From Candidatus Margulisiibacteriota bacterium (GTDB lineage: Bacteria; Margulisbacteria; WOR-1; O2-12-FULL-45-9; XYB2-FULL-48-7): a stretch of DNA of 51,244 nt. The translations under genes were made by a program, and so were the position numbers. Below the pieces are notes generated by a model, which searched no databases, was not told where the DNA came from, and saw only the letters and a list, made by a program, of their open reading frames with translations. The DNA lies in NCBI GenBank assembly GCA_028702315.1, contig JAQVPA010000003.1, positions 1 to 51,244 on the forward strand, in the 5' to 3' direction. Shown piece after piece: positions 1 through 51,244 of the stretch. The number at the start of each line of letters is the position of its first letter. The stretch's first letter is position 1.

Positions 1-2883
1 CTCAACGCGAACGGGCACTTGCGGCTCAATAATTGTTCGGTCGGCGATCTCCGGCTTTACAACGGGGCGGTCAACTTTAGCTGGCAAGAGCGGAAACTTA
101 CGCTAAACGACTGCCGCATTGTTATGCCCAACACCGCTTTTAAGCTTGACCTGGAACGCTGGCCCGAAGGCGCCCTGGCCGTCACGGCCGAAGGAGTGGT
201 CGATCTATCAAACTTCCAATCGTTGACAGTAAAATTCGGCCGGATAAATGGCCAGACCGGATTTGCTTTAAGGTACAACAGCTCTCCCGATAATTACGAC
301 CTGACCGCTTCATTCTGGGCCAATAAATTGAATTTAAACAATCTTTATTTTGACAATATCACCGGCAGTCTTAATTACCGCGATGGCCAGTTAACTTGCC
401 TGGAACCAATATCTTTCCGCCACCAAAAAGATCTGTACTCTCTCTCCGGCAGCGCCTTCTGGCCGCCGGATAACCTGGCCCATAGTTCACTGGATCTGAA
501 CCTCGAAATCGTGCAATCAGACTTAGCTAACGCTTACCGCCTGTTCCGGGACCTGCAAGGAGAAGCGTCCCGCCGCCTTGCTTTGGCCAGCGGCAACCCG
601 GTCATCAAACTTAACCCTGCTGATTTAGCTTTGCCCGCGTCACGCGCGGCGGCCGTAAAAGATTCGACCTTATACTATTCTTCGGCAACTGATAAATATT
701 TTTTAAAGTCCTGGCAAAAAGTCCGCGCTGAATTCGAAAAAAAATCCACTGTGGTTTCCGAAGAAGCACTCGGGGGAAGCTTATCCGGCCAGATCCAGCT
801 AAAAGGGCCGATCAGCCAGTTGACCGGCCGGCTTGACGCCAGCATCGACAGCGGGACTTTCCGCACTTTTGCGTTCGATAATCTGCAAACTTCCCTGACG
901 CTAAAGGATAATGACCTAAAAATAACTAAAGCGGTCCTGACCAAGGGAACCGGCAATTTGACCGCCCGCGGCGATTACAATTTTAACGGCAACGTCGCGC
1001 TTCAAGTCGTCGCCGATAGTATGCCGCTCAATGTCTTGACGGTTATCTTCCCCAAAAAAGAGTTTAAGGGCGCTTTTAACATGAAGGCCGAACTGGACGG
1101 ACCGATCAGTGATTTAAGGCTTACCCTGTCGGCGGCCTGTAAAAATATCACTTTGGCCGGCATTAGTTTTGATGAGGCTTTCATTGCGGCCGCCAAAAAA
1201 GGCGACGCGGTTTTTCTGCATAAAGTTTCGCTCCGCCAAGGGCCCCGGCTGTCGAGCCTCCATGGCTCCTGGCAACTGGGCCGTCCTGGCCAAATTAGCC
1301 TGGACGCTAATTTACAGGGGGATTCGGTCGGGCTAATGAATCTTTTCAGCGACGATATCCGTTGGATCAAGGGGGACTCGTCCATCAGCGCCAAAGTGAG
1401 CGGGACACTAGAACAGCCAAAAATCCAAGGCCGGGCCCAGGTCAGCAACGGCACGATCTACGTCAAAGCCATTGATTCCGAATTGCGCAACTTGCAGGGA
1501 AGCGCCGAGGTCGCCAACAATGTTATTCAGCTTGACCGGCTGACCGGGACCTGGTACGGTCAGCGAACAAATTATTGGCCCAATCCTATCGGTCTGGCCG
1601 GCACAATCGATATCGATAAATTATTAGCGGCCAAAGGCCGGATAAACTTAAATTTAACGTTCAGTCCCACGCACTTATACATCGCGTTGCCCAACCTCTA
1701 TACCGGTAGTTTGCACGTCAATGCACTTAGACTACAAGGCCCGCTCAACCTGGACTTTAGCCAAGGGCCAACTCTTAGCGGCCAGCTCGCCATCGATAAT
1801 ACTGTGCTCGCTCTCCCTCGGGGGGGCGCTGCTTCGGAGCAAACTTTTCCGCTTGAGTTTAACTTAGAGGCCTCTCTCGGCAAAAACACTTATGTGACCA
1901 TGGGCGATGTCTTTTCGACCGATCTCAGCAATATCATGATGAATCTTGAGGTCGCCAGTAATGATTTCAAGATCATGGGCAGCTTGCAGTCCCCAAGCCT
2001 GCTCGGCAAAGTCGCGATCAAGCGCGGCACGGTCAACATTTTCAACCGTGAATTTACTCTACTTAGTGTCGATGCGCAGAAAAAATATTTTCCTTATGAC
2101 ACGGAAAAGATCAAGGATAATTCCGCGGTTTTCGCCGGCGGGAACGGCCCGGAAGCCGCCGTTCCTGATCTCACTATCACTTCCGCGGTTAACGTAGAGA
2201 CTCAAGAAAAGGACGTCAGCGGTAAATACGTCAAAAAGCCGGTTAATGTCTTGGCCCGGTTATCTGGCAATCCCAGCGCCAGGGAAGAACGAAGCAGCCT
2301 CAAGATCACTTTGCTCGGTTTTACGGAAGACAAAACTAAATCGCCGGCCGAGCTCACCCCTACCGCTTACAGCGAGCAAGAACTCAAGGTTATGTTGCTG
2401 CCCGATTTTATCAAGTCGCTGGCTGGTATCGGTCAAGAAGGGGAAAAGACCCAGGTTGATACCAACGCGGTCGTCGCCGACTATTTGAGCAGCCGGGTGC
2501 AAACGATCCTGTTCCGCGGGCTCGAGAGGGAATTGGAGCAAAAATTAGGGCTGGAAAGTTTGACCTTGGAATACAATCTTGGCCCCAAGGTTAAAGAGGC
2601 AATGGGAGTCAGGGATGTTAAAGGCTTCACCGAAACCAAGCCGACCTGGAGCGTTGGTTTTGTCAAAGGATTTTTTGACCGTCTCTACATTGATATGCGT
2701 TATTCCGAAGGGGTTTCCCAGACCAGCAGTGGAAGTGGCGCCAATTCAAACTTTAATTATCAATTGACCTACAAACTTACGCCAATTTGGGCTATAATAT
2801 ACTATCGGGAACCGATGAACCTATCTGATTTTGCAGCCGGCTATCAGAAAGTCACACTAAAGGCCGGTTTTTCTTTTTGGTGA
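1..2883 (+). CDS. tamB: TamB-like translocation/assembly protein (DUF490), 5' end outside window
   Basis: The frame is open from base 1, so the N-terminus lies upstream; the first possible internal start is TTG at 19. What is visible, about 960 residues, is a long run of AsmA/TamB-type beta-rich repeats (many LxGxL, GxxxLxG and INLNL patterns) ending in a C-terminal DUF490-type domain with a beta-strand-rich tail around IDMRYSEG and a terminal FSFW. TamB proteins span the periplasm and help outer-membrane protein or lipid transport together with a BamA-family barrel. The next gene is a BamA homologue that overlaps or abuts its stop, which fits a tamB-bamA operon. A TATAAT at about 2794, inside this gene, could add a separate promoter for bamA. 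Confidence 0.85.
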   Translation, partial: LNANGHLRLNNCSVGDLRLYNGAVNFSWQERKLTLNDCRIVMPNTAFKLDLERWPEGALAVTAEGVVDLSNFQSLTVKFGRINGQTGFALRYNSSPDNYDLTASFWANKLNLNNLYFDNITGSLNYRDGQLTCLEPISFRHQKDLYSLSGSAFWPPDNLAHSSLDLNLEIVQSDLANAYRLFRDLQGEASRRLALASGNPVIKLNPADLALPASRAAAVKDSTLYYSSATDKYFLKSWQKVRAEFEKKSTVVSEEALGGSLSGQIQLKGPISQLTGRLDASIDSGTFRTFAFDNLQTSLTLKDNDLKITKAVLTKGTGNLTARGDYNFNGNVALQVVADSMPLNVLTVIFPKKEFKGAFNMKAELDGPISDLRLTLSAACKNITLAGISFDEAFIAAAKKGDAVFLHKVSLRQGPRLSSLHGSWQLGRPGQISLDANLQGDSVGLMNLFSDDIRWIKGDSSISAKVSGTLEQPKIQGRAQVSNGTIYVKAIDSELRNLQGSAEVANNVIQLDRLTGTWYGQRTNYWPNPIGLAGTIDIDKLLAAKGRINLNLTFSPTHLYIALPNLYTGSLHVNALRLQGPLNLDFSQGPTLSGQLAIDNTVLALPRGGAASEQTFPLEFNLEASLGKNTYVTMGDVFSTDLSNIMMNLEVASNDFKIMGSLQSPSLLGKVAIKRGTVNIFNREFTLLSVDAQKKYFPYDTEKIKDNSAVFAGGNGPEAAVPDLTITSAVNVETQEKDVSGKYVKKPVNVLARLSGNPSAREERSSLKITLLGFTEDKTKSPAELTPTAYSEQELKVMLLPDFIKSLAGIGQEGEKTQVDTNAVVADYLSSRVQTILFRGLERELEQKLGLESLTLEYNLGPKVKEAMGVRDVKGFTETKPTWSVGFVKGFFDRLYIDMRYSEGVSQTSSGSGANSNFNYQLTYKLTPIWAIIYYREPMNLSDFAAGYQKVTLKAGFSFW

Positions 2884-2885
2884 AA

Positions 2886-4646
2886 ATGAAAGCAACCAAC
2901 AGTAACGGGAATAGAGTAGCCCCTCGACAAGTCTCGGGGCAAGCTGGTAACAGGTACATTGTACGCGTTACGCATTACGCGTTACTTTATTCTATCCTTG
3001 TCTTGCTCCTCTTTCCTTCCCTGGCCATTGCTAAACCGGCCGAGATCGAAGTGGCCTCGTTGATCACCGCGCTTGAGATCAACGGCAACAAGATCGTGCC
3101 GGACAAAGACATCCTGGCGGTCGTTTTTACCCGGGTCGGCGACACCATTTCCGAAGAGAAGATCAAAGGGGACGTTAAAGCGATCTATGCGCTTGGTGAT
3201 TTTGCCGATGTCACGTCTTCGTTTGAAGCTTTTGCCGGCGGGACCAAACTTATTTTTAATGTTATTGAAAACCCCCGGATCAATAACCTTATTATTGAAG
3301 GGAACACAGTTTACGCCACCGCCGAGCTTTTGGCGCTTATTTCAACCAAGCAAGGGGACATCCTTAACTTTAAAAAGATGCAGGATGACATCGAAAAGAT
3401 CAATGACAAGTATAAAACCGACGGCTATATCCTGGCCCGGGTCATTGATGTCGAAACGGATAAAAAGAGCGGCACGCTCCGCTTTAAAGTAATCGAAGGG
3501 CGAGTGGAATCGATTTCCCTGGACGGCAACGAGAATACGCAGGATTACGTTATTCTCCGGGAACTAAAAACAAAACCAGGCTCCGTGCTTAATGAAGAGG
3601 TCTTAAAGAAGGACCTGCGCCGCGTTTTTAATCTTGGCTTCTTTTCCGAAGTCACTCCGAATTTTGAGCCCGGCAGCGCCAAGGATAAGGTTGTTCTTCA
3701 GTTGAAAATAAAAGAGACCCGTACCAGCACCGTCAATTTTGGCGGCGGCTACGGTGAAAGCGAAGGGTGGTTCGGCTTTGTCGACCTTTCGGTCAACAAC
3801 CTCCTTGGAACGGCGCAGGGGATATTGGTTCGCGGTCAATCCGGCCAGCAATCATCGACCTATCAGGCCAAATATTTTAATCCCTGGTTCTGGCCGCAAC
3901 GCCTCGGCGACCGCACTTCTTTTACCTTGCGCCGCTGGCTGACGATCGGCCGGGATGTCATCCTGACAACCCAGGATGGTATTTATAATGGGGCCGATGT
4001 CTCTTTTGGCCGCCCGCTTAACGACTATTACAATATCACCTGGACATTAGGGAGCGAAAATGTTTCTCCTTACCAAACCTCAACTTTCGAAGCTTATCGC
4101 TCCGACACGATCGGCGTAACCCTGGCCTACGACACCCGGGACTTCTGGCTGAACCCGACCCAGGGACGCTACTATACCCTCGATCTTAAACAAGGTTGGA
4201 AGAGTTGTTCCTCAAATACAAGTTTTTCCAAGATCGGCTCTGATCTTAATCATTATTATCCCGTCTTCAACAACCAGGTTTTAGCCGCGCACCTCGGATT
4301 TGGTCTCGGGCTGGGCGATGTGCCGATCGGCGACCTCTATTGGGCTGGCGGCGCCAACACCGTGCGCGGTTATTACCCGTCCGAATCCAAGACCGGCAAG
4401 AGGAAGCTCATCGCTAATGTGGAATATCGGCTTAATTTCAACGATTCGATCCAAGGTGTTTTCTTTTACGATTGGGGCAACGCCTGGAACACGGGTGGAG
4501 CGGAATTCAGCCAATTCCTGACCGGTTGGGGTCCCGGTGTCCGGATCACTACCCCCCTTGGGCCAATTCGGCTTGACTGGGGAGTCGCTTCCGGCAAACA
4601 GTTTGGCGAAGGGATCATGCATTTCAGCATAGGGCAAGCCTTCTAG
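2886..4646 (+). CDS. bamA: Outer membrane protein assembly factor BamA (Omp85 family)
   Basis: The protein (586 aa from the ATG at 2886; TTG 2877 and GTG 2880 are alternatives) has a hydrophobic signal segment (LLYSILVLLLFPSLAIA) after about 35 unusual residues encoded by a dispersed repeat. Three POTRA domains follow, at roughly residues 58-130, 131-210 and 211-285. A 16-stranded-barrel-type C-terminal domain carries the loop-6 motif VRGY and a terminal phenylalanine (IGQAF). BamA inserts beta-barrel proteins into the outer membrane. Three POTRAs rather than five matches the shorter Omp85 proteins of cyanobacteria-like diderms. It overlaps or adjoins the TamB-like gene, its usual partner. 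The odd point is the repeat-derived leader: either a long N-region is tolerated or the true start lies nearer the hydrophobic core. Confidence 0.92.
   Translation: MKATNSNGNRVAPRQVSGQAGNRYIVRVTHYALLYSILVLLLFPSLAIAKPAEIEVASLITALEINGNKIVPDKDILAVVFTRVGDTISEEKIKGDVKAIYALGDFADVTSSFEAFAGGTKLIFNVIENPRINNLIIEGNTVYATAELLALISTKQGDILNFKKMQDDIEKINDKYKTDGYILARVIDVETDKKSGTLRFKVIEGRVESISLDGNENTQDYVILRELKTKPGSVLNEEVLKKDLRRVFNLGFFSEVTPNFEPGSAKDKVVLQLKIKETRTSTVNFGGGYGESEGWFGFVDLSVNNLLGTAQGILVRGQSGQQSSTYQAKYFNPWFWPQRLGDRTSFTLRRWLTIGRDVILTTQDGIYNGADVSFGRPLNDYYNITWTLGSENVSPYQTSTFEAYRSDTIGVTLAYDTRDFWLNPTQGRYYTLDLKQGWKSCSSNTSFSKIGSDLNHYYPVFNNQVLAAHLGFGLGLGDVPIGDLYWAGGANTVRGYYPSESKTGKRKLIANVEYRLNFNDSIQGVFFYDWGNAWNTGGAEFSQFLTGWGPGVRITTPLGPIRLDWGVASGKQFGEGIMHFSIGQAF
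2903..2996. repeat. Dispersed palindromic repeat inside the bamA leader
   Basis: This stretch contains an AACGGGAATAGAGTA arm, a small hairpin (CCCCTCGACAAGTCTCGGGG), the central GTACATTGTACGCGTTACG, and a GCGTTACTTTATTCT arm. The same words recur at 45650-45721 between ilvB and ilvN, where the region is clearly self-complementary. It is a dispersed repeat family. Here it is translated as the extended N-region of the BamA signal peptide. Confidence 0.7.
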
Positions 4647-4650
4647 AAAA

Positions 4651-4679
4651 ATGCCTAATGACTAATTTCTAATGCCTAA
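4651..4679. repeat. Short tandem word repeat (CTAATGC/CTAATGA) before rsmG
   Basis: The bases from 4651 to the rsmG start are made of near-heptamer words (CTAATGA, CTAATTT, CTAATGC, CTAATGA), similar to short tandemly repeated sequences of cyanobacteria. They occupy the place where a Shine-Dalgarno sequence would be expected. Confidence 0.6.
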
Positions 4680-5308
4680 TGAATGTAGAATTATTTAATA
4701 AATACTCGGCAGAATTAATCGCCTGGAACAAAAAATTCAATCTTACTTCAATAACCGACCCCGTAGAAATAAAAAAGAAGCACTTTGAAGACTCGCTCCT
4801 CATCTTACAATCCCTACATCTCTCCATCGAGTCTGTGGTCGACATTGGCGCCGGCGCCGGCTTTCCCGGCATACCACTTAAGCTTGCTTGCCCCAATATA
4901 AAGCTAACGCTAATCGAAGCGACTAAGAAGAAAGTTGAGTTCCTTCAGCATATTATTAAAACTCTCGGTTTAACAGAGGCTGAGGCGGTCTGGACCCGGG
5001 CGGAAGAGTTTGCTAAAGACCATCGTGAAGCCTTTGACCTGGCCGTCGCCCGCGCGGTCGCCGACCTGCGTGTTTTAAGCGAACTCTGCCTGCCGCTGGT
5101 CAAGGTCGGCGGCTTTTTTATCGCATATAAAGAAGAGAAGATCGAAACAGAAGTGGCGCAAGCTGATAAAGCGATAGAAACCCTTGGCGGTCGCTTGAAA
5201 GAGGTCAGGAAATTCCCTGCCCGGTCGCTGGTCATCATTGAAAAAACCTCTCCCACCCCCGCCAAATACCCCCGCCGCCCCGGCATGGCAAAGAAACGCC
5301 CGCTGTGA
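4679..5308 (+). CDS. rsmG: 16S rRNA (guanine-527-N7)-methyltransferase RsmG
   Basis: 209 aa, normal for the family. The N-terminal WNKKFNLTSITDP and HFEDSL segments and the SAM-binding VVDIGAGAGFPGIPLK motif (about residues 55-70) are diagnostic for RsmG (GidB). It methylates G527 of 16S rRNA in the cytoplasm. The genes rsmG, parA and parB are adjacent, the classic origin-proximal order of many bacteria. The start ATG at 4679 lies at the end of a tandem word repeat with no clear Shine-Dalgarno. The TGA stop is followed directly by the TATAAT of the parA promoter. Confidence 0.95.
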   Translation: MNVELFNKYSAELIAWNKKFNLTSITDPVEIKKKHFEDSLLILQSLHLSIESVVDIGAGAGFPGIPLKLACPNIKLTLIEATKKKVEFLQHIIKTLGLTEAEAVWTRAEEFAKDHREAFDLAVARAVADLRVLSELCLPLVKVGGFFIAYKEEKIETEVAQADKAIETLGGRLKEVRKFPARSLVIIEKTSPTPAKYPRRPGMAKKRPL

Positions 5309-5314
5309 TATAAT
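5309..5314 (+). promoter_or_regulatory. -10 box (TATAAT) of a probable leaderless parA promoter
   Basis: TATAAT begins one base after the rsmG stop, and the parA ATG follows after only 8 nt (TCTTACCT). Transcription starting about 7 nt after the -10 would begin at the start codon. No Shine-Dalgarno is present. Confidence 0.6.
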
Positions 5315-5322
5315 TCTTACCT

Positions 5323-6090
5323 ATGGCCACCACCTATGCTGTCGTCAACCAGAAAGGCGGAGTCGGTAAAACCACCACCACAGTCAACCTAGCAGCCTAC
5401 CTGGCTACTTTCGGTAAAAAAGTCCTGCTGATCGATATTGACTCCCAAAGTAACGCCAGTGTCGGTTTAGGCGTTGATCGCACCCAGATTGAGCTCTGCC
5501 TGTATAATATTTTGATCGAGGGCGCGGCTGTCTCCGAAGTCATCATCAAAAGCAACATCTCCAATCTTGATGTCTTGCCGTCGACCGCCCGCCTCGCCGG
5601 CGCGGAAGTTGAGCTCGTTTCTCTCTTACCCAGGGAAACCCGCCTCAAAGAAGCACTGGCCGGCATCCAAGAAAACTATGACCTGATCGTTATCGACTGC
5701 CCCCCCTCTCTCTCCCTTTTGACCGTCAACGCCTTGACCGCCGCCGACGAGGTCATCATCCCGATCCAGTGCGAATATTACGCGCTTGAAGGAATCAGCC
5801 AGCTGACCCATACCCTGGAGCTGGTTCGCGAAAGTTTAAATCCGGCGCTGAAGATCAGGGGAATTGTTCTAACCATGTTTGATCCAAGGACCCTGCTCTC
5901 TTCGCAAGTCGCCGAAGAAGCGCGCAAGTATTTCGGCAATAAAGTTTTTAAGACCGTTATTCCCCGAAACATCCGTTTGGCGGAAGCACCCAGCTTTGGC
6001 CAGCCGATCCTTTTCTACGATCCGGGGAGCAAAGGGGCGGAAGCCTATGAAAATCTCTGTCGGGAGGTGTTAGACGATGGCCAATTCTAG
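5323..6090 (+). CDS. parA: Chromosome partitioning ATPase ParA/Soj
   Basis: 255 aa with the deviant Walker A KGGVGKTTTTVNLA (residues 11-24), Walker A' LLIDIDSQ and Walker B LIVIDCPPSL, all typical of ParA/Soj. It is a nucleoid-associated ATPase that moves ParB-parS complexes during chromosome segregation. The parB gene starts 14 nt before the parA stop, so the two are translationally coupled. Neighbouring rsmG supports a chromosomal, origin-proximal ParA rather than a plasmid type. A TATAAT lies 8 nt upstream of the ATG. Confidence 0.95.
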   Translation: MATTYAVVNQKGGVGKTTTTVNLAAYLATFGKKVLLIDIDSQSNASVGLGVDRTQIELCLYNILIEGAAVSEVIIKSNISNLDVLPSTARLAGAEVELVSLLPRETRLKEALAGIQENYDLIVIDCPPSLSLLTVNALTAADEVIIPIQCEYYALEGISQLTHTLELVRESLNPALKIRGIVLTMFDPRTLLSSQVAEEARKYFGNKVFKTVIPRNIRLAEAPSFGQPILFYDPGSKGAEAYENLCREVLDDGQF

Positions 6091-7042
6091 TCCCAGCAAA
6101 AGAGGTCTCGGTAAAGGTTTGGGCGCGCTGATCCCCCAGCAATCCGTGTTCGTCGGCGGTCGGACCATAGTCAACGTGGAGATCGGGAGCGTTGTCCCCA
6201 ACCCGCGCCAGCCTCGCACCCATTTTTCCAAAGAATCATTGCACGACCTGGCCGAGTCGATCAAAGCCCAGGGAGTGATCGAGCCGATCCTGACCCGGAT
6301 GCGCGACGGTAAATATGAACTTGTCGCCGGCGAGCGGCGCCTGCGGGCGGCCAAACTGGCCGGCATCACCGTTATCCCGGCGATCGTCAAGGATTTCTCC
6401 GACCAGCAGTCGCTGGAGCTTTCCCTGATCGAGAACCTGCAGCGCGAAGACCTCAACGCGATGGACGAAGCGGAGGGTTACGCCCGGCTCGCCTCGGAAT
6501 TCGGCCTGACACAGGAAAATATTTCCAAACGGGTCGGCAAGGATCGGTCAACCGTCGCCAACATGATCCGGCTTCTCTCTCTTCCCAAGCCGGTCAAGGA
6601 CAGCTTGCGCAAGGGAGAGATCACCATCGGGCATGCGCGCCCGCTCCTCTCCGTCGAAGAAACCGACCGGCAACTGCATTTCTGGAAAGAGATCATCAAA
6701 GGGCGGCTTAGCGTCAGGGATGCCGAGATCCTCGTTACCGGCAAGGAAGAAAAGCCAAAAGTGAAAAAAGGCGGCCGTAAACGGGTCTTCACGCAAAACA
6801 TTGAATTGAACGCGCTGGTCGAGCAATTGACCGAACATCTGGCAACCAAGGTCAAGATCCATGGCTCTCCCGACCGCGGCCGGATTGAGATCGAATACTA
6901 TTCCAAAGAAGATCTCGAACGGGTCCTTGAACTTATCACCTCCGGCCGGATCAAAAGAGCCCCTTTACCGTCTCCCGAGATCAAGCTGCCTCCTTCACCG
7001 CCATTTGGGCAAAGCTATTCTGCCCAGGAAACGGCGCAGTAA
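6077..7042 (+). CDS. parB: Chromosome partitioning protein ParB/Spo0J
   Basis: 321 aa. The N-terminal GLGKGLGALI box binds ParA. The ParB/Srx CTPase core has NPRQPR (about 36-41) and GERRLRAAKLAG (about 91-102), followed by the helix-turn-helix ENISKRVGKDRSTVANMIRL that binds parS, and a C-terminal dimerisation region. ParB loads at parS and spreads as a CTP-dependent clamp. A KKGGRKRVFTQNIELNALVEQL segment marks the C-domain. No parS-like TGTTTCACGTGAAACA was noticed in the window. Confidence 0.95.
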   Translation: MANSSPSKRGLGKGLGALIPQQSVFVGGRTIVNVEIGSVVPNPRQPRTHFSKESLHDLAESIKAQGVIEPILTRMRDGKYELVAGERRLRAAKLAGITVIPAIVKDFSDQQSLELSLIENLQREDLNAMDEAEGYARLASEFGLTQENISKRVGKDRSTVANMIRLLSLPKPVKDSLRKGEITIGHARPLLSVEETDRQLHFWKEIIKGRLSVRDAEILVTGKEEKPKVKKGGRKRVFTQNIELNALVEQLTEHLATKVKIHGSPDRGRIEIEYYSKEDLERVLELITSGRIKRAPLPSPEIKLPPSPPFGQSYSAQETAQ

Positions 7043-7048
7043 TCAATT

Positions 7049-8389
7049 ATGGTTAGGATCTTCCCTTTTGAAGGGATAATTTATAATAAGAAGAAGATCA
7101 AGAACCTGGGCAAGGTGATGTCCCCTCCATATGACATCATCAATCCCCAGCAACAGGAAGCGTTATATAACGATAGCGATTTTAACGTCATTCGCCTGAT
7201 CCTCGGCAAAGAATTTCCTGGCGACGGCGAATACAACAATCGTTATGTCCGGGCGGCCGCCTTCCTGAACGGCTGGCTCCGCCACAAGATCTTGCTTAAA
7301 GATGAAAAACCTTGTCTTTACGCTTACGAGCAAAAATTCACGGTCAAAGGAAAAACTTATTCACGCCTCGGTTTCTTCGCTATTTTGCGGCTCGAAGATA
7401 TGGGCCGGGGTAAAGTTTTCCCGCACGAAGAAACCTACCCTAAAGCGAAGCTTGATCGCCTCCAGTTGATGCGCGCGGCCAATGCTAACCTCGATTCGGT
7501 CTTTTCGCTTTATTCCGACCAAAAAGAGAAGATCGTAAAAGCCTTAAAAACTTTTATGAAGCGTAAGCCGGTGATCGACGTTAAAGACAAGGACAATGTC
7601 ACGCACCGCCTCTGGAAAGTCGACCGCAAGCCGGCGATCACCAAGATCATGCAGGAGATGAAGGATAAAGCGGTCTTTATCGCCGACGGCCACCATCGCT
7701 ACGAAGCGGCCATCCGCTACAAAAATGAGATGAAGACTCGCAACACCAAATTTACGGAGGACGAATCCTATAACCATGTCATGATGTTTTTCACGCCGCT
7801 AGAAGGCAAAGGATTAGTCGTCCTCCCTATTCACCGCGTGGTCAGCCAGCTTGCTTATTTTGACCCGATCCGGTTCGAGCAAGACCTGGGAGTTTATTTT
7901 GATGTCAAAACTTACACCGCAACCAAGAAGACCGCCGCTCGGACCAGGAAGGCTTGGCTTAAAGATATCAAGAAAGCGGGCGAAACCAAGCATGCTTTTG
8001 GCCTCTACCTGGGGAATAACCGTTATTTATTATTGACGCTCCGCAATGAAGAGATGGTTGATGAGATGGTCGCCGAAGAAAAGCCAAAAGCCTGGAAACA
8101 TCTCGATGTCACGGTCCTCCATTACACGCTGTTTGACCGGCTCCTGAACATCGCCAACGAAACCGAGGACAAGGTCACCTATTTCAAGGAAGAAGAAGCG
8201 GCGCTGGACGAAGTCGACAAGAAGGGCGCTTTAATGGCGGTCATCATGAATTCGACCAAGATCGAAGAGATCGTCGCCGTCGCCAGCGAACTAGAAAAAA
8301 TGCCGCACAAATCGACTTACTTCTACCCCAAGCTCCTCTCCGGCCTCGTCATCAATAAATTCGAACACGGGGAAAAGGTTAAACCCTAA
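7049..8389 (+). CDS. DUF1015 family protein (SerK-like kinase family)
   Basis: 446 aa. The start has IFPFEGIIYN and VMSPPYDIINPQQQ, and the middle has FIADGHHRYEAAIRY; these are the conserved signatures of the DUF1015 family. One archaeal member (SerK) is an ADP-dependent serine kinase; the role of most bacterial members is not established. It begins 6 nt after parB and is probably co-transcribed with it. Its 3' end overlaps the convergent ORF6N gene by 4 nt. Confidence 0.85.
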   Translation: MVRIFPFEGIIYNKKKIKNLGKVMSPPYDIINPQQQEALYNDSDFNVIRLILGKEFPGDGEYNNRYVRAAAFLNGWLRHKILLKDEKPCLYAYEQKFTVKGKTYSRLGFFAILRLEDMGRGKVFPHEETYPKAKLDRLQLMRAANANLDSVFSLYSDQKEKIVKALKTFMKRKPVIDVKDKDNVTHRLWKVDRKPAITKIMQEMKDKAVFIADGHHRYEAAIRYKNEMKTRNTKFTEDESYNHVMMFFTPLEGKGLVVLPIHRVVSQLAYFDPIRFEQDLGVYFDVKTYTATKKTAARTRKAWLKDIKKAGETKHAFGLYLGNNRYLLLTLRNEEMVDEMVAEEKPKAWKHLDVTVLHYTLFDRLLNIANETEDKVTYFKEEEAALDEVDKKGALMAVIMNSTKIEEIVAVASELEKMPHKSTYFYPKLLSGLVINKFEHGEKVKP

Positions 8390-8883
8390 ACTAGGAACCC
8401 GATTCTTTTTTTCGGTTTTTCCGGCGGTTCGATTAGGGCTTTGATGGCATCAAATACAACTTTGAATTGCTGGTCATACTTCGACTCCATTGCCTCGATC
8501 TTGCGCAGGATATCTTTGTGCGTAGAGAGCAGTTGCCTTAATCGGGCAAAGATCCTCATGATCTGTATATTTACCTGGACAGCTCGTTTACTATTCAAAA
8601 CCGACGATAACATAGCAACCCCTTGTTCAGTAAAAGCATAAGGAAGATGCCGCCGGCCACCCCAATTTGAGGTCACAAATTGTGACCTCAAGATTTTGTA
8701 TTCCGCCTGGGTCAATCTAATCATAAAATCAGCTGGAAACCTTTCTATATTTCTTTTAACCGCTTGAATTAATGCTTTAGTTTTTACATTATATAGTCTG
8801 GAAATATCATCATCCAAGATTACCTTCTGGCCGCGGATTAAATAGATCGCGCTTTCGATCCTTTCGTCAGGAATTAGTCCCAT
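8386..8883 (-). CDS. ORF6N domain DNA-binding protein
   Basis: 165 aa. The N-terminal ORF6N domain is clear: IYLIRGQKVILDDDISRLYNVKTKAL, then NIERFPADFMI and the conserved WGGRRHLPYAFTEQGVAML. A coiled-coil-like C-terminus follows (LLSTHKDILRKIEAMESKY). ORF6N/KilA-N domains are DNA-binding modules common in phages and mobile DNA. A strong SD (GGAGGAGG) precedes the ATG. Palindromic sites related to GGTCACAA-TTGTGACC occur upstream (two) and within the coding sequence (one, encoding FVTS), which suggests self-regulation. Convergent overlap with the DUF1015 gene suggests later insertion. Confidence 0.85.
   Translation of the reverse strand: MGLIPDERIESAIYLIRGQKVILDDDISRLYNVKTKALIQAVKRNIERFPADFMIRLTQAEYKILRSQFVTSNWGGRRHLPYAFTEQGVAMLSSVLNSKRAVQVNIQIMRIFARLRQLLSTHKDILRKIEAMESKYDQQFKVVFDAIKALIEPPEKPKKRIGFLV
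8669..8689. promoter_or_regulatory. Perfect palindrome inside the ORF6N gene
   Basis: The core GGTCACAAATTGTGACC, with one more matching base pair on each side plus an outer G/C pair, is a perfect inverted repeat around an odd central base. It matches the site upstream of the same gene at 8974-8990. It lies about 200 nt inside the coding sequence. Confidence 0.6.
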
Positions 8884-8935
8884 TATTATGCCTCCTCCTA
8901 TTTAGTTGTTGTCTATTTCAAACACAATAGACCTA

Positions 8936-8990
8936 TCACAAACTGTGATCGGTTTCGATGTTTCATACTATCTGGTCACAATTTGTGACC
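8936..8990. promoter_or_regulatory. Two operator-like palindromes upstream of the ORF6N gene
   Basis: TCACAAACTGTGA (8936-8948) and GGTCACAATTTGTGACC (8974-8990) share the TCACAA/TTGTGA half-sites and lie 50-110 nt upstream of the ORF6N start. They are probable binding sites for the gene's own product or another dimeric regulator. Confidence 0.6.
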
Positions 8991-9000
8991 ACCTTCGCTA

Positions 9001-9034
9001 AGGCGCCCCTGAGTTAACCCCAGGAGCGCCCCGC
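9001..9034 (-). terminator. Hairpin after the DUF3276 gene
   Basis: On the minus strand, GGCGCTCCTG and CAGGGGCGCC form a long GC-rich stem just after the stop at 9042. The run of T that completes an intrinsic terminator is weak, so function is likely but not certain. Confidence 0.5.
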
Positions 9035-9041
9035 ATCAAAA

Positions 9042-9275
9042 TTAAGCCACCGCTTTACACGCGTCCGCGAACGCTGTCGCGAAATCGCCGAGCTTATCCT
9101 GGAACACCATGATATTGAAGCGATCGAACTTGTTTTCGCCGACCAACTTGCTTTCGGTCAGCGTTAAATACTTATTCTTATTGCTCGCCTCTTTAACCGA
9201 GAAGAAATAAGTCCGCTTCCCTGCTTTCACCATCCGGTTGAACAGCTCCTTGCCGCCTTTTCCGTTGTCATTCAT
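9042..9275 (-). CDS. PUR-alpha-like nucleic-acid-binding protein (DUF3276)
   Basis: 77 aa from the ATG at 9275; the upstream in-frame GTG at 9284 lies inside the Shine-Dalgarno GGAGGTGA. RTYFFSVKEASNKNKYLTLTESK followed by FNIMVFQDKLGDFATAF matches the PUR-alpha/DUF3276 family, small ssDNA/RNA-binding proteins best known in Bacteroidetes and spirochaetes (Borrelia BpuR). A cytoplasmic nucleic-acid-binding or regulatory role is inferred from the family. It is monocistronic, with a hairpin downstream. Confidence 0.8.
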   Translation of the reverse strand: MNDNGKGGKELFNRMVKAGKRTYFFSVKEASNKNKYLTLTESKLVGENKFDRFNIMVFQDKLGDFATAFADACKAVA

Positions 9276-9332
9276 CTTTTTCACCTCCCCTTTGAAAGAT
9301 TATCCAATATTCTCCCCTATCCACCTATCAAC

Positions 9333-9464
9333 CTAATTTACTTTTTCATACGAAATTATTCGTTCTTTAAGCCAATTCCATCTTAACCAAGCCTGCAATT
9401 CTTCCGATTTCATGTAGATCTCGCGCAAACAGTTATATGGCAATTGATACACTACTCGATACAC
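9333..9464 (-). CDS. Putative 43-aa small protein
   Basis: A GTG at 9464 is preceded by a strong Shine-Dalgarno (GGAGGTGA, 6-8 nt away) and opens a 43-codon frame to TAG at 9333. The product is rich in Trp/Tyr and charged residues (LQAWLRWNWLKERIISYEKV). No family is recognised. The good ribosome-binding site and the otherwise empty interval make it a plausible real gene; no function can be proposed. Confidence 0.4.
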   Translation of the reverse strand: MYRVVYQLPYNCLREIYMKSEELQAWLRWNWLKERIISYEKVN

Positions 9465-9549
9465 AAAACTCACCTCCCATTTGATCTTTAAATCACAAGC
9501 TCGAAATACTAAACAATTTCGAATTATTAAACATTTAAACGACTTACCC

Positions 9550-9948
9550 TTATGCTTTTACTAAGATTGAACCGAATATTTTCATCAATTCGGTTGCTTC
9601 CTGAATTAAAGATGCTTTTTCAGCATCGTCTCCTCCAGCTGGCTCGCTCAACCTTAGCCAGTAAATAGTTTCTTTGGACTCTTTTTTACAGATTCTGATC
9701 CTCATAAAGAAATCTTTCCTCCCCAAAGAATCATTTGCTTCAATGTAATTGGCGCCCACCGAAGCGGCGGCCCGAAACATTTGATTCATGATTTCAAGAT
9801 CAATAGTTGTTTTGGCCAGTTTTCTTGCGTATTGTTTGACCCGGCTAGTAAACATTAAAGTTCTGTCTTCAAGGTCATAGCGTTTCGTTTTTATCTTTTC
9901 AGTATTTAAGTATTGTTTAGGATTTAGTGCTTCTGATTTATTCTCCAC
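9550..9948 (-). CDS. Four-helix-bundle protein (S23/TIGR02436 family)
   Basis: 132 aa. The core IMNQMFRAAASVGANYIEAND, RKDFFMRIRICKKESKETIYWLRL and the C-terminal helix are hallmarks of the four-helix-bundle family first found in 23S rRNA intervening sequences and since seen scattered in many genomes. No enzymatic role is known. The start is GTG at 9948, whose SD (AGGAGG) lies within the last codons of comM. It would be the last gene of the comM operon before the element separated them. Confidence 0.8.
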   Translation of the reverse strand: MENKSEALNPKQYLNTEKIKTKRYDLEDRTLMFTSRVKQYARKLAKTTIDLEIMNQMFRAAASVGANYIEANDSLGRKDFFMRIRICKKESKETIYWLRLSEPAGGDDAEKASLIQEATELMKIFGSILVKA

Positions 9949-9950
9949 AA

Positions 9951-10430
9951 CTACCCTCCTTTCCTATCCAGATTGCGGTATTGCGTTGCTTCCGCAATAT
10001 GCCGCGCCTGAATATTATCCGCCCCTTCAAGGTCGGCGATCGTCCGAGCAACTTTGAGAATTCGGTCGTAAGCACGTCCCGAAAGCTGAAGATGAAGAAT
10101 CGCTGATTTGATCAAACTCTCCGCTTCAGTATCAAGCGAACAAAACACCTTCATTTGTTTTGGCGTCATTCTGGAATTACAATGGGTTTCGGTCCCCCGG
10201 AACCGCCGCTGCTGAACCTGCCGCGCCTGTGCGATTCGCTTTCTTATCGCTTTGGATGGCTCCCCATCGGGCTGGGCAGCCAGCTCTTCCTTAGTAAGCC
10301 GCTGAACTTCAACGTGAAGATCGATCCGGTCAAGCAATGGGCCGGAAAGTTTGTTCCAGTAATTTTGGACCCGGTGCGGCGGGCAAGTGCAATTCTTGAT
10401 CGGGTCCATATAATTGCCGCAGGGACACGG
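9951..10430 (-). pseudogene. comM: comM 3' fragment, separated from its 5' part by the integrated element
   Basis: About 158 residues of the C-terminal part of the Mg-chelatase-like AAA+ protein ComM: CPCGNYMDPIKNCTCPPHRVQNYW, then SGPLLDRIDLHVEV, then the helical C-domain (LSGRAYDRILKVARTIADLEG). The frame continues upstream to 10502 through element DNA, with an ATG there, but comM homology begins at 10430. The matching 5' part lies at 29839-30893. ComM is a hexameric helicase that promotes branch migration during natural transformation. The split removes sensor/arginine-finger parts from the ATPase half, so the gene should be inactive while the element is integrated. Confidence 0.92.
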
Positions 10431-11508
10431 CATCGCCATCTTTTCCATGCTTCTGGCGATCCACCTCTGCATACTTGAGGAATTCCCAAGGGTATATTTC
10501 AACCGCTATACTTGTATCGGAGATGTCGATTTTCTTAACTATTATTTTAAGTAACTGGTTTTTAAGCTTTTCATCGTCAATTTGACTTAACAGCTGCTTT
10601 ATTGTCATTGCTTTTTCTAGTACCACGCCTTTATCGGCTTTATAGTTGGCCATATTGTTTAGCTCATCTTCGGCTTTTCTAATGTCATCTTTGATCTTTG
10701 CTTGCTCATCATTACACTTGTTATTTTCTAAATCAAAAGCATCCTTAGTTATTAATTCATCACCATAAGCCCTAAACATGCCTTTCCTTCTTTTTTCTAT
10801 TTCTACTAAGTCCTGGCTACAGTCCCTAATCGCCTTATCAAGTAATTGCCTCTTTGATGTTGTTTCACCTTCGCAAACAGATGAATTTAGCTGCTGTTGA
10901 ACCTCTTCCGTCTCCAGCACCATCGAATTTAATGCCATCATCACATGCTCATCAAAATCCTTTTTATTTACCCTGAATCCACAGGCTTTACATCGGTACT
11001 TTGAGATACCTTTTACTTGGGTATGCCCATACATCTTCATTCCACATTTAGAGCAGAAAAGTAATCCTGAAAGCAGGTAAACACAAGGCTTAGTATGGCG
11101 CTTATAGTTCTTTTTCTTTTCAAGTAAAAGCTCTCTGGCTGACACTAACTGCTTCTCATCAATTAGCCCCAACCTTATTGGGGAAGGAATACTAATTCGT
11201 TCCCATTGTTTCTTATCTTTCTTGCTCTTGCGCTTGTTAACAACCTCGTACATGTTTCTAGCGTAAACCCCTTCAAGCAGTCCTCCCAGACCACCATCAG
11301 CCTGATCCTCTGTCAGTATCATTCTTTTAAGGCTTGTATGGCACAGTTTCTTGTCTCCCATCAGCTTGTTCCGGTTAACCCAATCTACTGTTTGCTTGAT
11401 GTTATCCAGCTCATTAAGTTTAATTAAAACCTGGTTAATCACCTTAAGCTGGTCAGCATTGGGATATAATATCTTCCGTTTTTTATCTTTTTCAAAAGAG
11501 TCAGCCAT
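10330..11508 (-). CDS. Large serine recombinase, recombinase/zinc-ribbon/coiled-coil part
   Basis: 392 aa from the ATG at 11508 (TTG at 11511 possible). It holds the recombinase domain (LYPNADQLKVINQVL), a zinc ribbon (LLFCSKCGMKMYG...YRCKACGF), a coiled coil (about 195-300) and a C-terminal VKKIDISDTSIAVEIYPWEF. It lacks the catalytic Ser domain, which is in the preceding gene overlapping by 8 nt (ATGGCTGA). The pair equals one large serine recombinase, the integrase of this element. The element boundary (core at 10426-10430) lies inside this ORF: its last 32 residues are comM DNA in another frame. In a circular element the frame would instead run into the double-HTH ORF now at 29371-29841. 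Confidence 0.85.
   Translation of the reverse strand: MADSFEKDKKRKILYPNADQLKVINQVLIKLNELDNIKQTVDWVNRNKLMGDKKLCHTSLKRMILTEDQADGGLGGLLEGVYARNMYEVVNKRKSKKDKKQWERISIPSPIRLGLIDEKQLVSARELLLEKKKNYKRHTKPCVYLLSGLLFCSKCGMKMYGHTQVKGISKYRCKACGFRVNKKDFDEHVMMALNSMVLETEEVQQQLNSSVCEGETTSKRQLLDKAIRDCSQDLVEIEKRRKGMFRAYGDELITKDAFDLENNKCNDEQAKIKDDIRKAEDELNNMANYKADKGVVLEKAMTIKQLLSQIDDEKLKNQLLKIIVKKIDISDTSIAVEIYPWEFLKYAEVDRQKHGKDGDAVSLRQLYGPDQELHLPAAPGPKLLEQTFRPIA
10426..10430. other. Left attachment junction of the element (core CACGG on +)
   Basis: The minus strand reads GGCGATG-CCGTG-TCCCTGCGGC: element sequence, shared core, then comM codons for PCG. The same CCGTG occurs at 29839-29843, where comM sequence is on the other side. 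Joining the two comM sides restores the conserved AAMNPCPCGNY motif exactly. Confidence 0.85.
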
Positions 11509-12205
11509 CAATTATTTCCTTTGAATATCCTAGTGTTAGCAGGTCATCTTTATTATATTTATTTAATTCAACCCAATCCCAACCATAAGCAGCCTTATTC
11601 CCTAGCACCTTAAGAGACCTAGCACGGTTAGGGACATTCCTTTTAATGCGGTAGCTGGTTTCATCGCTTTCAAGTTCAGCTAGAGCAGCCATCAACACAT
11701 AAAAGAACTTACCGTAGGCAGAAGTGGTGTCAATCTTCTGGTTGATGGCCACAATATCAACACCAAGCTTCCGCATATAGTCAGCCTCTTCAATCAGGAT
11801 CGAAGTCTTACGAGCAAGCCTTTTAAGCTCTGTAAGCAACAGGATGTCAATGTTATGGTTTTCAACGTCATAACGGTACTTATGGTACTCAGCCTCGTCC
11901 CTGATGTACTTGCCCTGCACTTCAAGCAGTGGGTATTCTTTAACGATCACCCAGTTGTTGAATTTGCAGTAATCTGAGGCAAGCTTGAAATGACTCTGGG
12001 GGGCATCTCTTTCAACAGACTCTTCATGAGATATCCGGTTCCAGAAGCCAACTCGCTTAAATCGCTTACCACACCCTGGGCATTCAACTTGACCATAATC
12101 AAATTCTTTACCACAGACACCACAGGTTAACTTTTTGGGCAATCTGTCTGATAATGACTGGCGCTTATACTCACTAATGAGTTTTTTAACATCTACTTTT
12201 TCCAT
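11501..12205 (-). CDS. Large serine recombinase, catalytic-domain part with N-terminal zinc ribbon
   Basis: 234 aa. It begins with a four-Cys zinc ribbon (CGVCGKEF...CPGCGKRF, about 28-49), then a serine-recombinase catalytic domain. FWNRISHEESVERDAP corresponds to the usual YxRxS nucleophile motif (Ser about residue 58), ILLLTELKRLARKT to the LxRLxR motif, and the domain ends with AALAELESDETSYRIK. The ORF stops at the start of the recombinase domain (NKAAYGWDW). The next ORF continues the homology in a +1-shifted frame, with overlapping stop/start. It may be a genuine two-subunit integrase, a frameshifted gene or a recoding site. An N-terminal zinc ribbon is uncommon in this family. Confidence 0.85.
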   Translation of the reverse strand: MEKVDVKKLISEYKRQSLSDRLPKKLTCGVCGKEFDYGQVECPGCGKRFKRVGFWNRISHEESVERDAPQSHFKLASDYCKFNNWVIVKEYPLLEVQGKYIRDEAEYHKYRYDVENHNIDILLLTELKRLARKTSILIEEADYMRKLGVDIVAINQKIDTTSAYGKFFYVLMAALAELESDETSYRIKRNVPNRARSLKVLGNKAAYGWDWVELNKYNKDDLLTLGYSKEIIDG

Positions 12206-12348
12206 GTCCCTTGCTTCCTAGCCTGATTGATAATTTCGGCAATTCGCCTTACTGTTATTAAACGTTCATAGTTCTTAACATCACTGCTACAACACAGCTT
12301 TACTTCGATAATTTGGCTTTTAGGCATAGGTCTAGTGCCCTAAGAAAA

Positions 12349-12381
12349 TTAATTGTTGCAAAACGTCGTCCTCGGCGTCCT
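12349..12381 (+). repeat. 33-bp inverted repeat, left copy
   Basis: It starts TTAATTGTTGCAAAACGTCG. The exact reverse complement (33/33) is at 29247-29279. The two inward-facing copies enclose 16.9 kb: all element genes except the integrase pair and the double-HTH gene. Confidence 0.75.
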
Positions 12382-12410
12382 TTGCGCTGTTATTGCCCGT
12401 GGTTATTAGG

Positions 12411-14636
12411 CTATTCATCGGTTTTCTTCCGAAAATCACGTGGCTTGTGTTTTAATCCCCTGATAAAACGCCCCTTGCTATTTTTCTCAAGAATTATTCG
12501 GTTAGGGAAAAGAAGCTTTATCCTTCTTGATAGCTGAGCAGTGGTTCTCGCAACGGGGTCATAATCACTTGGATCAGTCCATGTCCCTCTATTGGGATCA
12601 TATAAACCATTAAGTGCACAATAGTTCCCTCTGTAGTCATTGTCAAATACTTCACCGCTGAGAATGGCTGATTTTGGGTCAAAGGAATAATGTTGGTCTA
12701 CAAAGTCTCGTATATGATTAGATGCCAATTGAAGTTCTTCAAGTTTACTCAGATCTGATTCGGTCAGCGCTTTCTCTCTATACAGCCGTTCTGCTGTATC
12801 AACCAGCAGGACGAGCATCCCCTGCTGGAGCTCCCTAATAAGTTCGCTATTAACATCTTTAAGCTCAGGATTGGCTTCAAACCTTGGGTCGGGTGATTTC
12901 TTGATAAATTGATTTGGGAAGTTCACTAGCGTTGTTCTGTTTTTCATCGCTTCGCCAATTCTTCCAAATTGGGGTTCTTCATTCATGCAAAACATCAAAA
13001 CCACAAATACTCTTGCTTTAAATGGGTGGCAATATTTTCTTTCAAACACTTGGCTATCTCCAGATGTAATACTTTTTATGTTTTCTTCGTCATTAATATA
13101 GACCCCATCATTCTCCGTACTGATGTTCATTCGACATCCCACTATTTGTGCGAGACCAAACCTTTCATTCAAGCGCTTATATCTTATATTTGAAACCGCT
13201 TTATTGCCGATAACATATGGGAGAATATTGTCACACAGAATTGACTTCCCGTTATCTGTAGTTCCGTATAAGATGAGATAGCGTTTATAATTGACCCGAT
13301 ATCTGAGCCATGGAAACATGGCAATTGCGCATGCTTCCAGCACATGCCGTTGCTCAGATTCATTTGGTATAGTTAACGAAAGAAATTCCTTGATTTTTGA
13401 AGTAGCATAATCCTTTATGTACGGAATTTGGCTAATAAATGTAAACACTAGACTCTCGTCGTTGAAAAGCTCAACTTTGCCATCCTCATTAACCCTTAGA
13501 AAACCATTCTGAACGGGGAAGCAGTTTTCTGGGTTGACCCTATCAATCGGGGCTATTCTGGAGCTTTCTAATAAGTAAATTATTTCTTCAATAAAGTATC
13601 TTCCGACTAGAGCTTCACATCCATTAATACAGAGGTGCTCCATGACCATGTTTTGGATTTGGAACTCGTTTTCAAAAGGGATGTAAATATTCCCCTCCCG
13701 ATGGTGTAATTGTCCATAAATTGTTTTAAGGCTGAAGGCGTCTATTAGCGATGACGTAATTGTAAGCAAGGGATTGGGGTTTTTCTTTTTTAAGAGCTCA
13801 ATTCCTTGAGTGTCACCTGTTATCTCTATGGCTTGGGGGGGTTCGTACTTTGAAAATAATTCATAAAAAGATTTGATCTTATCCTCACCGGTACTTTCGC
13901 CAAACCAATCCGTCACATCATATCCGGTTTTCTTACCTTCTCCCCAATTGATCGCAAATATTTGGCCGGAGAAATGATGTATTTTCAGCATTTCAATTAT
14001 TTTGTTTGTTCCGTTTCTACCTGCCTGATCGGCATCATAGGCGATATAGAGCTTCTCAAGGGGCAGCAACGGGGTAATAAGCTCGTCATTAACTGTCCCT
14101 GCTCCATAGGGGAAAGACACTGCTTGGATACCATTAGACAATAGCGTTTCGGTGTCCTTCTCTCCTTCTGCAAGCATTATTTCCTTGGCTTTTTTAAGGG
14201 CATCTACATTATATATAGGAAATTGGCCTCCCTGATCCTTTAAGATTTTCCACCCATATGGTTTTCCGATCTCAGGGGCATACTTATACTTTGTGTTAAT
14301 AACAACGCCCCCCACCACGTAGTCGTAACTTGTGATGCGTTCGTCCTCCCCCACATTCTCTTTAATGCCGAGTATTTCCTTTGTCTTTGCTAAAACCCTT
14401 GGAAATTCAATTTTCCGATTTAATCCTTCCATCATTGCCACAAAGTCAAAAATATCCCCCTGACCACATCCTGCAAAGCACTTAAAAATGCAACTTTTGA
14501 GATTAAACGATAGCGATGGATTGCGATCATTATGAACTGGGCACAAAGCTATCTGCTGGCCCTTCCATGGGTCAACTTGTATGCCATAGAATTCAAGAAT
14601 CTTTATAAAATTATCTGGGCTTTTTAAAACATCCAT
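12411..14636 (-). CDS. Primase-helicase (CHC2 zinc finger, TOPRIM, D5-type SF3 helicase)
   Basis: 741 aa. Residues about 30-60 form a CHC2 primase zinc finger (CPVHNDRNPSLSF...FKCFAGCGQGD). A TOPRIM domain follows at about 150-205 (IMLAEGEKDTETL, LYIAYDADQAGRNG). The C-terminal half is a phage/plasmid D5-like helicase with Walker A LILYGTTDNGKS (about 455-467) and later STENDG and VLMFCMNEEP motifs. It should initiate and unwind at the element's own origin, so the element is likely to replicate autonomously when excised. It is the largest element gene and is followed by the integrase. A 13-bp-stem hairpin lies just upstream. Confidence 0.85.
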   Translation of the reverse strand: MDVLKSPDNFIKILEFYGIQVDPWKGQQIALCPVHNDRNPSLSFNLKSCIFKCFAGCGQGDIFDFVAMMEGLNRKIEFPRVLAKTKEILGIKENVGEDERITSYDYVVGGVVINTKYKYAPEIGKPYGWKILKDQGGQFPIYNVDALKKAKEIMLAEGEKDTETLLSNGIQAVSFPYGAGTVNDELITPLLPLEKLYIAYDADQAGRNGTNKIIEMLKIHHFSGQIFAINWGEGKKTGYDVTDWFGESTGEDKIKSFYELFSKYEPPQAIEITGDTQGIELLKKKNPNPLLTITSSLIDAFSLKTIYGQLHHREGNIYIPFENEFQIQNMVMEHLCINGCEALVGRYFIEEIIYLLESSRIAPIDRVNPENCFPVQNGFLRVNEDGKVELFNDESLVFTFISQIPYIKDYATSKIKEFLSLTIPNESEQRHVLEACAIAMFPWLRYRVNYKRYLILYGTTDNGKSILCDNILPYVIGNKAVSNIRYKRLNERFGLAQIVGCRMNISTENDGVYINDEENIKSITSGDSQVFERKYCHPFKARVFVVLMFCMNEEPQFGRIGEAMKNRTTLVNFPNQFIKKSPDPRFEANPELKDVNSELIRELQQGMLVLLVDTAERLYREKALTESDLSKLEELQLASNHIRDFVDQHYSFDPKSAILSGEVFDNDYRGNYCALNGLYDPNRGTWTDPSDYDPVARTTAQLSRRIKLLFPNRIILEKNSKGRFIRGLKHKPRDFRKKTDE

Positions 14637-14664
14637 TTCAGGTGCTCCTCCTATTTATATCTTC

Positions 14665-14696
14665 GATCGGGGTGGAGTCACAGCTCCACCCCGATC
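14665..14696 (-). terminator. Strong hairpin before the primase gene
   Basis: GATCGGGGTGGAG and CTCCACCCCGATC form a perfect 13-bp stem with a 6-nt loop (TCACAG or its complement). It lies between the stop of the small upstream gene and the primase start. No T-run follows on the minus strand, so it could be an attenuator, processing site or origin element instead of a terminator. Confidence 0.5.
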
Positions 14697-14705
14697 AAAC
14701 CCGAC

Positions 14706-14999
14706 TCAACAGATTTTTTCAATCGAATAGCGGGTATTTATACCTTTGCCCCTCCTAATGATTTGAACCATATCTCCTATTTGGAGTTTGGCAAATGCAC
14801 GAGCCGCTGCCTGCGCACTTGAGGCCCACTGCCTTTCCTTCCCATTTACTTGCAATTTGAACATTGCGATTTCTTTCGATGAGTCGAAGTTCGATGTGTT
14901 GATTTCACACCCGAGGTATGTGGCCTGCACAGGTACTCCGTCCTCTAGAACCAAGAATCGCGCATTGTCTTCAATATATTGCTCTAAACTCTTGCCCAT
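14706..14999 (-). CDS. Small hypothetical protein, possibly OB-fold
   Basis: 97 aa from the ATG at 14999, chosen for its strong SD (GGAGGTGA, about 9 nt upstream). Beta-rich pattern: VPVQATYLGCEI, IAMFKLQVNGKERQW and IGDMVQIIRRGKGINTRYSIEKI. The last segment resembles an OB-type strand that closes on a nucleic acid, but no family is recognised. It sits directly upstream of the primase-helicase, so a replication accessory role is an inference from position only. Confidence 0.6.
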   Translation of the reverse strand: MGKSLEQYIEDNARFLVLEDGVPVQATYLGCEINTSNFDSSKEIAMFKLQVNGKERQWASSAQAAARAFAKLQIGDMVQIIRRGKGINTRYSIEKIC

Positions 15000-15033
15000 A
15001 GCTTTTTCACCTCCTTCCTTATTTTGATCCTCC

Positions 15034-15228
15034 CTAACACGCCATACACATAACAACCTTACTAGCCAGCCTAAGTAATGATTTGCTCATCGCCTCGTAA
15101 TCATCTATAACTTGAGTAAGGCCGTCTGTGTAATCCGTTCCCCTGTCATTAGGGCTCACTTGTGCTTTCCCATATTTAAGGATGAACAGGAGCTTTCGCC
15201 GGTCAAATATTGGATTGTCATAAAACAT
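15034..15228 (-). CDS. Small hypothetical protein
   Basis: 64 aa from the ATG at 15228, preceded by AAGGGGGTGG. It begins MFYDNPIFDRRKLLFILKYG and ends with SLLRLASKVVMCMAC. No family is recognised. It precedes the 97-aa gene and the primase on the same strand and is probably in the same transcript. Confidence 0.5.
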   Translation of the reverse strand: MFYDNPIFDRRKLLFILKYGKAQVSPNDRGTDYTDGLTQVIDDYEAMSKSLLRLASKVVMCMAC

Positions 15229-15348
15229 TCTAACCACCCCCTTGAAGCATTTGTTTTACGCTAAGGCCAGATAACAAAAAAGCCAAAGCGATTATGCTAT
15301 GGCTATTATGGCAAAGCGGGATTTTGAGGTATTACGTGTAAGGAATCC

Positions 15349-16266
15349 TTAACTATTGCGAAGCTTCTTTATCCTACTTCTTGCTGTTCGAACAGCTTCA
15401 GGAGTCATTTTCATCTTTTTAGCTATTTCTCGATCAGTATCCTTATTAGAAATGTATTTGTGCTTAATAGGATCAAACCTCACATTAGTGTCCTTCCTAA
15501 GGGCTTCTATCTTTAGATCCCGTAAAAGCTCGTCTTTTCTCTTCCATCTTTTAGTTTCAGGCAAGCCAGGAAACATTGCCTTAAATCCATCCCTCCTGTG
15601 CACATCGTAACCTGAGCAATAAATATCCTTTTTAGTCGGCTCATCACCTACTATTTCAGAGAATGCCTTAATACGATCATTTGTTATATTCCTCTTATGT
15701 AGATAGATTACCGGGCGAAACCCAACCTCTTCATATTGAATGCCATATTTCTTTACATGTACGCTTATTTCCACTCTCATCTCAGTCATCATTCCTGTTT
15801 TGCGCAATAATTCACTAAGCCCTGTCATTATCTCGTTCACAGCAAAAGATGAAAAAGAAGGATAGCGGCATAGGTGTTTTATAATCCAATTCATATAGAA
15901 TCCTTCTTTATCGCTCGAATTTAGATATTTTTCAATGTGCCGTTTCCCAAATATTATTAAATGATTGACAAAAGGGATCCATCCCTGATGAAGGCTATAT
16001 TTATACAAGACAGGATCAATGTTATCTATTCGGGTATCGTGGAATATAATATCATCATCTATTTTTCTCTTTGCTTTAAAATTACGGATCATAAACCGAT
16101 AGGCGCTCACATCATTCCCGCAACCTTTTTCGGGGATGTGATTCTTCACTCTTAATTGTTTTATGTCAGCCATAAAAGGCTTATTAATAATAAGCAACTT
16201 CATTTTTTGGCTGATTTTGCCTTCAAGCCTATTAGTTGATTTGCTCGATTTTGCTCTTCTGTTCAT
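15349..16266 (-). CDS. Hypothetical protein with C-terminal HTH-like segment
   Basis: 305 aa, basic. The middle (about 60-200) alternates helices and strands (SLHQGWIPFVNHLIIFGKRH, MRVEISVHVKKYG). The last 35 residues (NKDTDREIAKKMKMTPEAVRTARSRIKKL) read as a sigma-70-region-4-like or GerE-type helix-turn-helix. It may be a DNA-binding replication initiator or regulator, but the body matches nothing I know. The start ATG at 16266 lacks a strong SD; a Met at codon 22 is an alternative. Confidence 0.6.
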   Translation of the reverse strand: MNRRAKSSKSTNRLEGKISQKMKLLIINKPFMADIKQLRVKNHIPEKGCGNDVSAYRFMIRNFKAKRKIDDDIIFHDTRIDNIDPVLYKYSLHQGWIPFVNHLIIFGKRHIEKYLNSSDKEGFYMNWIIKHLCRYPSFSSFAVNEIMTGLSELLRKTGMMTEMRVEISVHVKKYGIQYEEVGFRPVIYLHKRNITNDRIKAFSEIVGDEPTKKDIYCSGYDVHRRDGFKAMFPGLPETKRWKRKDELLRDLKIEALRKDTNVRFDPIKHKYISNKDTDREIAKKMKMTPEAVRTARSRIKKLRNS

Positions 16267-16421
16267 ATGAATATCTTTTCGCTATCATTATAACTCTTCT
16301 CCCCATCAATCTTCTACATACTCACCTCCCCTACCATTTACAGTGTAAACAATCGGCCCTATTTTGACCGGAGTATGAACACGATAAAGAAAACGCTAAA
16401 TAAGGGGGTGAGGGTTTTTTA

Positions 16422-16955
16422 TTACTTAGTTTTAGACCATCGCAGATAATAACCGGATACTTTTCTTTTTCTAGAATCTTTGCGTCCTCGTGGTCTACCT
16501 AACACTTTTCCCTGTCTAACGGCTCTATGGAGACCTGCCATAGTTCTAGAAACGATCAATTCTCGCTCATATTCCGCAAAGACACCTAACATCTGCCAAA
16601 ACATCTTTCCTTCAGGAGTTTGTGTATTGATGTTCTGTGTTACAGAAATAAATTCAACCCTTTGGTTTTTAAATTCTTCAAACAAATTCAGTAAGTGCTG
16701 TAACGATCTTCCTATCCTATCTAGCTTATACACAACAACACAACTAACCTGATTTCCCCTCATATCGGTTAAGAGCCGTTCAAATTCTGGCCGCTTATCA
16801 TCCTTACCACTAAAACCACTGTCTATGTATTCATCGTTTATTTTGTACTTCATCCTGGCACAATAATCTCTTAACGCCATTAATTGAGTTTCAATTGTCT
16901 GGTCTGCCGTAGAAGTTCTTGCGTATAAGACTACGTCCTTCCCTTCCTGAGTCAT
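16422..16955 (-). CDS. Small serine recombinase (resolvase/invertase family)
   Basis: 177 aa. Catalytic motifs are clear: VVLYARTSTADQ (nucleophile Ser about residue 15), YIDSGFSGKDDKRPEFERLL, VVVYKLDRIGRSLQHLL and GVFAEYERELIVSRTMAGLHRA. The C-terminus is a short basic GRPRGRKDSRKRK tail with little room for a full HTH. Enzymes of this type resolve dimers or invert segments. A candidate substrate is the pair of 33-bp inverted repeats at 12349 and 29247, though no direct link is visible. An SD (AGGAGG) precedes the ATG. Confidence 0.9.
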   Translation of the reverse strand: MTQEGKDVVLYARTSTADQTIETQLMALRDYCARMKYKINDEYIDSGFSGKDDKRPEFERLLTDMRGNQVSCVVVYKLDRIGRSLQHLLNLFEEFKNQRVEFISVTQNINTQTPEGKMFWQMLGVFAEYERELIVSRTMAGLHRAVRQGKVLGRPRGRKDSRKRKVSGYYLRWSKTK

Positions 16956-16981
16956 GTTTCCTCCTAATTCGCCATTATGTA

Positions 16982-17329
16982 TTACGATTTTTCTTCCGCT
17001 TTTGACGATGCATTATAAAACTTACTATCCAACATCTGCATATTATCAATAACCACTTCGGTCGTTGATCTCTTAACTCCTTCCTTGCTTTCATAGCTTC
17101 TTATCTGAATTCTTCCTTCTACAGCTACTAGCTTCCCCTTTTTCAAATACTCCCCACATATCTTAGCCAGGCCTCCAAAAGCCACACAATTAATAAATTC
17201 AGCAGAATTGCTGCTACTGCGATTAATTGCTAATCTAAAATGAGCGACTGCCGTTTCATTCTGTGTATATCGAACCTCGGGGTCAGCCACAAGTCTCCCG
17301 GCCAAGATTGATCTATTTAACCCACCCAT
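16982..17329 (-). CDS. ssb: Single-stranded DNA-binding protein
   Basis: 115 aa. MGGLNRSILAGRLVADPEVRYT, AHFRLAINR, INCVAFGGLAKICGEYLKKGKLVAVEGRIQIRSYE and VVIDNMQMLD are the standard SSB OB-fold blocks. The acidic C-terminal tail ends EEKS instead of the usual DDxPF tip, which suggests loss of standard protein partners or element-specific use. It starts next to the stop of the upstream gene, with SD AGGAGGTGAG. Confidence 0.92.
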   Translation of the reverse strand: MGGLNRSILAGRLVADPEVRYTQNETAVAHFRLAINRSSSNSAEFINCVAFGGLAKICGEYLKKGKLVAVEGRIQIRSYESKEGVKRSTTEVVIDNMQMLDSKFYNASSKAEEKS

Positions 17330-17542
17330 TTAACTCACCTCCTTTTCTATGCTCCCTGGCAACTTCTTCTTCTCGCTATCATATCCTTCCAATCTTTTTT
17401 GTAATAAGAGCTTATCTCTCCTAAGGTTCGAGATAAAGTCTTCAATAACTGCCAGCCGGATTACCAAGATATTTCTATAATTCGCCTCATTTTCAAGTAT
17501 TTCCTTATTTATCTGATGATACCCAATCCGGCTATTATTCAT
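17330..17542 (-). CDS. Helical hypothetical protein; frame open further upstream
   Basis: 70 aa from ATG 17542, mostly helical and charged (IGYHQINKEILENEANYRN, LRRDKLLLQKRLEGYDSEKKK). The same frame is open upstream to about 17700 and reads as plausible protein (RIVYLGGVAYFNGKHKISNK, KIVYGRWKNKSDEF) but has no ATG, GTG or TTG there. A rare start codon (ATT or ATC), coupling to the DUF2958 gene, or a frameshift could explain this. Its stop adjoins the ssb start. Confidence 0.5.
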   Translation of the reverse strand: MNNSRIGYHQINKEILENEANYRNILVIRLAVIEDFISNLRRDKLLLQKRLEGYDSEKKKLPGSIEKEVS

Positions 17543-17706
17543 CTTTTCTGATCGCCTGATCTTATTGATGATGAATTCATCACTTTTATTCTTCCATCTC
17601 CCATAAACGATCTTTCTAATTTGCTTATTTGATATTTTGTGCTTGCCATTAAAATAAGCAACGCCTCCAAGATAAACAATTCTTTTGTCTTCATGATGCT
17701 TTTTGA

Positions 17707-18108
17707 TTACATCATTCCCCTAGCATCCATCACTTCTTTTAAGGTTTTATCTTTGAAAAATAAATCTCTTTCTATGCCTAAGCCGAATCTACCCTTAAAC
17801 TCTTGGAGCTCTTCAAGGCTAAATGTGCCTAATTCAGCCATCTCGGGATCTCCTAGATTGGCATATCCAAAGAATATCCTATCAACTGGGTCATACTCAG
17901 TAGCAAACCATGTGCCTACGCCTGTAGGATTGAAGAATTTCGCAATTACCTTTACCTCTTCAGCGGTTTTATAGCTTGTATCACCTTGTTTTTTGAATTC
18001 TTCAATAATTTCGCTAGTCAATAGTTCCATATTTTCAATTACAGCAATGCCCCTGCTCCATAATGGATTATGCCCTTTTTCACTTTGCTCTAATTTATAT
18101 TCCGGCAT
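17707..18108 (-). CDS. DUF2958 domain protein
   Basis: 133 aa from the ATG at 18108; an in-frame GTG/ATG region extends to 18255 but runs into repeat DNA. NPLWSRGIAVIENM, VIAKFFNPTGVGTWFATEYDPVDRIFFGYANLGDPEMAELGTFSLEELQEF and GIERDLFF match the DUF2958 family, small proteins common on plasmids and integrative elements, of unknown function. The upstream non-coding side is the first long direct repeat (18239-18422). Confidence 0.75.
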   Translation of the reverse strand: MPEYKLEQSEKGHNPLWSRGIAVIENMELLTSEIIEEFKKQGDTSYKTAEEVKVIAKFFNPTGVGTWFATEYDPVDRIFFGYANLGDPEMAELGTFSLEELQEFKGRFGLGIERDLFFKDKTLKEVMDARGMM

Positions 18109-18238
18109 CAATGTTAGTCGCCGGTTATTATTTCTTTTTAGGCGACTTGCCGCCAAGGATAAGAAATAACGAAATAAAAGTACCCATAAACAATTAAACG
18201 TTGTATTGTCAGCTGATAACTGAAGGCAAAAGCCATTC

Positions 18239-18422
18239 CCCCCTTCGCAACACACCTAGCTTATCTTTAAAAGATAAGAAAATGGCTTCTAAAGCGTTTT
18301 CAGATGTTTTCCGGCCCCTTGCCCCGCTTGATCTTTAAAAACTCTTCTTAAGCTGTTCTTAGAGGCCTTTATTTTAACCATCATCACATTTACTTGTTTG
18401 ATCTATGGACACGATAGTATCC
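18239..18422 (+). repeat. Long direct repeat, copy 1 (promoter region)
   Basis: About 184 bp, clearly similar (roughly four bases in five by eye) to 19379-19571, in the same orientation. Shared blocks include CCCCTTCGCAAC, GGCCCCTTGCCCCGCTTG, ACTCTTCTTAAGC, CCTTTATTTTAACCA and CATCACATTTACTTGTTT, ending in the palindromic operator GGACACGATAGTATCC. Each copy precedes one unknown gene, so it looks like a duplicated promoter or leader module. Confidence 0.75.
18407..18422. promoter_or_regulatory. Operator-like palindrome GGACACGATAGTATCC
   Basis: A 16-bp imperfect palindrome fitting GGAYACNATNGTRTCC, 60 nt before the 18483 start. The same sequence recurs at 19556-19571, and a close relative lies at 23716-23731 before the XRE gene. 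Confidence 0.65.
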
Positions 18423-18482
18423 TTTGTGCTATATTTTTACCCCACTATTGAAAGGCTATATCCCAATAAAGGGGTTGATAAT

Positions 18483-19430
18483 ATGGGAGAAGGAAATGTT
18501 TATTTTATCCGCCATAAGCAGGATGATGATTTTTCAAAGGGCGAGATAAATCGCTTGAAAGAGAAAAATAAAATAGCCATCTTCTTCGACAACAAACCTC
18601 TTTCTGAAGTTACTATTGGGAATACAGAGATCCATGAAAAGTATTTTTCTGACAAAAAGGCAGTCACGGTAAAATATAGGTCGGCATTAAACTGCCTGCT
18701 TAAGATAGCAAAAGACGGGGGGATGGTTGTAGCTGAATATAATGATGAGTCGGAAGTTCTAATCGGCCAGGTTAAACCCGGAACCAGCCTGGAGGCATCA
18801 GGAAAAATCGAAGTCACCCTTCAATTAACTAAAACGAAAACATTAAAATACAGCGACTATCCAGTTGCACTTGCCGTAAGGCCACCTTATGGCACAATCT
18901 GTAAGCCACTGGCACCATTTTTTCAAACCATAATCCCGATGATATATAATAATGCCGAAAGTAGCATAAATATTAATCGGTCTCTCCTACATCCTAAAAT
19001 GCTCGAACAGATGTGCGTGGAATATTTGAGAATAAAAGGCGTGAACGATCAGATTTTGAAATATTGCATTCTAAGGCCAGGAAAAAGCCTCGCAATTATC
19101 GATATCGCAGGGATATCTAGAAGTGGTAAGCCTATCTACGCTCAAGTTAAGGCCGATAAAATAAAGCCTGAAGCTCATGCTTGTTTTATTAAGTTTGCCT
19201 CAAAGAATTTCAAGGATGCCCTAAATGTTATTTTTTCAGAAAGTGATTCTACCTTGAAAAAACACTCTGAGATAACTTATGTAAATGTCGATGATGTTTT
19301 CAATTATTTTAAAACAAATGACGAAGAGATGATAAGAAGGATGATTGGGTTTCCTAAACTGGCTACAACAAAACCCTTCCCCCTTCGCAACGAGCGTAGT
19401 TTATCTTCAAAAGGCAAGCAAATGACTTAG
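18483..19430 (+). CDS. Unknown protein, possible PUA-like reader plus Mrr-like nuclease domain
   Basis: 315 aa from ATG 18483 (AAGGGG SD); the in-frame ATG at 18405 runs through the operator and is unlikely to be the start. The N-terminal part (VYFIRHKQDDDF, MVVAEYNDESEVLIGQVKPG) has a reader-domain feel. The C-terminal part (PKMLEQMCVEYLR, then IIDIAGISRSGKPIYAQVK) carries an E...D...QxK pattern as in Mrr-type PD-(D/E)XK nucleases. That assignment is my reading of motifs and is unproven. The last 19 residues are encoded by the second direct repeat. The shared operator ties it to the gene at 19638 and the XRE regulator, suggesting a controlled defence or toxin role. Confidence 0.55.
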   Translation: MGEGNVYFIRHKQDDDFSKGEINRLKEKNKIAIFFDNKPLSEVTIGNTEIHEKYFSDKKAVTVKYRSALNCLLKIAKDGGMVVAEYNDESEVLIGQVKPGTSLEASGKIEVTLQLTKTKTLKYSDYPVALAVRPPYGTICKPLAPFFQTIIPMIYNNAESSININRSLLHPKMLEQMCVEYLRIKGVNDQILKYCILRPGKSLAIIDIAGISRSGKPIYAQVKADKIKPEAHACFIKFASKNFKDALNVIFSESDSTLKKHSEITYVNVDDVFNYFKTNDEEMIRRMIGFPKLATTKPFPLRNERSLSSKGKQMT

Positions 19431-19571
19431 GGAGCGTTTTAAGATGTTTTTCGGCCCCTTGCCCCGCTTGCCCCTTAAACACTCTTCTTAAGCCGTTCTT
19501 AGACGCCTTTATTTTAACCACCATCACATTTACTTGTTTTTCTATGTTTTTCTATGGACACGATAGTATCC
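19379..19571 (+). repeat. Long direct repeat, copy 2 (promoter region)
   Basis: Counterpart of 18239-18422. It overlaps the 3' end of the preceding gene, has a small internal TCTATGTTTT duplication, and ends in GGACACGATAGTATCC at 19556-19571, 67 nt before the next start. Confidence 0.75.
19556..19571. promoter_or_regulatory. Operator-like palindrome GGACACGATAGTATCC, second copy
   Basis: Identical to the site at 18407-18422 and placed similarly relative to the next gene. Confidence 0.65.
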
Positions 19572-19637
19572 CTCATGCTATTCTGCTCTTCACTACAGAT
19601 ACCATCTTTTAAGTTATTTTTCTAAGGAGGCCGTTTT

Positions 19638-20429
19638 ATGAATGTAGATGAGATTATCGATGTGATCGGCTATTACGGCAATATAAGCTCCAAAATATGT
19701 TTTATAGCAATTGAGCCTGGTGGACTAGCCATGCCGGGCATCTCAACAAATGATTTATACGAAAACGATAAAACAAGTGGCCCAAGAAAAATAAGGTTTT
19801 TCATTGATAAAAACGAATACAACGCTTCCTCATTCAAAGAATACTTTAAAGCCATACATAACAACATAGATTTTTATAAACTGATCGATGGCATAGATAA
19901 TACCGTAAAAGAAAAGATTGAAAACGAAGACTATGAATATTACTTTAAAAAGCCGGCATCATATTGGAGCCTTGCATCAATGCTCTTACGGGAGATCAGT
20001 GGGAGAAAGGTGTATCATGGCCAGCATAGCTTTCAATTTAATGTTTATCCTCTCCCGAAAAAGTCTACTTTATCAAACATTGAAAAAGAATACGGAATCC
20101 CAGTAAAAGAATATCATGAGAAATCGCTACAAGTCAGGCCAAAAAAGATTGCGGAGTACCTATCTAAAAGAGCCAGAGATGAAGAAATGCTTATAATATG
20201 TTCCGGTGATGAATATAAAATCTTAAAGCCCTTTATTGAGAAAGACGAAAAGCCAATATCGATAGAAGGGATCCCAGATAAAATGCGTGCATATAAGTAT
20301 AACTATTATAAAGCTGTGGTTTATGTCCTGCCATTTTTGAGCCGATGGAAAGGGATATCAAACGGCATCCTAAAGAACATCGGTCAAGACATCAGAAATC
20401 AGGTTAAAAACATCAATAGTTATTTTTAG
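19638..20429 (+). CDS. Unknown protein, faintly uracil-DNA-glycosylase-like
   Basis: 263 aa with a strong SD (AAGGAGG). Segments ICFIAIEPGG (about 20-29), FQFNVYPLPKK (about 131-141), MLIICSGDEYKILKPFI and VVYVLPFLSRWKGISNG are laid out like the motifs of the UDG superfamily (GxxPG, an Asn, a terminal PxxS). The key residues do not match well, so this is only a pointer. No other family is recognised. It has the same duplicated promoter module and operator as the gene before it, so the two are probably co-regulated parts of one system. Confidence 0.55.
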   Translation: MNVDEIIDVIGYYGNISSKICFIAIEPGGLAMPGISTNDLYENDKTSGPRKIRFFIDKNEYNASSFKEYFKAIHNNIDFYKLIDGIDNTVKEKIENEDYEYYFKKPASYWSLASMLLREISGRKVYHGQHSFQFNVYPLPKKSTLSNIEKEYGIPVKEYHEKSLQVRPKKIAEYLSKRARDEEMLIICSGDEYKILKPFIEKDEKPISIEGIPDKMRAYKYNYYKAVVYVLPFLSRWKGISNGILKNIGQDIRNQVKNINSYF

Positions 20430-20479
20430 AATAGGGTTATCCACCACTAACAAAGATAAATAGAATAGAAAGGGCTTAA

Positions 20480-20836
20480 TTAACCATCTAATATGGGGCA
20501 AGCTTTTTCATAATGACGATCTGCCGTTAGTTTATATTTTATCAGGTTAAAAGCCTTTGTGATTTTATCAACCATCTTCTTATTTTTTATGACTGCCTTA
20601 GATGACATTATCTTGAATTGCTTGGTTATAAAATTATAAACCACCCTACCCCTGGGATAATAAACATAGTCATGCTCTATGCCGTGTTTAACTGAATATT
20701 TCTCCCAGAAGGGATAATGGCCGGAATGATTAGCCCAACAACCTATCTTGTCCTCACCCCGATCGTAAGGGCAAGTGTCAAGAATTAACTTGCCATCATC
20801 TTTTATCCAGAAAATGCCGATTAAAGGGGCTTTCAT
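20480..20836 (-). CDS. Hypothetical protein
   Basis: 118 aa. It begins MKAPLIGIFWIKDDGKLILDTCPYDRGED and contains GHYPFWEKYSVKHGIEHDYVYYPRGRVVYNFITKQF, an aromatic-rich pattern that looks like a small alpha/beta domain. No family is named. It overlaps the upstream gene by 4 nt (ATGA type), indicating coupling. Function unknown. Confidence 0.6.
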   Translation of the reverse strand: MKAPLIGIFWIKDDGKLILDTCPYDRGEDKIGCWANHSGHYPFWEKYSVKHGIEHDYVYYPRGRVVYNFITKQFKIMSSKAVIKNKKMVDKITKAFNLIKYKLTADRHYEKACPILDG

Positions 20837-21033
20837 GCGTTGCCATCACCAATCGATTTTAACTGCTTAATTCGCTCTTTGATTTCCGCTGTCATCCTTT
20901 TATGCTCCAAATAAGCATCAACTATTATTTTTTCCATACTACGCATAGAGTTTTTGAGCGACCCGATCAATGTGGCTATATTCTCGTCATCCTTGGATAA
21001 TGCCATCTCAATATTGCTCAACTCTTCATTCAT
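20833..21033 (-). CDS. Small coiled-coil hypothetical protein
   Basis: 66 aa, almost entirely helical (MNEELSNIEMALSKDDENIATLIG, YLEHKRMTAEIKERIKQLKS). It lies between the ATPase gene and the 118-aa gene, and its last codons overlap the latter's start. Possibly an accessory subunit; no family known. Confidence 0.5.
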   Translation of the reverse strand: MNEELSNIEMALSKDDENIATLIGSLKNSMRSMEKIIVDAYLEHKRMTAEIKERIKQLKSIGDGNA

Positions 21034-21047
21034 CTCTATCCCCCTAC

Positions 21048-21857
21048 TCAGGCGTAATCTTTAAGCATCCATGTTTTTCTATCAATGCCTAACGTAAGCA
21101 CACCGGATCCTCTTCTAACATTTTTTAGTATTTCTACGACAACATTCCGCTGATCTTCTTCGTCTCTATTTATGTCCAATAAACATATAACCTCTGCTAA
21201 TGGGGCACAAGCAGCCACTTCTCTCGGGAGCTCAACGACGTCACCTGAATCCAACGCATTGGCTGTAATAATAACAGCTGCATTAAATTTCTTTGCAAGT
21301 CTCTTAATGCCCTTAATATATTTCTTTAGCAGTTCACATCTCACTTCTTCATAATTGCCCTGCTTTGGATAATATTTATACACATAGTCGATTGAGTCAA
21401 TTATCAAAAGCCATGGTGGGAGCTTCCTTGTGTACATTTCCACTGGGTCTAAACCCTTTAACTCTTCTGCCGGCTGACGGATAGCATATTGCTCAATTAT
21501 TTGCTCCATTTCACCTGGAGCTTCATCCTCTATCCCAGGCATTTTAACTCCCTCTATTGCCACCCCTTCTATATGTTCAATATAAAGTGGGCCATTGATA
21601 TTAAGCCCTGCTAATCGCTTTGCTATACAACCTGCTGGAGATGAAGTTAAATATAAGACCTTTATGTTTTTCATCGCACAAGATAAAGCGAATGCTGTAC
21701 AGAAGGCAGTCTTTCCAACTGCTGGAGGAGCAGATACTATCATCATCTCTCCGGGCGCTATCCCATCAACTGCATCATCATAATCTTTTAAGCCTGATAG
21801 TAATACTTCGGTTTTTGTTTTAACCTTTTCATCCTCTAATATCTCTTGCACCTTCAT
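21048..21857 (-). CDS. DnaB/RecA-like ATPase
   Basis: 269 aa. Walker A is MIVSAPPAVGKTAF (about 39-52), Walker B LLIIDSIDYVYKYYP, and a C-terminal block runs DINRDEEDQRNVVVEILKNVRRG. This layout matches the RecA-like core of DnaB helicases (GEMMIVSAPPAVGKT...), without the DnaB N-terminal domain. It could be the replicative helicase or a helicase loader partner of the element primase. A RadA/KaiC-type role cannot be excluded. Confidence 0.75.
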   Translation of the reverse strand: MKVQEILEDEKVKTKTEVLLSGLKDYDDAVDGIAPGEMMIVSAPPAVGKTAFCTAFALSCAMKNIKVLYLTSSPAGCIAKRLAGLNINGPLYIEHIEGVAIEGVKMPGIEDEAPGEMEQIIEQYAIRQPAEELKGLDPVEMYTRKLPPWLLIIDSIDYVYKYYPKQGNYEEVRCELLKKYIKGIKRLAKKFNAAVIITANALDSGDVVELPREVAACAPLAEVICLLDINRDEEDQRNVVVEILKNVRRGSGVLTLGIDRKTWMLKDYA

Positions 21858-21869
21858 TTATGCCTCCCC

Positions 21870-22361
21870 TTACAACTCAATGTCAGATATCTGCTCATCA
21901 GAGATGTTATGCTTTTTACAAAAACATCTCATTTCCTCAGTATCTGACAATAAAAGCGCCTTTAAAAGGTGAGATGGGTCAACAACTCCTTTTGGCAATG
22001 ATAAAGATATAGCCTTATTAACAACCTCTTTCATGCCAGGAGAAAACGGCAGTCCTTCTTTAATACTTGGCAAGCTTAGCTCTCCATCAAGTAAATACTT
22101 ATCAATTTTAAGCCCTACATCCTTTATGCTTTGATTAAGCTCGTCATTTATATTGTTTTCTTGAACCAAAGCACATAGCACATGGTATTCACTTATCTCA
22201 TCCGCCAGAAGTATTTTTGCAATTGCCCCTCCATTTTCAAGCGCATTAACAGCACTAATTTCATACTTCGGCCTTACACTTGTCTTTCCGTACGAGAGGA
22301 TACTTATTTCACAAAGGTCCTTATCCATGCTATATTCGAATAATGGCTTCATGTCATTCAT
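21870..22361 (-). CDS. Clp-N (R domain)-like protein without ATPase
   Basis: 163 aa from ATG 22361 (TTG 22370 and ATG 22352 are alternatives); the start overlaps the upstream stop. EISEYHVLCALVQE, then LPFSPGMKEVVNKAISLSLPKGVVDPSHLLKALLL, follow the double repeat of the Clp R domain, the adaptor-docking N-domain of ClpA/ClpC. No AAA+ domain follows. A free-standing R domain could bind adaptors or substrates and so interfere with host Clp proteolysis; that is an inference. It precedes the ATPase gene in the same direction. Confidence 0.6.
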   Translation of the reverse strand: MNDMKPLFEYSMDKDLCEISILSYGKTSVRPKYEISAVNALENGGAIAKILLADEISEYHVLCALVQENNINDELNQSIKDVGLKIDKYLLDGELSLPSIKEGLPFSPGMKEVVNKAISLSLPKGVVDPSHLLKALLLSDTEEMRCFCKKHNISDEQISDIEL

Positions 22362-22626
22362 TCCATACAATATCAGTCATATTCAAAGTGTCTTTAGAAT
22401 CACCATTTGGAAGCATGCTAAACAGCACATGCTTCTTATATTGGAATACGATCCCTTCCTTGGCATAAGTTAAGCCCAATAAATAATCCTTTAGCTTCTT
22501 TGCTTCAGAAGGGTCTTTGATCTTTTCAAAAGAGACAAGCAAGTATTTATGCTTAACATATTCATCTCGTAGGGTTTTAATGTTTTTATATTCGTCTGGA
22601 TAATGAAGTGTTTTAATTTCAGGCAC
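22354..22626 (-). CDS. SepF-like domain protein
   Basis: 90 aa from GTG 22626 (SD AAGGGGGTG; longer upstream starts lack one). YLLVSFEKIKDPSEAKKLKDYLLGLTYAKEGIVFQYKKHVLFSMLPNG resembles the SepF core (a beta-alpha-beta fold with DFLxGxxYAxxG and FLxxP motifs). SepF anchors FtsZ to the membrane in Gram-positives, cyanobacteria and archaea. Here the amphipathic N-terminal helix is short or absent. It may act on host division or copy a fold for another purpose. Similarity is by eye only. Confidence 0.55.
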   Translation of the reverse strand: MPEIKTLHYPDEYKNIKTLRDEYVKHKYLLVSFEKIKDPSEAKKLKDYLLGLTYAKEGIVFQYKKHVLFSMLPNGDSKDTLNMTDIVWNE

Positions 22627-22704
22627 AAGGCACCCCCTTACCATATATAGATATAGACAACACAATGGACACAAACCCCAAATATTTTGACGTTTAGACA
22701 ATAA

Positions 22705-22899
22705 CTAAATTGATGTTTTGTCGCTACTCCCGCATTTCACACAACTACCATGTTTGAATCCCAGGTTTGTGCATGACGAGCTACCTTCTGCTCCGTATTC
22801 GCATCCAACGTTTCCACACTTCTTACATTTGTACAACGAACGCAAACAAGCATCATTAGATGACCCACTACCTTTTCTTTGCCCTTTACATGAGCTCAT
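22705..22899 (-). CDS. Small zinc-ribbon protein
   Basis: 64 aa with four conserved pairs of Cys or lone Cys (CKKCGNVGC, SSCTNLGF, SCVKCGSS), a pattern that fits a small zinc-binding ribbon. It has a strong SD (AGGAGGTGAG). Similar short proteins occur in mobile elements; function unknown. Confidence 0.65.
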   Translation of the reverse strand: MSSCKGQRKGSGSSNDACLRSLYKCKKCGNVGCEYGAEGSSSCTNLGFKHGSCVKCGSSDKTSI

Positions 22900-22936
22900 T
22901 TTCTCACCTCCTTTTTAATATCATTTTTTATTATAA

Positions 22937-23308
22937 TTAAGGAGCCAATGTATTTATACAAGTATAGTCATTAACATCTAATCTTATTAAACGTGATTTT
23001 TTATCAAAAAAGGCATAAATAGTATCTCCATTCTTCTCATAAGTCTTATAAGTTCCTATAGGCACATCTTTATAATTTAGAAGAATTTGAGATTTAACTG
23101 GTTTCCCGAAATAAGTTGTAAATTCTTTTTCAGGCATAAAATCTTCTAATTTATACATTACAACCCATCCTGTTTTACTAGAAATAGCCCCCACTTGCAT
23201 AATTTTATACATGGTAGAAACATCAATAGAATGCGCATAGCATTTAGCAGATAACCCTACACCACTCAATATCAACAACAAAATCAAATATGATAATAAC
23301 TTTTTCAT
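22937..23308 (-). CDS. Secreted hypothetical protein (Sec signal peptide)
   Basis: 123 aa from ATG 23308 (SD AGGAGG). The N-terminus MKKLLSYLILLLILSGVGLSAKCYA is a clear signal peptide with cleavage near CYA/HS. The mature part is about 98 residues and beta-rich (WVVMYKLEDFMPEKEF, DGDTIYAFF-type strands). No family is recognised. Likely periplasmic. It follows a coiled-coil gene whose stop lies 4 nt upstream, and probably shares its transcript. Confidence 0.65.
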   Translation of the reverse strand: MKKLLSYLILLLILSGVGLSAKCYAHSIDVSTMYKIMQVGAISSKTGWVVMYKLEDFMPEKEFTTYFGKPVKSQILLNYKDVPIGTYKTYEKNGDTIYAFFDKKSRLIRLDVNDYTCINTLAP

Positions 23309-23312
23309 TTTT

Positions 23313-23657
23313 CTACCTCCTATTTTCAAGCTCTTTGATATAAGCATTCAACGAATCCATTTTTAAATACAGCTCGAATAAATCATTGATCTGACGGTCT
23401 AGATTTATATTATTCATATCCCTTGAAATATCCCTTGCAAGATTTTCAATCGTCTCAATCTTTTTTACTACCTGGCCCGATCCCGGCACCTGAAATAGGC
23501 CTAAAATGCTTAATGCCCCTCTTATTGACTTACTTTCTTCAACAAGCTCATTTACAGGCTGATTGAAGTTCTTTAGGTAATTCTTGACCGTTGTTAGCCC
23601 GTCCATTACAGACTTAATCCTTTCTTTGCTTATATAACGGGAGTCAAAGATGTCCAC
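23313..23657 (-). CDS. Coiled-coil hypothetical protein
   Basis: 114 aa, helical throughout (LTTVKNYLKNFNQPVNEL, VVKKIETIENLARDISRDM, INDLFELYLKMDSL). The GTG start at 23657 has SD GGAGGC. It is divergent from the XRE gene, and the intergenic region holds two operator-like sites, so the regulator may control both directions. Confidence 0.55.
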   Translation of the reverse strand: MDIFDSRYISKERIKSVMDGLTTVKNYLKNFNQPVNELVEESKSIRGALSILGLFQVPGSGQVVKKIETIENLARDISRDMNNINLDRQINDLFELYLKMDSLNAYIKELENRR

Positions 23658-23680
23658 TTATATTGCCTCCATTGGCATAA

Positions 23681-23731
23681 GGATACTATCGGTTGTGTTG
23701 TTTATTATAGGCCACGGATACAATAGTGTCC
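23681..23731. promoter_or_regulatory. Operator pair between divergent genes
   Basis: GGATACTATCGG (23681, one good half-site, degenerate other half) and GGATACAATAGTGTCC (23716-23731, full site). The second ends exactly at the XRE ATG (23732), consistent with a leaderless, self-regulated controller gene. Confidence 0.6.
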
Positions 23732-23986
23732 ATGGTGAAAGCAGCATCTTTCTATCAACCAAATAAAGACCTCCTCACCGCCCTTTCCCAAGAGCTTAAA
23801 TCTATCCGTAAAGCTAAGAAGCTAACCATTGAACAGCTATCAGAGCTATCTGGTCTGCATGAGAAATATCTGCAAACGATCGAAAGAGACCATAGAAACA
23901 TGTCCATCTCCGTTTTTGTGCAGATTGCAAAGGCACTCAAGGTTTCACCATCCAAATTGCTTGAAAAAGCCTTGCGATCTAAATAA
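23732..23986 (+). CDS. XRE-family regulator of restriction controller (C protein) type
   Basis: 84 aa from ATG 23732. LKSIRKAKKLTIEQLSELSGLHEKYLQTIERDHRNMSISVFVQIAKALKVSPSKLLEKAL is a single HTH_3 domain whose SGLHxxYLxxIERxxRNMS block matches restriction-modification controller proteins. It lacks an SD but has an operator immediately before the ATG, like leaderless C genes. Sites of the same palindrome lie before the 18483 and 19638 genes. The R-M genes start about 0.7 kb downstream but do not show a clear copy of the site. Its 3' end overlaps the convergent 69-aa gene. Confidence 0.85.
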   Translation: MVKAASFYQPNKDLLTALSQELKSIRKAKKLTIEQLSELSGLHEKYLQTIERDHRNMSISVFVQIAKALKVSPSKLLEKALRSK

Positions 23987-24188
23987 CTCCATTTATTGTT
24001 TCTATCATGCTTTGAAGGTTAACTTTCAATACTTGGAGCTTTTTTAGCTTGGGCTTGGCCAGGCCATTTTTATTTAGCTTTGCCTCAACCTTATCAAGGT
24101 AATCGTATAGAGCGAAATGAAGAATCCCCACATCATCATAATTTAATTCGATACTTACACTCATATTATCAACCTTTAATATCTTCAT
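23979..24188 (-). CDS. Small hypothetical protein
   Basis: 69 aa from ATG 24188 (SD GGAGGTG). MKILKVDNMSVSIELNYDDVGILHFALYDYLDKVEAKLNK looks like a small alpha/beta fold. No family recognised. It converges on and overlaps the XRE gene by 8 nt. Confidence 0.5.
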   Translation of the reverse strand: MKILKVDNMSVSIELNYDDVGILHFALYDYLDKVEAKLNKNGLAKPKLKKLQVLKVNLQSMIETINGVI

Positions 24189-24194
24189 AAGCAC

Positions 24195-24692
24195 CTCCCC
24201 AATACAAACGACAACACCTCCCCCTGTATATAAACGATACTTTTTTCAGAAAAACTTAACTTTTCGCAATTAATGAGGTGATAATTTCCCATATAATGCT
24301 ATCTATTGGGTATAATTATAGTAAATATTAAGCCTGAAATGCTATTTTTATTAAATCTGTCTCACAATCCTACCAATCATTTCATAAAACCTCTTATTTT
24401 TCCTATTCTTACAAACAATATTGCCGATTCTTAACCCTCTAATGCGTAATCCGATCTATTTCGATCATCTGAAAAAATCTTTGGGCAAAACCGCTTTGTG
24501 GACAATGCTAATTCACCCCAATCAGCGAAGGATTCGTTCGAGGAGAGGTTTATTATTTCTTTTAGGCAGCTTGGGCGGGCTAGTCGTCAAACAATCTCAT
24601 TAAAGCTTAATATTTATCCATCTCATAATAAATTGAAACACTTGCAGTCCCATTTGTCCTGATTCATAATAGGGTTCATTAGGTAGCTTATA
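24195..24692. other. 498-bp stretch without a confident gene
   Basis: It begins with AT-rich DNA including CATATAATG and GGGTATAATTATAG, possible promoter sequences for the gene at 24693. A 60-codon + frame at 24421-24603 and an overlapping frame (about 24440-24660) with RFIISFRQLGRASRQTISLKLN-like sequence, lacking an ATG, could be decayed remnants of a gene. No clear operator of the GGAYAC type was found. No RNA gene is recognised. Confidence 0.4.
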
Positions 24693-25634
24693 ATGACAAA
24701 TAATACATACGAAATATACTACGATGCTTTCCAAGAGGGAAAATGGTTTCAGTGCCTATCCAAGCATCTAAGTGATGCGATATTATTGCCAATTTCACAA
24801 ACCGATAATCCAGAGGTCAGGAAGCTCCTCCGATATGATAAACCCGATATTATTTTGCTACATAATGGGAAAGCAGTAATTTCACTTGAAAAGACCACCG
24901 AAGTTCCTACTGGCCATAATATTGGTCAAAGATTTGGCAGAATTGTCTGTGCTGCAGAAGAAAAAGTAATTGGTATATATTTTGGCCCTTTTCTTGCCAT
25001 GAAGCATGGGACATATGCAGGCAAATGCTGGCTAAATGTTAGACAGTTAAGGGCTATGCTAAAATTAAAGGAATTTCATCACATCCCTAGTCTTGCAGTA
25101 AACTGGAAATGCGATTCAAAATATGAACTCATCCGAAATGGGACTGAAACCGACGGATTATCCTCTTTGGTTAATAGGCTTATCGAACATAATTTTTCTC
25201 CAAATATTACAGGCGTATCATTAGTTGAACAAGAAATGGGTGAAGTAATAGACGAATCCGAGACTCGCAGGTCGGCATATAAAGAGCCTCCGCCATCAGC
25301 ACGAATAATCTCAACAGATAAGTACAAACAAGACAAAAGGTTAAACGGCGTCCAACTCCCGAAATATTTCTTTTCAAGAGCGAAGTCTCTCCACTATGTT
25401 GTAGGGATGAAGGCTGGATTACGATCCGATCCTTTTACAGGGATGCAACTTGTTTATGATTATGCATATTGCCGGACAGGGCCCAATAAAGAAGATAGAA
25501 GCATTAATTTGGTCATGGAAATCCCCGATCTCTCCGTCAAAGACTGGGATTCGGTTACAAACACAGAAAGAAAAGACAAAAGAATGCTAAAATTATTTCC
25601 GGATTTACTTTTATTAAAAGACGGGGTCGTTTAG
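24693..25634 (+). CDS. Putative restriction endonuclease subunit 1 (PD-(D/E)XK type)
   Basis: 313 aa. RYDKPDIILLHNGKAVISLEKTTEVPTGHN (about 47-76) has the spacing PD-x(n)-ExK of the nuclease superfamily. The rest, including IGQRFGRIVCAAEEKV and YFFSRAKSLHYVVGMKAG, is not a family I can name. It directly precedes a second PD-(D/E)XK gene (next base after the stop), and both face two methyltransferase genes, which makes a restriction role likely. A two-subunit endonuclease with two methylases suggests an asymmetric recognition site. That is inference. Confidence 0.65.
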   Translation: MTNNTYEIYYDAFQEGKWFQCLSKHLSDAILLPISQTDNPEVRKLLRYDKPDIILLHNGKAVISLEKTTEVPTGHNIGQRFGRIVCAAEEKVIGIYFGPFLAMKHGTYAGKCWLNVRQLRAMLKLKEFHHIPSLAVNWKCDSKYELIRNGTETDGLSSLVNRLIEHNFSPNITGVSLVEQEMGEVIDESETRRSAYKEPPPSARIISTDKYKQDKRLNGVQLPKYFFSRAKSLHYVVGMKAGLRSDPFTGMQLVYDYAYCRTGPNKEDRSINLVMEIPDLSVKDWDSVTNTERKDKRMLKLFPDLLLLKDGVV

Positions 25635-26084
25635 ATGCATATCGATGAATCTTTCGTCTATTTTAAAACAAAGCAATATCTATCTGATAATGGATGGACA
25701 ATCCTGGCAGGAGAACCCGCTGGTGGCTCTGATGAATTACCTAGAATAGAAATAAGGAACCCAGGCTTTCGGGATAAAGGGAGCAAAGGCTCTTATAAAA
25801 TTGATTTAATCTCTCAAAAGGGCGATGTCATATTGTTAACGGAAATCAAGGTTACATACAGCCATTCGGACATCACAAAATTAAACGATATAACGTCTAC
25901 CAAGAACGCACAATTGATTGCTGCACTCAAAGAAAGGCTTGACCTCGACATCTCATTAAAAAAGATTATTAAATCCTTATCATTAAATAATCTAAAGTCA
26001 TCTCGTATCCCCTACGACTTTGTATGCTTTAAAGTAGGAGAAACAATCGAGGTTATAAACCAACACTTACTTCCTAAAGATTAG
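25635..26084 (+). CDS. Putative restriction endonuclease subunit 2 (PD-(D/E)XK type)
   Basis: 149 aa. YKIDLISQKGDVILLTEIKVTYSHSDI (about 54-80) shows a clean D-x(n)-ExK catalytic pattern (D57, E72, K74 approximately). Helix and strand order around it fits a minimal endonuclease fold. The start codon follows the stop of subunit 1 directly, so the two are co-translated. It ends in an 18-nt convergent overlap with the methyltransferase on the other strand. Other nuclease roles (e.g. nickase, repair) are possible. Confidence 0.65.
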   Translation: MHIDESFVYFKTKQYLSDNGWTILAGEPAGGSDELPRIEIRNPGFRDKGSKGSYKIDLISQKGDVILLTEIKVTYSHSDITKLNDITSTKNAQLIAALKERLDLDISLKKIIKSLSLNNLKSSRIPYDFVCFKVGETIEVINQHLLPKD

Positions 26085-27272
26085 GATAAACTCTTCCTTC
26101 ATCTTCCCCATCGTTGTCTTATATTTACCCCTTCTAATTCTGGTTTCAAGCTTAAAACCAATCGTCTTTGCGATCCCAACAAACATCTCATCGCATTTAA
26201 CTGTTTCACCTAAAACAACGGGGTTCCCTATTACTACTGCACAATATTTGCTTGGCCTTAATACTCTATACATTTCACTAAATATCTCTGTCATTGATTC
26301 CTCAAATCTTTCAATGACATCCTTTTTGTTTCGCTGCCCCCCCACTATTGAAGAATCTAACACCCTATAATCTAAACAACTCAAGCATCTTTTATGAAAA
26401 AGATAGCCAAATGAATCCTTTAGCCACAATAATGACAACTTAAGATACTCCGCATATGGCACAGCAGAAATATACGGGGGATGCGTCATAATTAAGTCGA
26501 CCGATTCTGCTTTAATGCTGTCCATCTTACGACAGTCTTCTTGATATATTTTAACTGAATGATTATGACTGTATTGCCCAACCAAGGCTAGCATCCCATC
26601 CCTCATTTTCCTCAATTGGTTATAATATATTTCATATGTATTGTTAATGCTGCGCTTATTTTTATCTATCATTAGGTTCCCGTAGCCAGTATGCGCATTT
26701 GATACCGGCCTAACGATCGCCGAAAATGCGCAAACAAAATACTTACGCATATTAACATCCTTAATTTCAGCGTTAATATAATCCCTAATTATAACCAATT
26801 CACGGATAACACTATTTTGATACCATTTATCAATATTTCTAATATTTGGCATTCTATATTTTGCTCGCCCATCATTAGGAGGGAATAATCCGGCTTGATC
26901 CTCTCCGCTTCTCCTCAGTACATTGATTTTTGGAAAAACATTATCTTTAAACTTATTGATATGCTCATCAATAACCTCAACTTTTACTAGCGTTGTTTTC
27001 ACGCTTGTTATTAGATAGGCAACGGGGTTAATATCGACCCCTATTGCGTTCCTTTTTAGCTTGTTTGCTTCTAATAGAGTTGTTCCCGACCCCACAAAAG
27101 GCTCTAAGACAGTATCGTTTTCCTTAGTTAATTTCAGAATTAATTGTTCTGGGATTTGTGGAATATACTTCGAGGAGTACCTATGAATATTATGTGTTGA
27201 ATAATTGGTATCTGCGTCTTTAAATTCCCAATCAGTATCATTTAATTGCATTATTTTATTATTATTTCCCAT
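26067..27272 (-). CDS. DNA methyltransferase (motif I before IV, N4/N6 amino type)
   Basis: 401 aa from ATG 27272 (SD AAGG; the longer start at 27302 overlaps the upstream gene more). Motif I VLEPFVGSGTTLLEA is near residue 57, and motif IV LIMTHPPYISAVPYAEY is near residue 270. So the order is I, then a 200-residue insert with the likely target-recognition domain, then IV (alpha/gamma-like). The THPPY box is typical for amino-methyltransferases, often N4-cytosine. It protects the site cut by the convergent endonuclease genes (inferred from position). Confidence 0.85.
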   Translation of the reverse strand: MGNNNKIMQLNDTDWEFKDADTNYSTHNIHRYSSKYIPQIPEQLILKLTKENDTVLEPFVGSGTTLLEANKLKRNAIGVDINPVAYLITSVKTTLVKVEVIDEHINKFKDNVFPKINVLRRSGEDQAGLFPPNDGRAKYRMPNIRNIDKWYQNSVIRELVIIRDYINAEIKDVNMRKYFVCAFSAIVRPVSNAHTGYGNLMIDKNKRSINNTYEIYYNQLRKMRDGMLALVGQYSHNHSVKIYQEDCRKMDSIKAESVDLIMTHPPYISAVPYAEYLKLSLLWLKDSFGYLFHKRCLSCLDYRVLDSSIVGGQRNKKDVIERFEESMTEIFSEMYRVLRPSKYCAVVIGNPVVLGETVKCDEMFVGIAKTIGFKLETRIRRGKYKTTMGKMKEEFILIFRK

Positions 27273-28056
27273 TGTTAATAATGTTTTCCTTGCATATTTC
27301 ACAATACTCTTTACTTATTTCATATCCTATACAATGTCTGTCGAGATTATTTGCTGCTAACGCGGTTGTCCCAGAACCCATAAAAGGATCCAAAACAACT
27401 TCTCCCGGGTATGAATATAAGCGTATCAATCTAGTTGGCAATTCCACCGGGAATGCTGCGGGATGGTTTTTCTGGCGTGATACTCCAATCGTCCAGTTTG
27501 TCCAAGCAACCTCCTTAATGAATTCTTCCGATAGCTTGTGATTAACCCTGAATTTGTCTTCCGAAATAATACTATTATTTTCCTTCCTAAATATTAAAAT
27601 GAACTCATGCTGGATGTTATAATTTGCATTTCTTGGATATGGCTTAGATTTTAAGAATTGGGTTGTCCCCCTTTGCCATAATCCTTGCGTTCCCTTAGGC
27701 TTTGTCCATATTATTTCCTTCTTTAGACGCATAGAATAATTTCTAAATATTGAAATACAATCTGCAGGGATGTGAACCAATTCGCCATCAGATATTCTTG
27801 TCCCAATGACTAACGCAAAATATCTCCCGGCCTTTAGAACCCTGCTGGACTCCTTAAACACCTTCTCGATCTCCTCCAAGTATTGCTCATAGGATTGTCC
27901 TAACCCTATCTGTTTGTTGCTTTTATAATTTTTTAAATCCCAATAGGGTGGGCTGGTAATAATAAAATCAATAGAATTATCTTTTAATTCGGGCATTCCA
28001 CGAGAATCGCCCAAATATATTACAGTACTTTTAGCCTTAAAGAGTATTTTTGTCAT
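27262..28056 (-). CDS. DNA methyltransferase, beta-class order (SPPY before FxGxG)
   Basis: 264 aa. Motif IV IDFIITSPPYWDLKNY is at about 29-44 and motif I VVLDPFMGSGTTALAANNL at about 218-236, the beta-class order of N4-cytosine/N6-adenine enzymes. The SPPY form points to N4-cytosine, though not exclusively. Its stop overlaps the start of the second methyltransferase by 11 nt. Two enzymes of different class in one operon fits methylation of the two strands of an asymmetric site. Confidence 0.88.
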   Translation of the reverse strand: MTKILFKAKSTVIYLGDSRGMPELKDNSIDFIITSPPYWDLKNYKSNKQIGLGQSYEQYLEEIEKVFKESSRVLKAGRYFALVIGTRISDGELVHIPADCISIFRNYSMRLKKEIIWTKPKGTQGLWQRGTTQFLKSKPYPRNANYNIQHEFILIFRKENNSIISEDKFRVNHKLSEEFIKEVAWTNWTIGVSRQKNHPAAFPVELPTRLIRLYSYPGEVVLDPFMGSGTTALAANNLDRHCIGYEISKEYCEICKENIINNGK

Positions 28057-28293
28057 ATTCTAATATATTATCTCACAATTCCTAATATTTAAGTATACTA
28101 TGAGCGTAGTCATAATTTCCTTGAACCCTTATTTTAAAACGTAATATCTAATTCAGCAAACTCGTTTCATTCCCCAAAAACCCTCATTCAGCCCTTATTA
28201 GATAATGATTCGGGTTATAAGTCGTTTATTATAGATTCTTGGCAGCTGGCCGAGGGGGGACAAAAAGACTTTTTACAAAGCTAAATATGGTGG

Positions 28294-29226
28294 TTATTTT
28301 TCGGTTGCAACCGAATATGAGCCTCCATTAACATTAACCGTAATATCCCCATTCGAATCTGTTCTATACACGTTAATGCTATTACTAGACAACAGTGATA
28401 ACGTTGCTGCCTCCGGATGTCCATATGAGTTCCCTGCCCCAACACAGATAAATGCATCTGTGGGGGTTGTTGCGGTTAGAAGCGCTTGGTTTGTCCCATT
28501 GCTTGATCCATGATGATTTACTTTTAACAACTCAATATCAACATCACCAGAATGCCTACTTAATAAAGAACTCATGCCTGCAGTTTCCAAGTCCCCACAA
28601 TCAAGGAGATCAACTCCCGACTGATTACTAACTTTTATAGCTAATGAATTATCATTTTCATCAGAGGAAGTACTTATAAAGCCAGCAGGGGGATGATAAA
28701 ATCGGAAAGTTAGGTTATCTAGAGTAAAGCTATCCCCATCCTTAACCTCAATCGTAGGTATTGAACTCGTAGCCAGCTTATTCATAAGGCTAACATATGT
28801 TGAGTTTGTGTTTGGGTAGTTCGCAAACATAAAGCCGCTAATTGTGTAATTGCCAACCACGTCCTTGAATTCCCCATAATGGTCAGCGTGCGTATGCGTT
28901 AATATTGCCCTATATATTGAAGCTACTCCCTTTGAATTAAGAAAAGTATTTAATCCGTTACTTGCATCTGATGGCCCAGAATCAATCAATACATAGTGGC
29001 TGTCTTTAGTTTTAATCAGAATCGAATCACCTTGACCTACGTCAATAAAATATACAGAGAAATTATCCCCTGCTATTGTGGTTGAGGTGGTGGATGCTGT
29101 TGTGGTTGTTGAGGTCGCTGTTGTTGATGTCGAGGTGGTTGTGGTTGAAACATCCTGAGCAGACTGACAGCCTGAAAGGGTTACAATTACAGCTAAAGTA
29201 GCTATGCAAAATAACTTTTTTAACAT
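28294..29226 (-). CDS. ComEC/Rec2-like metallo-beta-lactamase-fold lipoprotein
   Basis: 310 aa from ATG 29226; a TATAAT lies 7 nt upstream (29234-29239), predicting a leaderless mRNA. The signal peptide ends in the lipobox LSGC (about Cys 20), then a Thr/Ser-rich linker, then a metallo-beta-lactamase domain: YFIDVGQGDSILIK, LTHTHADHYGEF, LLDCGDLE, VNHHGSSNGTN, GHPEAATL. These are the motifs of the C-terminal domain of the DNA uptake channel ComEC and of related secreted hydrolases. A cell-surface nuclease acting on incoming DNA is possible but not shown. Substrate unknown. Confidence 0.82.
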   Translation of the reverse strand: MLKKLFCIATLAVIVTLSGCQSAQDVSTTTTSTSTTATSTTTTASTTSTTIAGDNFSVYFIDVGQGDSILIKTKDSHYVLIDSGPSDASNGLNTFLNSKGVASIYRAILTHTHADHYGEFKDVVGNYTISGFMFANYPNTNSTYVSLMNKLATSSIPTIEVKDGDSFTLDNLTFRFYHPPAGFISTSSDENDNSLAIKVSNQSGVDLLDCGDLETAGMSSLLSRHSGDVDIELLKVNHHGSSNGTNQALLTATTPTDAFICVGAGNSYGHPEAATLSLLSSNSINVYRTDSNGDITVNVNGGSYSVATEK

Positions 29227-29246
29227 TACTGACATTATACCAGAGC

Positions 29247-29279
29247 AGGACGCCGAGGACGACGTTTTGCAACAATTAA
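29247..29279 (-). repeat. 33-bp inverted repeat, right copy
   Basis: Exact reverse complement of 12349-12381. It lies just upstream of the lipoprotein promoter, so inversion between the copies would exchange the DNA upstream of that promoter. Confidence 0.75.
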
Positions 29280-29370
29280 CCTTCTTGAGGGTAATACAGA
29301 AACCAGTAGAGTAGGTTCATTATCCGGTTTATGCTTAAAAGCCCTTCAAATTCCAGATCATCATTACTAA

Positions 29371-29841
29371 TCATCTATTTAACAACCTCGTCATTTTATT
29401 GAATTTAACTGAATTCTTCGGTATATCAACATCCCTCTCCCATGAGTTTATCGTGGAGGTGGCAACCCTAATTTTTTTACTTACCTGTTTCACTGTTAAG
29501 CACTTCTTCCTTCTTAGATACCTAAGTTTTTTACCTGTTGAGCTAAGTTTCCCGTTATCATCACCATAAATTAACCATATTGGGCTAACTTTCAACGCTT
29601 TAGAGATGGCATATATCCCCTGATCTGAACGGCTCATGTTCCCTCTCTCATAACCGGAGATCGTTCCTTCTGATACACCACTCATTTTAACCAATTGCTT
29701 AACATTCAACCCCATCGCAACCCTAAACTTGTGCAGTCTTTGACCAAAAGACTTATCCGGCAGGATCCTTTTAGGAATTTCATATATATATATGGCTCCC
29801 TTCTTATCTCCAATACTATGGAAATAGTGACGAACCCGCAC
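29371..29841 (-). CDS. Double XRE helix-turn-helix protein at the right end
   Basis: 156 codons from the GTG inside the attachment core to 29371. Two HTH domains are visible: [36 protein letters not shown] (about 33-68) and [35 protein letters not shown] (about 103-137). The first codons [14 protein letters not shown] follow the core CCGTG directly. In the same frame the recombinase ORF at the left end reads ...GDAV up to the core. In an excised circle the two would therefore form one continuous ORF (about 516 codons counted from ATG 11508). In the integrated state its start is uncertain: GTG in the core, or an internal start. Confidence 0.75.
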
Positions 29842-29843
29842 GG
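29839..29843. other. Right attachment junction of the element (core CACGG on +)
   Basis: The minus strand reads GCGGCGATGAAT-CCGTG-CGGGTTCGTC: comM codons (AAMNP), shared core, then element. Together with 10426-10430 it defines the insertion to within five bases. Confidence 0.85.
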
Positions 29844-30893
29844 ATTCATCGCCGCAACTAACATAAATTGGGCCGGATAAGTTAAGGTTGAATGGGCGCG
29901 GGAAATCGTGACCTTGCCGTCTTCGAGCGGCTGGCGGAGGACTTCCAGCACATCCCGCTCAAACTCGGGAAATTCGTCAAGGAAGAGGACGCCAAGGTGC
30001 GCCAGGGAAACTTCGCCGGGACGCGGTATCCGCCCACCCCCAATTATTCCAATATCGGATGTTGTGTGATGGGGCGAGCGGAATGGCCGCGTCGTTACTA
30101 AGGCTCTTTTACCGTCAAGCAGGCCGGTCACTGAATAAAGCTTGGTCACCTCTAGCGCTTCGCCGATCGACAGCGGCGGCATGATCGTCGGGATCCGGCG
30201 AGCCAGCATCGTTTTGCCGGAGCCGGGGGAGCCGACCAGGAGCACGTTATGTCCGCCCGCCGCCGCCACCTCCAGCGCCCGCTTGACGTGCCCCTGGCCT
30301 TTCACGTCAGAAAAATCAAGACCGTACTCCGGCTCATCCGGAAAGAGAGCCGCAATATCTATTTTATGAGGAGAAATTTCTTTGCTGCCGTTGATGTACT
30401 CCGCAGCATCCTTCAGCGTCGCGACCGGCAAGACATCAACCCCTTCGACTAACGCCGCTTCATCGGCATTTTCGGCCGAAACCAAAACACGGGTTTTAAC
30501 TTTCTTCTTTAATGATAAACAGATCGGCAATATCCCGTTAACGCCGCGAACCCGGCCGTCAAGTGAAAGCTCACCCAGGATCACTGTTCCATCAAGGTTT
30601 TTTGAGGCGATCTGTTCGGAAACTGCCAGCATCCCCAGTGCGATCGGCAAGTCATAGAGCGGCCCTTCTTTCCTGGTGTCAGCGGGAGCAAGGTTGATAG
30701 TAAAATAACCAGGCGGAAAGCTGAAGCCAGAATTTTCCATCGCCGCCCTGACCCGGTCACGTGACTCCTTGACCGAAGCATCGGGTAAACCAACGATCGA
30801 TTGGCCCGGCATCCCTTTTTGCGAATCGATCTCGACTTCGATCAAGTAAGCCTCTAATCCCAAAATCGCCGCCGAATTTATTTTTACTAACAA
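29839..30893 (-). pseudogene. comM: comM 5' fragment (Mg-chelatase-like AAA+ ATPase)
   Basis: About 351 residues: the N-terminal Lon-protease-like domain ([31 protein letters not shown]), then the AAA+ module with Walker [21 protein letters not shown] and Walker [11 protein letters not shown], ending in LVAAMNPCG at the junction. The frame continues 44 codons into element DNA to a stop at 29706. The start is TTG 30893, with SD AAGGAG. The sensor II and C-terminal domains are on the other fragment at 9951. Before integration it was in an operon with yraN and rnhB upstream. Natural transformation efficiency should drop in the integrated state. Confidence 0.92.
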
Positions 30894-30904
30894 TGTCTTT
30901 CTCC

Positions 30905-31273
30905 TTAGTTGACCATGAACGCATTCTTATATAGCTCGATCGCGGTCGAGCCGTCAAACCGCCGGTAAATCGCCACCACATCGAATCGGCAATAAGTATC
31001 TTTAATGTTCTTTTTGTATAAATAGGTGCGGGCGGCGTGGATAATGCTCTGTTTTTTCATTTTCCTGACCGCGCCGACCGGCGAGCCATAGCTTCTGAAG
31101 GAATAACTTTTGACTTCCACAAAAACAAGGAAGTCGCCCTCTTTGGCGATCAAATCTATTTCCCCTTGCTGGGAATGAAAGTTCCGTTCAATAATGTCGT
31201 ACCCTTTTTGTTGCAGGTATTGTTCGGCGGTCGCTTCGCCCTGTTTACCTAATTCGTAGCTTTCTCTCCCCAT
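30905..31273 (-). CDS. YraN/UPF0102 family endonuclease-like protein
   Basis: 122 aa from ATG 31273. [51 protein letters not shown] matches UPF0102 (YraN), with the PD-(D/E)XK-like core E-x(n)-GEIDLI-x(n)-VEVK. The family is linked by context to recombination, and its biochemical role is not settled. Its neighbours (rnhB upstream, comM downstream with an 11-nt gap) are the usual ones. Confidence 0.88.
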
Positions 31274-31304
31274 GATGGAGTGAAGTAGCAATCTTATTAC
31301 CAAC

Positions 31305-31440
31305 TACAACCCGAATATCCGAATAGGGGCGCGAATATTCGAATGCAAATCCTAATAGTAAATATTTGTAGTAATAACAATATATTATCGCTATTAGGAA
31401 ATTATTCGGATATTAGGGCAATAATTCGGATATTCGGGTG
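31305..31440. repeat. Imperfect inverted repeat (GAATATCCGAATA family)
   Basis: The left arm ACCCGAATATCCGAATAGG and right arm TATTCGGATATTCGGGT are inverted copies, and AT-rich words such as CTATTAGGAAATTATTCGG recur in between. A related text is at 33690-33800. It lies between yraN and rnhB and holds no gene. Confidence 0.65.
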
Positions 31441-31460
31441 GGAGTGGCGAGATTACGCCG

Positions 31461-32075
31461 CTAACCGGCGAAAAGCTGTCGGCAGGGGAAGAATGAGCGG
31501 CGGTGGATCGCGCAGGGGCCGTATTTTTTTAATAATTGGAAATGGGCTTTGGTACCATAACCCTTATGTTGGTTGAAGCGGTACAGCGGATAATCCTTAT
31601 GGTATTCGTCCATCAACCTGTCCCGGACAACTTTAGCAATGATCGAAGCCGCCGCAATCGAGACACACCGCCCATCGCCACCAGTAATCCCCCTCTGCGG
31701 AATCGGCAGGTCCAATTTATAGCGGCCGCCATCGATCAAAAGATAATCCGGCGCCAAAGCAAGATCCCGGATCGCCCGCCTCATCGCCAGCAGATTAGCT
31801 TGCCAGATATTGATCAGGTCGATTGTTTGGTGGTCAACTATCCCTATGCCGATATCGACTGCCTCTTTTCCAATCTTGAGCGACAAGCTTTCTCTTTTTT
31901 GGGGAGTCAGTTTTTTAGAGTCATCAAGTCCTTTGATAGAACAATTAGAGGGGAGAATGACGGCAGCAGCCACTATTGGTCCAGCTATCGGCCCGCGGCC
32001 AACTTCATCGACACCGGCGATCAGCTTATAACCTTGTTTACAAAGCGTTTTTTCGTACCTTAGTGAGGGCGGCAT
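31461..32075 (-). CDS. rnhB: Ribonuclease HII
   Basis: 204 aa. LIAGVDEVGRGPIAGPIVAAAVIL holds the first catalytic Asp and Glu (D-E-x-G-R-G). IDGGRYKLDLP and KVVRDRLMDEYH carry the remaining metal-binding Asp residues and the conserved KxxRD segment of RNase HII. It removes ribonucleotides and RNA primers from DNA. It heads the rnhB-yraN-comM group. Confidence 0.95.
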   Translation of the reverse strand: MPPSLRYEKTLCKQGYKLIAGVDEVGRGPIAGPIVAAAVILPSNCSIKGLDDSKKLTPQKRESLSLKIGKEAVDIGIGIVDHQTIDLINIWQANLLAMRRAIRDLALAPDYLLIDGGRYKLDLPIPQRGITGGDGRCVSIAAASIIAKVVRDRLMDEYHKDYPLYRFNQHKGYGTKAHFQLLKKYGPCAIHRRSFFPCRQLFAG

Positions 32076-32120
32076 TTTTTAATGTAAAAAGTATAACATT
32101 AAGCATTTTTACTTTAAACT

Positions 32121-32147
32121 GAAATCCGCACCAAAATGTGCCGATAT
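32121..32147 (+). promoter_or_regulatory. Sigma-28-like promoter of the 32234 orphan gene
   Basis: CTGAAA then 15 nt then GCCGATAT. Compare TAAA-N15-GCCGATAA of the flagellar sigma-28 consensus: the -10 differs in one base, the -35 in one. The gene starts about 80 nt downstream. Shared by five other genes here. Confidence 0.5.
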
Positions 32148-32233
32148 ATATAGTGAAATTAGGGCTCGATCAAAATCTAGATACCCAACGAGACCAAGCA
32201 AGGTCTATATCTAGCAAAAAGAAAGGAGAAAAA

Positions 32234-32725
32234 ATGAATATATCAATGACGGCACCGGTTACCCAGAGAATAACAACGACTTATCCCAATGGTGGTAGGG
32301 AGGTCGAAGAAAGAAATCAAAATGGTTATGTAAATGGATATTGTGAAGATGTTGAAGCAGCTGACCCCGTTACTATTGCTAAAGAAGAACAGAGTCTGCC
32401 TCTTGCATCATTACCACAGGAAATTGAGGACTTTGGCATAAAAAGAATGTGTGTGTTTTTTACTGATAAGTCTGGTTTCGAAGAGGTCGCCCCTAGGTGT
32501 GGCATTGCCTACGATCCTCTGCCTGATTGGATTTCCACTGAAACGCAGCAGTTCTTGGATGCATACAAAAGCATTATTAAAACAAAAAAAGGGACTGGGC
32601 TAGCAACGGAGCTAAAAGCTTATAAAAAACAGCTAGAAAGCCTATCTAAGATTGCAACTCCAGCAGCAGCTTATTATCCAGGAAATAAATATGTTGACCT
32701 GATTAAGTACCTTTCAGACAAATAA
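32234..32725 (+). CDS. Orphan hypothetical protein
   Basis: 163 aa from ATG 32234, chosen for the SD AAAGGAG; longer in-frame starts (32138) lie in the leader. It begins MNISMTAPVTQRITTTYPNG and ends with KYVDLIKYLSDK; two Cys, mostly soluble. No family is recognised. It is alone on + among minus-strand housekeeping genes, with its own sigma-28-like promoter and intrinsic terminator. It may be of the same regulon as the GGDEF gene and the orphan genes in the ilv region. Confidence 0.6.
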   Translation: MNISMTAPVTQRITTTYPNGGREVEERNQNGYVNGYCEDVEAADPVTIAKEEQSLPLASLPQEIEDFGIKRMCVFFTDKSGFEEVAPRCGIAYDPLPDWISTETQQFLDAYKSIIKTKKGTGLATELKAYKKQLESLSKIATPAAAYYPGNKYVDLIKYLSDK

Positions 32726-32747
32726 GCTTTAAGTCTTTCACAAAATT

Positions 32748-32778
32748 AAAGGGGAGATTTAGATCTCCCCTTTTTTGT
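32748..32778 (+). terminator. Intrinsic terminator after the orphan gene
   Basis: AAAGGGGAGAT-TTAG-ATCTCCCCTTTTTT: an 11-bp perfect stem, 4-nt loop and T-run, 23 nt after the stop. On the opposite strand it could also end lepB transcription. Confidence 0.9.
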
Positions 32779-32792
32779 TTTATCAAGAAGCA

Positions 32793-33317
32793 CTAAGGAA
32801 TAAAACCGAACTTTGTCAGCGGCCAGATGCGGAGGAAGGCGGGGCCAATTAAGTTCTTCTTCGGCAGGAAGCCCCAGTAGCGGCTGTCAGCCGAGGCGGG
32901 CCGATTGTCGCCCATGACAAAATAAGCGTCCGAGGGGACAGTGACCGGGCCAAAATTAGCAAAATCCTCGTTCATCGGGTGTTTTTCTGTTACCTGCACG
33001 CCATTAATAAATATCCCGCCTTTTATGACTTCCAGCTTTTCTCCGGGGAGGCCGATCACTCTTTTGATCAGGTCCTTTTTGGCTTCCCCTACTCCGCCAA
33101 CACCGCGAAAAACTACAACTTCAAGCCGTTTTGGGACCATAAAATTAAAAGCAACTTTATTAACAACGATCCGGTCGTTAATATCGAGGGTCGGCTCCAT
33201 CGAGCCGGAGGGGATCCAAAACACCTGCAGAAAAAACGCGCGGATGATAAGCGCCAAGGCCAGGGCAACGACAATCGTTTCGAGCCAGTCAAAAGCCCAG
33301 TGCTTAAGCCGGGGCAC
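32793..33317 (-). CDS. lepB: Signal peptidase I
   Basis: 174 aa from GTG 33317; the alternative start at 33365 would overlap rplS by 62 nt. One transmembrane segment ([20 protein letters not shown]) precedes the catalytic Ser motif PSGSMEPTL. The general-base Lys is in [14 protein letters not shown], and [16 protein letters not shown] is the box E motif. It cleaves Sec signal peptides on the outer face of the inner membrane. rplS upstream overlaps by 14 nt, the usual ribosomal-protein/lepB neighbourhood. Confidence 0.92.
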
Positions 33318-33672
33318 TTTCGTTTGTCCCTTCGCCTTCCTCAACCCGGGTTGCCTGACCGCCAATTCGTTTTCTTAGATAATAAAGCTTCGCCCGGCGG
33401 ACCTTGCCGCTGCGGAGGAGTTCCACTCGTTCGATCTTCGGCGAATGCAGAGGAAATGTCCGTTCAACGCCAACACCCTGAACCAGTTTCCGGACGGTAA
33501 AATTCTCCCTGACCCCGCCACCAGTCCGCTTGATAACGATCCCTTCAAAACCTTGGACCCTCTCCTTGCTCCCTTCGATAATCTTGGAAAAAACCTTGAC
33601 CGTATCGCCAACTTTAAAATTGGGCACGGTCTTTCTTTTTTGTGTATTTTCGATGTCTTCAATTATTCCCAT
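33304..33672 (-). CDS. rplS: 50S ribosomal protein L19
   Basis: 122 aa. [63 protein letters not shown] and [11 protein letters not shown] are the L19 signature. A short extra C-terminal tail ([13 protein letters not shown]) covers the start region of lepB. It lies at the 30S-50S subunit interface. Order rpsP-khpA-ylqD-trmD-methyltransferase-rplS-lepB is a variant of the common rpsP-rimM-trmD-rplS group, with rimM absent. Confidence 0.96.
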
Positions 33673-33689
33673 TTCTTTTCCTTCCTCGG

Positions 33690-33800
33690 ATATCGGGATA
33701 TTTGGTAACCAGGGTTTGCGTATTCGGTTATCCGGAAATCAGGACCGAATCCCCTAATAACCCAATATCCAAAACCAAATATCCTAATCCCCTAATAACC
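33690..33800. repeat. Dispersed word repeat between rplS and the RNA methyltransferase gene
   Basis: It has repeated words (GATATCGGGATATTTGG, TCCGGAAATCAGGA, CCCCTAATAACC twice, CCAATATCC/CAAATATCC). The composition is like the repeat at 31305-31440. Its end supplies the last codons of the methyltransferase gene. Confidence 0.55.
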
Positions 33801-34341
33801 TATCTAATATTATAGCAGTTGCGGCGCGAACTGACAAATGGTTATAGGCGGAATTGCCGGTAATCGGCTCCAGGATCGCGTCGGCCCGGGACAAGAGTTC
33901 ATCGGTCATTCCCCAGCCGGTGCCAAAAAGGATAAGGTACGGGCTATTCGCGTTCCTAATCTCTAATCTCAAATTTCTACTTTCTAATCTCTTCTCCTCT
34001 CCCTTCGCCGAAGTCGCGATAATCTTGGGCCTGACCCCTTCGATCGCCTCGATCTCCTTGATCGCTTCATCAAGATCGGCTTTAATGGAAATAAGCTTAA
34101 ACGCCTCTGCCCTGGTCCAATTAAACTCCAGGCTACCTTCGTCCTGCCAAAAATCAAAGATCCGACTAGCGAATTCCCTCTGGGCTGGCATTGGATTGAC
34201 GACAAAATATTTTTTGACGCCAAAGGTGGCCGCTGACCGGGCAATGTCATGGAGGTCAAAGCCGGTGATACAGGTCGCAACAACATCTTTTCGTTTGTTG
34301 TAGACCGGATGGTGAAGAAGCGCGATATAAACGTTACCCAT
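33784..34341 (-). CDS. SPOUT-type RNA methyltransferase (Methyltrn_RNA_4 family)
   Basis: 185 aa. NVYIALLHHPVYNKRKDVVATCITGFDLHDIARSAATFGVKKYFVVNP and LILFGTGWGMTDELLSRADAILEPI belong to the SAM-dependent RNA methyltransferase family that usually sits next to trmD. It is predicted to form the trefoil-knot fold; the target RNA is unknown. It overlaps trmD by 8 nt. A variable stretch (about 33955-33997, CTAATCTCTAATCTC words) encodes LESRNLRLEIRNA, a repeat that invaded the coding sequence. Confidence 0.88.
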   Translation of the reverse strand: MGNVYIALLHHPVYNKRKDVVATCITGFDLHDIARSAATFGVKKYFVVNPMPAQREFASRIFDFWQDEGSLEFNWTRAEAFKLISIKADLDEAIKEIEAIEGVRPKIIATSAKGEEKRLESRNLRLEIRNANSPYLILFGTGWGMTDELLSRADAILEPITGNSAYNHLSVRAATAIILDRLLGD

Positions 34342-35056
34342 TTTGGATGATCTCGCCTAACATCTTTTTATCTTCATCACTCAAAGCCGCCCTGGCCAGG
34401 AGGTCGGGACGGCGATAAAACGTCAATTTTAAAACTTCTTTCCTTCGCCATTTCTCGATCTCCGCGTGATGGCCGGAGAGTAAAACATCCGGCACTTTCT
34501 GGCCCCCGAACTCTTCCGGTTTGGCGTAACTGGGATGGTCGAGCAAACCGTTAAAAAACGAATCGTTCTGGACCGATGCTTCTTCCTTGACCACGCCCGG
34601 GATATGCCGGGCGAGAGCATCAACTAAAACCATCGCCGGTAGCTCGCCGCCGGTCAGGACATAATCACCGATCGAGATCTCTTCATCCACTAACCCGCGC
34701 ACTCTCTCGTCGATCCCTTCATAATGCCCGCAAAGAATGACCAGATGCTTTTCTTCTGCTAATTGCTTACTTTTCTCTTGAGTTAATAGTTTCCCGGTCG
34801 GGCACATAAACAATACTTTTGACTTTTGACTTTTGACTTTTGAAATTGCGTTAGCAATAACATCCACCTTCATGACCATGCCGGCGCCACCACCGTAAGG
34901 CGAATCATCGGCTGTTTTGTGTTTATCAGAGGTAAAATCGCGAAGATCGACCACGTTGAGACTCAAAAGGTCTTTTTCCTGCGCTTTCTTGAGCAAGCTT
35001 TCGCTAAGCGGCCCCCGAAACATCTCGGGGAACAAAGTAAGGATGTCGATTCGCAC
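34334..35056 (-). CDS. trmD: tRNA (guanine-37-N1)-methyltransferase
   Basis: 240 aa. MRIDILTLFPEMFRGPLSESLL, DDSPYGGGAGMVMK, LCGHYEGIDERV and EISIGDYVLTGGELPAMVLVDA are invariant TrmD blocks. It methylates G37 of tRNAs to stop frameshifting. A 28-nt run of four CTTTTGA heptamers (34816-34843) encodes a variable loop (SKVKSQKSKV), so a genomic repeat is tolerated inside an essential gene. Confidence 0.96.
   Translation of the reverse strand: MRIDILTLFPEMFRGPLSESLLKKAQEKDLLSLNVVDLRDFTSDKHKTADDSPYGGGAGMVMKVDVIANAISKVKSQKSKVLFMCPTGKLLTQEKSKQLAEEKHLVILCGHYEGIDERVRGLVDEEISIGDYVLTGGELPAMVLVDALARHIPGVVKEEASVQNDSFFNGLLDHPSYAKPEEFGGQKVPDVLLSGHHAEIEKWRRKEVLKLTFYRRPDLLARAALSDEDKKMLGEIIQNG
34816..34843. 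repeat. Heptamer CTTTTGA x4 inside trmD
   Basis: Four perfect tandem copies. It is the same word as the TCAAAAG-type short tandem repeats known from cyanobacteria. Confidence 0.85.
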
Positions 35057-35059
35057 TAT

Positions 35060-35482
35060 TTAGACGCCGCGGATCTCTTGGATTACTCCGTCCTTAACAA
35101 TTATTTCGGCCCCGCCGACTTTCTTGTAAAGATTATCCCCGACCGCGACATTAACCGGGCCTTCGAGCGGGCCCTGGACAAATTCTGACCCGACCTGCAG
35201 CCTTTTCGCTTCTTCGATCTTCATCATCAGGTCTGCTTTAGCTGCCGACTGGCGGCCCTTTTCTTCATCATATTGGTGCTTAAAAGCGGCGGCTTTCTGC
35301 ATCAAGCCTTTCTTTTTCAGGTCTTCGAGATATCCTTTGCTCTGCATTTCCATTTGGCCAAGCTGGCCCTCGATATTCCCAATCGCCTTTTCCAGCTCTT
35401 TCACCAGGTTCCCTTTAAATTCTTCCGTGACTATCGCCTTGACCATTACGATCCGTTTTAATTCAACTGTCTTTTCTGCCAT
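35060..35482 (-). CDS. ylqD: YlqD family protein
   Basis: 140 aa. VELKRIVMVKAIVTEEFKGNLVKELEKAI followed by a long coiled coil and VQGPLEGPVNVAVGDNLYKKVGGAEIIVKDGVIQEI is the YlqD pattern. The gene is common between khpA and trmD in Firmicutes and cyanobacteria. The function is not established. It overlaps khpA by one base. Confidence 0.85.
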   Translation of the reverse strand: MAEKTVELKRIVMVKAIVTEEFKGNLVKELEKAIGNIEGQLGQMEMQSKGYLEDLKKKGLMQKAAAFKHQYDEEKGRQSAAKADLMMKIEEAKRLQVGSEFVQGPLEGPVNVAVGDNLYKKVGGAEIIVKDGVIQEIRGV

Positions 35483-35745
35483 TAAAATGCTCCTCCCTGT
35501 TTATTTTCTCTGTCTTCGGTCAGGATCTCGACGGTGATCTTTTTCTGCTGTTTGGCCGCCGCCGCCTTGACGATCGTCCGGATTGAATTAGCGATCCGCC
35601 CTTCCCGGCCGATCACCTTGCCAGCATCTTCCGGCGCGGTGCGGACCTCAATAATGGTCACCGAATCGCCTTGGGTTTCTTTGACGCTGACAGCTTCCGG
35701 ATTATCAACGAGGTTCCTAACAATGTATTCGACCAGCTCTTTCAT
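35482..35745 (-). CDS. khpA: KH-domain RNA-binding protein KhpA
   Basis: 87 aa. MKELVEYIVRNLVDNPEAVSV and a KH loop GREGRIANSIRTIVKAAA (the GxxG of the KH domain as GREG). KhpA binds many RNAs, often as a heterodimer with KhpB. It lies directly after rpsP, as usual. SD AGGAGG. Confidence 0.92.
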   Translation of the reverse strand: MKELVEYIVRNLVDNPEAVSVKETQGDSVTIIEVRTAPEDAGKVIGREGRIANSIRTIVKAAAAKQQKKITVEILTEDRENKQGGAF

Positions 35746-35757
35746 GTTCGGGCCTCC

Positions 35758-36117
35758 TTAAGCAGGCTTTTCTTCGGTCGCCGCCGGAGCTGCGGCAGGC
35801 GCTGCTTCGGTCGCTGGAGCTTCCGCGCTTTCGCCCTTCTTCTTTCTCTTGGGCAAACTTGCCAGGTCGATCGGGGGAAGTATCCCAGCTTTGCCTAACA
35901 GTATTCTGACTTTGTCAGTCGGCATGGCCCCTTTGGCGATCCAAGCCAGCGTTTTATCCTTGTCAACAGAAAAGAACGACGGCTCTTTCAACGGCTCGTA
36001 CGTGCCAAGGATCTCAATGACCCGGCTAACCGTTGGCCGCGATTCGTCCTGAATGACCACCCGGTATTGCGGATGGTTCTTCGTCCCGACTCTTTGGAGT
36101 TTTATTTTCGCAGACAT
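35758..36117 (-). CDS. rpsP: 30S ribosomal protein S16
   Basis: 119 aa. KIKLQRVGTKNHPQYRVVIQDESRPTVSRVIEILGTYEPL is the S16 signature. The C-terminus is a low-complexity Ala/Pro/Glu tail (EAPATEAAPAAAPAATEEKPA). It heads a seven-gene ribosomal/RNA-modification cluster through lepB. A TATAAT 9 nt before the ATG, with no SD, suggests leaderless translation even of this essential gene. Confidence 0.96.
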   Translation of the reverse strand: MSAKIKLQRVGTKNHPQYRVVIQDESRPTVSRVIEILGTYEPLKEPSFFSVDKDKTLAWIAKGAMPTDKVRILLGKAGILPPIDLASLPKRKKKGESAEAPATEAAPAAAPAATEEKPA

Positions 36118-36126
36118 AACTTGAGT

Positions 36127-36132
36127 ATTATA
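36127..36132 (-). promoter_or_regulatory. -10 box (TATAAT) of a probable leaderless rpsP promoter
   Basis: It overlaps the last codons and stop of aroC; 9 nt (ACTCAAGTT) separate it from the rpsP ATG. Confidence 0.6.
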
Positions 36133-37171
36133 TCACAGCCAGGCGTTTTTTGTAAGAGGTAAAATTATCTTTGATCTCTTCAACGCTGTCTCCGCCCAAT
36201 TTCTCGAGGAAAGCGTTGGCGATCTCGATCGCCGCTGCCGCCTCCCCAATGACCGCCGCCGCCTCCACCGCACAGATATCGGCCCGTTCCACATGAGCCA
36301 AAGCAGGCTTCTTGGAAACCAAGTCAACCGATTTAAGCGGTTTGCCCAGGGTTGAGATCGGTTTCATCGCCGCCCGGATGACGATCGGTTCGCCGTTGGT
36401 CACGCCGCCTTCCAGTCCGCCGGCATTATTGGTTTTATGGTAGAAACCCTTCCCTTTTACATAGAATATCTCATCATGAACCTGCGAACCGGGGAGATGA
36501 GCCGTTCCGAACCCAAGGCCTATTTCAACCCCCTTGATCGCCGGGATCGCCATGACTGCCCGGGCCAGGTTGCCGTCGAGCCGCCGGTCCCACTGGACAT
36601 AACTGCCGAGGCCAGCCGCAAGGCCGGTCACCAGGACTTCAAATATCCCGCCGAGCGAGTCGCCTTTAGCTCGCGCCTGATCGATCAGCTTGGCCCAATC
36701 TTTCGGTTGTTTTGAACCACCGATCTCGATGACTTTGCTGATAACATTGATCTTGTATTCGGCCAAGAGCTGGCGGGCGATCGCGCCGACCGCGACCTGG
36801 GCGGCAGTCGATCTGGCTGATGATCTTTCTAAAATATTACGGACATCTTTTTGGTTGTATTTGATCGCCCCATCGAGGTCGGCATGGCCGGGGCGGAGCT
36901 GGGTGATCGCTTTTTCGTATAATTCAGTGCTTTTATTTGGTATTAAGAGGGAGATCGGACTGCCGATCGTCTTTCCTTTGCGGATACCGGAGAGGATCTC
37001 GGCATGGTCTTTTTCGATCTTCATCCGCCCGCCGCGGCCGTAACCGGACTGGCGCCGGACCAAATCGCGGTTAATATCAGCTTCGGAAATTACGAGATTC
37101 GCCGGGCAACCTTCGAGAATGGCAATTAAGGCTTTGCCGTGTGATTCACCGGCCGTTAAATAGCGGAGCAT
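36128..37171 (-). CDS. aroC: Chorismate synthase
   Basis: 347 aa. [41 protein letters not shown] and [19 protein letters not shown] are the chorismate synthase blocks with FMN/EPSP-binding basic residues. It makes chorismate from EPSP, the last shikimate step. The stop overlaps the rpsP promoter. TATAAT stands 9 nt before its own ATG. Confidence 0.96.
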
Positions 37172-37180
37172 TATGGGGAA

Positions 37181-37186
37181 ATTATA
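37181..37186 (-). promoter_or_regulatory. -10 box (TATAAT) of a probable leaderless aroC promoter
   Basis: 9 nt (TTCCCCATA) to the ATG; no SD. It lies between the convergently read GGDEF stop and aroC. Confidence 0.6.
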
Positions 37187-37192
37187 GCATGG

Positions 37193-38770
37193 TCAATTTC
37201 CGCGGGCAACTGGTCCTTCGATCCGGTTACGGCCATTCTTTTTTGCCTTATAAAGCATGGAATCGGCATTGGCAACTAAATTTAGTTCCTCGATTTCTTT
37301 GCCTTTTTTCAAATCTTCTTTCATCCCAACCGCCGCCATTTTATTAGCGACCGCGACCCCAACACTAACCGTCACGTGGACTTTTTCGTCAACGATCATC
37401 AAAGAGATATCTTCAACTGCCTGACGAATTCTTTCTGCCGCGTCTTTGGCGTCAGCCCCTTCATGATTCGTGGCTGGCAGGATAACCACAATCTCTTCCC
37501 CTCCATAACGAGCAACCACATCGATTTCCCTAACACTATTTAAGATTGTTTCTGCTACCAATCTCAAAACCTTATCCCCCATCTTATGGCCGTAATTGTC
37601 GTTAAATACCTTAAAATGATCAATATCAATCATCAACAATGATAAAGGGGACTCTTCTAGTCGCGCCGTTCTCTCTAATTCGTCTCGAAGCCGAACTTCA
37701 AAGTGGCGGCGGTTGAACAAGCCAGTCAGTTTATCTCTGATCGATAGTTCTTCGACCTGCTCTAACAAGCGTTCATTTTCTTCCGATTGAGCCACGGTTT
37801 CAGCAAATGTCTGTAACAGGGCCATGTCCTCGGTTTTATTCATGAATAATGGTGTTCCATTTTTTTCCCAGTTATCTATCTGATAAACTCTGACCTTGCC
37901 GGTTTGCTCGTCCCCCAGGACCAGGAACATCATCTCATCGACATTGTCAACGCCGTTCAAGGCTTCGTCCTGGGTATATCTGACTAGATCGGTATATTCC
38001 CATCCTTTTCTCTTTTGAATATGCAATAACTTGATCTTCCCATTCTTATGCCAAGAATAAACCCCTTTACGCTGCTCATCATCTAATTGTCTTTGCGGAA
38101 TATTGCCTTTCAATAATTCATACAAAAATCCTTTTTCTTCTCTTTTTTGCGCCTTACCCCATTTTGCAAAGAATCGCGATTCCCCTTTCACCCCAAATCT
38201 TAGGAATTCTAGATACTGTTTATCCTCCGACTCTGCCGACAAAAGATCAACCTCATAACCTCTCACTCCGCCGTAACCAAGTGCCTCGATCACGCATTTA
38301 ATTAGCGCTTCCTGTCTTTTACTATTCTTCAATTTCAAGCCATAAATATCGTGGATCGCATTCATCAGCGCATCAAGCCGCGAACGATACGCCTGTTGGG
38401 CCGCCAATTCATCGTCCATCATTCCCCCCCAAACCCGGGCACGGTAAACCATGGCGCGTTCTTGGCTTGCTTTGCTTGACGGTTCTTCAATAATCCCTTC
38501 ACTTATCAGTTCCGCGGTCACATCTTTAATGTTCGAACAAATACGGTTAGTTTCAACAAAATCCTCAACAAAAGTGGCGGCGTAAGCGGCGTTAATTTTG
38601 CCGTTGTTGTAAAAATGAGCTTCTGCTGGTACCAGATAATTGAGGTTTTTGCTCATAATCCTGCGGTCCAAAGGATTGGTTGGATTGATGGCAATTTCCC
38701 GTGTTCTGGGATGGAAAGAATCGAGCAGGCGACTTCGTATTTCAGCGGCCGGCGATATTTTTGCGCTCAT
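37193..38770 (-). CDS. GGDEF-domain diguanylate cyclase
   Basis: 525 aa. The C-terminal GGDEF domain (about 345-515) has DKLTGLFNRRHFEVRL, MIDIDHFKVFNDNYGHKMGDKVL, the active-site RYGGEEIVV (GGEEI form) and an I-site REID just before it, so product inhibition is likely. The 340-residue N-terminal part is soluble and not a named sensor domain; a GAF-like region near 190-330 is possible. It should make cyclic di-GMP. SD TGGAGG. The promoter fits a sigma-28-type pattern, in keeping with control of motility or surface behaviour. Confidence 0.9.
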   Translation of the reverse strand: MSAKISPAAEIRSRLLDSFHPRTREIAINPTNPLDRRIMSKNLNYLVPAEAHFYNNGKINAAYAATFVEDFVETNRICSNIKDVTAELISEGIIEEPSSKASQERAMVYRARVWGGMMDDELAAQQAYRSRLDALMNAIHDIYGLKLKNSKRQEALIKCVIEALGYGGVRGYEVDLLSAESEDKQYLEFLRFGVKGESRFFAKWGKAQKREEKGFLYELLKGNIPQRQLDDEQRKGVYSWHKNGKIKLLHIQKRKGWEYTDLVRYTQDEALNGVDNVDEMMFLVLGDEQTGKVRVYQIDNWEKNGTPLFMNKTEDMALLQTFAETVAQSEENERLLEQVEELSIRDKLTGLFNRRHFEVRLRDELERTARLEESPLSLLMIDIDHFKVFNDNYGHKMGDKVLRLVAETILNSVREIDVVARYGGEEIVVILPATNHEGADAKDAAERIRQAVEDISLMIVDEKVHVTVSVGVAVANKMAAVGMKEDLKKGKEIEELNLVANADSMLYKAKKNGRNRIEGPVARGN

Positions 38771-38807
38771 TCACTTGCCTCCAAGGGTATATTCATCTCT
38801 CCAATAT

Positions 38808-38834
38808 ATATCGTCATTTTCTGGCGAAAATTTC
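38808..38834 (-). promoter_or_regulatory. Sigma-28-like promoter of the GGDEF gene
   Basis: Minus strand: CTGAAA, 15 nt, GACGATAT, 38 nt before the ATG. It has the same spacing and core as the 32121 site. Confidence 0.5.
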
Positions 38835-38844
38835 AGTTTTGCGC

Positions 38845-38850
38845 TATAAT
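38845..38850 (+). promoter_or_regulatory. -10 box (TATAAT) of a probable leaderless promoter
   Basis: 7 nt before the ATG at 38858. It overlaps, on the opposite strand, the region upstream of the GGDEF promoter. Confidence 0.6.
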
Positions 38851-38857
38851 TGGCCAA

Positions 38858-39199
38858 ATGACCAAGCTGGGAGAGTATGTTCAAAACGTTGATTTTACGG
38901 ATAAAAACTTCATCGGCACTGTCGCGTTCCGCTCCGAAGAACTGACCCTGCCTGACGGGAGCAAAATGGCGCTCGGGATCGACGACGGCCATTGGGTTTT
39001 GGTTTACCAGGAAATGGCCGGCGGCTTGTTCCGGGTCTATGAATATAACCAGCACGGCAACAAGATTAACGTCGACAAAAAAGCCGGGACAGTTGAAGAT
39101 ATCAAAGCTTTTAAAAAGCACGTCAAATACTTCCTGGCCAATGTCAGCACCGATGATCTGGTCACGCTCCTGCCGCCCCAATCACAGGAGAAGCTATGA
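38858..39199 (+). CDS. Small hypothetical protein upstream of ilvD
   Basis: 113 aa from ATG 38858. GTVAFRSEELTLPDGSKMALGIDDGHWVLVYQEMAGGLFRVYEYNQHGNKINVDKKAGT is beta-rich; DIKAFKKHVKYFLANVSTDDL is helical. No family recognised. It overlaps the next gene by 4 nt and is probably the first gene of the ilvD transcript. Longer in-frame starts upstream would cross the TATAAT. Confidence 0.65.
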   Translation: MTKLGEYVQNVDFTDKNFIGTVAFRSEELTLPDGSKMALGIDDGHWVLVYQEMAGGLFRVYEYNQHGNKINVDKKAGTVEDIKAFKKHVKYFLANVSTDDLVTLLPPQSQEKL

Positions 39200-39417
39200 A
39201 AGATATCCACGGGGTCGGCGCCTTTGGGTATCTCCCTTACCTGAGCGAAGACCTGATCAAGCAAACCAGGTTAGCCAATATTAAGACCCGCGCCGGCAAG
39301 ATCGCCTATATAATGAGCCTGGGGGAAAATGCCAAGAAACCGCAGGTCAAAGAAGGGATTTACGAGGCCCGCGGCGCCCTAAAATGGATAAAGGAGGAAA
39401 TGGACAATGAGGAGTGA
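39196..39417 (+). CDS. Small hypothetical protein overlapping ilvD
   Basis: 73 aa. [47 protein letters not shown]; helical, unknown family. SD AGGAGAAGC. Both ends overlap neighbours (4 nt upstream, 11 nt with ilvD), so the three genes are tightly coupled. Confidence 0.6.
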
Positions 39418-41050
39418 TGCACTGAAAAAGAAGGCCCCGATCCGCGCCCTGCTCCACGCCACCGGCGTTTCCAATGAAGAAATGGGAAAACCATTCATCG
39501 GTTTGGCTTCGAGCTTTACCGATCTTGTTCCCGGCCACGTTGACATGCGTTCGCTCGAAAGAGTAATCGAAAAAGGGATCCACGCCGGCGGCGGTGTCTC
39601 TTTTACTTTCGGCCTCCCCGCGATCTGCGACGGGATCGCCATGGGCCATAACGGAATGCACTACTCCCTCCCCTCCCGCGAACTGATCGCCGATGAGATC
39701 GAAACGATGGCCGAAGCGCACCAACTCGACGGCTTGGTCCTGCTCACCGCTTGCGATAAGATCACGCCGGGAATGCTGATGGCGGCGGCACGATTAAATA
39801 TCCCGACAATCATGGTGACCGCCGGGCCGATGCTGACCGGTTGTTATAAAATGACCCGGCTCGATCTTGTTCACGATACATTTGAAGCTGACGCCGCTTA
39901 CAAACAAGGGAAGATCAGCAAACACGATCTCGATAACCTGGTCATGAACGCCTGTCCCGGCGCCGGCGCCTGCTCCGGTATGTTCACCGCTAACACGATG
40001 GCTTGCGCCACCGAAGCAATGGGGATGTCTCTCCCCTACTGCGGCACATCGCTTGCGGTCTCTTCCAAGAAAAAGATGATCGCTTATGAAAGCGGCAAGA
40101 AGGTCGTCGAACTGGTCAAGAAAAATATCCTGCCGCGGAAGATCATGACGCTGAACGCTTTCCTCAATGCCATCCGGCTCGATATGGCGCTTGGCGGCTC
40201 GACCAACGCCGTCCTCCATCTGACAGCGATCGCCCATGAAGCGGGGATCAAACTGCCGGTCGAACTTTTTGACAAGATCGGCAAAGAGACGCCGCACATC
40301 GCCAGCATCCGGCCGAGCGGCAACCATTTCATGGAAGACCTGGAGAACGCCGGCGGTGTCCCTGGGGCGCTCCACGTTCTCTCAAAGATGATTATAAATA
40401 ATCCGACCGTCTCCGGCCTGACGATCAAGCAGATCGCGGCCGCTGGCGAGGTTTTTGATAAGGAGATAATCCGGCCGCTCTCCCACCCGTATCATAAGCA
40501 AGGGAGTTTGGCGATTCTCAAGGGGAATATCGCCCCCGAAGGTTCGGTCGTCAAACAAACCGCCGTTTCGTCTAAAATGATGAAGCATACCGGTCCAGCC
40601 AAAGTTTTTGATTCTGAAGACGCCGCCCAGCGGGCGATCAACGGCGGTCGGATTAAACATGGCGATGTCATCGTTATCCGTTATGAAGGGCCGAAAGGCG
40701 GGCCGGGGATGCGCGAGATGCTTTATCCAACCTCCGCAATCGAAGGGATGGGGATGGCGGATTCGGTCGCGCTGATCACTGACGGGAGATTTTCAGGAGG
40801 AACGAGGGGTCCCTGCATCGGCCATGTGGCGCCCGAAGCCGCTCTGGGCGGGCCGATCGCGATCGTCAAAGACGGTGATATTATCGAGATCGATATCCCC
40901 AACCGGAAACTGAACGTGAAGTTGAGCGATCAGGAGATCGAAACGCGGCTGGCCCACTGGAAAGAGCCAAAGCCAAAATTCACGACCGGCTGGTTATCCA
41001 GATATCAGCGGATGGTAACATCAGCGAGTACCGGGGCGGTTTTGAAATAA
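39407..41050 (+). CDS. ilvD: Dihydroxy-acid dehydratase
   Basis: 547 aa. [22 protein letters not shown] and [26 protein letters not shown] carry the Cys ligands of the Fe-S cluster; [19 protein letters not shown] is the C-terminal catalytic motif. It converts dihydroxy acids to 2-keto acids in Val/Ile synthesis. The end, [14 protein letters not shown]...[10 protein letters not shown], is repeated twice downstream (41955 and 43133) in diverged form. It is the first gene of an ilv set split by minus-strand genes. Confidence 0.96.
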
Positions 41051-41061
41051 TAAAACCGGGA

Positions 41062-41802
41062 TTAAAGCCCAACCAACTCCAAAACGAAAGCCCGGCTGAG
41101 AAGAAAACGTTGATCTTCTTGAAGGACAGCAACTGCCTCTCTAAACCTGTCAGGGCCTACCTCTTTATAAATTTCTTGCAAAGCTTTTTGGAAAATGCTT
41201 CGCCTCGCAGCTTTTGAATCATTATTTTCACCGAAAAGTCTACCAACCGTCCCCTCCGCAATTGCAATTAAGTTCCGTTCTCGGATCATATTTGCGAGTT
41301 CTTCTGGCGTCATTTCAGAAACATTTTTCGGTCGAAGATGAAAAGGCAGCTTTCCCTTTTTGGCCATTGCTCTTAGCCTTTCCGCAGCAAAATAATTTAT
41401 GTCGCGTGATATTATTTCCAATGCGCCCTCAAATTTTTCCTCGCCATACACATCTATTGCGGCCGCAATAAGGTGGCAGACGTGCCCCGCGTAATATGTT
41501 TCATCAAAACTCGGGTGGGCCATAGTACCCAAAGTGGCTGCTCTCATAACTTGACCATGAATGGCCTCTAACCGGGTCGCGAGGTACTTTTCCGAAAGGG
41601 CCGGGCGATCGTGCCCCTTACATGTAGAAGCTAAAATATCCAGCCACTCTAATCGCTGCCCGCGACTGCCAAACCCAAGGAGCTTATTCACAAAATTACT
41701 TAGATAGCCCTCTCTCAATTCTCTTTTCCTGAAAAAATCAATCCGCTGTACACCAATATAACCGCGCCTCAAAATACTCTGAGCCTTACCAACAACACCC
41801 AT
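41062..41802 (-). CDS. Orphan hypothetical protein between ilvD copies
   Basis: 246 aa from ATG 41802 (SD GGAGA; the frame extends upstream through the promoter and is not coding there). MGVVGKAQSILRRGYIGVQRIDFFRKRELREGYL is basic; the rest is helical (RLEAIHGQVMRAATLGTMAH, GALEIISRDINYFAAERLRAMAKK, MTPEELANMIRERNLIAIAEG). No family recognised. Its promoter has the sigma-28-like pattern at 41860. It lies head-to-tail between ilvD and a stray copy of the ilvD 3' end. Confidence 0.6.
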   Translation of the reverse strand: MGVVGKAQSILRRGYIGVQRIDFFRKRELREGYLSNFVNKLLGFGSRGQRLEWLDILASTCKGHDRPALSEKYLATRLEAIHGQVMRAATLGTMAHPSFDETYYAGHVCHLIAAAIDVYGEEKFEGALEIISRDINYFAAERLRAMAKKGKLPFHLRPKNVSEMTPEELANMIRERNLIAIAEGTVGRLFGENNDSKAARRSIFQKALQEIYKEVGPDRFREAVAVLQEDQRFLLSRAFVLELVGL

Positions 41803-41859
41803 GCCTTGCTCTCCTTTTCCCGGACACCCGGATTCCCTGATGCCCGGATCTCTTATCCA

Positions 41860-41890
41860 ATTATCGCTCCCCTCCGCAAAAAATTTCACT
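41860..41890 (-). promoter_or_regulatory. Sigma-28-like promoter (gene 41062-41802)
   Basis: Minus strand: AGTGAAATTT...GAGCGATAAT, GAAA to CGATAA 17 nt, with an AATTTCAAGG block upstream shared with two other sites. Confidence 0.5.
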
Positions 41891-41954
41891 CTTCCTTGAA
41901 ATTCAAAAATTCAAAAGATGCCTTCCCGGCAGTAAGAGAAAAGGGTGGTTTTAC

Positions 41955-42049
41955 CGAACCGCCAAAGCCAAAATTTACGACCGGCTGGCTCTCCAGATAT
42001 CAAAAAATGGTCACCTCGGCCAGCACGGGAGCAGTGTTAAAGAGCTAAG
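41955..42049 (+). pseudogene. ilvD: Displaced copy of the ilvD 3' end (copy 2)
   Basis: It encodes [28 protein letters not shown] with a stop, 27 of about 28 residues as in ilvD but with many synonymous changes. It is preceded by CTTCCCGGCAGTAAGAGAA and GTGGTTTTACCGAA, which also precede copy 3. It has no start codon of its own and is not a gene. Confidence 0.85.
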
Positions 42050-42055
42050 CGATTG

Positions 42056-43003
42056 TCAACGAGTTACGGTATCGCGCCTTAAAGTTGGCAAATCCTGCGA
42101 AGTCAATCTTATCGCACTGGCAAACGTTGTTTCAAAACGCTGCGGCGCTTGGTCAGGCCCTGCCTTCGACAATGGGCTAATGACAATGGAAGCCTTGAAA
42201 GCGTTTTCGGCCGGCAAGGCAATAATCTCTTTTATTTCCTGGATATCGCTGATGGTTGATGGTGTAATTCCATGCAAAATCCAATCGCCGTCATAGCCTG
42301 CTGATAGGCCGACAATTGACACTTTTTGTTCTTGGCTGAATCCACCGATTCGGCGCCGGTGTTCTTGCTTCAAGATTTCAAACGCCGGCTCTGGCTTCAC
42401 CCAGAAAGGGAGTTCATTTGCAATCCGCCAGCTAACTGAGTGTTCATCAGTATAAACATGTCTTTCCTCGGAATTCGTTTCGAAATACAAACGCGCGTCA
42501 TATCCATCGGGTCGAGATAGCCGGTGAGACATTTCCTGTAAATACCGCACTTTAAGCAGAAGCGCAAAACCATCGCTGTTTGAAATTTCTCTCATCGCCC
42601 ATTCATCGCTTGACCACGGCATCCATCTCGCCCGTGAAGGTAAGCCCCAATGGCTAAACCGGGTAATGAGATCGGGTAGATAAACGACAGGCGTATCAAA
42701 TACTCCCGATAAGATCGTATCCAGCATCTCAACCCCGTTATTGGTTTTTGCTACTGCCGTCATAAAGCCTAAAATCGCCGCCCTTAAACAGTCATCTCTA
42801 TCGCTCATGTTAGGAAGATGGTCAGTCTCTAACGCCTCTGTGTTAGGCATAATCTGCTTTTCATTTTTCCCCAATAGAATACTTTTCTGTCCCTCTCCCC
42901 TTGTTTTCTTCAAACCGCCTAATATCGTCGCTAATGCTTGGGCCCCTTTTACATTGCCAACATCACCAATCCCGACTTTTCTTGCTGCAACTCCTGGTGC
43001 CAT
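42056..43003 (-). CDS. Orphan hypothetical protein
   Basis: 315 aa from ATG 43003 (SD GGGGGAG). MAPGVAARKVGIGDVGNVKGAQALATILGGLKK; a Gly/Ala-rich start like the genes at 41062 and 46232, then a mixed domain (YLPDLITRFSHWGLPSRARWMPWS, VHTDEH-type strands). No family recognised. Sigma-28-like promoter upstream. Confidence 0.6.
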   Translation of the reverse strand: MAPGVAARKVGIGDVGNVKGAQALATILGGLKKTRGEGQKSILLGKNEKQIMPNTEALETDHLPNMSDRDDCLRAAILGFMTAVAKTNNGVEMLDTILSGVFDTPVVYLPDLITRFSHWGLPSRARWMPWSSDEWAMREISNSDGFALLLKVRYLQEMSHRLSRPDGYDARLYFETNSEERHVYTDEHSVSWRIANELPFWVKPEPAFEILKQEHRRRIGGFSQEQKVSIVGLSAGYDGDWILHGITPSTISDIQEIKEIIALPAENAFKASIVISPLSKAGPDQAPQRFETTFASAIRLTSQDLPTLRRDTVTR

Positions 43004-43047
43004 CTTATTCTCCCCCTTTTTCAGATATTCTGATTGTCTGCTGCCTC

Positions 43048-43076
43048 TATATCGCCCCCCCCCAACAGGAAATTTC
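43048..43076 (-). promoter_or_regulatory. Sigma-28-like promoter (gene 42056-43003)
   Basis: Minus strand: AGTGAAATTTCCTG, then a nine-G run, then CGATATA. The spacing is one base longer than at the other sites, possibly from the G-run. Confidence 0.45.
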
Positions 43077-43132
43077 ACTCTATTTTTGAAATTCAAACAC
43101 TTAAAAAGACTTCCCGGCAGTAAGAGAAGAGA

Positions 43133-43189
43133 GTGGTTTTACCGAATCGCCGAAGCCGAAATTTATAACCGGCTGGCGGTTTTAAAGTA
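43133..43189 (+). pseudogene. ilvD: Displaced, internally deleted copy of the ilvD 3' end (copy 3)
   Basis: SPKPKFITGW then directly AVLK-stop: the middle codons (LSRYQ to STG) are missing. Preceding words match those before copy 2. Confidence 0.8.
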
Positions 43190-43195
43190 GAAATA

Positions 43196-43504
43196 TCAAA
43201 GTATTAAATCGATCACTGACGCGTTCAGCGCGTGCATCGCATAGTTCGTTAAAAAATCGTCCTGCCCCACTACGTTGTTATTGCCTAGAGCTTTCTGCTG
43301 CCCCGCCCTCATTGCTTGAGAAGTTTTTGTCAAAGATTCCACATAGCCGAATTTCATGTTTCCCTTTGCAAATCTGTAAACTGAAACGGCCGCCAGCGGA
43401 TGCCTAAGCGATACCGGGATCTTCCCGCCCGCAAAAACGAGGGCCGACAAAGAAGCTGAAAATATCGTACTCGATATTACTTTAAATTTTGTTACTGGTT
43501 TCAT
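43196..43504 (-). CDS. Orphan hypothetical protein, possibly exported or membrane-bound
   Basis: 102 aa from ATG 43504 (SD AAGGAG). MKPVTKFKVISSTIFSASLSALVFAGGKIPVSL looks like a signal peptide or single transmembrane segment. The remainder (HPLAAVSVYRFAKGNMKFGYVESL, NNNVVGQDDFLTNYAMHALN) is unknown. It has a sigma-28-like promoter at 43568. Confidence 0.55.
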   Translation of the reverse strand: MKPVTKFKVISSTIFSASLSALVFAGGKIPVSLRHPLAAVSVYRFAKGNMKFGYVESLTKTSQAMRAGQQKALGNNNVVGQDDFLTNYAMHALNASVIDLIL

Positions 43505-43567
43505 TTTTTTCTCCTTGAGCCTAATTTGTTGTATCCTTACCCCAATTTCTTGGCTTTCTGACATTTT

Positions 43568-43595
43568 ATTATCTTTCCCTCCAGCAGGAAATTTC
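43568..43595 (-). promoter_or_regulatory. Sigma-28-like promoter (gene 43196-43504)
   Basis: Minus strand: AGTGAAATTTCCTG then AGATAAT, GAAA to GATAA spacing as at 41860; ATTTCAAAAA block upstream. Confidence 0.5.
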
Positions 43596-43631
43596 ACTCT
43601 ATTTTTGAAATCGAGAGGGAAAGGGCGAAAA

Positions 43632-43892
43632 TCAGTAAGCGGCGTAGCGGGTGAATTGGGTCAAAAGAGCGAGGCCGACGATCAGCAGGACAACGGCGAT
43701 TAGATAGCTTTGGCCAAAGACCCAACTGTCAAACTTAATATTATTAGAATCGTTCCTGGAATCCCCGAAAAAATTCGTATTCACGTAATTATTAAAGGCC
43801 ACGAATTTATCCATAAACAGAAGCATAAAAAGCCCGGCTAACGTTCCAGTCGCGCCGCCTAGAAGAACTAATGTTTTGATAATCGTTGGCAT
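43632..43892 (-). CDS. Small membrane protein, two TM segments
   Basis: 86 aa. TLVLLGGATGTLAGLFMLLFM and YLIAVVLLIVGLALLTQF are two transmembrane helices with a polar loop (YVNTNFFGDSRNDSNN) between. No family recognised. TATATT lies about 8 nt before the ATG. It is divergent from ilvB. Confidence 0.6.
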   Translation of the reverse strand: MPTIIKTLVLLGGATGTLAGLFMLLFMDKFVAFNNYVNTNFFGDSRNDSNNIKFDSWVFGQSYLIAVVLLIVGLALLTQFTRYAAY

Positions 43893-43936
43893 ATAAAAAT
43901 AATATAGGATCGTTCCCGGAAAAGCAAGAGACTATT

Positions 43937-43965
43937 TTGAATTCAATACGCTATTATGGTAAAAT
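43937..43965 (+). promoter_or_regulatory. ilvB promoter, leaderless type
   Basis: TTGAAT (43937-43942), 17-nt spacer, TAAAAT (43960-43965), then 6 nt to the ATG. Transcription would start at or next to the A of the start codon. Confidence 0.7.
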
Positions 43966-43971
43966 TCACTT

Positions 43972-45651
43972 ATGGAATTGACCGGCGCGCAGGCCTTGCT
44001 TGAATCGCTGCACAACGAAGGGGTCGACATAATTTTCGGCTACCCCGGCGGGGTGGTCTTGCCTCTTTACGACGCCATGTTCGCCGATAAACGGGTCAAA
44101 CATATCTTGGTCCGCCACGAACAAGGGGCCGCCCATGCGGCCGACGGCTACGCCAGAGCGACCGGGAAGGTCGGCGTTTGCCTGGCGACTTCCGGCCCTG
44201 GGGCCACCAATTTGACGACTGGTATTGCCAACGCCCATATGGACTCGATCCCGATGGTCGCGATCACCGGACAGGTGGCCACCCCCCTGCTCGGCCGCGA
44301 TTCTTTCCAGGAAGCGGATGTGACCGGGATCACCATGCCGATCTCCAAACATAATTACCTGATCAAGAAAGTTGAAGACCTGCCGCGGGTCATTAAAGAA
44401 GCTTTTCATATCGCCCGGAGCGGCCGGCCCGGTCCCGTGGTGATCGATATACCAAAAGATATTTTTACGACTAAGTTCGACTATAAATATCCCGATAAAG
44501 TCGATATCCCGAGCTATAAACCGCGGACTGAAGGCCATCCCAAGCAAATTTCGATGGCGACCAAAGCGATCCAGGCGGCTAAGAAACCGGTCATCTATGC
44601 CGGCGGCGGGGTCATCTCAGCCAATGCCGCTAATGAATTAAAAGAATTAGCCGAAAAGTGCAATGTCCCGGTTACAACAACTCTGATGGGGATCGGTGCT
44701 TTCCCGGAAACCAGCGCTCTATCGCTCGGCATGCTCGGCATGCACGGGACCGCTTATGCCAACTACGCCGTGACCGACTGCGACCTTTTGATCGCGATCG
44801 GCGCCCGGTTTGACGACCGGGTAACCGGCCACATCGCCAAGTTCGCGCCGAATGCCAAGATCATCCACATCGATATCGATCCGGCTGAGATCGGGAAGAA
44901 TGTCCGTGTCGATATCCCGATCGTCGGCGACGTGAAAAAAGTGCTCCGCGCCCTGATCGACAAGGTTGGCCCAAAAGAAAAACACGTCCAATGGGTTGAA
45001 CAGATCGAAGAGTGGAAAAGAAAGTTCCCTCTAGCTTATAAACAAGAAGGTGGCATTATCAAGCCGCAATATGTCATTGAGCAGGCCCATGAACTGGCCA
45101 AGGACCGTGACACGATCATCGTGACCGAAGTGGGACAGAACCAGATGTGGGCGGCGATGTTCTATAAATACACCAAGCCGCGGACCTGGATCTCTTCGGG
45201 CGGGCTCGGAACAATGGGCTATGGCCTCCCCGCCGCCAACGGCGCGCAATTCGGCCGGCCGGACGCGTTGGTGATCGATTTTGCCGGCGATGGTTCCATT
45301 CAGATGAACATCCAGGAACTGACAACGGCAGTCAATAACCGCTTGCCGATCAAGATCTTCGTGCTCAACAATTGTTTTCTTGGCATGGTGCGCCAGTGGC
45401 AGGAGCTGATCTACGACCGGCACTATTCACACACTAACCTGTGCAATAATCCTGACCTGGTGAAGATCGCCGATGCTTACGGCGCGGTCGGGATGAGAGT
45501 TACGAAGCCCGAAGAAGTGCGCGGCGCGATCGAAAAGGCCTTTGCCATTAACGACCGTCCTGTGCTGGTTGATTTTGTCGTCGCTAAGGAGGAGAATGTG
45601 TTCCCGTTCGTTCCTCCGGGGCAGGCGATAAATGAGATGTTAATTGATTAG
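43972..45651 (+). CDS. ilvB: Acetolactate synthase large subunit
   Basis: 559 aa. GYPGGVVLPLYDAMF, RHEQGAAHAADGYARATGKVGV (activating Glu) and GDGSIQMNIQEL plus NNCFLGMVRQWQEL (ThDP/Mg binding) are the AHAS blocks. The first enzyme of Val/Leu/Ile synthesis, making acetolactate from pyruvate, with FAD and ThDP. The small subunit gene follows after a dispersed palindromic repeat. No SD; the -10 is adjacent. Confidence 0.96.
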   Translation: MELTGAQALLESLHNEGVDIIFGYPGGVVLPLYDAMFADKRVKHILVRHEQGAAHAADGYARATGKVGVCLATSGPGATNLTTGIANAHMDSIPMVAITGQVATPLLGRDSFQEADVTGITMPISKHNYLIKKVEDLPRVIKEAFHIARSGRPGPVVIDIPKDIFTTKFDYKYPDKVDIPSYKPRTEGHPKQISMATKAIQAAKKPVIYAGGGVISANAANELKELAEKCNVPVTTTLMGIGAFPETSALSLGMLGMHGTAYANYAVTDCDLLIAIGARFDDRVTGHIAKFAPNAKIIHIDIDPAEIGKNVRVDIPIVGDVKKVLRALIDKVGPKEKHVQWVEQIEEWKRKFPLAYKQEGGIIKPQYVIEQAHELAKDRDTIIVTEVGQNQMWAAMFYKYTKPRTWISSGGLGTMGYGLPAANGAQFGRPDALVIDFAGDGSIQMNIQELTTAVNNRLPIKIFVLNNCFLGMVRQWQELIYDRHYSHTNLCNNPDLVKIADAYGAVGMRVTKPEEVRGAIEKAFAINDRPVLVDFVVAKEENVFPFVPPGQAINEMLID

Positions 45652-45721
45652 TAACGCGTAACGAGAATAGAGTAACGAGTACAATGTACGCGTTACTCGT
45701 TACCCGTTACTCTATTCTAAG
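45650..45721. repeat. Dispersed palindromic repeat between ilvB and ilvN
   Basis: GTAACGCGTAACG...GAATAGAGTAACGAGTAC on one side and GTACGCGTTACTCGTTAC...CTCTATTC on the other can form a long stem. Same family as in the bamA leader (2903-2996). Confidence 0.8.
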
Positions 45722-45730
45722 GAGTGTCTT

Positions 45731-46216
45731 GTGAAACACACTATAAGCGTAATAGTTGAAAATAAACCTGGTGTCCTTTCGCGGGTAAGCGGATTATTCT
45801 CCCGCCGCGGGTTCAACATCGAATCCTTGGCGGTCGGGACGACCGAGGATCCGAACATGTCACGGATGACGATCGTCGTCGAAGGGGATGAAAGCGACCT
45901 TGAGCAGATCACCAAACAACTTTATAAGCTGATCGACACGCTGAAAGTGTTCGATCTGCCGGCTGAGAAAGCTATTCAAACCGAACTGGTTTTGGCCAAG
46001 GTGGCGGCCAGTGAAAAGACCCGGGCGGAGATTACCCAGATCGCGGAGATCTTCCGGGCCAAAATAGTCGATGTCGCCGAGACCTCGATGACGCTGGAGC
46101 TAAGCGGCGATGAAAGCAAGGTTGACGGCGCCATAAAATTATTAACCAAGTTCGGCATCAAGGAACTCGTCCGCACCGGCAAGATCGCGCTGCAACGCGG
46201 CAGCGCGGAATTATAA
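45731..46216 (+). CDS. ilvN: Acetolactate synthase small (regulatory) subunit
   Basis: 161 aa, GTG start with SD AAGGAG. HTISVIVENKPGVLSRVSGLFSRRGFNIESLAVG is the ACT domain that binds valine. DVAETSMTLELSGDESKVDGAIKLL and GIKELVRTGKIAL form the C-terminal domain. It gives feedback control of IlvB. Confidence 0.95.
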   Translation: MKHTISVIVENKPGVLSRVSGLFSRRGFNIESLAVGTTEDPNMSRMTIVVEGDESDLEQITKQLYKLIDTLKVFDLPAEKAIQTELVLAKVAASEKTRAEITQIAEIFRAKIVDVAETSMTLELSGDESKVDGAIKLLTKFGIKELVRTGKIALQRGSAEL

Positions 46217-46231
46217 AATAAATTATTTGGT

Positions 46232-47188
46232 CTAGACGCTTTTCGTTGGCCTTATAAATTCAAGCAATTTTAACATTTGCTCTGGCAGCCAGCTTTTTGC
46301 CAACTCGTTTATTGTCTCCGTCGTTTTTTCATCAGAAAACGATGAAACCCTCCCCCCCAATTTCTCCCATCCAATTTTAGGCATCGCAGATGACTGCTCT
46401 TTCGTGATCGCCCCTATCTGTTCTGCGCTTAATGAATAAACATGATGTTCAATGATCAGCAGCAGTTGTTCTGGGAATATATTCGCAATCTGCTCTTTCG
46501 ACAAGGCCTCAATAATCCACCCTATATAGGGATGTTTAAAATCAAGATGTGGATTTATTTCTTCTGCTGGGACTTTCCTTATTTGTTCCGCAATCAGATT
46601 AGACAGATTCCGGGGGGTTATTCCCCCGAGCCCTTCCCTATCTGGCTTAATAAATTCAAGCAATTTTAACATTTGCTCTGGCGGCCAGCTTTTTGCCAAC
46701 TCGTTTATTGTCTCCGTCGTTTTTTCATCAGAAAACGATGAAACCCTCCCCCCCAATTTCTCCCATCCAATTTTAGGCATCGCAGATGACTGCTCTTTCG
46801 TGATCGCCCCTATCTGTTCTGCGCTTAATGAATAAACATGATGTTCAATGATCAGCAGCAGTTGTTCTGGGAATATATTCGCAATCTGCTCTTTCGACAA
46901 GGCCTCAATAATCCACCCTATATGGGGATGTTTAAAATCAAGATGTGAATTTATTTCTTTCGCTGGAACCTTCCTTATTTGTTCCGCAATCAGATCCCGG
47001 AGAGTTATTCCTCCAGCACTAAAAGAAAAAACATCCTTAATAAACGGGATTTGAGCTGATCCCTTCCTGAATAACGCTTCTGCCCCTAAAATTCCCTTAG
47101 CATACCGAGGATGCCTCATTGCAAATTTTTCAATCTTTGCCTGCAAACTAAAACCAAGCTTACCGCCGATTCCGATTCCCGTTCCCAT
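46232..47188 (-). CDS. Orphan protein with two near-identical 132-aa repeats
   Basis: 318 aa, SD AAAGGAGG. The start MGTGIGIGGKLGFSLQAKIEKF is Gly-rich like the other orphans. The body is two copies of a 132-residue unit (IAEQIRKVPAxEINxHLDFKHPxIGWIIEALSKEQIANIFPEQLLLIIEHH...; SMPKIGWEKLGGRVSSFSDEK), with LLLIIEHHVYSLSAEQIGAIT identical in both. No family recognised; predominantly helical and possibly a protein-binding solenoid. It separates ilvN from ilvC, and its sigma-28-like promoter overlaps the ilvC leader. Confidence 0.65.
   Translation of the reverse strand: MGTGIGIGGKLGFSLQAKIEKFAMRHPRYAKGILGAEALFRKGSAQIPFIKDVFSFSAGGITLRDLIAEQIRKVPAKEINSHLDFKHPHIGWIIEALSKEQIANIFPEQLLLIIEHHVYSLSAEQIGAITKEQSSAMPKIGWEKLGGRVSSFSDEKTTETINELAKSWPPEQMLKLLEFIKPDREGLGGITPRNLSNLIAEQIRKVPAEEINPHLDFKHPYIGWIIEALSKEQIANIFPEQLLLIIEHHVYSLSAEQIGAITKEQSSAMPKIGWEKLGGRVSSFSDEKTTETINELAKSWLPEQMLKLLEFIRPTKSV
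46256..47047. repeat. Tandem duplication of a 396-bp unit
   Basis: Copies start at about 46256 and 46652. Long stretches are identical at DNA level, with a 12-bp deletion and a few substitutions near the ends, so the duplication is recent or kept uniform by gene conversion. Confidence 0.85.
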
Positions 47189-47210
47189 AATATTTTCCTC
47201 CTTTTTGACC

Positions 47211-47239
47211 TTTACCCAAACCCAAATTTTTGGTACAAT
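47211..47239 (+). promoter_or_regulatory. Probable ilvC promoter
   Basis: TTTACC (47211-47216), 17 nt, TACAAT (47234-47239). The ilvC ATG (47292, SD AAGGAGGG) lies about 46 nt downstream of the predicted start. Confidence 0.55.
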
Positions 47240-47241
47240 AC

Positions 47242-47270
47242 ATTATCTGAAGTCTTTTTAGGAAATTTCA
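47242..47270 (-). promoter_or_regulatory. Sigma-28-like promoter (gene 46232-47188)
   Basis: Minus strand: AGTGAAATTTCC...AGATAATG. It runs against and overlaps the ilvC transcript start. Confidence 0.5.
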
Positions 47271-47291
47271 CTTATTTTAAGGAGGGTTCAA

Positions 47292-48290
47292 ATGGCAAAA
47301 GTATATTATGACAAGGACGCGGATCTGGGGTTATTAAAGGATAAGACGATCGCGATCGTTGGGTTCGGCAATCAGGGGGCGGCGCAGTCGCAGAATTTGA
47401 AAGACAGCGGCCTCAAGGTAATTATCGCCGAGGTTGAAGGGACACCGAACTGGAAGGCGGCCCAGGAAGCTGGGTTTGAAGTGATGGACGCGTCGGCGGC
47501 AGCTAAAGCCGGCGATATCGTCCAAATTCTTATCCCGGATGAAGTCCAAGCCGCGGTTTACAAAGAAGCGATCAAGAAACATATGAAAAAAGGGAAAACA
47601 CTGATGTTCTCCCACGGCTTCAACATCCACTTTAAGGCGATCAAGCCGCCCAAGGATATCGATGTCATCATGGTCGCCCCAAAAGGCCCAGGCAAAATGG
47701 TCCGCGAAACCTACGTTGAAGGGGCCGGCGTCCCTGCCCTCATCGCTGTTTACCAGGATGCCAGCGGCAACGCAAAAAATACCGCTCTGGCTTATGCCAA
47801 AGGGATCGGTGGGACCAAAGCCGGCGTGTTTGAAACTACATTTAAAGAAGAAGTTGAGACCGATCTTTTCGGCGAGCAGACCGTTCTCTGCGGCGGCTGC
47901 ACCGCGCTGGTTAAAGCCGGGTTTGAAACCCTGGTCGAAGCCGGCTACCAACCGGAAATGGCTTACTTCGAATGCTGTCATGAATTGAAGCTAATCGTTG
48001 ACCTGATCTACAAGCACGGCCTGCAAGGGATGCGCAAAGCGGTCAGCAATACCGCCGAGTATGGCGATCTGACCGTCGGGCCAAAGATCGTCAATGAGAA
48101 AGTTAAAAAGCAGATGAAGAAAGCGCTCGGCCGGATCCAGAACGGCGCTTTTGCCCGCGAATGGCTCAAGGAAAATAAAGAAGGCTGCAAGAACTTTAAC
48201 GCCCTGCGCGAAAAGGATAAAGGGCATCAGATCGAGAAGGTCGGCGGCGAGCTCCGCGGCATGATGCATTGGCTCAAGGCCGGGAAATAG
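47292..48290 (+). CDS. ilvC: Ketol-acid reductoisomerase
   Basis: 332 aa, class I size. [21 protein letters not shown] is the NADPH-binding loop; [12 protein letters not shown] and [19 protein letters not shown] hold the Mg-binding Asp/Glu residues. It converts acetolactate to dihydroxy-isovalerate. It has its own promoter rather than following ilvN directly. Confidence 0.96.
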
Positions 48291-48296
48291 TTCCGC

Positions 48297-48917
48297 TTGG
48301 TCGCACAATTAATTGACCTTATCGTCCAATTTGTAACCGGCACTGTCTCCGCGGTCGGTTACATCGGTGTTTTAATCTTAATGACTTTCGAGTCTGCTTG
48401 TATCCCGATACCCTCGGAAATTATCATGCCTTTCTCTGGTTTTCTTGTCTTCTCAGGGAAATTAAATATCTGGCTGGTGACATTGGCCGGCGCAACCGGC
48501 AACCTGATCGGCGCGGTCATCACTTACGCGATCGGTTTTTACGGCGGCCGCCCCTTTATTCTTAAGTACGGCAAGTATTTCTTCGTCAAAGAAAAGGAAG
48601 TCCATCACGCGGAGAAGTTCTTTGCCAAGTGGGGCGACTGGTCGGTCTTTCTCTCCCGCAACCTGCCGGTAATTCGAACCTTTATCTCGCTCCCAGCCGG
48701 CGTCGCCGAGATGCCCTTTATTAAGTTCGCGGTTTTTTCGTTTCTCGGCTCTCTTCCCTGGTGCTTCGCTCTCACCTATCTCGGTTTTTTGCTTGGCAGC
48801 AACTGGCTGGTCATTCGTGAATACGGGCATTACTTAGATATCATAGCTGGCCTCGCCATCGTCGCCTTTATCGGCAAGATCATTTGGGATTATTACACGG
48901 ATAAAAACGGGAACTAA
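48297..48917 (+). CDS. DedA family membrane protein
   Basis: 206 aa (TTG start 48297, 6 nt after ilvC). FESACIPIPSEIIMPFSGFLVFSG, the ENLPVIRTFISLPAG-like RNLPVIRTFISLPAGVAEMPFIKF and multiple hydrophobic segments match DedA/SNARE-associated (VTT domain) proteins. Members of the family act in lipid (undecaprenyl phosphate) flipping or membrane homeostasis. Coupling to ilvC is only by position. Confidence 0.9.
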   Translation: MVAQLIDLIVQFVTGTVSAVGYIGVLILMTFESACIPIPSEIIMPFSGFLVFSGKLNIWLVTLAGATGNLIGAVITYAIGFYGGRPFILKYGKYFFVKEKEVHHAEKFFAKWGDWSVFLSRNLPVIRTFISLPAGVAEMPFIKFAVFSFLGSLPWCFALTYLGFLLGSNWLVIREYGHYLDIIAGLAIVAFIGKIIWDYYTDKNGN

Positions 48918-48924
48918 AATCCCT

Positions 48925-49012
48925 TTGCGTACTTGGCGTCTTTGCTTCTTGGCGGTAATATTCCGAAATAACCGCCAAGGCGCCAAGAAGCCAAGAGTCG
49001 CCAAGAAAAATG
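48925..49012. repeat. Inverted CTTGGCG-type repeat between DedA and dxr
   Basis: CTTGGCGTCTTTGCTTCTTGG and CCAAGAAGCCAAGAGTCGCCAAG pair, around ATATTCCGAAATAA. It is a dispersed word repeat adjoining the dxr promoter and may also end DedA transcription. Confidence 0.7.
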
Positions 49013-49015
49013 TAG

Positions 49016-49021
49016 TATAAT
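49016..49021 (+). promoter_or_regulatory. -10 box (TATAAT) of a probable leaderless dxr promoter
   Basis: 9 nt before the ATG at 49031; no SD. Confidence 0.6.
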
Positions 49022-49030
49022 AAACTCACT

Positions 49031-50170
49031 ATGAAAAAAGCGATCGCTATTCTTGGCTCCACTGGTTCGATCGGTAAGCAGTGCCTCGAAGTTGTCTCGA
49101 TCTTCCCCAGCCGCCTCCGGGTCGTCGCTATCGCCGCTAAAGACGAAGTCGACCTGATCGTTGAGCAGGTCAAAAAGTTTCAGCCGAAGATAGTTTCTGT
49201 TTTGAATGATGAGGTTAAAGCCAAGGTTGAGGCTAAGCTGCCTGGGGCCAATGTTGAAATCCTGACCGGTAATGACGGCTTGATCAAAGTCGCTATGGCA
49301 GCCGAAGCCAAGATGGTCATCGTTGCCATCCCCGGCTCACTGGCGCTAACCGCCGTTCTTGAAGCGGTCAAACTTAAAAAAGATATCGCCCTGGCCACCA
49401 AGGAAGTCCTGGTCGCTGCCGGCGAAGTATTCATGAACGAAGTAAAAGCGTCCGGTGTCAAAGTCTGGCCGATCGATTCGGAGCACAGCGCCATTGCCCA
49501 ATGCCTCCGCGGCGAAGACAAGAAAACAGTCAAAAAACTGATCCTGACTGCATCAGGTGGTCCATTCCTCAAAACTCCCATTGAAAAGTTTGCCCAAATG
49601 ACCGCCAAAGAGGCGCTCAAACACCCGACTTGGAAAATGGGGCCCAAGATCACAATCGACTCCGCCACATTAATGAATAAGGGGTTCGAAGTGATCGAAG
49701 CTCATTATTTATTTGGCATTGATTACGCGAATATCGAGGTCGTTATCCACCCCGAAAGCATTATTCATTCCATGGTCGAGTTTGTCGACGGTTCGATCAA
49801 AGCTCAGCTCGGCGCCCCGGATATGAGAGTGCCGATACAGTATGCATTGCTTGAAGAAGAACGGCAGGCCAACCACTGGGGCCGGCTCGATTTCGGTAAA
49901 ATTTCCGGCCTGACGTTCGCCAAACCGGATAAAGTGAAGTTCCCCTGCCTTGAATACGCTTATGTAGCAGGTAAAGCAAAAGGAATGCTCCCCGCCGTCC
50001 TGAATGCCGCCAACGAAGAAGCGGTCAGCCAGTTCTTGAAAGGGAAATTCAACTTCGACCAGATCGCGGTCAAGATAAAGGCTGCATTAGATAAACACCA
50101 AAATAAAGAAAACCCCTCTCTTGATGATATCCTGGCTGCTGACCGCTGGGCTCGCGAAAATGTGATATAA
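49031..50170 (+). CDS. dxr: 1-deoxy-D-xylulose 5-phosphate reductoisomerase
   Basis: 379 aa. [17 protein letters not shown] is the NADPH-binding motif; [14 protein letters not shown] carries the metal-binding Asp/Glu, and [44 protein letters not shown] is the active-site region. It makes MEP, the first committed step of non-mevalonate isoprenoid synthesis. Confidence 0.96.
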
Positions 50171-50171
50171 T
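50166..50171 (+). promoter_or_regulatory. -10 box (TATAAT) of a probable leaderless thrS promoter
   Basis: It overlaps the dxr stop codon; 7 nt to the thrS ATG. Confidence 0.6.
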
Positions 50172-50178
50172 TTGGTTA

Positions 50179-51180
50179 ATGACGACCAAAGAAACTGATC
50201 TAGAGATCCTGCGCCACTCCACTTCCCATGTTATGGCCCAAGCTGTGCAAGAGTTATTCACGGGGGTAAAACTCGGCATAGGCCCAGCTATTGAGAACGG
50301 TTTTTACTACGATTTCGACCTGCCGCAGCAAATAACCCCCGAAGATTTGCCCAAGATCGAAGCCAAGATGCAGGAGATCATCAACAGTAAGCACAAATTC
50401 GAGCGAAGCGAAATTGATAAAAAGAAAGCAATCGAGCTGTTTGAAGAGCGCGGGGAAAAGTATAAAGTCGAATTATTGAACGAAATTGAAGCGGAAAAAG
50501 TGACCCTCTACAAACACGGCAACTTTGTCGACCTTTGCCGCGGACCGCACATTGAACATACCGGCCACATCAAAGCGTTCAAACTTCTCTCGGTCGCTGG
50601 CGCTTACTGGCACGGGATCGAGACTAACCCGATGATGCAGCGGATCTACGGCACCGTTTTCCCGTCGCAAAAAGAGCTCGACGACCACCTCAAGAACCTG
50701 GAAGAAGCAAAAAAACGCGACCACCGCAAGCTCGGCCGCGAGCTCGACCTCTTCTCGATCCACGAGGAAGCCGGCGCGGGGCTCGTTTATTATCATCCCA
50801 AAGGGGCGATCCTCCGGGGGATAATCGAGGACTTTCTGAAGAAAGAAAACGCGAAGCGTGGCTACGAACCGGTCGTCATCCCACACATCGCCAAGATCGA
50901 TCTCTGGAATACCTCCGGCCATACTAATTATTACCGCGAAAACATGTACTTTATGGAGATCGATAAGCAGGAATACGTCGTCAAACCGATGAACTGCCCC
51001 GGCCATATCCTGATCTTTAAACGGAAAATGCGGAGCTATCGCGACCTGCCGATCCGCTATTTTGAAATGGGAACAGTTTATCGCTATGAGAAATCCGGTG
51101 TCCTTCATGGACTGCTCCGCGTCCGCGGCTTTACCCAGGATGACGCCCACATCTTCTGCCGCGAAGACCAATTGGAGTAG
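50179..51180 (+). CDS. thrS: Threonyl-tRNA synthetase lacking TGS domain, with in-frame TAG
   Basis: 333 codons to the TAG at 51178-51180. [20 protein letters not shown] and the HxxxH/C editing motifs ([17 protein letters not shown]) form the N2 editing domain. [24 protein letters not shown] (motif 1), [37 protein letters not shown] (Zn Cys, motif 2 start) and [14 protein letters not shown] follow. The usual TGS domain before the editing domain is missing, as in some short ThrRS. After the TAG, EILDILDFIAFVMKTFGFEYK continues the homology in frame to the window end. In the family this site is Glu (E-x-E run), so GAG to TAG is the simplest reading. Confidence 0.9.
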
Positions 51181-51244
51181 GAAATTCTCGACATCCTCGA
51201 CTTTATTGCTTTCGTGATGAAGACGTTCGGCTTTGAATATAAGA

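Follow-up and report, generated by a model that had tools for sequence, protein, structure and literature searches.

A mobile element in comM and its recombinase genes

The window, that is the whole stretch of DNA analysed here (51,244 nucleotides), is a complete contig (G000:C13) of a 1.5 Mb draft genome for which a Candidatus Saganbacteria MAG is the closest relative with a name. In this Saganbacteria-like genome comM is interrupted by an element of approximately 19.4 kb (10428-29840, one core copy counted), and the features at its two ends are listed in Table 1. When the comM halves are joined across the site an intact ORF is obtained, reading ...AAMNPCPCGNYMDP..., with nothing lost or duplicated, which indicates that the insertion is precise. 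comM is a transformation gene known to be interrupted by mobile elements, e.g. AbaR islands (PMC7508600). Between the element ends are encoded a P4-type primase, an SSB, a DnaB-like ATPase and a small resolvase, together with two DNA methyltransferases and a metallo-beta-lactamase-fold lipoprotein. A serine recombinase is found in two overlapping ORFs, int1 and int2, at one end of the element, and an ORF with tandem XRE helix-turn-helix (HTH) domains at the other.

Table 1. Positions of the features at the two ends of the element, counted from the first letter of the window
Feature	Position	Strand	Evidence
comM C-terminal part (host gene, displaced half)	9951..10425	-	comM halves rejoined
comM-derived int2 tail in the integrated state, ~31 codons + stop	10330..10425	-	junction reading, comM rejoining
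Crossover dinucleotide TG, integrase-side junction	10426..10427	-	window and sister junctions compared; palindrome centre
int2, C-terminal recombinase part (Zn ribbon, coiled coil), element-encoded up to attP	10427..11508	-	PF13408, phrog_95 integrase
attP integrase-side arm, inside recombinase coding sequence	10428..10450	-	joined arms match; not seen in integrated junctions
int1, N-terminal zinc-ribbon-like stretch + serine recombinase catalytic domain, 234 aa	11501..12205	-	PF00239 2.7e-17, TP901-1 integrase structure match
int2 Shine-Dalgarno AAAGGA + ATG, overlapping int1 stop (ATGGCTGA)	11506..11522	-	same in both elements
44-aa conserved small ORF, end overlaps int1 start; candidate accessory gene (putative function)	12193..12327	-	kept in sister element
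Tandem XRE-HTH half, 156 codons counted from core, continuing the int2 frame when circle joined	29371..29841	-	PF01381 8.3e-15, PF12844 2.2e-11
attP HTH-side arm, inside first codons of HTH half	29816..29838	-	joined-arm symmetry
Crossover dinucleotide TG, HTH-side junction	29839..29840	-	junction comparison, palindrome
comM N-terminal part (host gene)	29841..30893	-	comM halves rejoined

An orthologous element was found in a genome (G054, JAPLLA010000050.1) that belongs to another family of the same class; it is 87% identical to the window in int2 and 71% in the HTH half. The two halves of this sister element are on separate contigs, and both run into comM at the same point. The recombinase modules of the two elements are 86-96% identical at the amino acid level, whereas the host comM parts are only 65-67% identical, indicating that the module has moved between hosts since their divergence. 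The integrase and HTH sides are common to both elements and much of the remaining content differs, as expected if the two sides are neighbours in a mobile circle. In the sister, int1 carries frame-breaking deletions of 82 bp and 29 bp, and since the gene is thereby frameshifted twice, this copy is probably immobile.

The int1 product contains the Resolvase catalytic domain with its Arg/Ser motif, the RIS motif aligning with RVS of TP901-1, and has a Lys at the Asp position of the DRLxR found in most serine recombinases. In int2 a Zn_ribbon_recom domain (3.4e-8) and a phrog_95 match over residues 93-340 were detected, and long helices are predicted, with mixed confidence, for residues 182-308; the AlphaFold confidence for int2, 43, is too low for placing the C-terminus. 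Both genes are intact in the window, and their codon changes relative to the sister are 53 synonymous to 6 nonsynonymous in int1 and 79 to 31 in int2, where dN/dS is ~0.06 up to the core; both genes are thus under strong purifying selection, int2 as far as the core. The division into int1 and int2 is unusual; however, the overlap and the Shine-Dalgarno (SD), identical in both elements, and the constraint argue for a working arrangement. A programmed frameshift linking the two genes was not our first choice, because int2 has an SD of its own (AAAGGA, 8 nt) and the overlap ATGGCTGA is the same in both elements.

Joined ends of the element and the attP palindrome

At the integrase-side junction int2 ends ...KDGDAV and runs into comM, and at the opposite junction the HTH half comes out of comM and begins VRVRHYF... 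A sequence-only reading of this DNA had given GAT GCC GTG for the recombinase ORF and GTG CGG GTT CGT for the double-XRE ORF at these points; the same codons were found, the former as GAT GCC GTG / TCC on the minus strand. The crossover is, judging from the junctions, most simply the dinucleotide TG, and the base preceding it in the sister element is T on the integrase side versus G on the comM side. With the element ends joined at this core, the circle would read GATGGCGATGCC[G/T]TGCGG and contain a single stop-free frame of 516 codons from ATG 11508, running from int2 into the tandem XRE-HTH, in agreement with the approximately 516 in-frame codons of that reading. What it called the recombinase ORF does join the HTH in frame, but it encodes the C-terminal subunit alone; the catalytic domain is found in the separate upstream ORF int1. 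The ends of the sister element, when joined, again give 516 codons, without an indel relative to the window. These results show that the joined ends form one ORF in both known copies and that the integrated state separates its halves.

The frame match alone is weak evidence, as its chance odds are 1 in 3, and linkers drawn at random with the same composition would be open in both elements in ~13% of cases. We nevertheless take the joined frame to be more than a chance match because of three independent lines of evidence: (i) the ortholog, (ii) a palindrome at attP and (iii) a phage of Paenibacillus larvae, Harrison. A TG-centred palindrome is found at the joined ends of both elements, with 15/21 matching positions in the window and 18/23 in the sister. 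No other centre in 16.8 kb of the sister scores above 15/23, and in the window none of 19,334 other centres exceeds 15/21, although two tie with it. The symmetry in the window is 16/25 at the joined ends versus 8/25 and 13/25 at the integrated junctions; that of attB is only 7/30, from which the short palindromic attP with its 2-bp core differs. A strong palindrome is what one expects at the attP of a serine integrase, and its presence in the joined sequence only argues, independently of the reading frames, that this sequence is a working attP.

Past the core, the comparison with the sister gives 7 codons of the attP arm, 11 variable codons and then Y20-D29, which is identical in protein with synonymous changes; both HTH units are under constraint, and HTH1 resembles the DicA/RstR/P22 C2 repressors. 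Codons 9-19 past the core have 7 nonsynonymous versus 1 synonymous codon change, i.e. no purifying selection was detected in the HTH frame, and codon constraint across the whole fusion was therefore discarded, the counts not clearly favouring the comM frame either. The first ATG of the HTH half is codon 43, past the predicted helix 1 (residues 32-42), and since Y20-D29 precedes it, conservation of the HTH protein reaches upstream of that ATG. The window lacks any other ATG, GTG or TTG between the core and Met43, and in the sister a single TTG occurs there, at codon 27, its SD being poorly spaced; in both elements an AGGG 5 nt upstream of Met43 marks a possible internal start. With Met43 past helix 1 and no other start in the window, an HTH gene that stands on its own would have to start at the core GTG. 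The sequence-only reading had placed the start of the double-XRE ORF there, and the frame does open at this codon; however, no SD precedes it in the integrated state in either element, which makes it a doubtful start codon, and its use by a separate HTH gene was kept only as part of a rival explanation.

A circular junction of the Saganbacteria element was found neither in its own assembly nor in IMG/VR, and IMG/VR held no further relatives for P0001-P0003 or for the HTH alignment. The int2 matches in phages and plasmids are only 21-25% identical, other full recombinase matches within the phylum are weak, and no tandem-HTH match was attached to a large serine recombinase (LSR) among the loci read.

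A tandem-HTH integrase in Paenibacillus larvae phages Harrison and Paisley

When the HTH half was compared by tblastn with 50,697 phage records, 47 had a match, and at least 80% of the HTH half was covered in three records only, those of P. larvae phages Harrison (two records) and Paisley (NC_028746 HARRISON_44; KT361653 PAISLEY_44), in each case inside an annotated integrase/serine recombinase. The Harrison integrase is one CDS of 695 aa that comprises Resolvase, Recombinase, a zinc ribbon and two HTHs. The catalytic and DNA-binding domains, split over two ORFs in the window, are thus in one polypeptide in Harrison, and PF07508, not detected in the window recombinase protein, was detected in this integrase. 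The HTH halves of the window and Harrison align end to end with 29% identity (E 2e-15, pairwise), including part of the linker (LLDKTTGQRL in Harrison).

Two IMG/VR contigs (L049 and L050) follow the phage sequence with 99.9% identity as far as integrase codon 542 and then continue in other DNA, the integrase stopping 18 codons past the divergence (PVVIFPLSMKHKAVPVLH, then the stop codon). The switch point lies 3 bases beyond a TG on which a palindrome is centred, the arms being ATCAAGGTT...AACCTTGAT; the score of this palindrome, 14/23, is the best at the locus and is shared with seven other centres. From their sequence, we read L049 and L050 as the putative integrated, prophage-like form and the Harrison phage as the fused form. 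No ATG, GTG or TTG occurs between attP and helix 1 in Harrison. IMG/VR did not yield the HTH half that is expected at the opposite end of the Harrison prophage. Separate HTH regulator genes adjoin int in Harrison.

Harrison and Paisley share with the window a large serine recombinase, a C-terminal tandem HTH and a TG-centred attP palindrome at the domain boundary, where the gene is probably cut on integration; they differ in having a single 695-aa gene instead of two overlapping ORFs, and in the target. The proposal of the sequence-only reading that integration splits a recombinase-HTH fusion is supported, the sister having the same fusion at the same length and the fused phage gene being cut in L049 and L050. 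Acetoanaerobium phage ANDSL2_ph1, whose LSR is 47% identical to that of Harrison, was rejected as a third case, given that its integrase ends without an HTH and that phage and chromosome are the same there; the arrangement is known from two lineages. In the accessible parts of the literature the Harrison integrase is recorded only as integrase/serine recombinase, with the arrangement unmentioned, and no description of an attP inside a serine integrase-HTH gene was found in the open-licence literature, so an earlier description is possible.

Integration as a possible switch of the recombinase

We consider it likely that the gene of the large serine recombinase contains attP where the canonical recombinase borders on a C-terminal tandem XRE-HTH, and that integration removes the HTH; state-dependent control of the recombinase would be the most likely use. 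In the free circle the enzyme would be made as a recombinase-HTH fusion. A single crossover would then give it a short host-encoded tail in exchange for the HTH, switching it from an HTH-bearing to a bare form, and would leave the HTH half stranded behind host DNA without a usable start; as an added effect, comM would be broken by the crossover and restored by its reversal. Tethered near the coiled coil, the HTH could guide or restrain the enzyme on the element DNA only while the element is free; alternatively, it could repress the int operon in that state only. Either way, integration would release the recombinase or the operon from its action.

The structure of a Listeria integrase places the extreme C-terminus near the coiled coil, a part tied to the control of direction, and directionality can change when an RDF is attached C-terminally to phiC31 or Bxb1 integrase (PMC5737554). 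By this analogy, the recombinase or its operon is the most likely target of the HTH in the free element; a role in transcription, which would include immunity, is possible. State-dependent control of int is known from ICEKp1, at the level of the promoter (PMC13023037), whereas the control proposed here is at the protein level.

The joined frame could instead be an incidental read-through, in which the recombinase lost its stop before attP and the HTH belongs to an independent gene that lies in frame by accident and is translated in both states from a non-canonical or internal start of its own. Such a history would suit the unconstrained linker codons 9-19, the ~13% chance of an open linker, the GTG at the core and Met43 with its upstream AGGG, as well as the fact that classical integrases end just before attP, TP901-1 int stopping 26 bp before the attP core. 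It is, however, an unlikely one, since the conserved HTH protein begins before any well-placed start and would lose helix 1 if started at Met43, Harrison, from another phylum, has the same arrangement in one CDS that offers no start between attP and helix 1, and in the 50,697 phage records matches covering at least 80% of the HTH half occur only inside integrases. A decaying island, in which the split recombinase is degenerating and the fusion is a leftover that no longer functions in Saganbacteria, is the least probable explanation and one to which we give very little weight: the sister int1 is indeed frameshifted twice, and the recombinase is in two ORFs with a divergent catalytic motif, but int1 and int2 of the window are intact with the codon changes given above, their overlap and SD are identical in both copies, and Harrison is an isolated, complete phage.

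In the integration-dependent immunity of mycobacteriophage BPs, attP lies in a separate repressor gene and integration removes an ssrA-like tag (PMC4557955). If the HTH half were an immunity repressor, integration would toggle immunity in the same manner; the resemblance of HTH1 to DicA/RstR/P22 C2 repressors, the position of attP inside the recombinase-HTH ORF and the precedent of BPs, where integration likewise shortens a product at its C-terminus (PMC4557955), speak for this. We regard it as quite improbable, because the integrated BPs form keeps its HTH and loses a degradation tag, whereas here the recombinase loses the DNA-binding domain itself; by inspection, the free-form C-termini (LLNR, MLNR, LHM) are not ssrA-like, and Harrison has separate HTH regulator genes beside int. 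The likeness to this system drawn by the sequence-only reading is therefore retained as a mode of working, and membership in it was rejected.

The location of attP within the integrase gene recalls the archaeal 'suicidal' integrases of the SSV and pNOB8 types, whose ORF is partitioned on integration, and a review calls self-disrupting recombinases exclusively archaeal (PMC8371274). Those are tyrosine recombinases, which the split is believed to inactivate, whereas a serine recombinase is found here and its catalytic and zinc-ribbon parts stay together on the same side; identity with the SSV type was rejected for these reasons. The engineered phiC31 Int-gp3 and Bxb1 Int-gp47 likewise carry a second domain on the C-terminus of a serine integrase (PMC5737554), but such integrase-RDF fusions are artificial and permanent, with an RDF that promotes excision where an HTH is found here. 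TP901-1 also has a serine integrase with attP beside the 3' end of int, without an HTH and with the stop before attP.

Serine integrases are valued as one-way enzymes; the control of direction by phages is an open problem, for which few regulators are known. With somewhat less confidence than for the mechanism itself, we favour the existence of a class of bacterial serine integrases that carry a C-terminal tandem HTH only in the free state, the crossover being a built-in sensor of integration. The class may have gone unnoticed because chromosomal copies are split and the fusion is visible only in phage or circle sequences; the Harrison phage/lysogen pair makes the model directly testable. In such a class the integrase would be rewritten by the integration event, losing a DNA-binding domain without the help of an extra regulator. 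If the HTH alters attP x attB versus attL x attR activity, the arrangement would be a natural counterpart of the engineered integrase-RDF fusions and a ready-made part for genetic switches, and it would supply a bacterial, serine-type counterpart to the self-splitting integrases that have been called exclusively archaeal (PMC8371274).

Two reading frames for one recombinase

The large serine recombinase of the element is encoded in two reading frames, a catalytic one (int1) and a DNA-binding one (int2), which overlap by ATGGCTGA, and a Shine-Dalgarno sequence is present for int2 in the window. In the sister element, inserted at the same comM site in another genome, the split and the overlap have an identical layout, and both int1 and int2 are under purifying selection. 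We know of no natural large serine recombinase made of two subunits. The int1 frame of the sister element is broken by two deletions of 82 bp and 29 bp (L003 9400-9990, the sequence carrying it), and despite this its int2 is still open and conserved. Beyond a zinc-ribbon-like stretch, int1 reads ELKRLAR at the DRLxR motif, with Lys where Asp is usual. The stop of a 44-aa ORF overlaps the int1 start, and this ORF is a candidate recombination directionality factor.

Features of the element
Feature	Position in window	Remarks
int2, DNA-binding ORF	10427-11508	
int1, catalytic ORF	11501-12205	
Zinc-ribbon-like stretch, four cysteines	12026-12125	P0001 (int1) residues 27-60, N-terminal to catalytic domain
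44-aa ORF	12193-12327	conserved in both elements
Inverted repeat, 57 bp	12338-12393; 29237-29291	88%
Direct repeat, 213 bp	18229-18432; 19370-19581	81%
Two DNA methyltransferase genes, two plus-strand genes without known family	24693-28056	
ComEC/Rec2-like metallo-beta-lactamase-fold lipoprotein	28294-29235	

Probable cargo genes and repeats

One of the two plus-strand genes beside the methyltransferase genes weakly resembles a restriction endonuclease, and the region is probably restriction-modification cargo. The ComEC/Rec2-like lipoprotein gene lies directly downstream of the HTH half (the tandem XRE-HTH ORF), in an element that itself interrupts comM.

A plus-strand gene (18405-19430) is flanked by the copies of the direct repeat, as if cargo genes had been added behind copies of one leader. 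One reading of the inverted repeat encodes the peptide DAEDDVLQQL(I/T)FL. In the circular form, this repeat would bracket a module of small ORF, int1, int2, attP (the joined element ends) and HTH half, and it is possibly the border of an exchangeable integrase cassette.

Follow-up and report, generated by a model that had tools for sequence, protein, structure and literature searches.

Two overlapping reading frames of a large serine recombinase

In the stretch of DNA analysed here (51,244 nt, referred to as the window) the minus strand contains two adjoining open reading frames with similarity to large serine recombinases. Where features are said to recur in G019, this refers to a Candidatus Saganbacteria MAG from Lac Pavin (recombinase contig JAPLLA010000050.1). 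The features of the recombinase region are:

11501–12205, minus strand: ORF1, 234 aa, N-terminal CxxC/CxxC motif and serine-recombinase catalytic domain (Pfam Resolvase, 2.7e-17; phrog_95 positions 88–255)
10427–11508, minus strand: element-coded part of ORF2, DNA-binding part of a large serine recombinase with zinc ribbon and long helices (Zn_ribbon_recom, 3.4e-8; phrog_95 positions 254–563)
11501–11508, minus strand: overlap of the ORF2 start with the ORF1 stop, 8 nt, ATGGCTGA, identical in G019
11517–11522, minus strand: AAAGGA, Shine-Dalgarno-like, 8 nt upstream of the ORF2 ATG, identical in G019
12193–12327, minus strand: 44-aa ORF overlapping the ORF1 start by 13 nt, no family match, stop codon lost in G019

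ORF1 and ORF2 are read in different frames, and neither contains a premature stop in the window. The frame of ORF2 starts with the ATG at 11508 and stays open to 10330, with its last stretch running through DNA of the neighboring gene comM. A preliminary description of this locus had proposed two overlapping ORFs with a Shine-Dalgarno sequence ahead of the second one, and both proposals were borne out. It had been confined to 11490–12205, which holds ORF1 and the overlap but misses the rest of ORF2 and the edge of the surrounding element at 10426/10427. Sites of the Shine-Dalgarno type precede 17 of the 43 ATG-started ORFs of at least 150 aa in the window (mechanical ORFs, not curated genes), compared with a fraction of 0.069 of random positions.

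The proposed distribution of domains was confirmed for the catalytic domain (Resolvase) in ORF1 and for Zn_ribbon_recom in ORF2, while the zinc ribbon assigned to the N-terminus of ORF1 is visible as a CxxC...CxxC motif that is reported by no Pfam family. ORF1 also contains an R-x-S motif (R57-I58-S59), which we take to be residues of the catalytic motif. For ORF2, Pfam did not report the Recombinase family (PF07508), but phrog_95 is covered from position 254 to 563. As the matches of the two ORFs abut on this single integrase profile (651 positions), ORF1 and ORF2 appear to represent one integrase chain that is cut between the catalytic and the recombinase domains. The same profile is matched without a break (positions 64–562) by five proteins of single-chain relatives. 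One single-chain relative (G130), which carries both the Recombinase and the zinc ribbon domain, aligns across ORF1 and ORF2, and this alignment places the break in a linker much longer than that of the single chain. Six distinct PDB sequences match the joined ORF1-ORF2 protein, all of them in the catalytic part, which left no solved structure of a large recombinase on which to locate the break. AlphaFold2 models of ORF1 and ORF2 based on two-row alignments were too poor to use (mean pLDDT 35.7 and 47.0). Judged from the sequence, it is plausible that ORF1 and ORF2 form one two-subunit enzyme.

Programmed recoding had also been considered for this junction, namely a +1 shift near GGC TGA C which would join ORF1 and ORF2 into a single chain like that of the relatives. 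The existence of these single-chain relatives and the conservation of the junction to the base are in line with such a shift, as is the TGAC, a weak stop context also known from prfB. A TAA, however, closes the ORF2 frame just before the TTG at 11511 and leaves only about three codons in which the shift could take place. No recognized slippery codon pair is found within them, and the spacing of the Shine-Dalgarno-like site fits the ORF2 ATG and not the TGA. Programmed recoding is thus unsupported and is regarded as very unlikely.

An element inserted in comM and its attachment site

The ORF adjoining ORF2 (9951–10502) corresponds to the C-terminal half of ComM (YifB), the product of a gene for the uptake of DNA. 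The recombinase lies at the end of an element inserted into this gene, an insertion which, like the putative attachment site within ORF2, goes beyond what the preliminary description had seen. The element and its ends comprise:

10427–29840, no strand assigned: whole integrated element, ~19.4 kb (19413 nt between the two cores)
9951–10427, minus strand: C-terminal half of comM (yifB), Mg_chelatase_C 1.5e-33
29839–30893, minus strand: N-terminal half of comM (yifB), 100% match to residues 1–353 of the joined ComM
10426–10427, minus strand: crossover dinucleotide TG on the recombinase side, in the shared CCGTG at 10426–10430
29839–29840, minus strand: crossover dinucleotide TG on the far side, in the shared CCGTG at 29839–29843
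29371–29841, minus strand: tandem XRE (HTH_3, HTH_19), in frame with ORF2 after joining of the ends; the core GTG is a possible start when integrated
10428–10452, minus strand: left arm of the putative attP, inside ORF2, 16/25 dyad matches with the right arm
29814–29838, minus strand: right arm of the putative attP, inside the XRE reading frame, forming the dyad with the left arm

Past the edge at 10426/10427, ORF2 continues into comM DNA in a frame other than that of comM. Joining the flanks in silico at CCGTG yields one uninterrupted ComM of 509 aa, and the insertion point is the TG of its MNPC codons. ComM is present in 65 of 74 genomes of the phylum and is interrupted at the insertion point in the own genome and in G019 (pieces 1–353 and 327/328–509). 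Two-piece comM genes of four further genomes (G004, G008, G038, G045) look like close-lying pieces or contig ends. An interruption close to the MNPC codons also affects comM of G253 (L060, G253:C57, ~10650; L061, G253:C140, ~9680), where a recombinase-XRE gene lies ~10.7 kb from the comM junction.

Several further genes of the element could be assigned. A second, small serine recombinase of the resolvase/invertase type is encoded at 16422–16955 (minus strand; Resolvase 6.2e-46), and at 28294–29235 (minus strand) a protein resembling the metallo-beta-lactamase fold, which matches defence models (LmuA 1.6e-17, and others). At 24693–28056 the element carries what resembles a type II restriction-modification system as cargo, with two DNA methyltransferases and a weak match to an endonuclease; the cargo of the G019 element differs and appears by eye to be another restriction system. 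Given the primase/helicase-like protein at 12411–14636 and the DnaB-like protein at 21048–21857 (both minus strand), the element may replicate as a circle, in a satellite- or plasmid-like manner.

When the two ends of the element are joined, ORF2 continues in frame into the tandem XRE domain, with a total length of 516 aa. On its own, this helix-turn-helix part matches phage repressor families. The ORF2-XRE protein aligns through both domains with a fused recombinase-XRE of G130, the match being stronger with the far end (1.3e-18) than without it (3.7e-13). The ends of the G019 element are located on two contigs; the second comM half is on C17, adjacent to an XRE frame that is a homologue of the window XRE. 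Joining the two ends again gives an ORF2-XRE of 516 aa and restores ComM. The element of G233, which has the reverse orientation within comM, separates the comM halves by ~36.5 kb: next to the N-terminal half lies its single-chain recombinase, encoded on the other strand, and next to the C-terminal half a tandem XRE frame. Here the join produces an open frame of 691 aa and likewise a restored ComM. On the viral contig L081, the recombinase end of such an arrangement is seen. G130 carries an XRE half beside the C-terminal half of comM on one contig and an intact fused recombinase-XRE gene on another.

A dyad scan with arms of 25+25 nt, without preset position within a 300-nt stretch and with 500 shuffles as control, found its best dyad precisely at the joined ends of the elements of the window (16/25; fraction of shuffles reaching it 0.01), G019 (19/25; 0) and G233 (18/25; 0), each time with TG or CA at the center. 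The intact gene of G130 has a dyad at the same linker (center CA, 19/25, 0 of 500 shuffles). The scan gave no significant dyad for the unjoined loci of G292 (0.24), G374 (0.95), G388 and G418. It was likewise negative for L080 and L081, both viral contigs, and in the fused recombinase-XRE genes of G253 and G108 the linker contained nothing resembling an attP dyad. At attB, no dyad was seen. A short attL/attR core and a dyad-symmetric attP are hallmarks of large serine recombinases; both are seen in the window, as the TG in CCGTG and the dyad at the join. As the ends join in frame at the dyad, the predicted attP lies within the recombinase gene. On the sequence evidence this arrangement, a putative attP inside a recombinase-XRE gene, is present in four cases of the clade and is absent from the more distant fusions that were scanned.

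It could be objected that the in-frame join arises by chance and that the XRE is merely a regulator gene near the far end. Element ends often have XRE genes nearby, two frames agree by chance in one of three cases, and the XRE ORF could start by itself from the GTG at the core. Nevertheless, the frames agree in all three joined elements with the best dyad at the join each time, and G130 provides a natural fusion with the attP inside. A chance join, judged unlikely from the dyad scan at the join, is considered highly improbable.

The split in close and distant relatives

A search with ORF1 against 143 relatives gave 14 matches at 1e-8 (own genome included), of which only the one in G019 was close. 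With ORF2, only the own genome and G019 were matched among the 74 genomes of the phylum, and a separate contig scan returned one relative, the same G019 contig. In G019, the overlap, the Shine-Dalgarno-like site and the sequence downstream are identical to the window. Amino acid identity between both elements is 96% in the aligned catalytic part and 91% in ORF2. Codon comparison gave 108 identical, 53 synonymous and 6 non-synonymous codons for the catalytic part and 232, 80 and 31, respectively, for ORF2, whereas the linker beside the attP has no clear synonymous excess (4 synonymous and 11 non-synonymous codons). The overlap lies within the longest stretch of identical DNA shared by both elements (43 nt, 11492–11534). 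Around it 1 of 55 nt differs, compared with 57 of 491 nt for one coding part and 126 of 990 nt for the other. As three further identical runs of at least 30 nt exist, the low divergence at the overlap is suggestive only.

The preliminary description had left open whether the split was a recent frameshift, a sequencing error or a true two-subunit integrase. Because G019 shares the junction and both halves exhibit a synonymous excess, a frameshift or sequencing error restricted to the window genome was rejected. The two-subunit option is favored by the same features, as the split, the overlap and the Shine-Dalgarno-like site are all retained in G019 and the changes in both halves are mostly synonymous.

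In more distant relatives the recombinase is a single chain. When an alignment of the window and G130 sequences was compared with 383 genomes, seven matched at 1e-45 (the own genome, G019, G130, G233, G253, G292 and G374). In the phylum of G233 (40 genomes) G233, G388 and G418 matched at 1e-60, and in that of G374 (three genomes) G374 was the sole match. Among viral contigs, L080 and L081 matched; of the remaining viral scans, three gave no match and two gave one match each, and a 19-nt junction pattern matched three contigs. ORF1 searches of phages and plasmids yielded 45 and 639 records, respectively, all of them weak and below 60% identity. ORF2 gave no phage and one plasmid match, and the ORF2-XRE query one plasmid match. 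All eight cases with both halves on one contig (G130, G233, G253, G374, G388, G418, L080 and L081) are single-chain; G292, truncated by the end of its contig, was not counted. The two-gene split, known from two elements (window and G019), is therefore derived and specific to the Saganbacteria lineage. The comparison of homologues had two outcomes, with the split kept in G019 but missing further away; its absence there, like the frame-breaking deletions in ORF1 of G019, tells against the picture given by the preliminary description.

In G388 (L072, 6394–8043), the recombinase ends in a host gene other than comM with a different junction sequence, and the comM of this host is intact, which represents retargeting within the clade.

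The same distribution could also result from decay, with ORF1 and ORF2 being remnants of a dead single-chain recombinase that are kept as the element became fixed in comM. The single chain of all distant relatives fits this explanation, as does comM being left interrupted by both elements. Furthermore, ORF1 of G019 as assembled contains two frame-breaking deletions, one of 82 nt in the zinc-ribbon region and one of 29 nt after YG; the catalytic frame is open for 167 codons and no usual start codon was seen ahead of the serine. These deletions, either real or an assembly fault, may be a warning of decay. However, the synonymous excess (53:6 and 80:31) accumulated after the two elements had parted, when the split was already present. 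In addition, the window ORFs are free of stops, the overlap and the Shine-Dalgarno-like site are conserved and the linker around the break is extended. Decay as the origin of the split is therefore considered unlikely. The two-ORF recombinase predates this genome but occurs in one lineage only, and in the sister element it is partly decaying.

Known systems and a proposed mode of action

The element recombinase shares with other large serine recombinases (phrog_95; Resolvase, Recombinase and Zn_ribbon_recom) the catalytic serine domain, the zinc ribbon and the long helical C-terminal part, as well as a putative directional attP/attB pair with a TG core. It differs in the putative attP inside the coding sequence and in a further domain beyond this attP. 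These recombinases are, moreover, one polypeptide, whereas the window and G019 encode two. In mycobacteriophages such as BPs and Brujita (integration-dependent immunity) the attP also lies inside a coding gene and integration changes the protein, but this gene encodes the repressor and not, as in the window, the recombinase. In the open-licence literature, no account was found of an attP inside a serine-recombinase gene, nor of a recombinase naturally divided into two genes at this position.

According to PMC8371274, archaeal suicidal (SSV-type) tyrosine integrases carry the attP within the integrase gene, which is cut by integration, and are exclusive to archaea. An attP inside the integrase gene, putative in the window, is common to both. 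The SSV-type enzymes are, however, archaeal tyrosine recombinases (Phage_integr_3), while the window encodes a bacterial serine recombinase for which Pfam gives Resolvase and Zn_ribbon_recom only. SSV-type integration also parts the catalytic from the DNA-binding portion, whereas here both remain together at 10.4–12.2 kb and the XRE alone is located on the other side. In its predicted anatomy, the element recombinase is a bacterial serine-recombinase counterpart of the archaeal suicidal integrases. The layout furthermore resembles that of phage WO sr1WO which, as described in PMC9203015 and PMC5062602, integrates in the magnesium chelatase gene of Wolbachia, has HTH_XRE regulators at its 3′ end and an attP running from a terminal gene to the recombinase. 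Insertion into a magnesium chelatase gene and an XRE at the far end are both found in the window and G019, a likeness of layout alone, apart from any kinship with WO; sr1WO is described with a single recombinase gene, unlike the two ORFs of the window. Competence genes are stated to be enriched among the targets of large serine recombinases (PMC10083194).

Taken together, ORF1 and ORF2 probably constitute a two-subunit integration module of the comM element in a Saganbacteria-type bacterium, with a chain split by evolution and an attP inside ORF2 ahead of the XRE. The ancestral enzyme, a large serine recombinase ending in a tandem XRE domain, would have been divided twice. The first cut, an evolutionary one in the extended linker after the catalytic domain, would have created ORF1 (catalytic) and ORF2 (DNA-binding), both presumably translated from one message, most likely coupled by termination-reinitiation at ATGGCTGA, and acting together as one enzyme. 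The second cut would occur at the attP within ORF2, between the recombinase part and the XRE. In the free circle, ORF2 would read through the attP and the products would be ORF1 and ORF2-XRE (516 aa). Integration at the TG of the MNPC codons would leave the XRE at the far end, where it may start from the GTG at the core, and ORF2 would end in ~32 residues of out-of-frame comM tail.

With the attP inside its own gene, the enzyme would be trimmed of the XRE by integration. As the catalytic and DNA-binding parts stay whole, the recombinase could, unlike the archaeal suicidal enzymes, still excise the element. Loss of the XRE may alter the enzyme, for example by holding it in an integrated state, or may free the XRE as a separate regulator; the freed XRE might repress the element, or its loss might set the direction of recombination. 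A self-editing bacterial serine integrase is proposed here tentatively: it would act as a recombinase-XRE in the free element and as a trimmed recombinase beside a separate XRE after integration, with the DNA rearrangement setting both direction and regulation. In Saganbacteria, the enzyme would in addition occur naturally as two subunits, with the catalytic domain on a protein of its own. The anatomy with the attP inside the gene is better supported and more general than the two-subunit mode of action.

If true, a large serine recombinase that naturally consists of two parts would offer a ready point of control over an enzyme class that is widely used in genome engineering. Of greater weight is the putative attP inside a bacterial serine-recombinase gene, which contradicts the statement in PMC8371274 that self-cutting recombinases are exclusive to archaea. 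It suggests a simple route by which integration would change the enzyme and free a regulator, and control of direction by domain loss becomes directly testable.
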